The position numbers and the translations under genes are program-made. Shown one piece after another: positions 1-64,000 of a stretch of DNA of 64,000 nt; position 1 is the first letter of the stretch; each line of letters starts with the position of its first letter. A model generated the notes under the pieces. The model had not been told where the DNA came from. It made no database searches and saw nothing but the letters and a program-made list of their open reading frames with translations. Source of the stretch: Branchiostoma floridae. Lineage: Eukaryota > Chordata > Leptocardii > Amphioxiformes > Branchiostomatidae. Location: the NCBI RefSeq assembly GCF_000003815.2, contig NC_049980.1, positions 5,770,461 through 5,834,460 of the forward strand, in the 5' to 3' direction.

Positions 1-1650
1 TAGTGGTCCATTTGATAATTTTTAATAAAATGATTGACAACCCAAGCGGCAGTGGAAAATGTGCCTAATTTTTTATTTTATTTGTGAGTTTCACTGTGCA
101 ACTTATGATGTAGGAAACTCTCAAATAAAATACTTCTTGGTTTTCTATCTTTGGTATTGTGTTTGTGGTGTTGATTTCTAGGTGTCGGAAAAGTGTTGAC
201 ACAAGGTAGAAGTGGTGTAGGTTTGGGCGCCCCCTAGTAGGTTTCTGTGGAATTGCAGGATTCCTTTTTTTATACATCTATATAACCCCCTACTTTTGGT
301 TGACCCCATGCAATGTCGACAGTATACTATTATAATATCAACCCTTTTCTCATACATCTTTTAAAAATGAAGTATTTGGGGCCATTTTGACTACAAATGT
401 ATGTTTTTGACTCCTATGCCCTTGTATTAAACCAAATGACCTGAAATTTGGTATTAAGGCCATACCAATTTAATTGACTGTTTCACGGAAAATAAAATGA
501 AAATAAAAATTACCACTCAGCAAATTTTCCCCATTAATGAATCCATTCACCAACTTTCTGGTGTAGCAAATTGGCCTTTATATTATAAGTTCCTTAAAAT
601 GTGAGTATTATTATTGCAGTAACTGTTATATTTTCCATGGGACAATACTTTTGTAATTTTCATCGAACATGCAGGTGCTGTTACTGTACAGTAAAAGTGT
701 TTTTGTACTTTTGTAAAGCTGAAAACTTTTTATTCTTCATGTTTTGGATTAGCCCTTATCTTTACCCCAACCATTTTACAATTTTTTTTTTCGCCCTGTC
801 GCTCCATATTTTTTATGAAAAAATCCATGAACCAAGAAATTAAATCGGTGTGGCCTAAGGTGTGTATAGAACTTGAGTCCATAGTACCGTATTTTCTCGA
901 AGAAAGTACGCACTTTTAAAACATTTCAAAATTAAAAGGCCGGCTACAAGTTGTTGCAAAAGTGGGGGTGCATGCTTTATTTTATGTTGTTGCACGGATG
1001 AATGGTTAAAGAGCATAAAATAAAGCAAGTTAGAGCTACAATTCTATGAAGGTTCAAAACATCCACATTGGTCTTGTCTTGGTGTTGTCTACCAAAAAAC
1101 TGTCTAAACATGATTTACATAAGAGTGACATTTGCATACAATCCTTTTGAGTGACTTTGACAATTGGTTTGTCCATTTAGATGTACCTGATTTCTTCTAC
1201 CAGTTCATTCTCAGTGGATTTTTAAAAATTATGAGATATAAATTATGCAAATTTGCATGATTAAGTAGGATTCTCTATATTTTAAGTGTTTTCCAGTCAC
1301 AAGACTTCAAAATATGTATTGTATATAATTAAAGATTGGCAAGATTAAGAGAAACGTATTATAAAGGTGTCATTTGCATATTTGATGCAAAATACCATAA
1401 TTCCTAATGACATATTATTTGTCATAATCAATGATGAACATTCAATTTGTGTAAGCTAGTTGTTAAATGGCCGTGTCACCAAGCATTGAGTATGTTAATG
1501 TGAAAATTTGAAAGACATTTGCATAATAATGCTCTAAATATTTCACTGAGGTGTAATATCTCTTAGCTTTATTTTTAAATTACAACCAACCACAAACTGT
1601 GGCTTAGGAGATTCAAAAAAATATTCATAGTCATAATCAAGGTGACAGTA
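1..1650. other. Non-coding stretch, no gene recognised
   Basis: A/T-rich sequence with no ORF that resembles a known protein and no convincing exon on either strand. I searched it for the missing first exons of UBA6 (the glycine-rich nucleotide-binding loop of the first ThiF half) and found none. It may be intergenic, or intronic if UBA6 begins to the left of the window. Confidence 0.5.
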
Positions 1651-1659
1651 AAACAACAT

Positions 1660-1665
1660 TTTATT
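1660..1665 (-). terminator. Polyadenylation signal of the EDG-like receptor
   Basis: A perfect AATAAA on the minus strand (TTTATT on plus) about 217 bp downstream of the receptor stop codon. Nothing else nearby competes for it. Assignment to the receptor is inferred from position and strand. Confidence 0.5.
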
Positions 1666-1881
1666 GTTCAAAATTGATGCAAACAATTTACAGTGCATTT
1701 TTTAATATCTATTTTTGATCAACAGTTGGTTGGCATAAAGAACTCATTTTCCATTATCTAACACCACAGATAAACCATAGAATACTGTATAACAGTTACA
1801 TTACTTGCCATTGTTGTAGACTAATCAGTATGTACATTTTTTTCCGTGGTTCTAAAGTCAGTTCGTTTCAGTCTATGTCCA

Positions 1882-3147
1882 CTATGGCAAGATGTTGTTT
1901 CCCACTTGCGGCTGACCATCTGGAGCCAGACCTGGTGTGTTTTGTCCCTCTCCATGTGCAGAACCTTGCTGTAGATTTGGGGGACCTCCTGTTCCAGCTT
2001 GGTCTCCCTGTGGGTCCACACGGTTTCCTCGCATCACGGTGACAAGTGTCTGATGGATGCCTGTAATTTTTTGCCGGATTGCATTCCTTAACTCCTCCGT
2101 GCGGATGAGTGTTGCCATGGGGTTAATGAGCGAGTTCAGAGAAAAGAATAAAAATGCTGTTTCCCGACCAATCCACCCAGGGCACATATTTGGGTGACTA
2201 GCGCACACTGCCATCAGCAGGAGTGGTAACAGCCAAAACACAAAAGACACAACTACATAAATCATCACAGTCCTGGACTTGTACACCCTTGCTTTATATT
2301 TCCTCAGGGCCTCCTCTTGTGCAGCATTGTTTGGCTGATTACCCCCCACGTTTTGTACAGGACCATTTTCTCCTTGTACCCCTGGGGGGACCCCTGCCTG
2401 TTCAAGCCTTCTCTTTTCTCGCTCTCTGACATCTATATACACACTTATATTTGTGAACAGCAAGACCATGCACATCAACAACAGTATACATGGACCCATG
2501 ATGTTATAGGCTCTGGGAAAGTAATTACTACAGTTACCAGTGGTCAGGGTCCCCATATGGAGACAGTTCCAGCCCATACTGGGGGAGAAGGCATACAAGG
2601 AGAAAACAATCCACATAACAGTCATAGCTACACCTGCACGCAGGTTGGCACTGTCAGCATGGATGTGGAACCATATGGGATACTTTAGACCAACATAGCT
2701 GTTTACAGACAATAGAGATAGGGCTGATGCTGAAGCCATCTGACTAAATATGATGAAGTTTAGATAAGTCACTGAAAAGTCATACATTTGATTGTGTCCA
2801 ACATGACCTACTGTGCGATACAGGAGTCCAATGCCTGCAAAAACATCTGCCATTGCCAGGTTTGCCAGGAAGAAGTAGATGGGTTTGCGCAGTTCTTTTG
2901 TACCGATGATTCCTAAGATCACAACAGCATTGGCGATGATTTCGATAAGTCCTATCAGGAAGAAGACAACGTCAGTCCCTGTTCCCAGTCTCACAAGGTC
3001 CTCGTGCATGGAGCAGGCTTCGTCAGCTTGTGCGATGGATGCGGTATTGTTCTGTAGATGCCACTTGTAGCAGGATGGCAAGTCTACAAACTCAGGAGCA
3101 GATGTCTCCTCGGGGAGCATCCATGGGTCAGAGCTGTTGTTGAACAT
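1882..3147 (-). CDS. EDG (S1P/LPA)-like G-protein-coupled receptor, intronless
   Basis: A 421-residue rhodopsin-class receptor in one exon, with a true ATG at 3147 and stop TAG at 1882. Seven hydrophobic segments lie near residues 58-82, 90-110, 126-150, 170-190, 213-238, 291-314 and 328-349. The N-terminus has two N-glycosylation sites (NNSS near 3, NNT near 33). N73 in TM1 and D101 in TM2 (LAMAD) are the conserved anchors. The second extracellular loop begins with GWNC (192-195), as in S1P and LPA receptors, and TM7 has the SLNSLINP motif of that group. Two hallmark motifs are altered: D/ERY at the end of TM3 reads NSY (149-151), and NPxxY reads NPMAT (342-346). The third intracellular loop and tail are rich in Gln, Gly and Pro. 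Ligand and coupling are unknown. It lies antisense to UBA6, and probably inside a UBA6 intron. Confidence 0.75.
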   Translation of the reverse strand: MFNNSSDPWMLPEETSAPEFVDLPSCYKWHLQNNTASIAQADEACSMHEDLVRLGTGTDVVFFLIGLIEIIANAVVILGIIGTKELRKPIYFFLANLAMADVFAGIGLLYRTVGHVGHNQMYDFSVTYLNFIIFSQMASASALSLLSVNSYVGLKYPIWFHIHADSANLRAGVAMTVMWIVFSLYAFSPSMGWNCLHMGTLTTGNCSNYFPRAYNIMGPCILLLMCMVLLFTNISVYIDVREREKRRLEQAGVPPGVQGENGPVQNVGGNQPNNAAQEEALRKYKARVYKSRTVMIYVVVSFVFWLLPLLLMAVCASHPNMCPGWIGRETAFLFFSLNSLINPMATLIRTEELRNAIRQKITGIHQTLVTVMRGNRVDPQGDQAGTGGPPNLQQGSAHGEGQNTPGLAPDGQPQVGNNILP

Positions 3148-5609
3148 GGTGGAGCTGATTCTGGTCGTCTGCAGTCTGAGGCAGGTCGTGAGATTCCTGA
3201 TTTGTGGACGACTCTGGTTGAGTTTGTGGCCGGATTTGAAGGCAGGAGCGACGATGCGTCTGCACCTGATCGTAACGGGTTTAATTCTGCGTGAGAGCGC
3301 GGAACGTCACGACAGCGCTTTGCTCAGTGAGTCTTGCGTGGGCCGTTACCATGGGTACACACATATATATATAGCAAGCCTTGAAAACTACCAGTAGTTA
3401 CCATGCTGAGGGATGCCAATTGCTTTGAACCTTTTGTCTCTTTTCCAAGAAATATGCCTGCATTGCCAACCTTGTTGGCATACAGGTAGGAAATATGAGA
3501 AAAATTATTGAATAAGACTATGAATACGTCCTTATTTAGTGTCCTTGAGTTGGAATCATCTCTTTATTATTCTCTTCTTATTCAATCTGTTGTTACAGAA
3601 TTTCTAAAGCTGTAAATTAAAGTAATATAATTGCTTGACTAGCAGGGTGCATATATGCAGAGGTTGAATACAATATCATATTTACTACATCATGACTGTG
3701 AAGATGTGGTTTATCAAGTCTTTATAGGGGTTTCTTTCCAAGTTGCAGATCGCTTTTTAAGTTTCCCAAGGGGCAAATATATTGCTTTTGCTATAGATGT
3801 TTTTTTTTTTTTTTTTTACTTTTTTCTCAATAAACTTTATTCTTCTGTCATGAACCAATCTGAGCTTAGAACTGGTTTTGACTGTGACAGCAAATACGTG
3901 ACCCACTAATTTTAAAAAGTACTAGCTGATGAAATTATATTGCCATAATTGTAATTTCAGCAAAAGCTGTATTCTTTCTGGTAATTTCAGGTTTTAGATC
4001 ATAGCAAAACCTGGCATATTACTGGCCCAGGTAGGAAAACATCCTGGGTTTTCTAAAAGAATTGCTGCCTTTCTGGTTTGGATTAAACTTTCCTATGATG
4101 TCATATTTACCTCCATGAAATGTCATGGAATGGAGGTTATATTTTCTGTTATGTGTCTCTGTCTGTGTAGATGATTACTCAAGAACGGCTGGATGGATTG
4201 GTTTCATACTTGTTGTGTTGGTGGGGTGTGATGAAAGCTCGAATCAATGAGATTTTGGGAGCCGTATCTGTCGTTATAATCGATGTAATAATATCAGAAA
4301 TCACCCCTATATTTGAGATATATTGGTACAGGCATCGTGCTTTATGTGTTTGTTAATGGGCTTAGCTCCAAGCAGATGGTGAGGTGACAGCTGTTAGCAG
4401 ACGGGGTTGGCGCCAAGTATTCATCTTACAGTTGGTGTAGGGCTGTCAGAGGAAAGTGTGCATCTCGTTTTTGTACCGTGTGAACAGCTGATGTTATGAC
4501 ATATTGGTGGAAAATCAAATCACCATCTGACTAAAGTTGGCCACATCCCTTCTTCTTTCTGAGTTTCCCAACTTCCTCCCTCCACACCGCTCTGAGGCAC
4601 ATAGTCGAACCTCAATAATGCTGACAACCTTAGACATTTTAAATGCCAAACATCAAGCTTAAGGAACACCACGCTACCATATGCCGTCGACCTCTTAAAC
4701 GCACATTACACAATTAAGTGTCACATTTTGATAATTACTAATCAGATTGACATCCTCTGTGTCATTAAATAAATACACCACTACTTTCCCATAACATTTA
4801 TATTATATAACCATTACTCTCAAATACAACCGACTATAAACATACATACCATCCACAAAAAAGCAATGAATATTTCATGGAGGTATGAGGTCCCCGAACT
4901 CTAGTTGTAGATGCTTTGATTTGATTGGTCCCTACTGTTGCCATGCCTACATAACATTTGATAGACCAACACAACAGCTATTAGGTAGAACCTGCACCCC
5001 TCTTAATTGGTTTTTCACCTTTTCACAAGAAATATTCCCTCATTGCCGGTCTTGTTGACAGGAGGCATGTTCGGAATGTAAGGGGTGACGTTAGTGAAGC
5101 TGCCAGCAAGTGAATCTATTTCTTATGCAGCAACAGTGATATGCTGCTTTCAAAGGGACATTGAAGTATTTTATGTTTGAATGCTCAGTGCGATTCCTAG
5201 CTGCCACTCATGGATGTCCCTGAAATGTAGTTTGCAACTCTGAGGTTACTATCGAACACAACATGTAATTAATGTACATGTTTGTGCACAATGTTATGGT
5301 ACAGCAGCACAAGATGGGCAAAACTGGGAAGCAAACTTTTGTATGTTTTTTTAATGAGGCCATATTGATTTGAAATCAGTAATGGCATGCTCTAGGATCC
5401 CAAAACTGAAGCGAGCGTGCAAATAAAAAGAAATTTTGGCCTGAAAACTAAGTTGCCATTATTATGAAATGGTCAGGAATGTTTAACAAATGACTGAACA
5501 CACACCGTATGTTATAGCAAACAATAGACTCTTCATTTTTGTTTTTTTCACATCTTCTTTGACCCTGAAATTGACTTCTATGACTGCCTCACGTTGTAAT
5601 GCGGCTAGG
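3148..5609. other. Non-coding stretch upstream of the receptor
   Basis: The receptor 5' flank, then A/T-rich sequence. It includes a short TATA-like alternation near 3362-3373 and two related short blocks (about 3435-3490 and 5015-5065) that share an AAGAAATAT...CATTGCC...CTTGTTG pattern, so they look like remnants of one dispersed repeat. No coding exon is recognisable and no UBA6 5' exon was found here. Confidence 0.5.
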
Positions 5610-5825
5610 TACTGTAAATGCAGAAATGTTTACGGTTGTTTTATGCTCGCAGATTTCACGTTGCAATTCACCGCAAACTTAAAACCACCACGAACATTTT
5701 TCTATGGCAGTAAGAGACTACAGTGCATGGTGCTACTGTGAACCTAAATCTGCCGCGAATAGTCCTTTTTCCAGCTACTGCGAAATTAAATCCCCGCGAA
5801 CTTATAATTAAATGCATTTACAGTA
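5610..5825. mobile_element. Palindromic MITE, CTGTAAATGC ends, copy 1
   Basis: A 216-bp element with inverted ends (TACTGTAAATGCA / TGCATTTACAGTA). Internally it repeats a CGCGAA/TTCGCG-type motif with AAATTAAATCC blocks. The same element in the opposite arrangement is at 39290-39501, and a truncated end is at 24050-24116. The outermost TA may be the target-site duplication. There is no coding capacity, so it is a non-autonomous DNA transposon. Confidence 0.75.
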
Positions 5826-5845
5826 AATGAAAATGTCTATATGCT

Positions 5846-5859
5846 AATAAGGTTAATGA
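5846..5859. repeat. 5' target-site duplication of the non-LTR element
   Basis: AATAAGGTTAATGA here matches AATAAGGTTGATGA at 8419-8432 with one mismatch. The two bracket the retrotransposon exactly, the second lying directly after its A-rich 3' tail. Confidence 0.65.
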
Positions 5860-8418
5860 AATGAGGCTTTTATGTCGACTCTCACAGATGTCATAAAGAC
5901 GGTTATTCCAAGTAAAGTAGTCACTATCCGCCCTAGAGATAAGCCCTGGATGACATGTGAGATCAGGCGCTTACTCAGGAGAAAGAGGCGGCTCTACGGA
6001 CGGTACAAAAAAACAAATAACTCTAGTTTATTTTGTGCATTTAAACGAGTTAGAAATAATTGTATAGATTTAATTAGAAAAGCGAAGAGAAATCATCGGC
6101 ATAGCCTCTGTCTCGACCTTGCCAATCCAACTTCTAACCCCAAGAAATGGTGGTCAGTTTCCAAGGAAATCTTTCTTGGCAAGGCGGACCGGGTTCTGCC
6201 CTCTTTACTTGAGAATGGAAATGTTATGACAGACGACAAGGCCAAGGCCGATATTCTTAACAACTACTTTGCATCTCAAACGTACCTGAATACCGATGGC
6301 GCCTCTTTCCCAAACTTTGTACCCAGAACAGAACTAGCTCTCAATTCAATTAATTGTTGCCCCGCAAATGTCTACAGTGTACTGTCAAACCTCAATATAA
6401 ACAAGGCCACAGGGCCTGATGGACTAAGTAATAGGCTTCTGAAGTGTATAGCACCTTCAATAGCACAACCACTGTCGCATTTGTTTAATGTTTCATTAGA
6501 ATACGGCTGTTTTCCGTCAATTTGGAAATTTTCAAATGTTGTCCCTGTGTATAAAAAAGGTGATAAGCAGGCCAAAGAAAACTATAGGCCTATTTCACTC
6601 CTGTGCTGTGTGTCCAAAGTGTTTGAACGGATAGTTTATGCCCCATTATCTGCGTACTTACATGGCAACAACCTGCTAACCGATCGAAATTCTGGATTTA
6701 CCCCCGGAGACTCAACAGTTAATTCATTGACACACCTTGTTCATAAGCTGCACAAAGCAGTAGACCAAGGTTTTGAAGTACGCACCGTTTTCTTGGACAT
6801 ATCAAAAGCTTTTGATAAGGTATGGCACGATGGTCTCCTTTTCAAATTAAGCCAACTAGGGATATCTGGTTCACTTCTTCAATGGATACAATCTTATCTC
6901 ACAAATCGGAAGCAGAGAGTTGTCATTAATGGGGCATGTTCCGACTGGCTACCGATTGACGCAGGTGTCCCACAGGGGTCGCTTTTGGGCCCACTCCTTT
7001 TCCTAGTTTTTATTAACGATTTAGTGGACAACTTGCAAACTGATGCCAATCTTTTTGCTGATGACACGTCTCTTGTGGAAGTAGTTTTGGATCCGCTCGT
7101 CTCAGCAAATAGATTGAACCATGATCTTAGAATGGTGGGTGAATGGTCGGACCAGTGGCTGGTAACTTTTAATCCCCTTAAAACTGAACTGATGACATTC
7201 TCCATGAAAAGGGTCAAAGTCTATCACCCACCATTAGTGTTTAAAGGAGTTGTGCTTAAGGAAGTTGACTCTCACAAGCATTTGGGCTTAAACTTGAAAC
7301 GTGACTTGTCCTGGTCATATCACGTGTCTACATTGATTACCAAGGCAATGAAGCGAATCAATCTTAAGAGGATATCATATTTTGTTCCTCGGGGAACATT
7401 AGAAACTCTGTATGTCACTATGATTCGTCCATTACTTGAATATGCTGACATTGTTTGGTGTGGCCTTCTCGGCAAAGATTGTGATCTTCTTGAGTCTGTC
7501 CAGATGGCCGCGGCACGAGTTTGTACCGGAGCCATGAGAGGCACTAAACATGAGAGCTTGTTAGCCGAGGTTGCATGGGACACACTAGCGGACAGAAGGA
7601 AAAAGCACCAGTTGATTCAGTTTTGGAAAATTATGAATGGTCTCGCACCACTGTACTTACATAATATTATCCCTCCACGTATCTGTGATACGGTCCCTTA
7701 CAACCTTCGCGCAAACCAAAACCTTACTTCCATTGCCTGTAAAACTGAAAAGTACAAAAGATCCTTCCTACCTTCAACTGTTCACTTGTGGAATGAACTG
7801 CCTACGAATGCTAAAGCCGTCCTTTCGATCAACACTTTCAAAAAAGAGCTGGACTCACTATTCAACAAGCCGACAAAATACTCCCATTTCTCTTATGGCC
7901 AAGGTCGTTCCGCAGTTCATCTTACAAGGCTCCGTCTAAACTTCAGTCAGTTAAACTACCATCTATTTCAACACCATTGTATTGATTATCCTACATGTAA
8001 ATGCGGCTATCATTGTGAAACAACCGAACATTATCTACTACACTGCACACTCTATACTAGCCAAAGAAGTTCTTTGTTATCGGCTGTCTCAAATATTATA
8101 GTAGACCTAAAGCACCTCAACGACACTACTTTATGTACTTTACTGTTATCAGGATCAACATCTCTCTCACATCAACAGAACTGTAACATTTTTGATCTTG
8201 TCATTACCTATATCCATTGTACAGGCAGGTTCTCCTAATTGATTCAGCACCAACTTGTCTTGTTTAATATTTATTTTTCTGTTATCCATTTTGTACTTAT
8301 GTATGTAATGTCGTTTACTATTCTTGTTTTATGCGCATGTTTCTTGAGTAGAAGGCTTAATATAAGCAATTTGTGCTTTCCGCCTCATACTCGCAAAATA
8401 TATGTGAATAAATAAATA
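5860..8418 (+). mobile_element. 5'-truncated non-LTR retrotransposon (Jockey/CR1/I-like group)
   Basis: About 2.56 kb between near-perfect 14-bp target-site duplications. It ends in an (AATA)n tail at about 8407-8418. It lacks the N-terminal endonuclease and any ORF1, so target-primed reverse transcription stopped early. The remaining reverse-transcriptase ORF is fully open, which points to a fairly recent insertion. It sits directly beside the MITE at 5610-5825. Confidence 0.8.
5872..8238 (+). CDS. Reverse transcriptase of a non-LTR retrotransposon (ORF2, lacks endonuclease)
   Basis: A 788-residue open frame. The first ~130 residues are the linker that normally follows the endonuclease (KPWMTCEIRRLLRRKRRLY). 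The reverse-transcriptase core follows: NKATGPDGLSNRLLK, ENYRPISLL, FLDISKAFDKVWHDGLL with a catalytic Asp, GVPQGSLLGPLLF, and FADDTSL carrying the catalytic Asp pair. The thumb region is followed by a C-terminal Cys/His segment (CKCG...TTEHYLLHC) typical of the Jockey/I/CR1 assemblage. It would copy element RNA at a nicked target. Without its own endonuclease it cannot be autonomous. The ATG used is the first in frame; the biological start lay upstream in the lost part. Confidence 0.85.
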   Translation: MSTLTDVIKTVIPSKVVTIRPRDKPWMTCEIRRLLRRKRRLYGRYKKTNNSSLFCAFKRVRNNCIDLIRKAKRNHRHSLCLDLANPTSNPKKWWSVSKEIFLGKADRVLPSLLENGNVMTDDKAKADILNNYFASQTYLNTDGASFPNFVPRTELALNSINCCPANVYSVLSNLNINKATGPDGLSNRLLKCIAPSIAQPLSHLFNVSLEYGCFPSIWKFSNVVPVYKKGDKQAKENYRPISLLCCVSKVFERIVYAPLSAYLHGNNLLTDRNSGFTPGDSTVNSLTHLVHKLHKAVDQGFEVRTVFLDISKAFDKVWHDGLLFKLSQLGISGSLLQWIQSYLTNRKQRVVINGACSDWLPIDAGVPQGSLLGPLLFLVFINDLVDNLQTDANLFADDTSLVEVVLDPLVSANRLNHDLRMVGEWSDQWLVTFNPLKTELMTFSMKRVKVYHPPLVFKGVVLKEVDSHKHLGLNLKRDLSWSYHVSTLITKAMKRINLKRISYFVPRGTLETLYVTMIRPLLEYADIVWCGLLGKDCDLLESVQMAAARVCTGAMRGTKHESLLAEVAWDTLADRRKKHQLIQFWKIMNGLAPLYLHNIIPPRICDTVPYNLRANQNLTSIACKTEKYKRSFLPSTVHLWNELPTNAKAVLSINTFKKELDSLFNKPTKYSHFSYGQGRSAVHLTRLRLNFSQLNYHLFQHHCIDYPTCKCGYHCETTEHYLLHCTLYTSQRSSLLSAVSNIIVDLKHLNDTTLCTLLLSGSTSLSHQQNCNIFDLVITYIHCTGRFS

Positions 8419-8432
8419 AATAAGGTTGATGA
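8419..8432. repeat. 3' target-site duplication of the non-LTR element
   Basis: The partner of the 14-bp repeat at 5846-5859, directly following the (AATA)n tail. It defines the 3' boundary of the insertion. Confidence 0.65.
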
Positions 8433-8677
8433 CCTGCCTTCCCTCAGTGTATACAGTGCCATAATTCATGGTTAGTTCCTATAACTACCTTATTATATAA
8501 ACGATCTTGGTTGTTCATTTGGTGGTGAAAGGAATGACCATGTATTATGGAACCATATACACTTCAGGACAGGTCATTAACCCTTAATTGTTAAAATGTA
8601 TCTGATGTGTTTTTTGCCATTTTGTATAAGGTTGTGTATGGGGAAATCACAGGCTCCCATTTCTTTTCTTTCCTCAG

Positions 8678-11600
8678 TTTGTGACCGGGGATGTGTATGG
8701 GGTTTTCTGCTGCTGCTTCTGTGACTTTGGGGATGAGTTTGAGGTGCGCGATGCCACTGGAGAGGAACCGAAGGAAGTTTTCGTGGCCAAAGTTACCAAG
8801 GTAATGTACATGTACATATGACAATAATTGTTAGGCTATTAAAAATCTTAGGTGACAATGTATAAATAACAATACACTGTGAGAAAATACATGTAATTGC
8901 TACAGTCTGAGTCCTATAAATGTCTTATCATCCTCATCCCTCTGTAGGGTCAGTACCCAGTATTCATTCCCCCATTTTTGGTTTACAGCAAAGTATTGTG
9001 GAAAATGCCCCATAATCGCTACAAATCTGAGTGAGTCCTATCACTGAGTGGTTTAAAGAGGTCTGTTGCAACATACAAAAACACCATTTAAACCATATGA
9101 AGGCATTTCCTATAATAACACCATGTACATCCATAACTTCCCACTGTAGCCCCTGTAGTGTCCATACCCCCAGCACTAGTGTCTGTACCCCTACATACAT
9201 GTACATCATGTACTTCTACGTCATTTTGGCATAATTTTGCCAAGTGGCTAGGTTAACAGGTCAGGTCAAGGGTATTCCTGGCATTGAGGCGTTGTGTTCT
9301 TGGGAATAGCCCTTTCCTTCCCTCACTCCACCTCGATGTAAAAAACTGCACGTGGCCTTGGCTGGCCATAGGGAGTTGAAAGGGGGTGGACAGAGATGGT
9401 TGGGCACCACCTTCCTGATATCATTCCCTAGACACTTGGATAGCAACTCACTATTACCCATATGTGGCCCTCAAAAAGGCTATTTGTCTATACAACAGAC
9501 ATGTGTCTGTACATACCTTTACCTTTTTACCTATTTTGCTTCCAGGCCAGCCCCGGTGTGGTGACCTGTCTGGAGAACCGGATGCACGGGTTTGAGACGG
9601 GCGATGTGGTGACCTTCAAAGAGGTCACAGGGATGGACGCTCTCAACGGAACCAGTCACAAAATTAGTGGTAAGTGTAAAATGCAGGAGTATGCAAACCT
9701 GCCCAAGAAGACCAAGTTGGGACTAATGAAATCTGGTCTATGTGGACAGGTGGTAGCTTTAGACAGGATTCCTTAGGCTCGTGCCATTCGGAAAAAAATT
9801 GACCTGAACCTGGACCTAGTATCTTTCAAAACTTGTGAATGGGCGATACCCAAAGGATTGACTGTTTGGTGGAGTATCTGACACCCACTGGTGTTTTAAA
9901 ATCCTTATAATCTATACTAAACCACACTGATCTTCCTCTGTTTTAGACCAAGTTTGATTAGAAACTTGGTAAAAATGGAACTGTGCTCTTGTTATTTTCT
10001 TGGACCTGTAAGCCCCAAAACATGTGAACGCCTGATGGTACATGTATTATCTGTTCATTTTCTAATCAGTTCAAAATCGGTTCAACAAGGAAAAAGCTGG
10101 TTTTGTACCACTACCCACCCCTACCGGCTATGCAATACAAATGATACAAGCAAACAAATATACACAAGTGATGATGACTAATTTGTTGGCTTCTTCTTGT
10201 TTTTCTGCAGTGATATCCTCCTATGCCTTCTCTATCTGTGACACTACTGATGAGAAGTACCAACCTTACAAACACGGCGGGATCGCACGGCAGGTCAAAG
10301 TACCAACCACTGTCAACTTTGTAAGTATGTCCCTTGACATCTGCCAGAGCTTTAGCAACATGCAGAGTGTTAAGACTAGATGGTGATTGTTTATATTGAG
10401 CTTTATATACTTTAAACAGTGCATGCAAAAAATTAATGCTATTTCCTTGAATGTGTTGCCATATGTTATGCCCAATAAGATATATTTATCTGCCAGGTTA
10501 CATTCATGTACAATGTATGAAAACAAAGTGGGTTTGAGAGTCAGATGTATAGTATACAGCACTCCCAGTTAAGATTTTAAAAAATTGTGTACATTGTGAT
10601 CATTGTGATGATAGATATAACGCTAGTTCACCTTTATCCGCAGGTGCCCTATATCCGTTGTATTTAGAAATAGGATATTTAGGGATATCAAGCCGACGGA
10701 CAACGGTTTCAAATTGCAATTTTTCTTAAATACTGCAGTTTAAAACCACCGTCCGCCGACTTGATATCCCTAAATATTCCACTTTTAAATAAAGGTTACT
10801 CCGTGGATAAAGGTGAACTAACGTTACATGTACATGTATGTAACTTGTTGGAATTACATGACACTGTATGTTATCAGGCATATACACTTTTGTGATCATA
10901 TTTTCTACCATTCAACCAGGATTCCCTCGAGAAACAGCTGACCAGTCCAAACCTCCTGATAGTGGACTTTGCCAAGATGCAGGTTAGTTATAATTGTTAT
11001 TTGACAACTTAATATCATTATGTCTGTTTCCATCCAAAATTATTCCAGCATGTGCATATAGAATACAACGCGAGGTATTCCGTATCGCCCAAGGGTAGGA
11101 TTGCCCGCCAACCGAAGCTTGAAGGGCGATCCGAGCCACAGGAGGGTTGGAACCGAGGGCGATATGGAATACCCTGTGTTGTATTTGCCATATTTACTTA
11201 TTTTACTTACACGTCGTATATCATGACAACCCGAGCAAAGTCATGTTTATCGCAAAAAAAAAAGAGAAAAAGATGTGACATCAATGCACATCGTGTCAAC
11301 ACCTTTATTCATTAATTCAAACAAAAGAACCAAGCCAACAGTTTAATGGCTGATTGAATTGTCGATAGTGGCGCACACAAGTGAGGTCCAGTTGTTTGAA
11401 TCAAAATATGGGGCTCCGAGCAGTACTAATACAGACCGGTTGGAACATGGATATCAAACATAAATACGGCCAGGGTATGATATAATTTTCAATGTACCGG
11501 ATAATACTGAATCATTATTATATTCTTTGCATCGCAGTCATTTACTCATTTTTTATTGATCAATAATTTTTTTTCTTATGTGTATGTCAGGCACCCTCAA

Positions 11601-12318
11601 CCGTACACCTTGGGATGTGGGCACTGCACATGTTTCAGAAGGAACACAGCAGACTTCCTAAACCTGGGTAAGACCTACTTTCCTTCTTATTCCACAGACT
11701 TCACTGAAGAAGGAATTATGGCCTCAAACATGCTTCTGATAGGCAAAAAATATGTGTTTTGAGATTGGACATCATTACAACAAGTTTAGCCTCTTTCCAG
11801 TTACGGCGATCATATTGGATTTCCCGGGGTCATTAGAGGTCAAGCACCAAAACAAGGCTGCAGTTGGGCATTATCTTAATATATAGTAATATATTTATAT
11901 CATATAGCCTCTATTGCAGAAATGGTATACTATCTTTGGTGTAAATTTTGCCCCACCCCCACCCCCCCTCTAAGGTAAAATTCCGTCCGCTGTTTGTTTG
12001 AGATTTGCAATCTGGGTGCTAATTAGCCCGCAATACACCAGGCAAGCTCATTTTTCTAAGGCTGAAAAGGTAGGGTGGATATGGGGGAGAGTCAATCCTG
12101 TGTGCTTTGCCTTTGTCTTTACAATTCTTCTCTTTCCTTAGAAACTCAGACGATGCTGCCAAACTGCTGGAGTTTGCCCAATCACTCAACAGTAAGATGC
12201 ATGAAAAGGTAAGTGAAATGTTGATATATATCTACATGATATGTAGAGGAGAAACCAATTTCATCCGTGTAGTAAATGTTGATTTGGTAAGACACTTCAA
12301 ATGGTTCATTTTTTTATG

Positions 12319-12379
<61 letters not shown>

Positions 12380-15300
12380 CATGTTCATGGAAAGCTATGT
12401 ATGTATCCTTAAGACATTTGATAGATCAGAACAAATGAAGGTCAAGTTCGATATTGGACCTCCTAGCAGATTTCTATGGTACTACAGTAACAGTGAATCA
12501 TCTGGTTTTGATACCTCATGTTCTGAACATAATGTGGTCAAGACTGTTCAGTGGTAGGCAGTAAGTGATGTAAGGGCCCCTATTGGCTTTTTTGGAACTG
12601 CAAGGACTGCATTATTTTTTTTTTAATGATTTTCATTGTAATATTTCCCCAGGTGGAGGATGTGGACAGCAGGCTGCTAAAATGGCTGTCCTACACAGCA
12701 CAAGGCTGTTTTGCCCCGCTGACAGCTGCCATGGGTGGGATCCTAGCACAGGAGGTCCTCAAGGCTCTGACAGGGAAATTCACACCTCTCAAACAATGGG
12801 TAAACACCATTTCTTCATGTGCGCTATAGTAGAATGAAAATGACAAATACATTCAAACCTGTACCACTTTTACACCTCTACATAAAGACCACCTATCCAT
12901 TGATGTACAGTCAAACCTGTACAAGGGACCATCTCTAAATATTGGCAACCTGGCCATTGATGTACAGTCAAACCTGTACAAGGGACTACCTCTAGATAGG
13001 GACCACCTGGCCATAGATATACAATCAAATCTCTACCATTGACGACTTCTACACTGACTCCATTGTCTCTGTCCTTGGTGCTGAATTGCATTAACACTGA
13101 TACTGTTGCCCCTGTCCTTGGTGCTGAGAACCATCTCACCATTGATATGCAGTTAAACCTGTACATGATGTAACCACCTGTGCAAATTTTCCTCATTGAC
13201 GCAAGCATAAGAATTCTGTCTATAGTGGCCACCTGTCCATATAGACCAGATTTCATTGGTCTATTGGGGCAGTTTTGACTACACTTGTTGTTAATGCAAT
13301 AATGGCGACCCTTTCATTGTCAATTATTTCTTGTAGTCAATTGCAGTAAAAAAGTATTCTTCATTGTTTTTACGTAATCCTATTGCTTCTACATTCCTGC
13401 AGCTCTACATGGATTCAGTAGAGGTCTGTCAAGACTTGGAGTCAAAGTTAGGAAGTCTACAGCCAAAGTAAGTTCCTTTTGATCCTATGTTCTCATTTAC
13501 ACTGATAATGTTTCCCTGTTCCTGTCCCTGGTGCTGAATGACATTCACACAACCAATGCTTCCCCTGTCCCTGGTGCTGAATAACATATGCACTACCAAT
13601 GTTACCCATGTCTCTGGTACTGAATTACATTTTCGCAACCAATGCTTCCCCTGTCCCTGGTGCTGAATGACATTCACACAACCAATGCTTCCCCTGTCCC
13701 TGGTGCTGAATGACATTCACACAACCAATGCTTCCCCTGTCCCTGGTGCTGAATGACATTCACACTAACACTGCCACCCCTGTTTCTGGTACTGAATGAC
13801 ATTCACACTAGCACTGCCATTCCTGCCCCTAGTGCTGAATGACATTCACACTAACACTGCCACCCCTGTTTCTGGTACTGAATGACATTCACACTGACAC
13901 TGCCACCCCTGTTTCTGGTACTGAATGACATCCAAACTAACACTGCCATCCTTGTCCCTGGTACTGAATGACATTCAAACTAACACCACCATCCCTGTCT
14001 CTGGTGCTGAATGACATCCAAACTAACACTGCCATCCCTGTCCCTGGTGCTGAATGACATTCAAACTAACACCACCATCCCTGTCTCTGGTGCTGAATGA
14101 CATTCAAACTAACACCACCATCCCTGTTTTTGGTACTGAATGACATTCACACTGACACTGCCACCCCTGTTTCTGGTACTGAATGACATTCACACTGACA
14201 CTGCCACCCCTGTTTCTGGTACTGAATGACATCCAAACTAACACTGCCATCCTTGTCCCTGGTACTGAATGACATTCAAACTAACACCACCATCCCTGTT
14301 TTTGGTACTGAATGACATCCAAACTAACACTGCCACCCCTGTTCCTGGGACTGAATGGCATCCAAACTAACACTGCCATCCCTGTGCCTGGTGCTGAATG
14401 ACATTCAAACTGACACTGCTATCCCTGTCCCTGGTTCTGAATGATATTCACACAACCAATGTTACCCCTGTCCTTGGTGCTGAATGACATTCACACAACC
14501 ACTGTTACCCCTGTTCCTGGTGCTGACAAAACAGAAGAAACCGTAGAAGTTGAAACCTCAATGGAGCTATTATGTGGTTCTAATATGCATTATCATAATT
14601 AGAAGAATGGGAAATTGTTAACTGACGCTTCTTCCATATGTTTCAGGGGTGACCGTAACGATGCCCTGAGGATGTGTATAGGAGAGGAACTACTGAAGAA
14701 GCTAGCTAGTTTAAAGTTGTTTATGGTAAGACAAATCAATTAAATGCAATATATTTTTTCATGCATAGACATTCATGCACACATAAGTTTAAAGTGTTTT
14801 TACTGAAACATGAATGAAATGATATTAGTGGAAACAGTTTCAACAATATGCCAAATAGCAATCACTCAAACAACAGTATAAGATTTTGGAAACAGACATT
14901 TCAGGTAACATTGTCAGTGACAGTGAAGAGATCTTATTGGAGCACAGGTTTTATATCCTAACTGGAAATTGATATTTGGCATATCGTGTTACCTGGATGT
15001 CTAACCTTCATCAACATAAGATTAATGTTTGATTTGCATAAATGTACATACCTGTATTGGTAATATCAGTTCACCTTTATCCGTTGGGTAACCTATATCC
15101 GTTGCCTTTTAAAAACAGGGTATTTAACTATTTTAAGCACATCAAGTCGACAGTTGGTAGTTTTAAACTGCAATATCCTTAAAATATTGCAATTTGAAAC
15201 GCCCTTCGGCGTGATATCCCCAAATACCCTGTTTCAAAAAGCAATGCATATAGGTTACCCAACGGATAGAGGTGAACTACATGTAGCGTTAGCCTTTCTC

Positions 15301-18300
15301 TTTTTGTTCCATGCGGTACATTTTCTCGTGTGAGAAAAATTGAAATCAGTAAAACTAAAAAATATCCGTTATTTTGCTCTTGTTGTTTTACAGGTTGGCT
15401 GTGGTGCAATAGGCTGTGAGATGTTAAAGAACTATGCTCTGATGGGGATAGCTTCAGCAGAAAATGGGATGGTAAAGTTCACATTCACTTACCCTTAGTC
15501 ATCAAATAGACAAATCCATATAAAGTTTTGTTGTTGTTATTGGATAGGCCGACTACTCTCTCTTTGGAGCCAGGGGCTAAATTGCAAGGAGCTTACAATT
15601 AACAAGGCTAAAGTGCAAGGGTCTGTAATGGCAGCCTGTACACAGTGCCTATTGACCTCAATACCTCAGTAATTGTCCCAGTTGTGGCCATTGAACTGTA
15701 GTGTAAGGGTATGAACCGCTCACACAAGAAAGACCTTGTGTGGTGGGTTCTTTAATGTGCTTGTGGTGTGGCTTTCCTCAAATACAGCTCTAATTTGTGT
15801 CTAGTGTTTTTCAAATGACCTTTTTTTACAGTCACTGTGTTAGATACATGAATCTTTGATATGTACATTATGTTTGTTACTATTTGCAGATCACCATAAC
15901 TGACAATGACTTGATTGAAAAGTCCAACCTGAACAGACAGTTTCTCTTCAGACCACATCATATACGGGTAAGTGGTTGCTTTCAGTGAAACATTTTAAAA
16001 AATAAAAAAACCAAGGACCTGGTATATAAGGTACAAAAAAATATAAAGTAGGTCTAAGGAAAAGCTTTCTTGTACTGAGGGATGGGTACGTCTGATAAGA
16101 CCATTTTGTTAACAATTAGTAAGCGTTTATGGTACTTTTGTTGTACATGTATTACCTGTAAATTTACAGTAACATTCATATTGTATGTCACCTTTCATGG
16201 ATGTCACCTTGCAGTGATTGTTCTTTGCAAAGCAAATATGCGAAGTGTGAATTAACATAGTGAATAAGATTAAGAACATGTCAAGTTATCCATTCAAGTT
16301 TGATGTGTTGATATACTTTGTTTGCCATCCATGCAAAAATTTTTGTTTTTCTTTTGAAAATTCTTAATTTGTTATTACCTAATACAGCAACCCAAGAGCA
16401 CCACAGCTGCAGCCTCTGCTTTAGAGATTAACCCAGGTCAGATTTGGTCTCTACAGTCATTGTGGTATTTTTTTCGCTTACATGTAAAGACTTAATTATA
16501 ACCATTGCTATATGAGCACTTAGTAGTAGAAGTAGTCCTGCATTGTAGCACCAGTATATGTGTCAGTTATGTTACTATTATCAGTTTTACTTGTTTTCTA
16601 ATATATTCAATGTGCACAATTTTATGTCACATACAAGCAGAAGCATCCTTAACTTAAAACACTCTTCCTGTTTTCCTATCCACAGATCTACACATTGATC
16701 CACATCAACATAAAGGTAAGGAGAAATGGCCACCCAAATTATGAATCCGCCAGTCGTAAAAGGTCTGTAGTTATTTTTACTTCAGAGTTGATATTTGGCA
16801 ATTGGTTTGATGGTTCACCTGTGAATAATCTACTTGTATGTGTGTGTGTTAGGAAACTGAATTTTTGGTAGCAACAAAATCAAAAGCTTTGATTTCATTT
16901 CAAGGTTGCTGTCCCAAAGTAAGTTCCTCTTTATTCTAGATGCTAAGTTATATTGATGGTATTGCCCATGTCCTTAAACTGACATTCAAACAGATAATGT
17001 TGACCTTGGTGATGAACGATATCCACACTGACTCTGCGATCTCTGTTCCTGGTGCTGAATGATGCTCACGCTGACACTGCTGCCCCTGTCCTTTGAGCTG
17101 ATTGATGTTCACACTAACACTGTTATCCCTGTCCTTGGTGCTGAATGACATTCACACTAACACTGCCATCCCTGTCCTGAATGACATTCACACTGGCACT
17201 GTTACCCTAGTTCCTGGTGCTGAATGACATTCACACTAACACTGCCATCCCTGTCCTGAATGACATTCACACTGGCACTGTTACCCTAGTTCCTGGTGCT
17301 GAATGACATTCACACTAACACTGCCATCCCTGTCCTGAATGACATTCACACTGGCACTGTTACCCTAGTTCCTGGTGCTGAATGACATTCACACTAACAC
17401 TGCCATCCCTGTCCTGAATGACATTCACACTGTCACTATTATCCCTGTTCCTGGTACTGAATGACATTCACACGGGCACTGCCATCCCTGTCCCTGGTGC
17501 TGAATGACATTCACACTGGCACTTACATCCTGTCCCTGGTGCCGAATGACATTCACACTGATGACTGATGCTATTGTCCCTGTCCCTGGTGCTGATGGAC
17601 ATTCTCACACACACTTACATCCTGTCCCAGGTGCTGAATAACATTCACACAAACACTTACACCCTGTCCCTGGTGCTTAATAACATTTGCACTAAGACTG
17701 TAACCACTGTGACTGGTGCTGAATCACATTCACACTGACACAGTTGCCCCTCTCCCTGGTGCCCCAGATCAAATAAGATTTGTTTAAGGTCATTGATCTA
17801 TAATAAAAGACTTACAGATAGATTTTGTTTTATGTACCATCTGCCTATAGTTTGTCCTGACACGGAGGAGAAAGTGTACAACGACACATTCTTTGAGAGC
17901 CAGGACCTGTGTGTGAACGCTCTGGACAACGTAGAGGCAAGAAGATACATGGACAGGTACTATATATGTAGGGCCCTTTTAGTTTCATCCCATCCTAGAG
18001 TTTGTGAAACAGCTGAAAGATGAGAAGACAAAAGGGACCGAGAATCAAATTTGAAAGAGTACACGTAATTGTCAAGATTCAAACAGAGAGCAGTTATGAT
18101 AATAAAAAAATTATTGCCTTAATATAGAGTAAGACGGTTACAGAATACTTTTGGTATCTATGGAAATTAGGTACCTACCAGCACATTCAAAATATTCTTG
18201 TACAGTAGTAATTGATGCTGTATATATGATTTGTACTTGTTGCAGTTACATGGTTATGATACAAGGGTTTAATATAGGTTTATATCTGCATTCTTGTCAT

Positions 18301-21300
18301 ATAACTTATCAATAAGCTTACTTAGTCTAATAGATAATATCTTGGCTTTCATACTACACAATGTAAGATTCCTGAATTGTGCAGGGCATGTACATGTCTA
18401 TAATATTTTTAATGTCTCGTATATCACGCTGTCATCATCACTGTCTTTATTTCTCCAGCCGATGTGTGAGTAACCAGAGAGCTCTGCTTGAGTCCGGCAC
18501 CATGGGACCAAAGGGACACGTACAGACCATCGTACCTCACCTGACAGAGTCCTACGGTAGCCAGGTAAGACCAAGAAAATCAACACTTAAGATATTGTCC
18601 TTGGGAAAAATATGTAGTCATGAACAAGTCAAATTGCTTTATGATTGTAAGATCTCATTTCTGTTCTTAAGTATCAAAACATCAGGAAAGGAGTCATGAC
18701 GTAACAACCTTCTTCAGAAATCACAGTTTATTATTGTGTCACAAAGTTTTAAAAGCATGCATGATTGTGTTCTAAAACCTTCCGTTATTAGAACCTAACT
18801 TGATCAAGTACCTGACTGCTGTGAAACTTGTTACAGACTTGTTTAGTTGATTCTGACTCAGAAGTAAATGTAATAAATCAGGGCTCGAAATACTTTTTTC
18901 TGAATATCTGCACCAGTGCAAGTAACATTGAAAATTACCTGCACCAGACAAATTTTACCTGCACCACTCTGGATTTAGGAAGTTTGGAATATACTCAAAT
19001 TGTTCAGAAACCATTGCTATTTGATTCTTTTATACGTTATAGGTGGTAACAGTCAATGCAGCTAAAAACAATTCACTAAGTCTTACACCTACACAAAATG
19101 TACATCATAGGACATTTATGTATAAAACCCAGTACATGGACCAGTGCAGGTTAGGTGCAGGTAGACACCAGAAATTCCTGCACAGCTCCATTTTTACCTG
19201 CACTAACGTGCATATGCAGGTAGTATTTTGAGCACTGAAAATGTTACATCAAATTGCAGTATATATTCCATGTTTCTTATCTAAAGATGACCATTAGTAT
19301 ATTTACATTGCTCAATTTTGTTTTCCAGAGAGACCCAGTTGACCACGATGTCCCCTACTGTACTCTGAAGTCCTTCCCTGCAGTTATAGAACACACTATC
19401 CAGTGGGCTAGAGACAAGGTGAGAACAAACACACGAACAGCTCTGAAACAAATGCTAACACCTGGTAGTACACCTGACTCAGAAATGGGTCTACAGGGAA
19501 AGAAGTGCTTTTTGATTTTCACTACTGGAGCAGGAACATTGTCAAAGTTACGTCAACATATTTTCCAAAATGTTCTTTTTTCCTTGGCCCTTTCGAGACT
19601 CTCCAAGAATGTCCTTTTCAGGTTGTATTATGATGGTTAAAGTGTTTAAAAACACAGCACATTTCAGGTGTAACTTTTGTAAGAGAGGGCATTGTCCCTA
19701 GCAGCTTTGTTTAAATCAGTGACGTGTAAACTAGGTACAAATTCTAAATGTATACTGTGACAAATTGTTAAGATTGAATTGATCAAACATATTGATGTTA
19801 TTGAATTCATTGACAGTTTGAAAGCATGTACAGTCAGAAGCCTTCACTATACAACAAGTTTTGGTCAACAAATGGCTCTCCAGAAGAAATCTTGCAGGTA
19901 AGAAATTGTATTTTCTTTTACCACTTTTACAAAAATTGACTGCTATTCTGCTTAGGTTTAGTGCATCCTTTTTTATTGCTTTGCTCTGCCATGTATTGTG
20001 CTAATCTTTGGCTGAATCATAGTGTTGGTAAATTACAGAGGGTTTGTGTCATCTTTCTTAGATGTTGGAATGTGTTGTGCAAAAATTTGGCCACTGTGAG
20101 ACAATCACAATGAATATAAGATGAATTTATTTATCTTCACATAAGGAAAAATATTCTATTGTTTCAGACCCTGAAGGGAGGGGCACAGTTAGACGGAGCT
20201 GTGCAGTGTGTAAAACTATTGAAGAACAGACCACACAGATGGGCAGACTGTGTCACAATGGCAAGAGTCAAGTTTGAAAAATATTTTAATCACAAGGTAA
20301 GATCTTTAGGGACTTTTCATAACATACTTGTCAATGAATTTCATTTTTTCACTGCAAATTTTGTTTATTTCTTTTTTCCAAAGATTATAAAAGAACTTAA
20401 CAAAAAGTTAACTTCATTAAGGCCTATATTGTTTTCTGTCCTGAAAAGTATAATTTGTTGTCCTTTATATTATATTAAGTAACAGAAAGCATACTACTCA
20501 TATGCTCTCTTTTGCAATATGACATTCTCTTGCAACAGCATTATCCTGATATTAATGGAATAGCTTTGAAACTTAAATTTGTCAAAAAGGCCCATGGTAG
20601 TTTCATGACACTTTTTGTATTTTAAGGAAAAGCTATTTTGAAGCAACTGTATTATTCTTTATACTGAGAAAGGCTATGTTAGTATCAAGAAATCTAAAGA
20701 TGTTTGAACTCACTATTTGTCCACTTTCAGGCAAAGCAACTTCTCCATACATTCCCTCTTGACACAGCCATGAAGGATGGAAGTGAGTCAGACATTGTCC
20801 TCTTTCACCTTCAAACATTGACAGACTCAGAATGTAGTGTTAATGGTGAATCAGTTAGTTAAACATTTCCTGTTACAGTAGAAGCTTTAAGTATTTGGTT
20901 GATGTATTTGATGTACAGTGTCTCTGACAAAAGATAGTGGATGCTATCTGAAACATCTGACCATTTCCAAAATCATATCCAGTTGCTTGTGTGAGTAACT
21001 GCTTTTTGGTGCATCTTATTACCTGGATGTCTAACCTTTGTCGATGTGAAGAGGATTAAGTCACTCAATAGATTCCCTTAGAATGGCAACTTTTTACCCT
21101 ACTTCCAAAATCTCCTTACCTAGATGCCCCCCCCCCCCCCCCGCCCCCGCTTCCACAGTATTCCTGGATTGGTCACTTTGCTACCTCACCATCACCATTT
21201 ACACAAAAAATAAAGTCCTGGCTAGATTCCTGTACACAAAATGACTTCAAGTTGTCACATTTTACAACTGTTAATACTCAGTGTATAGCATTACAGTAAA

Positions 21301-24300
21301 CTATACTCGTCATACATAATGATGGTCTTTACTCAAAGTAGATTAGTCTGTGATACATACATTTTAGTACATGTACTTAATATGTATTTTGTGTTGTAGC
21401 CCTTTTCTGGCAGTCTCCCAAACGACCACCCAAGCCAGTTGATTTCGACAGTGACGATGAACTGTAAGTTTTAAACAGATAGATTTTTCTGTCGGGAAAT
21501 TTGTATAAGTTGTTCATTATCTTTATGAAGTGTAGAAGAAGCTGCAGCCATATTTGACACTTCATTTACTACCACAGTGGAGCTGGTGTCTTAATCAGTT
21601 GTCTTTCTTTTGAGGGTAAACATTTTGAATAAGTAGCTAACTGCATCAGTCTCTGAATGTTGTCGCTGTTTTTAAAGTTGACTATTAGAGCCTTAAGGAT
21701 TTCTTATACGTGATTAGAGTTGGTGCAGAAGATAGTTTATACAATTATAAATGTTTATGACTTGTGATGTTTGACAATGTTATTTACATTTTATAGGTTA
21801 ACATCACATGTCCATAATGTGTGCTTTCTTGTCCCACAGACACATCTTGTTTGTCATGAGTTGTTCACGGCTGCTGGCTGGCCTGTGCAATATTCCAGTC
21901 ACAGATGAGGTTAGTTTCTTCAACATTTCTCCTCTTAACAATCAATTCTCTTTTTTACATACTTTCCTTTCCTTTAAAAGCAGTCATTCACATGTTAAAC
22001 CATTTAACACAATTTCATATGACATTGTACAATATTTTTTTCTAGCCGACTTCTGTTTACTCCTGAGTCAGGAATCCCTGCAGAGGATATTACGAATACT
22101 GAATATTACTACTACTAATTGTGTATTTTGTTATTTCACAGGACTTGACCAAGGCTGCCCTACTAGAACTCCTAACCACCATAGAAGTACCAGAGTTCAG
22201 ACCAAAATCAAAGGTACAACAGAATTAACACATTTCTATGATCTGATACAACTGTTCAGTGTTATAAAATCTTACAATCTATTGGAAAGGAACAAAGTCG
22301 CAATCTTCAACTGAGAGGTCAACACAGTATGGAATGTGAGAAGCTGCTACCCATGTTGCTTAATGCTCAAAGTCTTTTGAAGATCCACTCTCCTTAAACA
22401 TATAGTGAATGTAAAATGTTCTCAGTTTAGAATGCAGTGCATTGTAGGTCTTTTGAATGACACATGTGTAGTTGGACATTGCAAACAGACTGAGATTGAT
22501 TTATTTATAAAACATAGCAGCCTATATATAGTATTACATGATGTACTATTTTGCTGAAATGCGTAACACTTAGAGGAAGTACACATACAAAGTAACATGT
22601 TTTACACCGCCACTGATTGTGTAATATTGCTGAGATTGAAATAAATTTTGCATTAATAAGTACATCATGACCTTGTGATCCAAGGAATGATCAGAGATCA
22701 AGTAAGATAAAATGGAGAAAGATAAGTTCATCAAAGTGACTGTCTCATCCGCATATGGAGCACTTTACATTTTTATACAATTTTACGCTGTTTGTTGTAG
22801 ACGATAGAGACTGACGAGTCAGCCAAGAAGCCGGATCAGGAGGAGTTCTCTGGAGACGAGGTGGAGAGAAGCATCCACAATCTGGAGAAGCTCCTCAAGG
22901 AGAGGAACCTCAACTCCAGTGAGCCTTTATATCTGTATAACAAACTATACAATACTAGTAGTTGTAGTAATTATTGTAGGTTTTTCTCGAAATCCTTTTT
23001 TCTGCATACCTGCACTGGTGCATGTAACATAATTGATAATTATTTACACCAGACAAATTTTACCTGCACCTTCTCAATTTAGGAAGTATGGATCATACTG
23101 AAATTGTTCAGGAACCATTAATTTTTTTTTTAATACTTGATAGGTGGTAACAGTCCATGCAGCTAATGACAATCCACATGCACCTACATCAAATGACATT
23201 TATGTATAAAACCCAGTACATGGACCAGTGCATGTTAGGTGCAGGTAGACATCAGAAATACCTGCACAGCTCCAATTTTACCTGCACTTACCTGCTTATG
23301 CAGGTGGTATTTTGAGCCCTGTACATGTATGTGGTGCAACCAAAATATGCATGGCTTTCAGCACCAAGGAGAGAGCTGTTTGCAGGGCTTGAAATTCATT
23401 TTTGGAATTAGTTGCACCCAGGCTAAAAATATTAGTTGCAACAGTGCACCTAATCGCAAAGATTAATTTCAAGCCCTGCAGGCAGCTCTCTCCTTGGTGC
23501 TGAAAGCCGTCCATACACACAAACTGATGGATAACTTAACACTGAAATGTTACACAAAACAAGGTAACGTTCTACTAAGAAGGTTGAAATATCCTTGTAT
23601 ACACACAAATTAACCAGATCTGTCCTTGGTGCTAAACGCCATCTATTGCCTAAAAGGAAAGTCTAGCCATAGGACCTTGGATGGAACCATATCATGACAC
23701 TTTGACATATATGATTCTAAGTTTAGCACTACAAAGTACGTATGCTTGCTACATTGTAGGGGTAGGGATTGGTACATTGTTCTGGTACAAAACTGTTTGT
23801 TCTTCCTTGGTTCTTTTTGGACCTGTACAAAAAATAACGGACCTGAAAAAATCAGTGCACCGGATTTGGCCCAATTAGATGATGAATGCATTATATCAGT
23901 TGGTGTCCACAATTTGTATTGGGGCTTCCATTCCAAGAAAATTGCAAGAGGCAGTAGAAAAGAGTTTATACACTGTAGTAATTTCTACCAAGTTTCTATA
24001 TATATACATTTTAACACATAGAGGCAGTTTGCAGTGTACATGTACATGGTTCAGCCACCGCAAAAACAGTGAACATAAAACCACCACAAAAGCTTCAGAA
24101 TCTGCATTTACAGTACGTCATGTACCTCCCTGTACAGATACTCTACAGATGGTCCCTGCTGTATTCGAAAAGGATGATGACAGCAACGGACACATCGACT
24201 TCATCACAGCCTGCTCCGTATGTCAATACATTTTCTTTTTGTTTTATCACATTCCTATACTGATAAACAGATTAGTATGTGTGCACATGCATTTTAAATT

Positions 24301-27300
24301 ATATGAAATTGAAAGGTGGTAAAATCATTTTGTCTTCAAGTTGCCAATGCCATACCCATTTCCATTTCTCTCATTCATTGAAGTCTGATTCTGTCATTTT
24401 GTAACAATACTAACATCTTGGCTAGTATATGCTAGCTTTGCATGTAGCTAGATAATGTTAACTTGATCCAATGTTGGACCATAAGCAATTAAATATTCAA
24501 TTTATTAATGGATTTTGAGGTTATTTTTGCCAATACAAATTATTTCTTTTACATACAGACAAAATTATGCTGGCAAATAAGTGCTTGTATTTAGTATTTC
24601 TAATTTGACTTGCATTTTTTTTTATTCCTCTCAGAATCTGCGTGCCAGAATGTACAGTATTGAGGAGGCAGACCGGTTGAAGACCAAGCGTATTGCCGGC
24701 CGGATTGTTCCAGCCATTGCCACCACGACTGCTGCTGTAGCGGGATTGGTCAGTTTCTTTATCTCCGTAATGTAACGATATCTAGTTTTAAGCTTAATCA
24801 TGATTATGCTTTTATAAAAGAAATTCTGTCAGTACTTTGAATTAAAATTTAATTTGTTACTGAAGATTTTAAAAAACTGTATTAGGGGAGGATGCTAGTA
24901 CAGAAAATTCAGGTCCGGTTCAGGTCCAGAGGATCAGATATAATTTGTTCATTGTCTAATTGGTCGAAGATCCGGTTCACTGATTTTTTCAGGCCCAATT
25001 TTTGCAGACTGGTCTAACAAGCAAAACCGATCCTGTACTGGTATGCTGTACCTGTACCCACCTGAAGTCTTTTAAAATTAGCACCTTGTTTAGCCATCTA
25101 CTTGAATGTCATTCAGTCACTCATGTGTCATTATGCAAGAATGGTACATTGTACACATTTATGTAACAAACTTGTGAAGTTGATATGATTTATTGCCACA
25201 CATGTACAGCCAATGTGTTATTTTTATTTTATTTTTAGGTTTCCATAGAGCTGGTAAAAGTGGTCCTGGGTTCCCCACTAGAACACTACAGAAATTGTTT
25301 CCTGAACCTAGCCCTGCCTGTCATGGTGTTCTCAGAACCTGCGCCTCCGGAGAAGTCTGTCATCAGGTGGGTGGAGAAGTGAACGTAGAATACAACATGG
25401 GCTGGGTATTCCATGTTGTCTGAGGTACAGCCCAACAGCAATACTGAATCAGGGCTGTCTCCAGGACCTGTCTCTCAAATCTGCTTCTGGGGAGGGGAAA
25501 AATGTTACGCCATACCTCCCAAAAATCTGAGTGTCCTTCATGACATGACACTGTGGAAAATCAATAACTATAAAGAGGACGGAAACAAATTTAAAGCTGG
25601 AGACAGCCCTGTACAGAATACACCATGTTGTATTTTTTGTATACGGTACCAACCTGTTTATCACACAAAAATGGTAAAAGATGTGACATAACTACACATT
25701 GCATCAACAACTTTATTCGACAATTGAAACAAAATAGCCAGGCAAACTGTTGAAGAGTGTTCAAATTTTTGACAGCGGTTCACGCAAGCGAGTTTGAATC
25801 AAACTCTAGAGTCCTGGACCATACTGTAAAGTACAGACCAGTTAGTCCCTTTATTTTGTATCTATTCATGTTTTGGTCTGCTAACAGCCTTTAACCTTCT
25901 CGCCTGTACTTTAGCCCAGTGGGGCACAAATGTGCCACATAAGGGTCTTTATTGAATATTTATTTTGATTTCCACATCAGTCAGTAGAAAAGGACTTGCA
26001 CTTACATTGTGTTTATTGTTTGTTTGTTTGTTTGTGTCTGCAGGGAAGGCCTGACGGTCACCCTGTGGGACAAGTGGGACATCCACGGCAACAAGGACTT
26101 CACCCTGAAACAGTTCCTTGGCTACTTCAAGGTAAAGACAGTCAGGTCATCTGACTGTTGAGGAGATTTCATTAACATGTATTAAACTCTGAGTATGATT
26201 TTTCCAAGAAACATAGGGGAAATGTGGAACATGAACAGGGATATATTGACCAAAGTAGGCCATGACATCCCTGATAGCTATATTTAGGGAAGATTTCCAA
26301 GACTTAAAACAGTCATAACTGGAAAAAAAAGGATTTTGGTTTTAGATTCTGTTTTGGGCTCTCTTGTCAATTATGTTTAACTCTGAGAACATTCCATCAA
26401 GTATGTTAAATGATGCATGTCTTTTAGTTGTTCAATGCCTTGGCGAAGCTTTAAGACATGTCTTTGTCATTTGAAAGCAAAGAGTCTTTAGTTTGTTGCT
26501 CTGTGTATTCTTTAGACTGCTGTACAAAGGTGCAAACACTTGAGAGTGTATATCATGTCATGAGGTCCTAATTGATGTTTTCATACACAGTGACTGTCAT
26601 AGTTACTCACGATGTACACCTCATACACATCTCAATCGTTTTATTTCAGTTTTAGGTGCAAAAGCAGTACAGTCCAGTATGCATACCTTAAACTGGCACA
26701 AAATGATTGAGATGCATAGTACATATTCTGCGTAATAAAAAAATGTCAATACAGACCTTATGCAGACTTGACATACATTTTGTACACTTTTACAGTCTTC
26801 CCATTCCTCTGTTGCAGGAGAAACATGGTTTTGAGGCTACCATGGTTGTGTACGGAGTGAAGATGGTGTATGTACCCATCATGCCTGGTCACAAGAAAAG
26901 ACTACCACAGACGTGAGTGCCCCTTCTACTGTTCACATATCCCAATTAAGTCTTTTGATATTCATACAGTTACATCAAACACATACATTCTTTTTGATCT
27001 CGATGTATAGAGTCTAGTGACATCTTGTTAGCATAATGGTAAGGGTGTTAGACGCAGAACCCAGAGGAAATGGGTTCGAATCCCTGACATACCGCCGATG
27101 TTTAACCCTTGGAAAAGGCACATAAAACAACTTTCCTCATTTCACCCAGGTATGAGAATGGGTACCTGACTTTGGTTGGAACATTAAAGGGCATTAGATG
27201 GAGAGGGATGGTCTCAACCATCCAATCTTACAGTATACTGTTCTACAGTTACAATGTAACCTGTAACCTGTGGCCTTCGGGTCAAATCTTGAAATGACCT

Positions 27301-27514
27301 TCAGGTCTTGTTACGTGGTGACCATTAAGTAAAGAAAATACAAGTTGGATAACAATCCACTAACATTTATCTTTTTTTTCATGTTCATAACAGAATGGTA
27401 AAACTGATCAAACCTGGTGCAGAGAAGAAGTATGTGGACTTGACTGTTTCCTTTGAAGGAGAAGACGGAGAAGACATCCCTGGCCCACCTGTACGCTACT
27501 TCTTCCATCTTTAA
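8678..27514 (+). CDS. UBA6: UBA6, ubiquitin-like modifier-activating enzyme 6 (E1), 5' end missing
   Basis: An E1 enzyme that adenylates ubiquitin and carries it as a thioester to E2s (in vertebrates also FAT10, with E2 USE1). Twenty-nine exons join in phase (2604 nt, 867 aa plus stop): 8678-8800, 9546-9669, 10211-10320, 10920-10982, 11591-11667, 12142-12208, 12653-12799, 13403-13467, 14647-14725, 15394-15471, 15890-15967, 16388-16436, 16686-16715, 17851-17956, 18459-18564, 19329-19418, 19817-19897, 20168-20296, 20731-20782, 21400-21463, 21840-21909, 22142-22213, 22801-22918, 24138-24217, 24635-24748, 25239-25366, 26044-26131, 26818-26912, 27394-27514. All junctions are GT-AG. The active adenylation motifs are [28 protein letters not shown] and NALDNVEAR. 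The catalytic Cys is in PYCTLKSFP, and the C-terminal ubiquitin-fold domain has [14 protein letters not shown]6-type rather than UBA1-type residues recur throughout ([22 protein letters not shown]). Human UBA6 is 1052 aa, so about 185 residues are absent upstream. Confidence 0.93.
10619..10826. mobile_element. MITE with TAGTTCACCTTTATCCG ends, copy 1
   Basis: A ~208-bp palindromic element in a UBA6 intron. Its inverted ends (AGTTCACCTTTATCCG / CGGATAAAGGTGAACT) and internal arms containing GATATC...CGACGG let it fold into one long hairpin. Related copies lie at 15068-15280 and 40143-40351. It has no coding capacity. Confidence 0.75.
11060..11455. mobile_element. Dispersed element in a UBA6 intron, family shared with 25386-25850
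   Basis: It begins with a small palindrome (AATACAACGCGAGGTATTCC ... GGAATACCCTGTGTTGTATT). It continues with a block containing AGATGTGACAT, TTTATTC, an AAACAGTT-like motif and a CAAGNGAG...TTGAATCAAA motif near its end. The same order of blocks is seen at 25386-25850. The two copies are diverged; there is no ORF. Confidence 0.5.
12320..12378. repeat. (TG)n microsatellite in a UBA6 intron
   Basis: About 29 uninterrupted TG units between the sixth and seventh visible UBA6 exons. The apparent Cys-Val ORF here is only the repeat. Confidence 0.9.
12840..13260. repeat. Degenerate ~58-bp tandem repeat in a UBA6 intron
   Basis: Units carry the motif TACAGTCAAACCTGTACAAG followed by GGGACCA and CACCTGGCCATTGATG, repeated several times with drift. 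A short run of the 43-bp minisatellite (near 13060-13135) is embedded. An inverted relative of the last unit lies at about 9676-9775. Confidence 0.6.
13495..14526. repeat. 43-bp minisatellite array, about 24 copies, UBA6 intron
   Basis: The unit starts CTGAATGACATTCACAC and ends CCCTGTCCCTGGTG or a close variant, 43 bp long. It fills most of the intron between exons 13403-13467 and 14647-14725. The same unit recurs at 13060-13135 and 16950-17762. It produces spurious ORFs and has no sign of being coding. Confidence 0.9.
15068..15280. mobile_element. MITE with TAGTTCACCTTTATCCG ends, copy 2
   Basis: The same family as 10619-10826, in another UBA6 intron. Its ends read CAGTTCACCTTTATCCG and CGGATAGAGGTGAACT. 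The arms are less well matched than in copy 1. Confidence 0.7.
16914..17762. repeat. Second 43-bp minisatellite array with a duplicated splice donor
   Basis: It uses the same unit as 13495-14526. Between 17141 and 17456 it is organised as four exact-period 79-bp higher-order units (36 + 43 bp). The left edge at 16914-16928 copies CCAAAGTAAGTTCCT, which at 13463-13477 is the end of a real UBA6 exon plus its splice donor. The array therefore arose by duplicating a segment that included the exon edge. Confidence 0.8.
18879..19237. mobile_element. hAT-like MITE with CAGGGCTC ends, copy 1
   Basis: About 359 bp in a UBA6 intron. The ends are CAGGGCTCGAAATAC and GTATTTTGAGCACTG, and internal CACCTGCAC/GTGCAGGT motifs are inverted. 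CAGGG termini are usual for hAT elements. No clear 8-bp target duplication was seen. Confidence 0.6.
19359..19361 (+). other. UBA6: UBA6 catalytic cysteine codon
   Basis: The TGT codon in PYCTLKSFP, residue 445 of the visible protein, aligned with the thioester-forming Cys in human UBA6 and UBA1 (IPxCTLKxFP). The downstream [12 protein letters not shown] context (Val for the first Ala) is also conserved. The enzyme is therefore expected to be active, if its 5' exons exist. Confidence 0.9.
22985..23321. mobile_element. hAT-like MITE, copy 2
   Basis: The same family as 18879-19237, in a downstream UBA6 intron. The right end is intact (GTATTTTGAGCCCTG) and the left end is decayed (TCTCGAAATCC). 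The internal GTGCAGGTAGACATCAGAAA block is shared with copy 1. Confidence 0.6.
23353..23508. repeat. Long hairpin with nested CAGGGCTTGAAATT inverted element
   Basis: The outer arms GGCTTTCAGCACCAAGGAGA / TCTCCTTGGTGCTGAAAGCC surround an inner pair GCAGGGCTTGAAATT / AATTTCAAGCCCTGC at 23382-23479. The whole 156 bp can fold as a hairpin with a short loop. It lies in a UBA6 intron and codes for nothing. Confidence 0.7.
24050..24116. mobile_element. Truncated copy of the CTGTAAATGC MITE
   Basis: Only one end is left: CACCGC...AAAACCACCAC...TCTGCATTTACAGTA, matching the ends of 5610-5825 and 39290-39501. It stops 22 bp before the UBA6 exon that begins at 24138, so it supplies part of the region where the branch point should lie. 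Confidence 0.55.
25386..25850. mobile_element. Dispersed element in a UBA6 intron, interrupted by a nested MITE
   Basis: The second copy of the family seen at 11060-11455 (AATACAACATG start, AGATGTGACAT, TTTATTCGACAATTGAAAC, CAAGCGAGTTTGAATCAAA). A hAT-type MITE (25450-25611) is inserted into its 5' part. Confidence 0.5.
25450..25611. mobile_element. Nested hAT-type MITE with 8-bp target duplication
   Basis: A 162-bp element with 15-bp inverted ends CAGGGCTGTCTCCAG / CTGGAGACAGCCCTG. Flanking 8-mers TACTGAAT and TACAGAAT differ at one base. CAGGG termini with 8-bp duplications are the hAT signature. Confidence 0.7.
27025..27310 (+). mobile_element. tRNA-derived SINE, copy 1 (last UBA6 intron)
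   Basis: The head resembles a tRNA: an A-box-like TTAGCATAATGGTAAGG and a B box GGGTTCGAATCCC. It is followed by a non-tRNA body (AAAGGCACATAAAACAAC, TTTCACCCAGGTATGAGAATGG). The acceptor stem does not pair and the body is shared with 47290-47600, so it is a SINE and not a tRNA gene. Confidence 0.7.
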
Positions 27515-30500
27515 GGTGCCATCCTCATCCATGAATCTTTAAGTCATTCAGTGTCTTGGGGAAGCTTATATAGACACTGTGAGGTAATATCTCAATGTGA
27601 TGCCTGAAAAAACACTCAGTTTAACTGTTCACTCTCCATGTCCACACAAGCCTGATTTTATGGAAGTGACAAAATCTCAACTCAATCCAGATTGAAAGAA
27701 CTGTCGTGTTACTTGGCCAACCAGGACACACTAGCCAGCGTCCGTTTTTCCGTCAATTGACGGAAATTTGCTGCGTCTGACGGAAAAATTTTCAAACCAA
27801 TCCGTCAACCTTGACGGACAAAAGTCTTTGGTGGAAGCTACAGGACGCTGTGGGGACGCCGTCCATGGCCGTAAAAGCCACACACTGTTTGTTTTACTAT
27901 TGTTATCATTGTTGACAATGTGTGTCGGCGCCCTTTCGCATACGATAATCTCATTAAAACCCGTTTTTCAAGGTTTTTCAGTCCTTCTAATCAATTTTCG
28001 CGGTTTTCGCGACGATTGAAATTGGCCGACGGAAAAAAATTTCGAGCTGGCTAAAGCCCTGCACTGTACCATTGTTTTGGAATAGTTCATTTGAATGTGA
28101 GGGACTCATACGTCGTAGCCTGGCTAAATCAAGCATCTAGCAACCGTAACACTTGTCAGTCATCTCGGGCAAGTCAGCCAGACAGCGAGAGGTTGTGTGA
28201 TAAAATGCTACAGTCCCATTTGGAAAAGGGGGATCCTTCCAGTGGTGACTGTTTTTCTCCACTTTCGAGTGTAACCCCTTCGTGGCCCCGTGGTACACCC
28301 TGTGGCCAATGGACTATTTGGGGGTATGGCAAGGCCCATGGATTATTTAACTCGCAGTCAAATTCCTACTCGTGAAAACATTATCTGGCAATCCACAGGG
28401 ACAAATTTTTGGCTTTGGAGTCCGGTCAAAGCTACACCCCTTGCAGGTACCAGTGCAAATGGGACTGTAGCATTGCACAGGCTAACGTATGTTGGAGTCA
28501 TTTGGACCAGTATACTTTTTTTTCGGTTGTTTTTTTCGGTTGATTTTGTTTAGCTTTTGTAATGATTGCAATCATGTAACAAGCTATAAAGATTATTATG
28601 TGAACAGCACAAAACAAAGTTATAAAAAAGCTATAGCTGTACTACAGTGTATTGCCTTGTCGACTGACTCAGAGATAATATCAATAGCCAAGAACTGCAA
28701 AATTTCATAGAATAAACATGCACCAGAATAGCAAGGACAGATTTTCAGGTTGTCAGCACTTTGTGGCAAATATATATACTTGTATCAAATGCTTGTACTT
28801 TAATGAAGGACGGATAAAACAGTTTTCTTTTTAAGTAAATTTAGCCTTTTGTTGTGCGCTTTGTGTTTGTTTTCCTCTTTATTTTGCAAGCTTTTATCAA
28901 AGATACAAATATTAGAAACTGTGCTTTTACACCCTTTATAAAACTCCTTTCTAACCATACCCGAAAGGTTTGCTATACCTGCTAGAAATTGACTTACGTG
29001 GTAGTTCTTGCCATGCCGCCCATTATTGCAGACATTGTAAGGCCTGACAGTGCATAGTCACACAAAAGTCATGTCTAAATACCTTGTAGCCTGTGTATAT
29101 CTTGCCACGATTGCTAGTAGGTACAGCAAGATTTACATGGTACGGCAAGAGTTTCTTGCGGGTAGGGCAAGAATTATCGGGTACAACAAGAAAGGAGTTT
29201 CACAGGGATGTTTGAAGTTTTGAATACACCAAATGTGAAGCCTTTTTGCTAAATATTCGATGTAGAAGAATACATTTAATTTTGTAGACTTCCTATATTT
29301 TGTTCTCACAGCGTCAAAAGAGCTGGTGTTTTTTATAATAATTGTTACATTACACTGTTATAGACATCTAGTACATGTAAGTCAAAGTTAATGCACATTT
29401 TGCCAGTTAGCTCTCTTACTACAACGGATACTAAAGTACATGACTACTAAGAAAATCAGGAAAGCAATCGGGTACGTTTCATGCAGTGACAATATCAATA
29501 CAAAATGTACGTCATTTACCTATACCGAAATTAGGTATCGATTCCATCATTTGTAACTGGAAGAAGGGAACGTTGTTATATTTTTTTTGTGTGTTGTATG
29601 TGACACCGAATTTCTAACTGTTATGGCACGGAAAGATGCAAAGATTTTGTGTCAATAATTATAGTGTAGATGGTAGCACAAGATGCACAAGAAATGATAG
29701 TAAGCACAACCATGTTAACAACGTTGTCAGAGAAAAAACAATATTTAATGAAAATCAAGAATTATGCCAGTAAAAATATGATGTCAATGCCCGTGTGAGT
29801 ATATTTTTGACTCGAGTATAACATACTTTTGCAAAAGTTCTGATATACATGTGTCATATTATAGTATTCAACATGATAAACTTACAGATATACAGTACAT
29901 ATAGAACTTCTATCCAGAATACAGCAGCATACATATAAAATACATCTCTTAACATATGACAATGCATTAAAAAAAACTTCCAAATCCAGTAACATTCTTT
30001 TTTATGTGAAACTTGACCAATACAAATACAGTAGCTCTTGAATACATAATGTCAATCGTATAAAAAGATTTGCAATACAAAAACTATTTGGAATATTTCT
30101 TAGGTATGGTGCAATATACTATTAGTAATGTTCAACAAGTGGTTATTACACCTACAGAGAGGGTTTTTCTGTCTCTTACTGAAAATGAATATAGTATTAT
30201 GATTACAATTCTCTTTGGTATATTAACAGAATCTTCTCATGTCATAACAGTAGACTCTGCCCATTATATTTTTTGGGTCCATTGCACACAGTTACATAAT
30301 GTACAAAATGTACTTGAAGACAATGCATGCACGTTTTACTTTTTATTTACTTAAAAGTTGGAAACTGAATGTCTCTTCCATGATATAATTCAAAATGGTC
30401 AGTCTGCTTCCTATAGCATTATTTTTTCCGTCTAGCTTTTCTACTTAAAATTATTGCAGACACAAATAAAAAAGTAATAAAAAGATTATGAGCAGTCAAG

Positions 30501-31340
30501 TAAAACTATCATCTACAACTACAAGGAGTGAGCAACATAATTATTTTGACCTGAAAGAGTGTCATTCATAATCATACATGATTAGACTTACAGTACTGGT
30601 ATAAATGACATTTCTATTATAGTGAATTCACAAAACATACATCTAAAAGTGGTTTTGATCCATGGAGCAAATAGAGAGCATATACCGTGCAAAACCTTTG
30701 GTGCAATGTTTTTACAAGTCAACATTTGGTGCATATATTTGTCTAGATGAAGACTGCATGCGCAGTCTATCAGAATTGACAATTCTACTGGTAGAGAACC
30801 CATTTGAAGCGTCTGTCCACAGATGTCATAATTTGAAGATGCTATAGGAATATTATGTGTTAGGGTGGTCTTCTGTTTATATTCTGTTCTGGTGATCTAT
30901 TGTGTCACTGACGTGAATCGAAGATTGAACAGTTTTGTCTTTTAGCTGCCAGAGTTTCAGCCCAACAAAATGCTCTCAGTACCTCAGAGAAGAAATAACT
31001 TCTGGGTTTCACGCACCACACACTCAGGCACAATGCTGTTACTTCAGGGGAATACGCTATCCAGTTATAACTGGGCGCGGCACACAGGACATATATCTGT
31101 ATGCCGGATATATCAGGGCTTGGCAGCTTAAGGGTTATAAGGGATATTGATTGCGTTTTAAGGGAATATCTAGCTTAAACTTAGTAACTCCAATTGTAAT
31201 CTCTACCAGCAGAATTGCACTTCAGATTACAATCTCTATACCTAACATGTTCTACATTTCACCTGCCAAATGTCACCTTCAGTTTTCCCCCAACCCTCTG
31301 AATATCCTCCCTGCCCAGTCTGCTAAAATTTGGAATATGA
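27515..31340. other. UBA6-STAP intergenic region (convergent 3' ends)
   Basis: It contains the UBA6 3' UTR and then A/T-rich DNA. Candidate polyadenylation signals are ATTAAA near 27951 and AATAAA near 28711. Two palindromic remnants are visible: 27730-28065 (GACGGAAA repeats, ends with TAGCCAGC/GCTGGCTA) and 28105-28500 (inverted GCTACAGTCCCATTTG arms). A short degenerate repeat of GGTACNGCAAGA lies at 29120-29200. No coding exon was recognised. Confidence 0.5.
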
Positions 31341-31552
31341 CACCTATTTCCACTAGAGACAGCAACCACTCAGTGATCAAAAACTTTACAGATCGTTCAA
31401 ATTTCTCAGACAAAAAAAAAGACTTTTAAAACATTTTATACATGTTGTAATTTATTCTTTAAATAATACTTTTCCATCTTGCATCATATCAAGGGCCACA
31501 CAATTGCTTAGTTTTTGTTGCTGAGTGATCGCCGTCTAGTGGAAACAGGGCC
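31341..31552. repeat. Inverted repeat over the STAP 3' UTR end
   Basis: Arms of about 35 bp: left ACCTATTTCCACTAGAGAC...CACTCAGTGATC, right GTTGCTGAGTGATCGCCGTC...GGAAACAGG. It looks like an old MITE. The likely STAP polyadenylation signal lies between its arms. Confidence 0.5.
31451..31456 (-). terminator. Polyadenylation signal of STAP
   Basis: AATAAA on the minus strand, about 130 bp after the STAP stop codon at 31586-31588, within a palindromic repeat. Confidence 0.55.
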
Positions 31553-31585
31553 TTACCATGATTGTGTTAAATTGTTGTAAAACTC

Positions 31586-34500
31586 TCATGACACCTTAGG
31601 GCGAGGTATCTTCATTTCAGTGTCTTCCACCCATTCATCCCTCTCTAGATCTGCATCTGTAACAAAGAGCAAACATTGAGTGAGTCCAACAGTGTGACTC
31701 AATGGTTGCACAATGTGCAAATACATGTAGTAGTGGACAACCTCAAGCCAACTTTATACACATCTTCAGAAAAGACGCATAGTTACCGTTCAGAACTACT
31801 TTATTCAAGCCCACCACCAGGCTAGTTTCACTTTGTATGTAGCTTCTTCGATGGTCAGAGCTCAAATGAGCACAGTGCAATGTGATTTGGCTATAAGCCA
31901 GGTGCAAAATGCCCTAGGTGGCTTAACCAATCACAGTGGTTACATAATGTTGCACACACAATGGCCAGAAAAAACTCTCTATGGTCAAACTTGGTCTAAA
32001 ACAGAGGCAGTTAGTGTTGTTATTATAACATGAGGAAAGAATTTTAAAACGCCAATGAACGTCGGATACTCCACGAAACAGAATACATTGTAGTGAAATG
32101 GACCATTGATTTGAGTTAAATGCCCATTCATAAGTTTTCACAGGTATTTAGGTCAAACTGAACCTGAACCTGGACTTTATCCATTGGACCTGGACCGTAC
32201 CTGGACCTGAATTTTCTGTACCGGTACCCTGGACTCCTAATTCTGGTGTATTTCCAACCTATGGTTGGAAGCAAAGTTGTGGAAAGGTCCTGAATGTGTA
32301 ACAGGGCTTGATAAATCTAACATGAGGTTAGTGAAAAAAAGTGCAATGCTAGAGGCCTAGTACATGAAAAGTCAAAGATTCCTCAGCAGTGAATGTTGAG
32401 TGCAAGTATAGACGACAACGCTTGGTGTACACATTCATCTAGCTTACCTTCTTCATCAATTTGAGTGACATAATCATGTACATCGTCGTCATCATTTTCA
32501 AGGTATACTGTGAAGGAATTTGAACAACTTCATTAAGTTGATGAATGACTGGAAGAATTGGAGAGACAAGGTCATGAAATGGGTCCAAATGACATTGGCT
32601 ATAGTGGCGAGAAGCAGAACTCCAGTTAGAAGCTCTAAGGAAGATATCTGACAGGCATCAAGACTTTAGGTATGAGATATTCTGGTTGTGTAAAAGAAAT
32701 CTCCATATATAAGTTAGAAGTTCTACCAACCTGATGAAATTATTTTCGGAGGGGTCCGAATGAGTTCAATGGAATGAGCGAGTGAGGTTGAGGATGAGAG
32801 AGTGTTAGTGAATGAGTGAGTGCATGTAAGTTAGATGATGTTTGCCTGTGTGTAGTTTGTCATGTTAAGTATATGTAACGTTACAGCTCATTCAATCATT
32901 TGTCAAAAATTACAAAAAATAGTTTACTACTTACTTGGGGTGGGTTCTTCATCGTAGTCCACTTCCGGCAGACGCATGCTGGGAGGATTCCGGATGGACA
33001 TCTCCTGGACTTTGTGTAGCTCATCTGTTGTCATCAAATAATTAATTATAACAGCAATACATAAATTATGTAAGCTCAAGTACAACAGATTTGAAGAGAT
33101 TCAATGCCATATATATTATAAGCAGAGTTGAATATACATGTATATGTATAATTCTTTAGACCTGACAACTCTCAATGCAAAATAAGGTAAATTCATAAAA
33201 GATTGCTTTATTACTAGAAAAGATACTGAAACCAACGACTAGCCTTTACTTGCATGCAGTAACGGTTTACTGTAACTGTGACAGCATCAAAGGAAACTGA
33301 ACAGAGTTTCAGATCTTTTGTTAGCAATACTTACTTAAGTTCACCCAGACAATGTCCCAGGCAATGTCATATGTAAGTCATGGCAACATGTTTTGATGCT
33401 GTACATGATATTGATGACAGACATTGTACATCAACCAAACATTTTTAATGATATCTCTCATCCTTCCAAGTCTAACTACCATTCTCTGTAGTCACCACTG
33501 GTTCAATACTTTTACAGAGCAAGCAATTGAAGCAAATTGATCATCTTTACCTGGTGGTACTGAGTACTTGAGCATGTTGACTACAGACTTGGGTACAGGC
33601 TTGGCCTCCCATTCACCCCAGTTTGGACACTGGTCAACCTTAATCACTGAAACCAATGGGGGGAAATTGGTTAGTACTCATTGTGTTGATACCAACATCA
33701 CAAATAGGGGTACAGTGTGTTTATTCTCTCTTTGTATTTATATGTGTGTGTGCAATCGAAGGTAAGATAATGGGCCAGACATGGACAGGTATTCATACAT
33801 TGTAAACTAAGCAACCGGAGAAGCCAGACTTCAACCCTTTGCCCATACTGCTGTATGACCCTTCGACAGACTAAGTAAGAGACCCTCGGATGCATATATA
33901 CACACATGTACATGTGCACACACAGGCATACATGTACGCACACCCACACATACACTAGTACACACACGCATACACATAACAAACCTTGGACAGCTAATTC
34001 CTTTGGCATGTTATGCACCAGGTATATTTGTCCTATTTCTACTATTGCTACAGTGACTTGTGGAGCCTGGTAAAGGGTAAGAATTCCATACGAACCTCAT
34101 ATGGACTTGAATATATCATCCTCCTACGCAGGGACATCCAACAGCCAAATCGCCTGTCTGGATGTACCCTGCTCTTTCAACCATCACTCTTAGTTCCTGT
34201 GGACGTCCCCCCCAAAAAAACCAGCTGTCAGCCAATCAGAGAATAGCCTTTCAGTTTTCAAAAGTGGTCTCGCATATATAAGGGTAAGCTCAATATTCAT
34301 AAGTAGGGCGGTCAGGAATGGTTGACGGTTGAAAGAGCACTGGGTACATCGAGACAGGCGGTTTGGCTGTTGGATGTCCCTGCGTAGGAGGATGCAATGT
34401 GTGAACCCCCTTGAGATGTAACCTAGGTCCTCCTACCTCTATCCTCCTCGTACAGAGCTGCCGGTAGAGCGAGCTGGGAGAGCTCGCTGGACTCCAAGGG

Positions 34501-37500
34501 AACCACGTTCCCTCCACTCTGGTCGATAAAGTAGTTTATCAGCTCATAAACGTTCAAGATCGGAGGATGCTGAAAACGAAAAAAAAAATGGTCAGACACA
34601 CTCAAGTAAAAGAATCTTCCCTTTAAACATCGTCAAAGCCTTGCATGTCTCAAGCAAAAAAAACTGCTAGGGGGCACAAAACTGCATAACTTCGTCCTTG
34701 CATCTAATCCTGCTGTAGTACCAAGGTCGGCCGCAAGGAGGCCCAAAAACGAAACTAATTGTCAGGAGACAACACCTACCCATGCACTAAATGTCATGGC
34801 AAACACCTGGAAAGTTTTTGGAGACATAGTGTCAAAACCGCACGTGGCAAACATTATGCGATTAAGGTTACAACCTTTAGATTTTAGATATCTAATGCGC
34901 AGTACCTTCTTGTCAATGTCGAGGACGAAGTGGCCGTTGGTCATGTTCACGATGTAGTGTCGGACTTGCGGCTCCCTGTAGTACACATATGGGTCATCAG
35001 GTTTCGAACATCACGGATAAAAAAAAGTAAGAGAATCAAGCTTGCCTGAAACCAGCATTCTCACCATATAGAGTTACTACTGTTCTATTAATTCGTGCTC
35101 GATCACTTTCATATTTCCTTACCCTTCCACTGGTAGTCTGGCGGAGAGTACAAGCCCTCCCGGAGCGGACCCACTACTCCGGAGCAGCATGTTCCCGTTC
35201 ATGATGTTCTCCGACAGCACCTGTTCCACCTGGTCACGTGGCAGCTGATGAAAGAACCACCTGGAACAACAACAGAACTGCGTCTTGACTCTCACGAGTA
35301 GTGAAACATCATTTGAAGGTCCTATCATGTAAACTCATCTGTGTAGGTAGTAATCATAGTGCAATGATAAATTTCTTCCAACACAAAGGTGTACACGGAT
35401 CAAATTTTAAATGACCACTGTCGCCTTCTCAGGATCAATACTGATGACCAATCAGAACAGACCATAAAGGAGGCCATACACATCAGGTACTCTAGCCATC
35501 ACTGATCAGAGACGGTGGGCGTTATAAACTTCCTGGCACATTTGACCAATTGCTGACGTCACGTATCCGCAAGACCACGTGTTAATTAGATCATGTGTCT
35601 GTTCTGAAGTGATTGGTCATCATTATTGATCCTGAAAAAAGCGACAGTGGTCGTTAAAAATTTGATCCGTGTATACCTTTGTGTCTTATTGCTTAGATTC
35701 TACTAAAAGTATCACAAAGTTTAATACAAGAAATTTTTTCTCCAGACTTACGGTGGTCTCACTCGTCCCCTTTCCTTCAGGTAGTCTGGGTAAAACCTGT
35801 AGGCGTGCTGGAAAAGACGGGGACAATGTAATTTGATCGACATATTTTTTTTGTTGAGGTACATATGAAACGACAAAGACATTACAAATAGAAACGTAAT
35901 TAGTCTATTACAGTATATGTAGAATATACTTGGAACTTGAATGCAAGACAAATTTCGGAATGTCAACTAGTTATGCATAGCTGTGCATAGTTTGTTTGTA
36001 CGTACATATACACTGTCAGTTCATTTTCTAAAATACGCTTTTACATGAAACATCACTCCAGCCATTAAGAGTCATTGCACGAGAAAACCAGGCAAAACCA
36101 GACAGAGGCCGGAAGATGGGGGTCGGCCACATCGGCTCATACTCCGATGTGGCGTTCTGGAACCCCCCCTCTGAGACAATTTATGGCTGAAAAGTACTGA
36201 AATTTCGATGGCTATCCTGAAAAATCTGATGAAGGTACAAACATAACTTTTGCATTTTCATATAGTATAGGTTCTGAAGTTTTATAGACAAAACGTTGAA
36301 GATGATACATTAAAGTTAAGAAGGTGTAATAGGGGGCTACTTGAACCACTGAAAGCAGAATTTTTATCGCTGTAAGTTTTAGTCATTTTAATGCCCATTA
36401 TCTGATGTGAGCGGTGACTGTAGTGGTGAATGGTTTTACTGTTTGCTGGGGAGAGGAACATCTACTTATTCAAAAACAATCGTCGTCTGATTCGGACATA
36501 CATAACGCGAGCCGTGAGAGGGGGGTCTTTATGGGGAATTTTCGGGTTTTGGGGCTATAGTAAATCGGGTGATTATATTACACTATGGGAATAAGTCATG
36601 GTGTGTAAGGCGGCAAATGTCGGCCTTTCTAGAGACTTAACCACAGTTAGTTCCTTGACAGAATGTCATTTGAAAACATATGTTTTGGCGATGAGAAAGA
36701 CTGGTTAGACGAGTCATGAGGACCACATTGACGTGCTTGCTTACAGAAGGCCACAAAAAGGAAAGCCTTGTGGCTTCAGAACACATTATTGACTGATCCT
36801 ACAGCACAATTACATGTAACAGCCTTGGTTTGTGTACTGTATCTATCTCACCATTTCGACGGCAGCAGGCGCTGGTGTGTAAGGCGGCGGTGCGCCGGAG
36901 GCCTCAGAGCCGACGCTGTCGTCTCCGCTCCCGCTCATGTTGGTCCCGCTCTGACCGCTGGAGTAACCGGAGGACGAGGAGGCGGATCTCGTCACCTGAA
37001 CCGTCAAATGATACCAGTATAGTATAAACCGTACATGATACAACATGCGATCACAGTGACGCCTACTGAGCCTCTTTGGTAACCTGTCAAAAGTGTTTCA
37101 AATACACGAAAACGGGTTTCACTGGCGCAAGTTCCGCTACTACTTGGCTACTTCACAAGTCATCTGTGCCAGCTGACTATGAACTTTGAAAAATCAAAGC
37201 CAGGAAAAGTCATATTCTGCTCAGACATTCTGATCATACCTTACAGAGCATACTCCAGTTTCTTTATTCCTGCCAATCAAGTTAAATCGTTGACGTCAGA
37301 GTGAGCACGGTAGCCGGTACGGAACCTGGCACTCCGGCTCTGGAAGAAACGTTCTCTTCATAACAAATATTGCACCGTCGTCGTGATTTTACATAAATTT
37401 AGTTGCCACGTGACGTAGCAATGTTTGCTTCATTTGCTTATCGAAATTGTAGTATGTGTACTTGATATGGTCGAATGTGATCAGGAACTATTGTATCTTA

Positions 37501-40500
37501 GTGTCACAGGTGGCACTTTCTTTTCTTTTCTGTCTGTCATTTTTACCCAGGATTGCCTCTGTAGGTACTTTGAAACAGAAAAAAAAGTCTTATCATGAAA
37601 GCTCATCTGTATTGGTAGTAATCATTGTACAATGCTAAACTTTCTTCCAACACAAAGGTATACACGGATCAAATTTTCAACGACATCTGTCGCTTTCTTC
37701 GGGATCAATACTGATGGCCAATCATTTCAGAACGTAAACACGCGAGAGTTACAGGCACGTGACCTATAATCTTGTGACGTCAACAATTGGTCAAACGTGC
37801 CAGGACGTTTATAACGCCCATTGTCTCTGTTCAGTGATGGCTGGAGTGCCATGGCTTATATGGCCTTCTTTATAACTCTTACAGAGTAGTCCTGTTCAGT
37901 ATTCAATATTCTGACTTTGGCCAACTCTTTGCCCAATGAAACGTTATGGTCCGGTAATTCATTGTGAAGAAGGTTCCGTACCTTGCCGCAGTGAGGAGGT
38001 ACCGGGGGCGGAGGGCTGGCTAGGCGGTACGTCTCCTGCTCGAGGGTCCGCCGGACGTCGATCAGTTGGCCCGGGAGGAGGTTGAGATCCTCAGGAACAA
38101 CGTGCTGGATACAAGGTCAAAGTTACACAATGTTTTAATACTTGGTTATCATACTGTGCAACGGGCCTTTCCACCTAACCTGTCGGCCGGAAGAGAGTCA
38201 CGTGCCGCCCACAGCACCACAAACATGCCTGAGGGTTCTACTGGGTCAAGAGAGGGTACGGACATACAAGATTTTCATCAAAAATATATTGAAAACCTCT
38301 AGCCACACTGACTTAATTCTATCGATGGCATCCTCTGGAGACCCCAAAACTAATGCGCGAGGGCAAAAAAAAAAGAGAGAAAAAATCTGACAAAACAAGT
38401 GCTGCTAAACCACAGGAATTAACTGGCATCTAGTCCATTGTTTCTAAGACTTTGTTTGTCTTATTTTTACCTCCAGTAAGACTGTAAGGGACAATCGTTG
38501 CCATTTCAATCATGTTTTACTGTCATTCTTGTTTAAAAAGGGGAAAAAATGGCACTGTGGTCCCATGCCCTGGTCATATGCCACCGTAAGCTGGAAAGCA
38601 GATCCTCTGGCAAGCATAGAATTCTGATTGACCAGGGATGCTTTGGGGTGACATGTGGCCACAGTTTTTTGTGACGTTATTTGAGAACAGGAGGACATCA
38701 ATGTGCTCGCGGATGTCATTACTGTGGCCCGACTACACCACCCATATACTGTGGGATGGTACCACCCTAAATGTAGAAGAACACATGATACTTTTGGTAT
38801 TAGAGTAATTGTTGCAACGTACCTCCGTTTTGTTTTTAGTGTGTCGGTTTAAAATTTGTCCATTGTTATTTGAATACAGTAGATTGTTTTTCACATGGTA
38901 GACACGTCGGGGCATTATCAGGAAGTTAGGTCAAAGGTTCCAGAAATCCCGGAATGGGTTATTTTATTTCCTGTCTCCACGTTCTGCTGTATATTGATGT
39001 CTAATTGGCAGTATTCAACCAAAAAATTTACTTAAAATGAAATAAGAATAGAATGAAAAAAAACACCTAAAAATCCACAGAACTGACACAGAAATGACAA
39101 AACTGTTGCTATGTATATGGCTTTTATCTGGACGAACTACTACACATGTACATGTACATATACAGGAACAGCATCATTCTCATGAATATCGTAAGGCTAG
39201 GGGGAAATTACAATATACCCAGGAAATTGCTCACCGTGTCCTCTCATACAACGGGGGCACACACGATTGCTTTGCCGTGGGCGTGTAGGTACTGTAAATG
39301 TTTTTAAGTTCGCGGGGATTTAATTTCGCGGTAGCGGGAAAAAGGACTTTTCGCGGTGGATTTAAGTTCGCGGTAACACCATAGACTGCAATCTAATATC
39401 ATTATAGAAAAATGTTCGCGGTGGTTTTAAATTCGCGGTGAAGTGGTCACCGCGAAAACCGCGAACATTAATCCACCGCGAACATTTCTGCATTTACAGT
39501 ATTTCCTGCTAGGAAATTGCCACATACCGTGACGTGGTGTCCTTGTAATAGTTGTATAATGCTCGGGGTCTTTTTTCCAGACATCGAAAACCTATTACAC
39601 TTAGTCTTGTATGGCCTCGAAAAAATGGCAATAATTCTAAATGTTAGGCCTCTAGCTAGGTTACAGGGTTGTTTGGAGCCTGTAGCTGATTAGATACTCT
39701 CCAAGCAGAGGTTAGATCGCTGCCTTGTTACTCTGTGACGGAGAGGGTAACCTCTGACGACAGAGTATTGTAGTTGTCAGATGTGATGAGTGTTAGCATC
39801 TTTATCACTATGTTCCCTTTGTCGTATTCGTATGTAGTTTGGCATGTATGTCGTCTGCACGTGTGTGATGATGCACTTTGTTTTTTTACGGCATCTGTTT
39901 GTATAATTGATGCAACAATTTCAGAAATCACCACTATATTCCTGGTATTGTGAAACAGGCCATGTGGTTTGGTGTCTGATAATTAGCCTATCTTTAAGCA
40001 GATATGGGTTTACGATTGTCTAAACATGTATCACTACTTCACCGAATTATTATCAGGATCAACAATGGTGATGATATGGTCATAAGATGGCCTCAATTTT
40101 CACTCCCTTAACAGATTCAAGCATTAGAATCTGATGTAAGTCTAGTTCACCTTTATCCGCCGGATAACCTATATTCGTTGCTTTAAGAAAAACATGTAAT
40201 TTAGGGATATCAAGTAGACGGACGGTGGTTTCAAACTGCAATATTTAAAAGAAAAAACACCAATTTGAAACAACCCATCGACTTGATATCCCTAAATACC
40301 CTATTTTTGTAAACAACGGATATAGGTTACCCCGCGGATAAAGGTGAAGTAGCGCCATACATTGTATGTATATGCTAACCTCTGAACTTACCGTGGCTAT
40401 CGTTAAAATGTAAGCTTTCCAAACGTCCCTCAGTTGAGCGCCGATTACCTGAAAAGAAAAGGAGACATCACATTTAAATCATTTCTCACTTCAGTAGAAT

Positions 40501-43500
40501 TTCGTTTGCTATTCTGAACTATTTGTAACACCCGTGTTTAAGAGTCATTGAAATCTTTTCATGTAGACAAAGTCTTAATGCAAGATTGTTATTGTAACCC
40601 CATTTCTACAAGAGGCTGCGACCACTAAGTGGCAAAATATTAATTTTTGCTATGTTACTATTTGTTATGTTGCTTTTGTTGTTGACGTTGTACAACCTAG
40701 AGATAACACTGTTAACAGGTTCAACAAGTCTTGTTTGTCCAGAATGTACCACATTGTGTTACATAAAACAAGAATTTACTCCATTCGCCAGACAAGTAAA
40801 TACAGGTCTTACCAACCTATAGCACGACAACAAAGGATTTGTGAAGACAACATAGTACCGACACGTGCGCATGCATATTCTATTCAACACTATTCTCCGT
40901 CAAGTCACAGCCTTCCCAAGTAGACGTTATGGTCCAGCTGTTTTTTATGTGTTCTGGGACGTGTTTTGTCGGGCTTTCTATTTTGTACCGTTTACGGGGA
41001 CACGGAAAAAGAAACCCTGACAAAATACACTTAAAACGAGTGTAAAACAGCCGGAGTCGAACCTCTGTTTGGAGAGTAACACAGAGACAGAGTGAGAGAG
41101 ACTGTTCGACTGATAGAGACTATCCTACATCGCCAGACTTATCCCCCCCCCCCCCTTCACTCCTCGGTACGTTACCAATAAATAACGTATTACCTGCCAC
41201 TGACGAGAGGTAGTGGATTCTATCTGAAACGTCTGACCGTTTCCAAAATCATATCCATTTATTACAATTTTACGTATCTTATTACCAGAATGTCTAACCT
41301 TCATCGACAAAATTAACGAATCACATGTCAGATATTGACGGTATAACGTTACAGTTCTATCGAACCGTCACGAAATTTAGTCCTCAACATGATCATTACA
41401 TACACTGAGCGGCGTACCACACTATTTGTGTGTGTACAGTAATTAATAAATAATGATACAGTACACACAAATACTAGACTAGTACGTACACACACTGTGA
41501 CGCAAACACACACATACGAACACACAAGGACACATACACACACACACGCACACACACACACGCGCACACACACACACATGTACACACACACACACCTGTC
41601 AACCCTGTCGTCCCAACAGGTAACACCTGTAGACAAACACCTTTTCTCTGTCTTCCCCCACGCCCTACAGCTGTACGCGTTCCTGCTCTACCCACCAGGA
41701 TACCGGTAACGGTTCACCAGGTATCCGTGTGACCCCGCGTGCACTCAACAACCACCCGTCATGCGAGCGTGCTTGTTGATTGTGGGCGGGGCTAGTAGCG
41801 TTTTGTACCGCGATCGATAGAGTTGTGACCCGCTAGCAGCATGTCACTGGGCTCACACGTGCGTATATATTCAAGTCCGTATAAGGTCCGTATGGAAGTC
41901 TTGGCCTCTTCCAGGCTCCACAGATCGCTGGAAAATTCTAGAAATTGGACAAATATAGACACATAGCACACCAAATGAGATAGCTGTCCGAGGAACATGC
42001 TTTGCAACAAGCTAACTCATGGCACGTTCTTTGGATATATTTGTTCAATTTCTACTATTTTGTCCAGTGACCTGTGGAGCCTGGTAGAGGATAAGCATTC
42101 CATACGGACCTCACACGGACTTGGATATATACGCACGTGTGAACCGACCTTAACCCCATTGCTTGTACGTAAACGCATAAGGTCGCGTCCGCGTATGTAA
42201 GGTAAATATTCCGTCTATAGGTTTAGTAATTACTTTTGTACAAGGAGAGATCATATGCAATGGTCCTTACTGATACATACGTTTTGTTCTCTATGTGAAA
42301 TAGTTCCAGCAGACATTTCTGCATCTCAATATTGTTTGTTTTTTTCTCAAGTGGCCAGACAGACCTTTTTTAATCAACGCAAAACAAACCTTGGAATATG
42401 TAACGTTAGTTGCGTTCGTCGCTTGAAAAAAATGTTTTCATAAACATATTTCACGATCATACGATGATATGTTCAAAGAAGACCTTGTTGCACACTAGTG
42501 AGTGCGCTGTAGAAGAAACAAAATGAAAATCGTATGAATCACCACGGTTAAATAATATGTCTGCATCCACGAGAAAGATATAGGTATGTCTCTGCAGCTC
42601 AACTGGTAGCGGCCTCACAGTCACAGTCGAGCTCTTGGTTCAAATTATGTGGTAACTTGTAGACCCCGCTTCAAATCCTGGGAGGGGCGTCTTGGTTGGC
42701 CGGGGCTTCACTCGTCTTTCGGGAGGGACGTAAAATGGGGTCCCTTGTTCAAGCACGTAAAAGGCCGGGGTGCATCAAGCACGTTAAAGGGGAATGGCTA
42801 GCAATTCGTCCCTGTAAAAATATACCCTGCTACAGAAACAGCAAAGAAACTTGCTGGCATACATGTATGTGGCACTTGGTACTACAACGTCACAAACCAT
42901 GTGGCTAAAAGTTGACATTGACCTTCGGTTTTGTCACATGCCAAATAGCAATCCACATACAAGCACCCGGAAGACAAAAACCCAAACACCCGGACACATA
43001 CACACAAAAATGCCCCTGTAGTTCCAGAGTAAGTTGCTAGGGGGACCAAACATACATCGCTTCTTCCTTACACCACAAGCTATCTGCCACAAAATCAAGA
43101 CCATAGCAATTCCAGGTCAAAAGATACCAAAAATAAAGTTCTGCTGCAGTACCAAGTTCACGCACCAGGTGGCCCAAAATCGACCTTGACCTTTGTCTTC
43201 CCAACACCTACCCATACCAAATATCATTACAATTCATCCAGAGGTTCTTGAGTTATACTGACCGCAAATATCCGGAAACACACACACACACACACACAGA
43301 CAGACACGCCAAAAACTATACCTCCATTTTCATGGAGGTAACAATGCCAGAAACTTTATGGAGGTAACAAGAAGAGCGATAAAGATACGTGGTTTACTTG
43401 GCATTTATTGTCTGCTTTTATCATACCAATAATGATTGTTTTTGCCACATGTAATGACGCACAAGAGCAATTGTAGACCCTTTGCTCAGTGAAGCTCAGT

Positions 43501-46500
43501 TTGGCTTCCGGAAAGGGAGAGGCTGCACCGATGCAATCTTCGCACTCAGACAGCTCTGTGAGAAGGCTTGTGAGTACCAAAAGCATCTCCGCCTTGTTTT
43601 TGTCGACCAGGAGAAAGCTTTCGACCGGGTAAACAGGAACCGACTCTGGCAGATCTTGGAACAGTACGGTGTAAAGGGCCAACTTCTGGAGAATATAAGA
43701 GCACTTTACCATAACAGCAAGAGTGCAGTACAGACACCAAGTGGTCTCTCTAGCTGGTTCCAGATAAGGTCCGGAGTGAGACAAGGATGTGTACTGTCAC
43801 CTCTACTGTTCATAGTGTACATGGACAAGATAACAAAGGAAGCCAACCCAGATCCTGAGGACTTGAACGAACTGCTTTTTGCTGACGATCAAGGCATTCT
43901 GAATGAGAGCAAGGAGGAACTCCAGCATCACACAGATGAACTAAACAGTGCATGCGATCGTTATGATATGAAGATCAGCATAGGAAAAACAGAATCGATG
44001 TCAGTTGGTCGCTGCCCAGAGAAACTGGAGATCACAGTCAATGGACAACTCCTCAAACAGGCCACAGAGTTCAAATACCTGGGGAGCATTTTTACAGAGG
44101 ATGGGAAATTAGACAGGGAGATTGAGACAAGAATACAGAAAGCAAACTCTGTCAACTACCAGCTAGCACCTCTGCTAAAGCACCCAAGTATCCCTATGGA
44201 GACCAAGGCCAGACTCATCAACGCCATTTTCGTCCCGACACTCACATACCAGTGTCAAACCTGGACCCTGAACAGAGCACAGGAGAGGAAACTCACAAGC
44301 TGTGAGATGAGGGTCCTGAGAAGAGCAGCTGGCAAAACAAGGAGAGACAGGTTGAGGAATGAAGTGGTTAGAGAGTTGGTGGGAACCAAACCTGTCTTAC
44401 AGTTCATCGCCAAGCAGAGAGTGCAGTGGTTTGGCCACCTGATGAGATTGCCAACCACGCAGCCAGCGTTACGAGCCTACACAACCAGGCACTCAGGTGT
44501 CAGGGCAAGAGGAAGACCACGCCGCAGGTGGATAGAGGGAGTGGCAGAGACTGTCCGTGCACATGGCCTGACTCTTCTGGAGGCTACACACCTGGCTCAA
44601 GACAGATGCCTACATCTCCCCGCGACGCCCCCCCAGGCATAAGCGGAAGGATAAAGTAAAGTAAGTAAGTAATGATGGACACAATACACGATATGTGTAA
44701 TATACTGATACCATAATGGCCGCACCGCACGCCTTCGCGGTTCATCTATTATTCAGTGAGGTCCTCCATACTGGTTTAACATTCTTTCTACGAATATTGA
44801 CTATGAAATATTACCAACGATATCAATACTAACCGCCAATTTGTCTGAAAAGGGTGTCGCGCGTGATCCCAACCACGTTAGTGGTAGAAATATTGTATCG
44901 GACGGTCGCTTTGTTGTGCATGTACGTGGGGATTGCATTAATATATTGATGTCATAAGTGGTGGTGTAACTGCTTTGAAATACTGTAAACAGTTCGAGGA
45001 AAATACAACGTTTTTAGCGTTACAATCAGTCGAAACTTTAATACGGTGCTCTGTAAATGTGTATGTACACTGTGTTTTATATCTGTATGCTGCCACTTGA
45101 CAAAAATATGATATCTTTCGCTACGTTGTATTCTTCTATTTAGATGTGTTTATATGCCCTCTCTATTAGTTAAAAGACTACCCAAAATCTGTTTGTGTTT
45201 TAACGTTATGTGGAAAAACACAGTAGTCTACCTACACCTTTCAAAACACGTTATTTTTCGCAAAGAATACTCAATATCCCCATTGTGTGGAACTTATAAT
45301 AATAAGGATAATAATGATAATATCGGGTGTATTTGCAGCTAGTAGGTAGCCATTGTGTTGAGTAATGAGGCTGATTAACGTGGTCGAGGCGCCTCCTCGA
45401 GCACGGAACCCCCGTTTCCAAGACAATTTCGTGGAAATCTTGTTTGGACTACAGCATAACATTACGTCGATGTATGTTTCGATGACCACGTTTTCATCGT
45501 TAACAATGATTATAAAAAAAACAATACTCCACGTACCAGAAACTTGTGCAGCTCCTTGTTGGACTTGACAATGAACTTGTGTTGACCTCTCTCCTTCCCC
45601 TTGGCCTTGGGATATTCCACAGTCGTTGTCCGGTCCAGTCGTGCGTAACCCAACTATAATGCACGAGACAAACACAAGACACCCTTACTGTCACACCTTG
45701 CGCACTCGTGTTTTACGTAATACAGAATGAAGCCAGACTATTTCTATCTGGACTGTTCCATTCTAAATCTAGGGGAGGCGAAAGGTACTTTCACAACCAC
45801 AGGTACTGCCCATTAATCAAGGATTTGTAAAGGTTTAGAATTTGCATGCAAATAGAATTTGAGTAAAGAAAATTAAAATTAGAATATTGGGTAATGACAA
45901 GGATTTAGCTTGAACGATTTTGAAATAGTTGAATTATATACAAGACAAAATGGGTTGGTGAGGTTGTATTGAACGTACCGCCCTAACGTAGATTTTACCT
46001 ACATATGTATATGTCTTCCATTTTGATTGGTCGGCAGAAGTTCATAACCTCACGTTCGTCCAATACGCTGACGCCTCGTATGATATTGAAACTGCGCTTT
46101 TTTAGCTTTAACCCTATTCAGACCGGGGGGGGGGGGGGCTTTTGAGGCCCGCGCTAAATTCGATGTCCTATAACGCCAGAACGGCTTACGCTAGAGCCAC
46201 CAAATTTGGTGAGTTTTCCTAAAATATTGTTGGCAACAATTTTACGAAGTTTGACAAATTTTCCATTTTTTCTTGTTGCCATGGCAACCGTTTGTTGACA
46301 GGCAGTTTTGCCAAAAATCACTATTTTTGGTTCTAACTATGTATTTTTCACATTTATTTGCTATATTACTGCGATTTTGTGACATCAATAAAATCTTATA
46401 TTATTCAGCATATCTTTCATAATTACATATGCATAAATTATGCTAATTTGATGACGTCATCAGCCCAAAATCCAAGATGGCGGACCGATTGGCCAGATCA

Positions 46501-49318
46501 AGAATAACAAGCTAATTATCCCTTAAAATTTGTAACTACCTGGTATTTTTTCATCAAAAACCATCTAAATTAATGAATTTAGTCTATTTCCATTGCCCTT
46601 TGTGATTATTTGTTGCAAAAAAAGTATTTTTAAAAATTCAAGGTGGTGGATATAATATGGCGGAGCCCAACTCGTATCTTAGATGTGCATGACGTCATTT
46701 TATGACGTCATATTGACGTCATTGATGTTGCTATTGGCAACGCAAGTCGTAATAAACATCATTACTCTGTTATCTGCACTTGTTGTTACATTTTTGTAGC
46801 ATAACTTGAAGTTTTCTGAGAATACCCATTTTTCATGGGTTTGGCCAATGTAATCAAATTGATGACGTCATAATTACGTCATCTTACGCCAACGTAACGT
46901 CAAACGTCACATAATCGTCAGATATTATGTCTAAATCATGTCCTAAAAATTTGGTGCCCCTACGGCACGTCGTTTTAGAGTTATAGGACTTAGAAGTGGA
47001 GGGCCTCAAAAGCCCCCCCCCCCCCCCCGGTCCAGGGATGACCAAAAAAGCCCGGTCTGAATAGGGTTAAGACTTTATTAGGCAATGTTGGTTTGATAAT
47101 ATGGATAACATCGTCTGGAAACTCCCAAACTGATGCGAGCTTGCTAATAACCCCCACAATAGCTGCTGAGTATGGTGTATACCGCATATAAAACAACACA
47201 ACACCCTTATGTTAACTTTAAAGTTAAAACGTTAATACTACTTTAGGCTGTCACTATTAATTATCTGTAGAAATGTCTGAAATGACCGTCTGAAAGTTCG
47301 ACTTAAGTGGTAGAGTGTTTGCCCCATACTCCAGAAGTCCTGGGTTCAAATCCGCTGATATGTCGCCAATCGTGGGCCCTTGTAAAAGGCACTTTACACG
47401 ACTGTCCTCACTTTACTCAGGTGATAATGAGTACATAGCTTTGGTTAGGGCCATCCCTCGGATAGGACGTTAAATGGAGGTCCCGTGTTTGAATTTGAGG
47501 TGAGCCACACCTCGAACATGAAGTACCCACCACACGTATGGAATAGAGTAAGCTAGGGGTCCTTCCAGGTATGAGTGGTTAATCCCTTCAGTCATATGGC
47601 CGCACCTGGGGCAATTACTGTCGTATTGTCATAAAAATGAGTAACTAGCTTTGGTCAGTAGGGCCGTCCCTTGATGGATAGGACGTCAGATCCCGTGCAG
47701 CGATTGAGGAAAGATTCACATCGAGCACGCTAAAAACATCCGCCAGAATAATCGAAAAGAGTAGGGGCCTTTCCCAGAGTGAGCAGATCAAACTTTACTG
47801 TTTGCATGGTCTCCGAGTTGACATCTTGAAAAGGTCACCTGTTATGTCTATCCTTCCACAAATGTGGTTAATCTCAGTAGAATGACGCGGTTACATAGGT
47901 CGTGCTATCGCCTTAAGATTCCGATGCCATAAGATTTTCAAGCAGGCCGTGACAGGACCAACCACTGACATGGATCCAAAATAGCATTTTGTGTTCCAAA
48001 ACATGTTGAATTTTGCAGTTAGACGTACATTTTTGTCCTCCAAAATGCCCAAAGTTACCAACCGTGCGATGACCGCACGACCTATGTGACCACGCCCTAA
48101 CCCCACTTACCTTAAATAGATACAAAATATTGATAACAAAAAATACGTCTTGTGTAGGTCCCTCTATAGTCCCTTCCAAGAACGCCCTGTCTCCTCCCTT
48201 CCTGTTTGGCTAAGCACACAAAAACCGTCCCACGCTCCTACATAGATAGGACAGTCTCCCGTTCTAGTACAAGCCGCGCTCTGTTCGTTTGCAGTGTACC
48301 GTGGTATATAATCCTGGGCCTGGCTAGTCATGCTTACAGGAGAGTAACTAAGACAGGAGTAGGGTCATACATACAATGCGAAGGGACGACTTAAAGTAGT
48401 TTTAAGAGACTTGGGTATATTTTGTAGCAAGCCGTCTATGTCTGACAGCCTCCCCTACCAAGTAGGACAGTGGTAACGTCCATGTTGAACTTTGTAACAA
48501 CATTCCACAATTATCGCTCATTTGTCATAGTTAAGAAAAATTACTGTCGGGTCGGTAAGCCGATTTCGTTTCACTGATAAGCGGTGCCATAGAAGACTCA
48601 AACGAAAGCATTTACAAGGGAAGAACCTTTAAAATTCGCAATACATTTACGAAGGGAGAAAGAAAGATTTTAGAGGAAAGGCTTAAGCTATTCTTTTGAC
48701 GTTAGCCAATTCCAAGTAAAAGTCCCGTCTTTGGCGATCAGAAAAGGAATAGATTCTTTTTGTGTCAAACTTTAAACTTTCAAGAGCGAGTTCATGTGTC
48801 TGCATTTCTTTAGATACTTATGAGACAGAATACTGAAGTCAGTTGAACTCCCATGATAAGGAATTAACTATCTTTTTAAAAATCAAAACACAGAAGAAAA
48901 GAAGGAGGAAAAAAATACGTGAATACTCTTTTTAGAAAGTTGAAATAACCATCATCAGACTACTACCACCACTATTTTGACTCAATATCGACATCACAGT
49001 TTAGGACTGTTCTGAACCGAATAAATGTGATGACAAATAAATTATCATGTCTGTTTTTACCGTGTGTTGTTCCTGTTTCTCCGGGTGGTAGAAAAATATG
49101 ACGTCTGCCTTGATCTCTGCCCAAATTCTCTGATAGCCCTGGAAAAACAAAATCAAAATGTAAATCAAGTGATGAAAATACAAATAAGGAGGCTATTCAA
49201 TTCTCTCCGATCCCCTTCTTCGTTGCTCTCTTTCTTTCTCTCTTTCTCTCTGTCTGTCTGTCTTTCTGTCTCTGTGTCTCTCTCTCTCTGTCTGTTTCTC
49301 TCTGTCTCTCCTTCTCTG

Positions 49319-49373
<55 letters not shown>

Positions 49374-52300
49374 CTTTTTCTCTCTGTCGTATGTCTCTCT
49401 CTGTCTGTCTGTCTGTCTGTCTCTGTCTCTCTGTCTATCTCCTTTACTTTCTTAAATTGTACAGGTACAGGTGCATGTAACCCTAGTACCTGTACCTGGT
49501 GTAACCGTTTACGTAGTACGCAGTCCTGAGGCCATGTTGATTAGATTAATTGTTGACATCCACGCACGCATAAATTTGTGTCCCTTTCCAAAAACAAAGT
49601 TTTCCACCATACCGTGAATCGTACAACGCAACTAACAATATAAGTCATTGCTTTAATTGCAAAGAAAAGAAGCGGAAAACGGATACGAATAGTGTTGAAT
49701 GTCAAATTCAATTCCAAGGTCAAAGAAGAAGATATGAAAAAACAAAAGAGATTAATCTATTGTTCGTTATACCATACTCTGTCCGTGTGTCGTTTGTTCA
49801 ACCTTCCTGGCACTTAGATTCCATAATGGAGGCACCATTTTTCTTTAACAATTTTCCCACTTTTTTTGCACGCTCGCATCAGTTTTGAAGTTCTCAAAGG
49901 ATGTCATCCATATAACCGAAACAACACGGCCTAACTCGCAGTATACACAACATGTTATTTCAACAAGGAAACGCTTTGTTATTTCAGTGGTCTGAAGTAG
50001 ACAAACAAAACAAGTGCCGCTGCTATCGGGTTACCCTGCCGATTGTTGTCACCCATGTCGCTTGTAAATAGAGCGAACCCCACAACGTGCTTACATGTGG
50101 TATATCACTGCACTTGGGGCACCGTTGCGGCACTGCGAGGTTCGAATTCGTTCACTGCGGCACTGTTGTGCTATTTTCGCCTATTCTTTATAATTTAGAT
50201 ATAACGTAATATGCAAAAGTATGACTTAGAAGACAACAAAATACAAAAGACATTCCAATTCGTTCTTTATCTCTGAAATTCGTTGAGTAATCTTTCGAAC
50301 CCCACAGTGCCGCACGGGTGCCCCAAGTGCAGTGAGATACCAACATTAACGTTCTTGTGAATGCAAGAACGTAAGTACAATGGAAAAACTTTTAAACAAG
50401 AATTACGGAAGACTGTTCAAAAGAGATCTATAATGAATTGGCTATAGGTATTGTGACGGGATTTCTTGCGTTGTATAATTTACGAGCAACAGTTTGCAAC
50501 GTGGAGCATACTAGTCACCTATTATTACACAAGAATAGAATTAAAAGGTGGAGGTATTGTTGTGGGACTTTTTTTCTGTCTATATTCTCGTGACTATTGT
50601 GCGCTTTCATTATCCCTAAAAGGTTGACATGATCTACCATATGGCTTGTTTGTTTGGAACCCTGACTTGATGGTTTTTGTTCAATTTTCACATTTTCTGG
50701 CTTCCTGGTCTGTCAAATTTATTCATCGTGACTTTGTTTGTTTATATTACAGACACCTTATACCGTAACACACCAGGTTTGTACTGAACAGTACAAGCTG
50801 CATATCCGGACAAATTTATCTGATACACTCACACCGGCAAAGGACCCCTCCTCTTTTCGATAAGAGTGGCGGGTTCTTTCACGTGCTTGAGCCAGTGTGG
50901 CTCTCGAGCTCTATTCAACGTCCTATCTGAGGAACGTTCCTAGCTGGCTCCTAGCTAAGTTAGGTACATATTGACACCAGATTGAAATGTGGAAAGTCGT
51001 GTATAAAATGCATTTTCCAATGACACAACGTTTGAGCATATAAGGGGACTCGACCCATTGACCTCTGAGCCAAACATCCTACCATTATGCACGACAAAGG
51101 TGATAAACTTGAATCACCCTGTTAATACTTTACTCGAAAATATTTTGGTAGCAATTATTTATTCCTGGCCACTGTTTCATAGCCATAGGGAGAATACTGT
51201 ATTTGAGCCACACCCTATACACCAACTTATTTGAAATACCTCTCCGACATAAGTAAGCTTAGGAGCTAGCCCTCGGCAAACTCTTCTATGTGGGCCGACA
51301 AAATAGTAAGATCTGTTTGAGACTTTCAAAGAAGTCTTCAACCGCAGAGCTTTGGATGGAAACTGCTGAACGTTTTCTGACACGCAACCGTCCCAAACGT
51401 TAAGTTCTACGGGCTTAGGGCCTTCTTATGGGGTTATGAATCGTATAATTCGGCAAAAAAGGAATAATTGGCCAGGAGAATCGGCCCAAGGGAAGGTTAA
51501 TATTACCCCCTCCGGCTATAGTCAAGCTCTACATATATAATATGGTGGCCAAACGTTAACTAGCCTGAAGGCAAAAATATTATTTTTTCTACAGCCAGAT
51601 TTCCAAAATGATGTTCGACTGGGATGTTTGGGGAGACAAAGGATAAAATTGTCCAACTTGGCTATTCCATTTTTTTTTTTACATTCTGTGTGTTTTGTTG
51701 TCTTTTATATCCTACTTTTCTTCCGGAAAACTAGTACTGCCCGGCCGGGCCCCGGTTTGGAAATAATAGCATTAGTTTGTCTGGTAGATACTCATTGAAT
51801 GTACCGGGGTCATTGCTGTAGTTATTGTAGGACAACTAACCCATGAATCAAAGCTACGAGCAAACGAAATCTGACACACATGCACAACATACCCCATACG
51901 TAATCAGCCAAAGGTATGATTACCTCCAAGTAAAAACGTGTACGATTCAAAACCATATACATGAGTGTATCAGTCTCTACCAGACTCTGGCCTGGCCGAA
52001 TAGTAATAGGGAACTTTGACTAAGTTAGGAATAAAAGTCTAGTTGGATTTAATTGGCCTAGGAGTGAACTGTCCGACCGCCGTATAGCTAGATAGACTGC
52101 ATGCAAAAGACTGAAATCCCATGACAACTTATTTGTCCCTATTTGGCCAAATTTTTCTCTTTTTCAACCAGTTAACACGTCTACCTGGCGACTATGAGTA
52201 TATTAACACAGACCCAACGTAAATACTCTGAAAGAAATAGGGTAGTGGATTTTCAGATGTTTGGCTTTATGGTTCATTTGACGGAGACATTCCACGCGCC

Positions 52301-52611
52301 TGTAGTGAAATGTCACAGCTTAGAGAGCTTAGGTCGCGGACTGACAAAATGCAGTTCAAGCTATCCACAATGACAGTTCAACCGTTTAGGACTTGCCGTG
52401 ATATAACACTAAACCATGCCGCTTAAAATGACTGTTACTTGGTACACTAAAGGTAAACACAAGGTAAACAACTTCGACTCACCGACTTGAACTTTTTCTC
52501 CAAGAACCCCTCGTGATATTTTGGTAGGTCTTGGTTGAGATTGTTGGCGGCCTTCCAGGGCGAAGACGCCGAAGACCGTCGCCGGTCGCCTGGTGGCGAC
52601 CAGGTAGTCAT
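31586..52611 (-). CDS. Signal-transducing adaptor protein (STAP1/STAP2-like), PH-SH2 adaptor
   Basis: An adaptor predicted to dock at membranes and phosphotyrosines downstream of kinases and cytokine receptors. Fourteen exons (listed 5' to 3' of the gene) join in phase to 453 aa: 52483-52611, 49061-49138, 45537-45653, 40392-40448, 37982-38104, 36852-36995, 35752-35807, 35123-35260, 34906-34975, 34437-34569, 33551-33646, 32935-33024, 32448-32507, 31586-31656. A PH domain (about 33-130) opens with LPKYHEGFLEKKFKS and closes with DVWKAYILTI, both matching STAP2 closely. A Pro-rich linker (151-216) contains a PPPY motif (204-207). The SH2 domain (about 236-330) starts WFFHQLPRDQVEQVL, keeps the phosphotyrosine-binding Arg262 (LLRSS) and has RHYIV. 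The acidic tail carries YVTQ (423-426), a YxxQ motif of the kind that binds STAT3 in human STAP-2. ATG 52611 is the first in frame after an upstream stop. Human STAP2 is about 403-449 aa. Confidence 0.9.
33990..34116. repeat. Single arm of a palindromic repeat (host of a MITE)
   Basis: It matches each arm of the palindrome at 41848-42152 (GTGGAGCCTGGTA, ATTCCATACG, ACTTGAATATAT). The copy is interrupted at its right end by the MITE at 34117-34394 and resumes as AATGTGTGAACC. Confidence 0.6.
34117..34394. mobile_element. MITE with 66-bp inverted ends (CATCCTCCTACGCAGGGACA)
   Basis: A 278-bp element in a STAP intron. Its inverted ends continue through AACAGCCAAA, GCCTGTCT and CTTTCAACC. The short interior holds TATATAAGG. 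It is inserted in another repeat, so its boundaries are supported by comparison with the uninterrupted copy at about 42140. Confidence 0.8.
34640..34830. repeat. Dispersed repeat family D, partial copy
   Basis: It contains GCTAGGGGGCACAAA, TGCTGTAGTACCAAG, GGCCCAAAA and ACACCTACCCATGCA, matching the fuller copy at 42960-43345. It lies in a STAP intron. Confidence 0.55.
35323..35700. mobile_element. MITE with CACAAAGGTGTACACGGATC ends, complete copy
   Basis: It lies in the STAP intron between exons 35752-35807 and 35123-35260. The inverted arms run from AACACAAAGGTGTACACGG through GACCACTGTCGC, TCAGGATCAATA and GACCAATCA. The interior contains GGGCGTTATAAAC and TGACGTCA. A truncated, oppositely oriented copy is at 37605-37872. 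Confidence 0.8.
37605..37872. mobile_element. Same MITE, truncated and inverted copy
   Basis: One terminal arm is intact (AACACAAAGGTATACACGG...CGGGATCAATACTG). The interior reads as the reverse complement of the interior at 35323-35700 (GTTTATAACGCCCATTGTC, ATTGGTCAAACGTGCCAGGA). The other arm is missing. It lies in the STAP intron upstream of exon 36852-36995. Confidence 0.75.
39290..39501. mobile_element. Palindromic MITE, CTGTAAATGC ends, copy 2
   Basis: It matches 5610-5825 but is less decayed: repeated TTCGCGGT blocks, ends TACTGTAAATG / CATTTACAGTA. It lies in the STAP intron between exons 40392-40448 and 37982-38104. Confidence 0.8.
40143..40351. mobile_element. MITE with TAGTTCACCTTTATCCG ends, copy 3
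   Basis: The third copy of the family at 10619 and 15068. It has TAGTTCACCTTTATCCGC at one end and GCGGATAAAGGTGAAGTA at the other, with GATATC on both arms. It lies 41 bp from STAP exon 40392-40448, on its 3' side. Confidence 0.75.
41474..41600. repeat. (CA)n-rich microsatellite
   Basis: An imperfect run of CA dinucleotides with CG and TA interruptions in a STAP intron. The long His/Thr and Cys/Val ORFs here are repeat artefacts. Confidence 0.85.
41848..42152. repeat. Large palindrome, arms about 130 bp
   Basis: The left arm has CTCACACGTGCGTATATATTC...CTTCCAGGCTCCACAG and the right arm has CTGTGGAGCCTGGTAGAGG...GGATATATACGCACGTGTGA. A single arm is found at 33990-34116. It is probably a MITE with long inverted ends. 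No ORF. Confidence 0.7.
42580..42900 (+). mobile_element. tRNA-derived SINE, copy 2
   Basis: A tRNA-like head (CTGCAGCTCAACTGGTAGCGG, CTTGGTTCAAAT) is followed by the common SINE body (GGGAGGGACGTAAAATGGGGTCCC, AGCACGTAAAAGGCC). It lies in a STAP intron. Confidence 0.55.
42960..43345. repeat. Dispersed repeat family D with (CA)n tail, fullest copy
   Basis: Blocks in order: GTTGCTAGGGGGACC, CAAGACCATAGCAATTCCAG, TCTGCTGCAGTACCAAG, CCAAAATCGACCTTGACC, AACACCTACCCATACCAAAT, then (CA)n. Other copies are at 34640-34830, 59935-60125 and 62640-62850. It ends with a small palindrome around CCTCCATTTTCATGGAGG. The element type is unknown. Confidence 0.65.
43455..44671 (+). mobile_element. 5'-truncated RTE-clade non-LTR retrotransposon
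   Basis: It begins inside the reverse-transcriptase domain and ends in a short 3' UTR with a (TAAG)n tail, typical of RTE elements. It lies in the STAP intron between exons 45537-45653 and 40392-40448, antisense to STAP. A possible target duplication GTAATGA flanks it (near 43451 and at the tail end). Confidence 0.75.
43482..44642 (+). CDS. RTE-type reverse transcriptase, C-terminal part
   Basis: A 386-residue open frame that also continues upstream without an ATG (the frame is open from about 43455, reading ...AIVDPLLSEAQFGFRKGRG). Conserved blocks are FVDQEKAFDRVNR with the catalytic Asp, RSGVRQGCVLSPLLF, and LLFADDQGIL with the catalytic Asp pair. The C-terminal RTE region has FKYLGSIFTEDG, RVQWFGHLMRLP and RGRPRRRWIEGV. 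The endonuclease and the fingers part of the polymerase are missing, so it is a dead fragment even though the frame is intact. First codon shown is TTG, not a real start. Confidence 0.8.
   Translation: MLSEAQFGFRKGRGCTDAIFALRQLCEKACEYQKHLRLVFVDQEKAFDRVNRNRLWQILEQYGVKGQLLENIRALYHNSKSAVQTPSGLSSWFQIRSGVRQGCVLSPLLFIVYMDKITKEANPDPEDLNELLFADDQGILNESKEELQHHTDELNSACDRYDMKISIGKTESMSVGRCPEKLEITVNGQLLKQATEFKYLGSIFTEDGKLDREIETRIQKANSVNYQLAPLLKHPSIPMETKARLINAIFVPTLTYQCQTWTLNRAQERKLTSCEMRVLRRAAGKTRRDRLRNEVVRELVGTKPVLQFIAKQRVQWFGHLMRLPTTQPALRAYTTRHSGVRARGRPRRRWIEGVAETVRAHGLTLLEATHLAQDRCLHLPATPPQA
46108..47070. mobile_element. piggyBac-type MITE with TTAA duplication, 963 bp
   Basis: The ends read TTAACCCTATTCAGACCGGG and CCGGTCTGAATAGGGTTAA: TTAA target duplication plus CCCTATTCAGACC inverted repeats, the piggyBac format. 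Next to the ends lie a G tract (about 15) and a C tract (about 16-17), and GGCTTTTGAGGCC is mirrored. The A/T-rich interior has five perfect TGACGTCA sites. There is no transposase. It lies in the STAP intron between exons 49061-49138 and 45537-45653. Confidence 0.85.
47290..47600 (+). mobile_element. tRNA-derived SINE, copy 3
   Basis: Head AAGTGGTAGAGTGTTTGCC (A box) and TCCTGGGTTCAAATCC (B box). The body reads AAAAGGCACTTTACACGACT and CTCAGGTGATAATGAGTA. A second partial body follows at about 47630-47800. It lies in a STAP intron. Confidence 0.7.
47884..48096. mobile_element. MITE with ACATAGGTCGTGC inverted ends
   Basis: The left end GACGCGGTTACATAGGTCGTGC mirrors the right end GCACGACCTATGTGACCACGCC. 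It is about 213 bp, has no ORF, and is a single copy here. Confidence 0.65.
49202..49440. repeat. (TC)n/(TCTG)n microsatellite
   Basis: About 240 bp of pyrimidine-rich repeat on the plus strand, 63 bp upstream (in gene terms) of STAP exon 49061-49138. On the transcribed strand it is a purine tract, so it is not the splice acceptor's polypyrimidine tract. Confidence 0.85.
50097..50343. mobile_element. MITE with ~50-bp inverted ends
   Basis: Left TATCACTGCACTTGGGGCAC and right GTGCCCCAAGTGCAGTGAGA are extended by GCGGCACTG / CAGTGCCGC and GGTTCGAA / TTCGAACC. The element is 247 bp with an A/T-rich centre and no ORF. It lies in the first STAP intron. Confidence 0.8.
50757..51095 (-). mobile_element. 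tRNA-derived SINE, copy 4, minus strand
   Basis: The 3' end (on plus, left) is CACACCAGGTTTGTACTGAA, shared with the copy at 52984. The tRNA-like head on the minus strand includes a GCATAATGGTAGG A box and a GGGTCGAGTCCCC B box. It lies in the first STAP intron. Confidence 0.65.
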
Positions 52612-52786
52612 TGCCGAGGGCAATTTAGATCGTCTTAGATCTTGCAAGGTCTTAGGAAGAGTCTACGGTGTCTTGGTTGTCACACCAACTCGCAGACGTA
52701 CCCGGAAACAAAATGCGTGCAGCCGGATATTTGCATAACAAAAGCGCGAGGAACCGCACAAATACCACAGGTCAACGTACTGACTC

Positions 52787-52926
52787 CTCCAAGCAGAGGT
52801 TGGTGGGGAAGATTGTGCCCTTCTTTATCATATATTCCCTTTTCTGTCTACTGGCCCCACCAACAAGACAAAACAAGGGGCATGTGTTAAGAAGGTCATA
52901 CTCTTCCCCACCAACCTCTGCTTGGA
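52787..52926. mobile_element. MITE with CTCCAAGCAGAGGTTGGTGG ends
   Basis: 140 bp with 26-bp inverted ends (CTCCAAGCAGAGGTTGGTGG / CCACCAACCTCTGCTTGGAG). It lies 176 bp upstream of the STAP start codon, so in or near its promoter. A lone end-like piece is at about 39690. Confidence 0.75.
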
Positions 52927-52983
52927 GAGTAGGCCTAGGGTTTACGGCTTGTAGCATATTACTTACCCGGTAAACAGCCTCAT

Positions 52984-53310
52984 GGCGTAACACACCAGGT
53001 TTGTACTGAACAGTACTATCTGCATATCCGGACAGTTTTATTTGATCCACTCACACCGGGAAGCAACCCCTTTCCTTTCAATAAGTGTGGCTTTGTATTG
53101 TAATGCTCAAAGTGTAGTCGTCCCCAAACACGGGACCTCCATTTAAAATGTCCTATCCGAGTTTCAGGTACTGATTTTCACATGAGTGAAGAGAGGAAAG
53201 TCGTGTAAATTTTCTATGCAAGGGTAACATTACAACGTCAAGATGTTTGAACTTCGAACCCAGGACCCATAGGGTCTGAGGCAAATACCCTACCATCACG
53301 CCACACCTCC
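52984..53310 (-). mobile_element. tRNA-derived SINE, copy 5, minus strand
   Basis: It starts on plus with CGTAACACACCAGGTTTGTA, as in copy 4. The tRNA-like head on minus reads GGCGTGATGGTAGGG and CCTGGGTTCGAAG. It is upstream of the STAP start. Confidence 0.7.
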
Positions 53311-54226
53311 ACATGATCGTTTTCTTCCGAATTAAGCCAAAGGGCGTGAATACTTAATGTGTTTACCAACCTAATCAGATAAAGGGACTTTTGAATTGGT
53401 TTGGACTGACAAGTCAAGTGCTGTTTATTTTGGTAGATTGTGATCAGGTTAGCTTATGACTCTACATAGTTGGAGTGTCTCGCTAGAGGGCGCACTGTTC
53501 ACGTCCTCCACTACAACTACAACTGAGTGAATCTTCTCGAATGTTGTCAACTCTGATTGAACCTTCTTGTGCAAATCTTCTTTCAATATGAGTTACATAT
53601 GGTTCGGCCTACCCCAACACCCGGCATGAAGAACATCATAAAATACGCTAATGGAACATATGTCATATTTATGTCATAGCGCAATGTTCTTTAGGCACGA
53701 ATTGGTCAACATGATGTTTTATAGGGACAATATTCAGCATGCACTATCAGGCCGCAACGTATGTATTTTTCGTGTAATTTGCGTCACCGTTGTGACAATG
53801 TGTTGTAAAATATGTAGGCTCAAAGTCAGTGTTTTATACTTTATCATGTTTATACCATAGATAAAACAATTTAACTGCCGCTATTCGTCAAGTAATATTT
53901 GGCTCAAAACCCAGAGGCATGGATTGTCTGCCATTAGCGTGAATTAAGTTCTTGTCAATGATAAGAAGTATAGCTCTATGCTGTGACCATTGAATGGCCA
54001 CAAATATTGGTACATATGGAATTTGAAAACAGAAACGAATACAATCAGGAAGTTGGTTGGACGTCTTTCTGCATCAATAAAAAATAGCACTGCACATGTG
54101 CAAAAAAACACAAACAATTACAGAACGAAAAAATGAGACAGATATACACACACATACACGAGCCTGTCCGCACGCAAAGGAACTTTGGAGTAAAAGAATG
54201 ACGAGTCATACAAAGAAGTTTTCATC
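53311..54226. other. Intergenic, nothing recognised
   Basis: It lies between the STAP upstream region and the receptor cluster. It is A/T-rich with scattered short ORFs that resemble nothing. No repeat family recognised elsewhere in the window is evident. Confidence 0.45.
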
Positions 54227-54232
54227 TTTATT
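54227..54232 (-). terminator. Polyadenylation signal of the receptor pseudogene
   Basis: AATAAA on minus, about 132 bp after the pseudogene stop codon. It suggests the copy was once a normal transcription unit. Confidence 0.5.
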
Positions 54233-54363
54233 ACCATCACATATAAGTACAAAACGTCATTTTGAATGCGAATCGTCATTCCGACACGTACAAAGAATTA
54301 ATCATAACAGTTGTTGGGGGGGGGGGGAGGAAGCAGAAGACAGTACAATGCAAATAGTTGAAA

Positions 54364-55611
54364 CTATTTTACAAAATCTTTCTGTTGGTCCATTTCTTGC
54401 AGTATAATTAGCGACAAGGTTTTTATTTGCTTTTGACGAGATTGTTCTATCCTAACATGATGCCAGACAGCGTTCTCGCCTTCATACAGTGCTCTTGGTC
54501 GTGACACTTCGTAAATGTTTCTATTTCTTCTCGTCCAACGTTTTACCTTTATTCCACATATCCTCGCCACCGCTTGTTTCACGTCCTTACTGTTTAAACC
54601 GTAGATGATTGGATTGCTGAAGCAAGGTACGGTCATATACACTAACAGTGCTACCCGTTTAGTAATCAACATTATTTTCCCTTCCCATGTCGGTGAAAGA
54701 CTCAAGCATAAAAGGACCAAGCGTGGCACTAAAAAAGTAAAGAGAACCAATATTTGAGCTAATATTGTCCTTTCAGTTCGCAGGCTTCCTCTATACGTTA
54801 TTGCATTGTCCGTGCGTCTGTGTGGCAACTCAAAGTTCCTTATGTGCCTGCCTTGGTGTCGTTTTGTTTCAAGATACACTTTGCCGTACGAAAGGCAGAT
54901 CATTACAATGCAGGTTGTTTCGTAAGTTATAGAAATCGCTGTAAAACGTTTGTCAGTTGTTACACCTGGTAGCAAACTTAATTCAAGCAAAGTGCAAAAG
55001 GGGTACGCCACAGAAACGCCGCTGGGTGCCTTCATTTCCCCGTAAAACCTGGTGACGTATACCACACCTAGTAGGGCGGAAAAAGTCCAGGAGGCCGCAA
55101 TCTTTAAACAAAGGCATCGCAGAGAACCCTTCATTTGGTAGTGAAGTGCGTTGCAGATAGCTTGGTAGCGGTCCCACGCCATCAGCGTTAGCGTAGAGAG
55201 AGTACACACGGCGCCAACATAGAGGTAGCTAGCCTGGATCCAACAGAACCAAGCCGGGTTGTTGTTCCCTCCCATAACGATGTTCACCACCGAGCTGGGG
55301 ATGAAGAGGCTGCCTTGGACGATGTCCAGGACGCAGAGACTGGCGGGAAGGACGAATCGCGGCCGCCATAGCTTCTTGGTCCGCAGGATGGCGACGAGGA
55401 AGAGACAGTTCAGGCTGAGAATCAGCACCAAGGACGGCACCAGCCAGAACAGCTGCAGGAGTTTGCCCAGAAGAGTTGTCTGGAGTGGGTCTACATCGTG
55501 CCGGGATGTGGCGTTCCTTGTGTCGTTCTACATGCCAGAAATATTGGTGGAACTCTGCAGCGCAGTACAGATGGTTGGAAACAGAGTAATTCGTGTTGGC
55601 TCTTCGCTCAT
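54364..55611 (-). pseudogene. Odorant-receptor-like GPCR, copy 1, inactivated by a stop codon
   Basis: Aligned with the intact copy at 58131-59360, the frame opens at ATG 55611 (MSEEPTRITLFPTICT). It is cut at 55528-55530 by TAG where the paralogue has CAG (QNDTRNAT becomes stop-NDTRNAT). After that the frame is open for over 380 codons with all receptor features: AWDRYQAICNALHY after TM3, SYGKVYLETK after TM5, RTERTILAQ at TM6, SNPIIYGLNSKDVKQAV at TM7. No in-frame ATG remains between the stop and TM2 (the next is MGGNNN), so re-initiation would lose TM1 and TM2. The single lesion suggests recent death, a polymorphic null allele, or a sequencing error. Confidence 0.75.
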
Positions 55612-55632
55612 ATTCTCAACTATATTCAGAAC

Positions 55633-55875
55633 GGCTGCATGAGTTTTCTCAGAAGAGTTGTCTCGCGAGTGTCAACATTGTAATGGACTGTGGCGTTCCT
55701 TATGTCCTTCTGCGTGTCAGAAACATACCATTCAGCTTGGTTGGAAACAGAGTAATTTGCGTCCGCTCTTTAGTCTCTTCTCTCAATGACATCCAGTACA
55801 GTTGCAGATGCTTGCCCGGAAGAGTTGTCCTAATTAAAGGGTCTACATCGTATCGGTAGCATTAGTGATATCGCC
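55633..55875 (-). repeat. Two decayed extra copies of the receptor N-terminal segment
   Basis: Upstream of the pseudogene, the ~170-185-bp segment that encodes the extracellular N-terminus is repeated. 55633-55799 is one full extra copy (shared AGAAGAGTTGTCTC, TGTGGCGTTCCTTATGTC, GTTGGAAACAGAGTAATT on plus). 55800-55875 is a partial third. They have stops and no receptor body. Confidence 0.7.
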
Positions 55876-55899
55876 AGCAAAAACTACTGAACTATTATG

Positions 55900-56110
55900 T
55901 TATAGACTCTACAGCCTGATATAAACGATTGGGAACTCTCCGCACATATTTCTCTCGTGCCTGTGAGCCAAGGTCGCATATATGCATTAGCGATTTCAAC
56001 GACATGGATCAACATAGACTTATAGCTAGACGTGGTTTTCACGCAAATTATGACACTGTAAATAACGGTGTTAATCTTTGACAGCTTTAAACAATGTATG
56101 ATTGCGTGCA
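55900..56110 (-). promoter_or_regulatory. Upstream block shared by the receptor genes, pseudogene version
   Basis: Its reverse complement (TGTCATAATTTGCGTG-AAAACCACGTCTAG) matches the block upstream of the intact genes (TGTCATGAATCGCGTGGAAA). The TATA-like element of the other copies is degraded here. Confidence 0.45.
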
Positions 56111-56261
56111 AGCATAAACCATTGTTACCGCACGGCAGGTACTATGTATACTAAATTTCATCTTCAGGCCATACCTGATTAAAGGCTATGATGTATGAAT
56201 GGCTGGTAGTGGTCATGTTGAGTACCATGAAAAATAGAGGTATAGAATTTGAGTCTGTGTG

Positions 56262-56263
56262 TC

Positions 56264-56332
<69 letters not shown>

Positions 56333-56336
56333 TTCG
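56262..56336. repeat. (GT)n microsatellite with (GC)n end
   Basis: About 30 GT units ending in GCGCGCGC. This is alternating purine-pyrimidine sequence that can form Z-DNA. It is between the two divergent receptor copies. Confidence 0.9.
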
Positions 56337-56399
56337 GGATATTTGTTGTCGGAATAACTCAAGAATCTCTAGATATTTAGTATGTGGGTAGTTACTGGG

Positions 56400-57600
56400 A
56401 AGACAAATGTCAAGGTCGATTTTGGCCCGTCTAGTGTGCAAACTTTATGCTGCAGCAACACGTTTGGTTGTTGTATCTTTTGTACTGGATATGCTATTGT
56501 AGTCTTACTTTGTGCCAGATAGCACTTGATGTAAGGAAGAAGTGGTGAAGGTTTGGATCACCTAGCAGTTTGCACTAGAACTGTAGTGGCAGTTGTGTTT
56601 TAATCTTTTTCTTTTGGTGACAAATTTATGACTGCTTTTTCAAAACAATGCGATCTATCTGCGTAATACCGGGAGTGCAAGGAGTGTAGTGGCGAATTAG
56701 GATTAAGGTTTGTTTGCAGCATAGAACTATACAAATGTACTTCTTATCATTAACAATGATGTAATTTACGGTAATGGCAGATAAGCCTTGCGTTCCGGCA
56801 AAATATATTACTTCCATTGGAGTTACTGACGTGGTGACATATAAATCACGGATTAAAGATTACTAGTATATGACATACACAAGGGCATGGTTCCCTTCAT
56901 ACGTGAAACTGTTTATGATCATAACACTTGAAATGTGCTGTACATACACGACACAACAAGAGGCATCAAGTGAACCTTGTATCAAAGGTATTAATGTTGT
57001 AAGGACAACAATCCCTCCATTAGACCACCTACTTGCTTCCGGAACAAAGTGTATATATTCATGATAGACATAAGACGATAAGAATTAAATGACGTTTGTT
57101 TGAAGTTCAGTATCCTTTGAATGTGTTGAAACTAAACTTGGAGATCTTTATAATCAAACCAAACCAAACCTGTTTATGCGATTATATTCATTTCATGATC
57201 GAATAAATCCCGATAGAATATGGTTAGACATCATGGCGTTGGATTCGTGGTTTCAACAGTGCTTTAACGCTACGGTGGTGGCGAGTTGATACACCAGATC
57301 CCCTCGATCTTGGAAGTTACGCAACGTGAAGTCCAGACAGTATTTGGATAGGAGACCACTAAGGAAGACTGGATGCTGTAGTCGGGTAATACCAAAGACT
57401 CAAAAATGGCACATAATTTTCTGCTAAGAGGAAGAGTATGGAAGCTAAACACACTATACTACCAGTGGACTAGCCCCCTGCTGTAGTGATCTATGTGTGT
57501 GGCCCCAGGATTACGAAACGGAGATGGGCGCTGGACCCGAAGCATCACAATTATGTATGGGTACGCTTACCGATATGACCATTGTATGACCTAATAAAAA
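56400..57600. other. Intergenic between divergent receptor copies
   Basis: A/T-rich, no gene recognised. A block at about 56690-56825 (AATTAGGATT..., CATTAACAATGATGTAATTTACG, GATAAGCCTTGCGTTC) resembles 59790-59880, so part of this spacer belongs to the duplicated receptor unit. Confidence 0.45.
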
Positions 57601-57609
57601 CAACACTGC

Positions 57610-57830
57610 ATGTCGTGCGGCGACAAGGAGCTTGTGTTTACACACAAATACACGCAATATATTGTACCTGTGGTACGTGAGTGGTTTTGTACTCAATAAG
57701 TCGTCAAAGGAATTCTTGACCCGCCAAAGTTGCATTAGTGTTTGACGTGTCATGAATCGCGTGGAAACCAAGTCTACTAGGATTATGAAAGTAAATGTCG
57801 TCCCATATGCAAGAGAGTGCTAATAATAAT
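57610..57830 (+). promoter_or_regulatory. Conserved upstream block of receptor gene 2
   Basis: It matches 60475-60710 and 62870-63110 over about 200 bp. The shared words are CAATATATTGTAC, AGTCGTCAAAG, GCATTAGTGTTTG, AATCGCGTGGAAACCAAGTCT and TTAT(A/G)...AAGTAAATGTCG. The TATA-like site is degenerate (GATTATGAAAG). It ends about 300 bp before the start codon. Confidence 0.6.
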
Positions 57831-57949
57831 GTATGACTTGAGCTGATGACAACAGGCAGTGCTCACGAAAGGGGCTTATCAATTACTTGGCTAGTCAACT
57901 TCCTTTGCCCGTCGTTTGCAATTGTTGCTGAATTCCGTTGAGAGAAGAG

Positions 57950-58119
57950 ACTGACATACATGCGAAGAGCGGTCACGAAGTACTCTGTTACCGGCCAAAC
58001 TGCAGGGTACCGCCAATGTTTCTGACAATCAGAAGGACACAAGGAACGCCACAGCCCAGTACGGTTCGGACCTTCTTCAGACAACTCTGTTAGGCAAACT
58101 CCTGCAGCCGTTCTGAATA
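57950..58119 (+). repeat. Extra copy of the receptor N-terminal segment upstream of gene 2
   Basis: Translated in the matching frame it reads ...NQKDTRNATAQYGSD LLQTTLLGKLLQPF and then a stop, mirroring NDTRNAT...TTLLGKLLQLF of the real gene. It is about 170 bp and joins directly to the 5' flank of the true ATG. The same arrangement exists beside the pseudogene. Confidence 0.7.
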
Positions 58120-58130
58120 TCGTTGAGAAT

Positions 58131-59360
58131 ATGAGCGAAGAACAAACACGAATTGCTCTGTATCCAACCATGTGTACCGGGCTGCAGTGTACCAACATTG
58201 TGTCTGATACGCAGAACGACACAAGAAACGCCACAGCCCGGCACGATGTAGACCCTCTCCAGACAACTCTCCTGGGCAAACTCCTGCAGCTGTTCTGGCT
58301 GGTGCCGTCCTTGGTGCTGATTCTCAGCCTGAACTGTCTCTTCCTCGTCGCCATCCTGCGGACCAAGAAGCTATGGCGGCCGCGATTCGTCCTTCCCGCC
58401 AGTCTCTGCGTCCTGGACATCGTCCAAGGTAGCCTCTTCATCCCCAGCTCGGTGGTGAACATCGTTATGGGAGGGAACAACAACCCGGCTTGGTTCTGTT
58501 GGATCCAGGCTAGCTACCTCTACGTTGGCGCCGTGTGTACTCTATCTACGCTAACGCTGATGGCGTGGGACCGCTACCAAGCTATCTGCAACGCACTTCA
58601 CTACCAAATGAAGGGTTCTCTTCAATGCCTTTGTTTAAAGGTTGCGTCTGTATGGACATTTTCTACCCTGTTAGGTTCGTTTTACGTTTTCATGGTCTAC
58701 CGATCGATGGAGGCACCCAACGACGTTTCGATAAGGTACCCCTTCTGCACTTTACTTGAATTGACTTTGCTACCAGATGTAACAATTGACAAAAGTATGA
58801 CTGCGATCTCTTTAACTTACGAAACAGCTTGTATTGTAATGATCTGCTTTTCGTACGGCAAAGTGTATCTTGAAACAAAAGGGCATCAGCGGAGGCACAT
58901 GCGGCATAGATTGCCAAATAGACAAACGGGTAACACACAAAGGTACACAGGAAATCTGCGAACTGAAAGGACAATATTAGCCCAAATAATCGTTCTCTTT
59001 ACTTTCTTAGTGCCCCGCTACGTCGTTTTATTTCTGTATCTTTCACCGCCTTCTGAAGGGAAAAAATTGCAAATGTTGATCACCAAACGGATATACCTGT
59101 TGCTGTACATGACCGTGCCTTGCTTCAGTAATCCAATCATCTACGGTTTAAACAGTAAGGACGTGCAAAACGCAGTGGCGAGGACATATGGACTAAACAC
59201 AAAACGTTGGGGGAGAAGGAAAAGAAACATTTACGAAGTGTCACGACCAAGAGCATCGTCTGAAGACGAGAACGCTGTCTGGCATCATGTTAGGATGGAA
59301 CAATTCCGTCATAAGCAAATAACAACCTTATCACTAACCAGACTGACAGAAATGAACTAA
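58131..59360 (+). CDS. Odorant-receptor-like GPCR, gene 2 (intact)
   Basis: A 409-residue intronless rhodopsin-class receptor with a real ATG. The N-terminus carries NDT and NAT glycosylation sites (29 and 33). TM1 is about 55-77, TM2 86-112 and TM3 125-146. MAWDRYQAICNALHY (144-158) closely follows the vertebrate odorant-receptor motif MAYDRYVAICxPLxY. Cys123 and the PFCTLLEL loop give the usual disulphide. SYGKVYLETK follows TM5, RTERTILAQIIVLF opens TM6, and CFSNPIIYGLNSKDVQNAV closes TM7, like NPIIYSLRNKEVK of odorant receptors. The tail has EVSRPRASSEDENAVWHH. Amphioxus is known to have vertebrate-type odorant receptors, often intronless and clustered. The ligand is unknown. Confidence 0.8.
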   Translation: MSEEQTRIALYPTMCTGLQCTNIVSDTQNDTRNATARHDVDPLQTTLLGKLLQLFWLVPSLVLILSLNCLFLVAILRTKKLWRPRFVLPASLCVLDIVQGSLFIPSSVVNIVMGGNNNPAWFCWIQASYLYVGAVCTLSTLTLMAWDRYQAICNALHYQMKGSLQCLCLKVASVWTFSTLLGSFYVFMVYRSMEAPNDVSIRYPFCTLLELTLLPDVTIDKSMTAISLTYETACIVMICFSYGKVYLETKGHQRRHMRHRLPNRQTGNTQRYTGNLRTERTILAQIIVLFTFLVPRYVVLFLYLSPPSEGKKLQMLITKRIYLLLYMTVPCFSNPIIYGLNSKDVQNAVARTYGLNTKRWGRRKRNIYEVSRPRASSEDENAVWHHVRMEQFRHKQITTLSLTRLTEMN

Positions 59361-59461
59361 CAGATTTGTGTATGTAAAATGATCACAACATTTTTCATTG
59401 TACTGACTCTAGGTTTCTTCCTTCTTAGAACTGTTATGATAGTTTCGTATTATGTTATAGC

Positions 59462-59467
59462 AATAAA
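59462..59467 (+). terminator. Polyadenylation signal of receptor gene 2
   Basis: AATAAA about 100 bp after the stop codon on the coding strand. Confidence 0.5.
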
Positions 59468-59550
59468 TATGAAAAGGGTAAACTGCTTTTGTCTGATGCG
59501 CCATTCTTTGGTGAGAGCGCGCTCGTGTGCGTTTGTGTACTTGTTTGATT

Positions 59551-59572
59551 GTGTGTGTGTACGTATGTGTGA

Positions 59573-59608
<36 letters not shown>
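59551..59608. repeat. (GT)n microsatellite
   Basis: GT repeats with a few interruptions in the 3' flank of receptor gene 2. Confidence 0.85.
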
Positions 59609-59934
59609 CTGCGTGTCTACTTGTGTATCTGCGTCGGGTTTTGCACTGACTCCGAAAAGCGTCAAACCAACTAAGGATGGTCCCAGATATTCGGAATGTT
59701 GCGTGCATGATTTCGTTGCTTCCTTTTCTTGAATCTCATATGCCCTCTTTATTTATGGGCATTCGAATCAAAATGGACACAGCACGGAGCCGTACTTCTT
59801 ATCATAAGCATATTAATCATACTTCACGCTAATGACAGATAAGCCTTCCGCTTCGGCAAAACGTATCAATCATATAAGTCTTCTGAAGTTACGGACTAGT
59901 GACATACACATGGATTAAACATAACAATATATAA

Positions 59935-60125
59935 AAAAACAGATGTTCTAGTGCAGTACCAATTTCACATACCAGGGGGTTAAAACATCGACATTGACCT
60001 TCGTCTAACCAACCCCTATCTACATACCAATTATCATTATTGATAGCAGTTCATCTATAGGTTCTAAGGTTATGTTGACCACAGATGCACAGCGAGCGAG
60101 AGAGAAAGAAACCATATATACTATT
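59935..60125. repeat. Dispersed repeat family D, copy
   Basis: Blocks CTAGTGCAGTACCAA, ACATCGACATTGACC, AACCCCTATCTACATACCAA and TTCATCTATAGGTTCT match 42960-43345. It lies upstream of receptor gene 3, as a sister copy (62640-62850) lies upstream of gene 4. Confidence 0.6.
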
Positions 60126-60474
60126 CATCATTTGCAGAAGAACAAACTTACTGTTACAAAGAAACAGTGACGCACTCTCCTTGGTATGACAAATATGGTT
60201 GGAATGCAAACAAAATGCGAAAATTCACCACTCGTCTCCGACAAAGTAAACAGCAAGTATTACCAACTCTCGGAGTGGAACGTTATGTACGTATACACAT
60301 ACTATATCATTTTACGAAATCAATTCTAAACTTGCTACCAAAGATGTTGAATCTGCCTCCTTAGCCCATGGAAACAAGACCAATACGAGGTAGTTATACA
60401 CTATGGCATTGCGTGCGTTTTCAGGTACCAACAGTGTTTGCTTTCTATGACCCAATAAAAACACCAAATGTATT

Positions 60475-60710
60475 TCGTGTGGTGACAAGGGCTTTTGTGT
60501 TTGCATGCAATATATTGTACGAGTACTCAGAGTGTACTCAGTACTCGATAAGTCGTCAAAGAATTCTTGAACTGTCAAAGGTGCATTAGTGTTTGTCATG
60601 TCAAGAATCGCGTGGAAACCAAGTCTAATACGATTATATAAGTAAAGGTCGTTCCATGAGGAAGAGAGAGCTAATGCATAAGTGACTTTTCGTTGACGAT
60701 GGAAACGGCT
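60475..60710 (+). promoter_or_regulatory. Conserved upstream block of receptor gene 3, with TATA box
   Basis: Shared with 57610-57830 and 62870-63110. It contains GACAAGGGCTTTTGTGTTTG, CAATATATTGTACGAGTAC, AATCGCGTGGAAACCAAGTC and a good TATA box (TATATAAG at about 60635-60643). Conservation outside the coding region, ending in a TATA box, suggests a core promoter. Confidence 0.6.
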
Positions 60711-60852
60711 ATTGCCCTCGAAAAGAGCATATTTGGCTAGTGAACGTCGTTTCCTATTGTCAAAACATCGTTTGATAGATGTGTTTGAAATATGTGCGAA
60801 GATCGAGCTGTTTCCAACCAACTGTACCAAGCTGCAGGGCCCCACTAACGAC

Positions 60853-62073
60853 ATGCAGAACGATACAAGAAACGCCACAGTCCGGCACGATGTAGACCCT
60901 CTCCACACAACTCTCCTGGGCAAACTCCTGCAGCTGTTCTGGCTGGTGCCGTCCTTGGTGCTGATTCTCAGCCTGAACTGTCTCTTCCTCGTCGCCATCC
61001 TGCGGACCAAGAAGCTGTGGCGGCCGCGATTCGTCCTTCCCGCCAGTCTCTGCGTCCTGGACATCGTCCAAGGCAGCCTCTTCATCCCCAGCTCGGTGGT
61101 GAACATCGTTATAGGAGGGAACAACAACACGGCTTGGTTCTGCTGGACCCAGGCTGGCTACTTCTACGTGGGCGCTTGCTGCACTTTGTCTACTCTAACA
61201 CTGATGGCGTGGGACCGCTATCAAGCTGTCTGCAACGCACTTCACTATCAGGAGAAGTTAGATCTGCCACGTCTTTTGACAAAGATCGCCGCTGCCTGGA
61301 CATGTTCCCTTGCACTGAGTTTAGGCTACATCATCAGCATGTACCGTAAGACAGACGATTGTAAAATTGATGCCCCGTTTTGTACGTTGCCGGAGTTAAG
61401 CAACCATGGGCACTCCGAAAAACGTTTCTTCATCATCTGGGTCGTGTGCGAGTTGATCTGCATCGCAGTGATATGCCTTTCGTACGGCAAAGTGTATCTA
61501 GAGACGAAAGGGTATCAGAGGCGGCAACGGCAGTTCGTATCACACAGGCGGTCCGATAGCAGTCAGAGAAACAAGCGAACAGAACGAACAATTTCGGCGC
61601 AAGTTACAATCCTCTTCGTGTTCCTGATTATTAGATACATCCAGATCGGCATCTCTCTCTTGGTTACATCAGAGGACAAAAGAATTTCGGTACTTATCGT
61701 CAAACGCACAGTACAGTTCCTGTATCTGACCGTGCCTTGCTTCAGCAACCCTGTCATCTATGGACTCAGTAGTAAGGAACTACAAACAGCCGTGAGAAAC
61801 GTGTGCTGTGGGAAGCCGGCGAACGACGGAAGTCCTTTGACAAGGAGACGAAACGTTGTTAAAATGTCTCGCTCAAGGAGCGTGCAACAAGACTCTGAGA
61901 GGCCCGTTCATACTCGTGACATCCGATCACCATCGTTCATACGATCATCGACATTTAGTAGAGAAACTTGTGACAGTCTGACACAGGATGAAGACGTTTC
62001 GTGCAACAGAGAAGGAAGGCCGTTTCAGGGAGAAGACAACGCAGGGTTTGGAGAAACTACTTCGTCTTTTTAA
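60853..62073 (+). CDS. Odorant-receptor-like GPCR, gene 3
   Basis: A 406-residue receptor from the first in-frame ATG (60853; MQNDTRNATVRHDVDP). The frame is open further upstream but without any ATG. The ATG homologous to gene 4's start (60792) is out of frame here and soon meets a stop, so the start has moved. N3 and N7 are glycosylation sites. MAWDRYQAVCNALHY, SYGKVYLETKGYQRR, RTERTISAQVTILF and CFSNPVIYGLSSKELQTAV mark the TM3, TM5, TM6 and TM7 ends. The C-tail is longer than in gene 2 and rich in Arg, Ser and Thr, probably phosphorylated. It is nearly identical to gene 4 from TM3 onward. Confidence 0.78.
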   Translation: MQNDTRNATVRHDVDPLHTTLLGKLLQLFWLVPSLVLILSLNCLFLVAILRTKKLWRPRFVLPASLCVLDIVQGSLFIPSSVVNIVIGGNNNTAWFCWTQAGYFYVGACCTLSTLTLMAWDRYQAVCNALHYQEKLDLPRLLTKIAAAWTCSLALSLGYIISMYRKTDDCKIDAPFCTLPELSNHGHSEKRFFIIWVVCELICIAVICLSYGKVYLETKGYQRRQRQFVSHRRSDSSQRNKRTERTISAQVTILFVFLIIRYIQIGISLLVTSEDKRISVLIVKRTVQFLYLTVPCFSNPVIYGLSSKELQTAVRNVCCGKPANDGSPLTRRRNVVKMSRSRSVQQDSERPVHTRDIRSPSFIRSSTFSRETCDSLTQDEDVSCNREGRPFQGEDNAGFGETTSSF

Positions 62074-62301
62074 TGCAATTTTTTCCAAGGGTAGGATTGT
62101 AGGCGCAGAGTTGAAAACATGGCCGAGGGGCTATCACCAAGGCCATCCCACCAAAAGTCTCCGAACGTGACTGTAGCTAAATGTATATTATTGACCACTT
62201 ATTTCAACGACTTCCCCACGTTCACGTGTTTTACCTCTCGATCCTATCTATAAAGACATGAATGGATGTATAATGTATCGATAGCAAATATGGGCCTACT
62301 C

Positions 62302-62307
62302 AATAAA
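62302..62307 (+). terminator. Polyadenylation signal of receptor gene 3
   Basis: AATAAA about 230 bp after the stop codon. Confidence 0.45.
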
Positions 62308-62639
62308 CATTGTCTGGATTCATGGTTCAATGAAGTAGACTTAGGGACAGACACATGTGAGTCCGTAGATACCGACATCAGTTATATTCTTCAACGATTG
62401 TATCTATGAGGCAGAAATGTCATGTTCGCCCCAAATTTTGATACAGTAAAACGTAATTTAAGTTAGTGACGACGGTAGGCTGACCCAATCCTACCTGAAG
62501 AAGCTATTAAAACATGCGAAGTCTGAATTTATTCTTTATTGCATGATATGCCTGATTGTCTATATGTATATCCCACAATATAGTGTCGTTTCCTTCTAAC
62601 GCCAAACCATACACAACTTCATTCTTACATTAAAAGCTA

Positions 62640-62850
62640 TCAAAATGTCAAGACCATAGCATGTCCAGAAAATAGATACAAAATCGTAATTTCTGTTGCA
62701 GTATAAAGAACACACACCAGGGGGGCCAAAATCGATTTTTACCGTCTTTCCAATCCCTAGTTACATATCATATTTCATTACAATCCATCTACTTAAGGTT
62801 CTGCTGACCACAAATATATCAGAAAACACACACACACACACACTCACACA
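62640..62850. repeat. Dispersed repeat family D with (CA)n tail, copy
   Basis: Matches 42960-43345: CAAGACCATAGCATGTCCAG, TTCTGTTGCAGTATAAAG, CCAAAATCGATTTTTACC, TTCATTACAATCCATCTA, then (CA)n to about 62850. Confidence 0.65.
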
Positions 62851-62869
62851 TACAGTCGTGTATGCCGTG

Positions 62870-63110
62870 CGGTGACAAGGGCTTTTGTGTTTGCACGCAA
62901 TATATTGTACGAGTACTCGGAGTGTTTCGTACTCAGTAAGTTGTCAAAGAATTCTTAAACTGTCAAAAGTACATTAGTGTTTGTCATGTCAAGAATCGCG
63001 TGGAATCCAAGACTAATGCGATTATATAAGTAAATGTCGTTCCTTATGGAATATAGCGCTAATACATAAGTCACTTTTCGCTGACGATGGAAACGGGTAT
63101 GGTCTTCGAA
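62870..63110 (+). promoter_or_regulatory. Conserved upstream block of receptor gene 4, with TATA box
   Basis: The same block as at 60475-60710: GACAAGGGCTTTTGTGTTTG, CAATATATTGTACGAGTACTC, GTCATGTCAAGAATCGCGTGG and ATTATATAAGTAAATG (TATATAAG about 63023-63030), 150 bp before the ATG. Confidence 0.6.
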
Positions 63111-63179
63111 AAGAGCATATTTGGCTAGTGAATCTCGTTTGCTCTTGTCAAAACATCGTTTGATAGATGTGATTGAAAT

Positions 63180-64000
63180 ATGTGCGAAGAACGAACACGA
63201 ATTTCTCTGTATCCAACCATGTGTACCGAGCTTCAGGATACGACCAATGCGTCTGGCATGCAGAACGACACAAGGAACGCCACAGTCAGCCACGATGTAG
63301 ACCCTCTTCAGACAACTCTCCTGGGCAAACTCCTGCAGCTGTTCTGGCTGGTGCCGTCCTTGGTGCAGATTCTCAGCCTGAACTGTCTCTTCCTCGTCGC
63401 CATCCTGCGGACCAAGAAGCTGTGGCGGCCGCGATTCGTCCTTCCCGCCAGTCTCTGCGTCCTGGACATCGTCCAAGGCAGCCTCTTCATCCCCAGCTCG
63501 GTGGTGAACATCGTTATGGGAGGGAACAACAACCCGGCTTGGTTCTGTTGGACTCAGGCCAGCTACTTCTACGTGGGCGCTTGCTGCACTTTGTCTACTC
63601 TAACACTGATGGCGTGGGACCGCTATCAAGCTGTCTGCAACGCACTTCACTATCAGGAGAAGTTAGATCTGCCACGTCTTTTGACAAAGATTGCCGCTGC
63701 CTGGACATGTTCCCTTGCACTGAGTTTAGCCTACATCATCAGCATGTACCGAAAGACAGACGATTGTAAAATTGATGCCCCGTTTTGTACGTTGCCGGAG
63801 TTAAGCAACCATGGGCACTCCGAAAAACGTTTCTTCGTCATCTGGGTCGTGTGCGAGTTGATCTGCATCGCAGTGATATGCCTTTCGTACGGCAAAGTGT
63901 ATCTAGAGACGAAAGGGTATCAGAGGCGGCAACGGCAGTTCGTATCACACAGGCGGTCCGATAGCAGTCAGAGAAACAAGCGAACAGAACGAACAATTTC
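63180..64000 (+). CDS. Odorant-receptor-like GPCR, gene 4, cut by the window edge
   Basis: The ATG at 63180 opens MCEERTRISLYPTMCTEL, parallel to gene 2's MSEEQTRIALYPTMCTGL. The frame stays open for 273 codons to the window end, through TM1-TM5 and into the RTERTI motif before TM6. It has SGMQNDTRNAT with two glycosylation sites, MAWDRYQAVCNALHY, and SYGKVYLETKGYQRR. From TM3 to the edge it differs from gene 3 at only a handful of bases. The last two transmembrane segments and the tail lie outside the window. Confidence 0.8.
   Translation, partial: MCEERTRISLYPTMCTELQDTTNASGMQNDTRNATVSHDVDPLQTTLLGKLLQLFWLVPSLVQILSLNCLFLVAILRTKKLWRPRFVLPASLCVLDIVQGSLFIPSSVVNIVMGGNNNPAWFCWTQASYFYVGACCTLSTLTLMAWDRYQAVCNALHYQEKLDLPRLLTKIAAAWTCSLALSLAYIISMYRKTDDCKIDAPFCTLPELSNHGHSEKRFFVIWVVCELICIAVICLSYGKVYLETKGYQRRQRQFVSHRRSDSSQRNKRTERTI

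Follow-up and report, generated by a model that had tools for sequence, protein, structure and literature searches.

A convergent UBA6 and STAP-type gene pair in amphioxus and its probable descent from the common ancestor with mammals

Our analysis of a 64,000-nucleotide stretch of Branchiostoma floridae DNA (in the following, the window) confirmed a pair of tail-to-tail genes, UBA6 on the plus strand and a STAP-type PH-SH2 adaptor gene on the minus strand, with 4071 bp between the two stop codons. The best explanation, we infer, is an adjacency that came from one ancestor, has the same orientation in mammals and was retained passively. We assign a probability of about 0.72 to the reading that the convergent UBA6-STAP pair is ancestral and was passively kept, and that the amphioxus adaptor is a descendant of the STAP gene as it was before its duplication. 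The UBA6-STAP pairing is probably very old.

Gene models and their mammalian counterparts

The features of the window are compiled in Table 1. In the UBA6 model the exons join into a single open frame of 867 aa that ends with TAA at 27514. Exon edges of both models were set by eye and a script demanded AG/GT at internal edges. Hence the canonical splice sites exist by construction, which does not apply to the joining of all exons in one frame in the UBA6 and STAP-type models. Pfam recognized the domains E1_FCCH, E1_4HB, ThiF, UBA_E1_SCCH and E1_UFD in the UBA6 model. A chance origin of the open frame of either gene is out of question because of the Pfam E-values, which were 1.3e-80 for UBA_E1_SCCH, 5.2e-60 for ThiF, and 8.2e-9 for the SH2 domain of the adaptor. 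Over the part that is present, comparison of the E1 with PDB sequences resulted in 1196.5 bits for human UBA6, 771.1 bits for UBA1, and 521.4 bits for UBA7. Thus, judged by sequence similarity, the E1 of the window is UBA6 and not UBA1 or UBA7. The 12-residue motif in exon 16, located by exon table, translation, and alignment to human UBA6, is presumably the E1 catalytic-cysteine motif.

Table 1. Positions of genes, gene parts, and other features in the window
Feature	Position	Strand	Remarks
Class A GPCR ORF, single exon	1885-3195	-	open, 437 aa; 7tm_1 2.7e-19
UBA6 (ubiquitin-like modifier-activating E1)	8678..27514	+	29 coding exons, human residue 183 to C-terminus
Minisatellite, UBA6 intron 8	13521-14526	+	~23 copies
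Minisatellite, UBA6 intron 13	17004-17762	+	14-16 copies
UBA6 exon 16	19329..19418	+	12-residue motif
Stop-to-stop interval	27515..31585	.	4071 bp, GC 0.37, AT-rich
AATAAA, UBA6 strand	28711, 30465, 30476	+	sequence matches
AATAAA, STAP strand	31451, 30342, 28878	-	sequence matches
STAP-type PH-SH2 adaptor gene	31586..52611	-	14 coding exons, 453 aa, TGA at 31586-31588
Exons 11-14, acidic C-terminal tail	31586..33646	-	tyrosines in YDEE, YLEN, YVTQ
Exons 8-10, SH2 domain	34437..35260	-	arginine of GNMLLR at residue 262
Exons 1-5, PH domain and STAP-type extension WKAYILTIATHVVPEDLNLLPGQ	37982..52611	-	PDB match
GPCR ORF	54367-55527	-	387 aa; 7tm_1 match
GPCR ORF	58026-59357	+	444 aa; 7tm_1 match
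GPCR ORF	60697-62070	+	458 aa; 7tm_1 match
Fourth receptor ORF of the right side	~63200-64000	+	closely like 60697-62070; open to the right end of the window, cut there

The first-pass annotation had placed UBA6 and a STAP1/2-like gene tail to tail, ending at 27514 and 31586 and about 4 kb apart, and both models and their ends agree with this. Its outer coordinates for the pair, 8678..52611, are likewise correct, except that UBA6 does not start at 8678. The exon beginning there corresponds to residue 183 of the human chain 7pvn_A and is internal. A tblastn search with human UBA6 residues 1-215 (provisional query letters) found no UBA6 exon preceding residue 183 in positions 1-8677. It recovered the exon already placed, here at 8675-8776 (E 2.7e-11), and the best other match within 1-8677 had an E-value of 1.1 and was on the minus strand. 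Either UBA6 continues to the left of the window, in which case one of its introns may enclose the GPCR frame at 1885-3195 on the opposite strand, or the gene has lost its 5' exons.

Several repeat-related sequences were associated with the two genes. A non-LTR-type retrotransposon frame of 792 aa (5860-8235, plus strand; RVT_1 6e-30) lies directly before the first UBA6 exon of the window. UBA6 introns 8 and 13 each hold an expanded minisatellite, with units of about 43 bp that are similar in the two introns. Intron 3 of the STAP-type gene contains a reverse-transcriptase ORF on the opposite strand (43458-44639, plus; RVT_1 4.8e-31).

The adjacency in mammals was taken exclusively from published gene lists, which imply order, not strand. 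For human chr4:65.1-68.8 Mb a copy-number table gives the order EPHA5, CENPC1, STAP1, UBA6, GNRHR, TMPRSS11 (PMC2995745). CENPC, STAP1, UBA6, and GNRHR are reported from one 0.4-Mb region in sheep (PMC8327097), and STAP1, UBA6, and GNRHR are listed in succession in goat (PMC9902602). On pig chromosome 8, the windows "CENPC STAP1" and "UBA6 GNRHR" are given as 0.1 Mb apart (PMC13406021). The assumption of the first-pass annotation that STAP1 and UBA6 are direct neighbours in human is therefore supported by the human list, in which they are consecutive as in those of sheep and goat, and by the nearby windows in pig. As for orientation, we take human STAP1 to be on the plus and UBA6 on the minus strand of chromosome 4, and thus the two genes to be tail to tail.

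As in the human block CENPC-STAP1-UBA6-GNRHR at 4q13 (gene list in PMC2995745), UBA6 adjoins a gene of the STAP family in amphioxus. In contrast to this block, the pair in the window is flanked by 7tm_1 receptors. As far as seen, the conserved order is limited to UBA6 and STAP (of the flanking genes, the GPCRs compared). By PDB sequence, the left GPCR is nearest to CB1, GPR6, LPA1, and S1P1. No GnRH receptor was among the best 60 of 191 PDB matches from which this ranking derives, and an identity with the GNRHR flanking mammalian UBA6 was rejected. On the right side, the receptor ORFs at 54367-64000 form a cluster of similar sequences. The fourth copy was considered as a broken gene, which was dropped since its frame is open to the end of the window. 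The ORF at 60697-62070, the only one of the cluster searched against PDB, had 16 matches with E <=1e-8, namely to S1P1, opsin, odorant, serotonin, and trace-amine receptors. A relation of the cluster to a 4q13 receptor such as NPFFR2, which we take to be a 4q13 gene, is without support from these matches. Another feature among the GPCR ORFs is a match to the full Rfam model of 5S rRNA (57268-57384, plus; 42.9 bits, gathering score 38), which is either a solitary 5S gene or a repeat of 5S origin.

In our literature searches, to which supplements were outside reach, no report in print of the UBA6-STAP pair in amphioxus was found. Of the papers retrieved that name both STAP1 and UBA6, PMC13244917 and PMC11874128 among them, none dealt with amphioxus according to its title, and those that combine UBA6 with amphioxus had titles with no relation to gene order. 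STAP1 and CENPC are absent from the main text of the GnRH-receptor evolution papers PMC3912137 and PMC4232701.

The intergenic interval and the question of regulatory constraint

The pair may have been held together by selection, either by a regulatory element located in an intron of the neighbour or in the 4-kb interval, or by co-regulation of the 3'-ends, as in genomic regulatory blocks. A chromosome-scale amphioxus study (PMC7269912) describes the order of genes inside linkage groups as largely scrambled between amphioxus and vertebrates, and the adjacency probably outlasted this large-scale scrambling. For other pairs of metazoan genes, such as wnt7-atxn10, a similar constraint has been put forward (PMC8851819). 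The introns, which reach 5.1 kb in the STAP-type gene and 1.2 kb in the part of UBA6 inside the window, also are in line with selection, as are the far AATAAA sites (30465 and 30476 on the plus strand, 30342 and 28878 on the minus strand). These are sequence matches and not mapped ends, and their use would result in overlapping transcripts. In contrast, use of the sites nearest to the stop codons (28711 plus, 31451 minus) would keep the transcripts about 2.7 kb apart. Moreover, an Rfam search of the 4071-bp interval gave no match, and its repeat content was confined to 3 families of short direct repeats plus 4 inverted pairs of 20-30 nt with about 80% identity. Neither UBA6 nor STAP is known as a classic developmental regulator. 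Taken together, we regard retention by selection as unlikely. Regulation shared by the two 3' ends, or an element in an intron of the neighbour, was raised as a question by the first-pass annotation and is hypothetical for UBA6-STAP. A regulatory constraint dating back to the chordate or deuterostome ancestor, e.g. a STAP enhancer in a UBA6 intron, could after genome duplication have left STAP1, the copy beside UBA6, under ancestral control and freed STAP2 for new expression; we consider this version improbable.

Affiliation of the adaptor with the STAP family

The adaptor shares with STAP1 and STAP2 the order of PH and SH2 domains, the STAP-type extension of the PH domain, and the retained arginine of the SH2 domain. 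It differs in a longer, serine-rich linker of about 80 aa between PH and SH2, in an SH2 domain that begins with PWFF, a motif absent from STAP1 and STAP2, and in an acidic C-terminal tail. Pfam detected the SH2 domain C-terminal to the PH domain at residues 236-318 (E 8.2e-9, 35.9 bits). The PH domain (E 7.5e-4, 20.4 bits) scored below the curated cut-off of 25.1 bits.

Among PDB sequences, the PH domain with its extension matched STAP1 (1x1f) with an E-value of 1.5e-12 and 51 bits, whereas the next of the 4 matches had an E-value of 0.34 and 14 bits. The SH2 domain also ranked STAP1 (3maz) first (E 4e-7, 32.6 bits; best 60 of 166 distinct sequences with E <=10), closely followed by LCK (E 2.8e-6, 29.8 bits) and STAP2 (E 4.3e-6). 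Because LCK trails STAP1 so closely, the SH2 domain alone does not prove membership in the STAP family, and on the sequence comparisons this membership is carried mainly by the extension of the PH domain together with the order of the two domains.

In the PH domain, 36 of 130 positions (28%) were identical to human STAP1 and 45 of 127 (35%) to human STAP2, compared to 51 of 130 between STAP1 and STAP2 (provisional STAP2 PH letters in both comparisons with STAP2). For the SH2 domain with flanks the identities were 25/119 between adaptor and STAP1, 26/99 between adaptor and STAP2, and 38/97 between STAP1 and STAP2. Both by identity (34% over 88-89 columns) and by path length the adaptor SH2 is nearest to LCK.

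The adaptor could be some other PH-SH2 protein rather than an ancestor-like relative of STAP1 and STAP2. The nearness to LCK by SH2 identity, the kept PWFF start missing from both STAP proteins, the small distance between the SH2 scores, the PH score under the Pfam cut-off, and the weak branch uniting the adaptor with STAP1+STAP2 against the other SH2s (70/87 in the tree that included LCK, BTK, GRB2, and SRC) would fit such a protein. Against it stand the 51 bits with which the PH domain and the VP..L.LLPGQ extension match STAP1, compared to 14 bits for the next PDB match, and the PH identities to human STAP1 and STAP2 given above. Hence, we consider an origin outside the STAP family improbable.

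The tail was of no help in this assignment. STAP2 is described as having a C-terminal proline-rich region and a YXXQ motif (PMC9776019). The adaptor tail holds YVTQ, and YxxQ arises in 11% of shuffled tails. A homology to the STAP2 tail is not claimed since its alignment score was reached by 256 of 2000 shuffles (provisional STAP2 tail letters).

The position of the adaptor relative to the vertebrate duplication was addressed by SH2 trees, which comprised 109-115 columns and few rows with long branches. The larger tree contained the adaptor, human STAP1, STAP2, LCK, BTK, GRB2, and SRC (provisional sequences for the last three). In this tree STAP1 and STAP2 formed a group against the five others, including the adaptor, with 98/92. 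With LCK as sole outgroup this group received 92/90 under a mixture model and 98/97 under LG+G4. Forcing the adaptor beside STAP1 or STAP2 alone lowered lnL by 9.6-10.0, and the AU test yielded p-values of 0.039 and 0.045 for these placements in the larger tree, and 0.020 for each of them with LCK as only outgroup. An adaptor falling inside only one vertebrate STAP clade, which the first-pass annotation had named as evidence against its proposal, was thus not observed, nor did the mammalian gene lists point to the other such outcome, a STAP1 that is not adjacent to UBA6. A position outside STAP1+STAP2 is as expected of a pre-duplication gene, although the link of the adaptor to the two proteins is itself weak (70/87). 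The proximity of the adaptor SH2 to LCK indicates that the tree pattern may in part result from derived vertebrate SH2 domains as opposed to a canonical, PWFF-starting one in the adaptor. The proposal of the first-pass annotation, a pair that may be chordate-wide and an adaptor that is the pre-duplication ancestor of STAP1 and STAP2, is partly supported.

Origin and retention of the pair

That the adjacency arose independently in two lineages by coincidence is very improbable: the comparison has two points only, this window and mammals, but once the order within a linkage group (300-1500 genes) had been fully scrambled, two particular genes would, by a simple formula, be adjacent with a probability of about 0.007-0.001 and convergent in about a quarter of these cases, and the position of the adaptor outside STAP1+STAP2 suits common descent. 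In view of this low probability, common descent of the adjacency is much the better reading.

According to the favoured reading, an ancestral pair kept passively, the ancestor shared by amphioxus and mammals would already have carried UBA6 and one STAP-type adaptor gene next to each other in convergent orientation. The amphioxus adaptor would go back to the gene whose duplication in vertebrates gave rise to STAP1 and STAP2. The STAP1 copy would have stayed beside UBA6 and the STAP2 copy would have ended elsewhere, presumably on chromosome 19. Retention of the pair would have been passive, in that no break fell in the short interval, rather than due to selection. The products would act separately, UBA6 as ubiquitin-activating E1 and the adaptor as a PH-containing docking protein for phosphotyrosine.

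Long-kept pairs of unrelated neighbours are known from other systems. Among chordates, 372 putatively ancestral bidirectional (5'-5') promoters have been counted (PMC6292497), and another study regards wnt7-atxn10 as a regulatory block (PMC8851819). Like these, UBA6 and STAP are unrelated genes that were probably kept together for a long time. Unlike the bidirectional promoter pairs, they are convergent (3'-3') and do not share a promoter. Old pairs being not rare, the retained UBA6-STAP pair is a further case of a known phenomenon.

If confirmed across vertebrate classes and in an outgroup, the pair would settle which vertebrate STAP copy holds the ancestral locus. It would furthermore be a clean orthology marker for a divergent signalling adaptor, and would provide a convergent rather than bidirectional case for asking whether constraint or luck has preserved old gene pairs.
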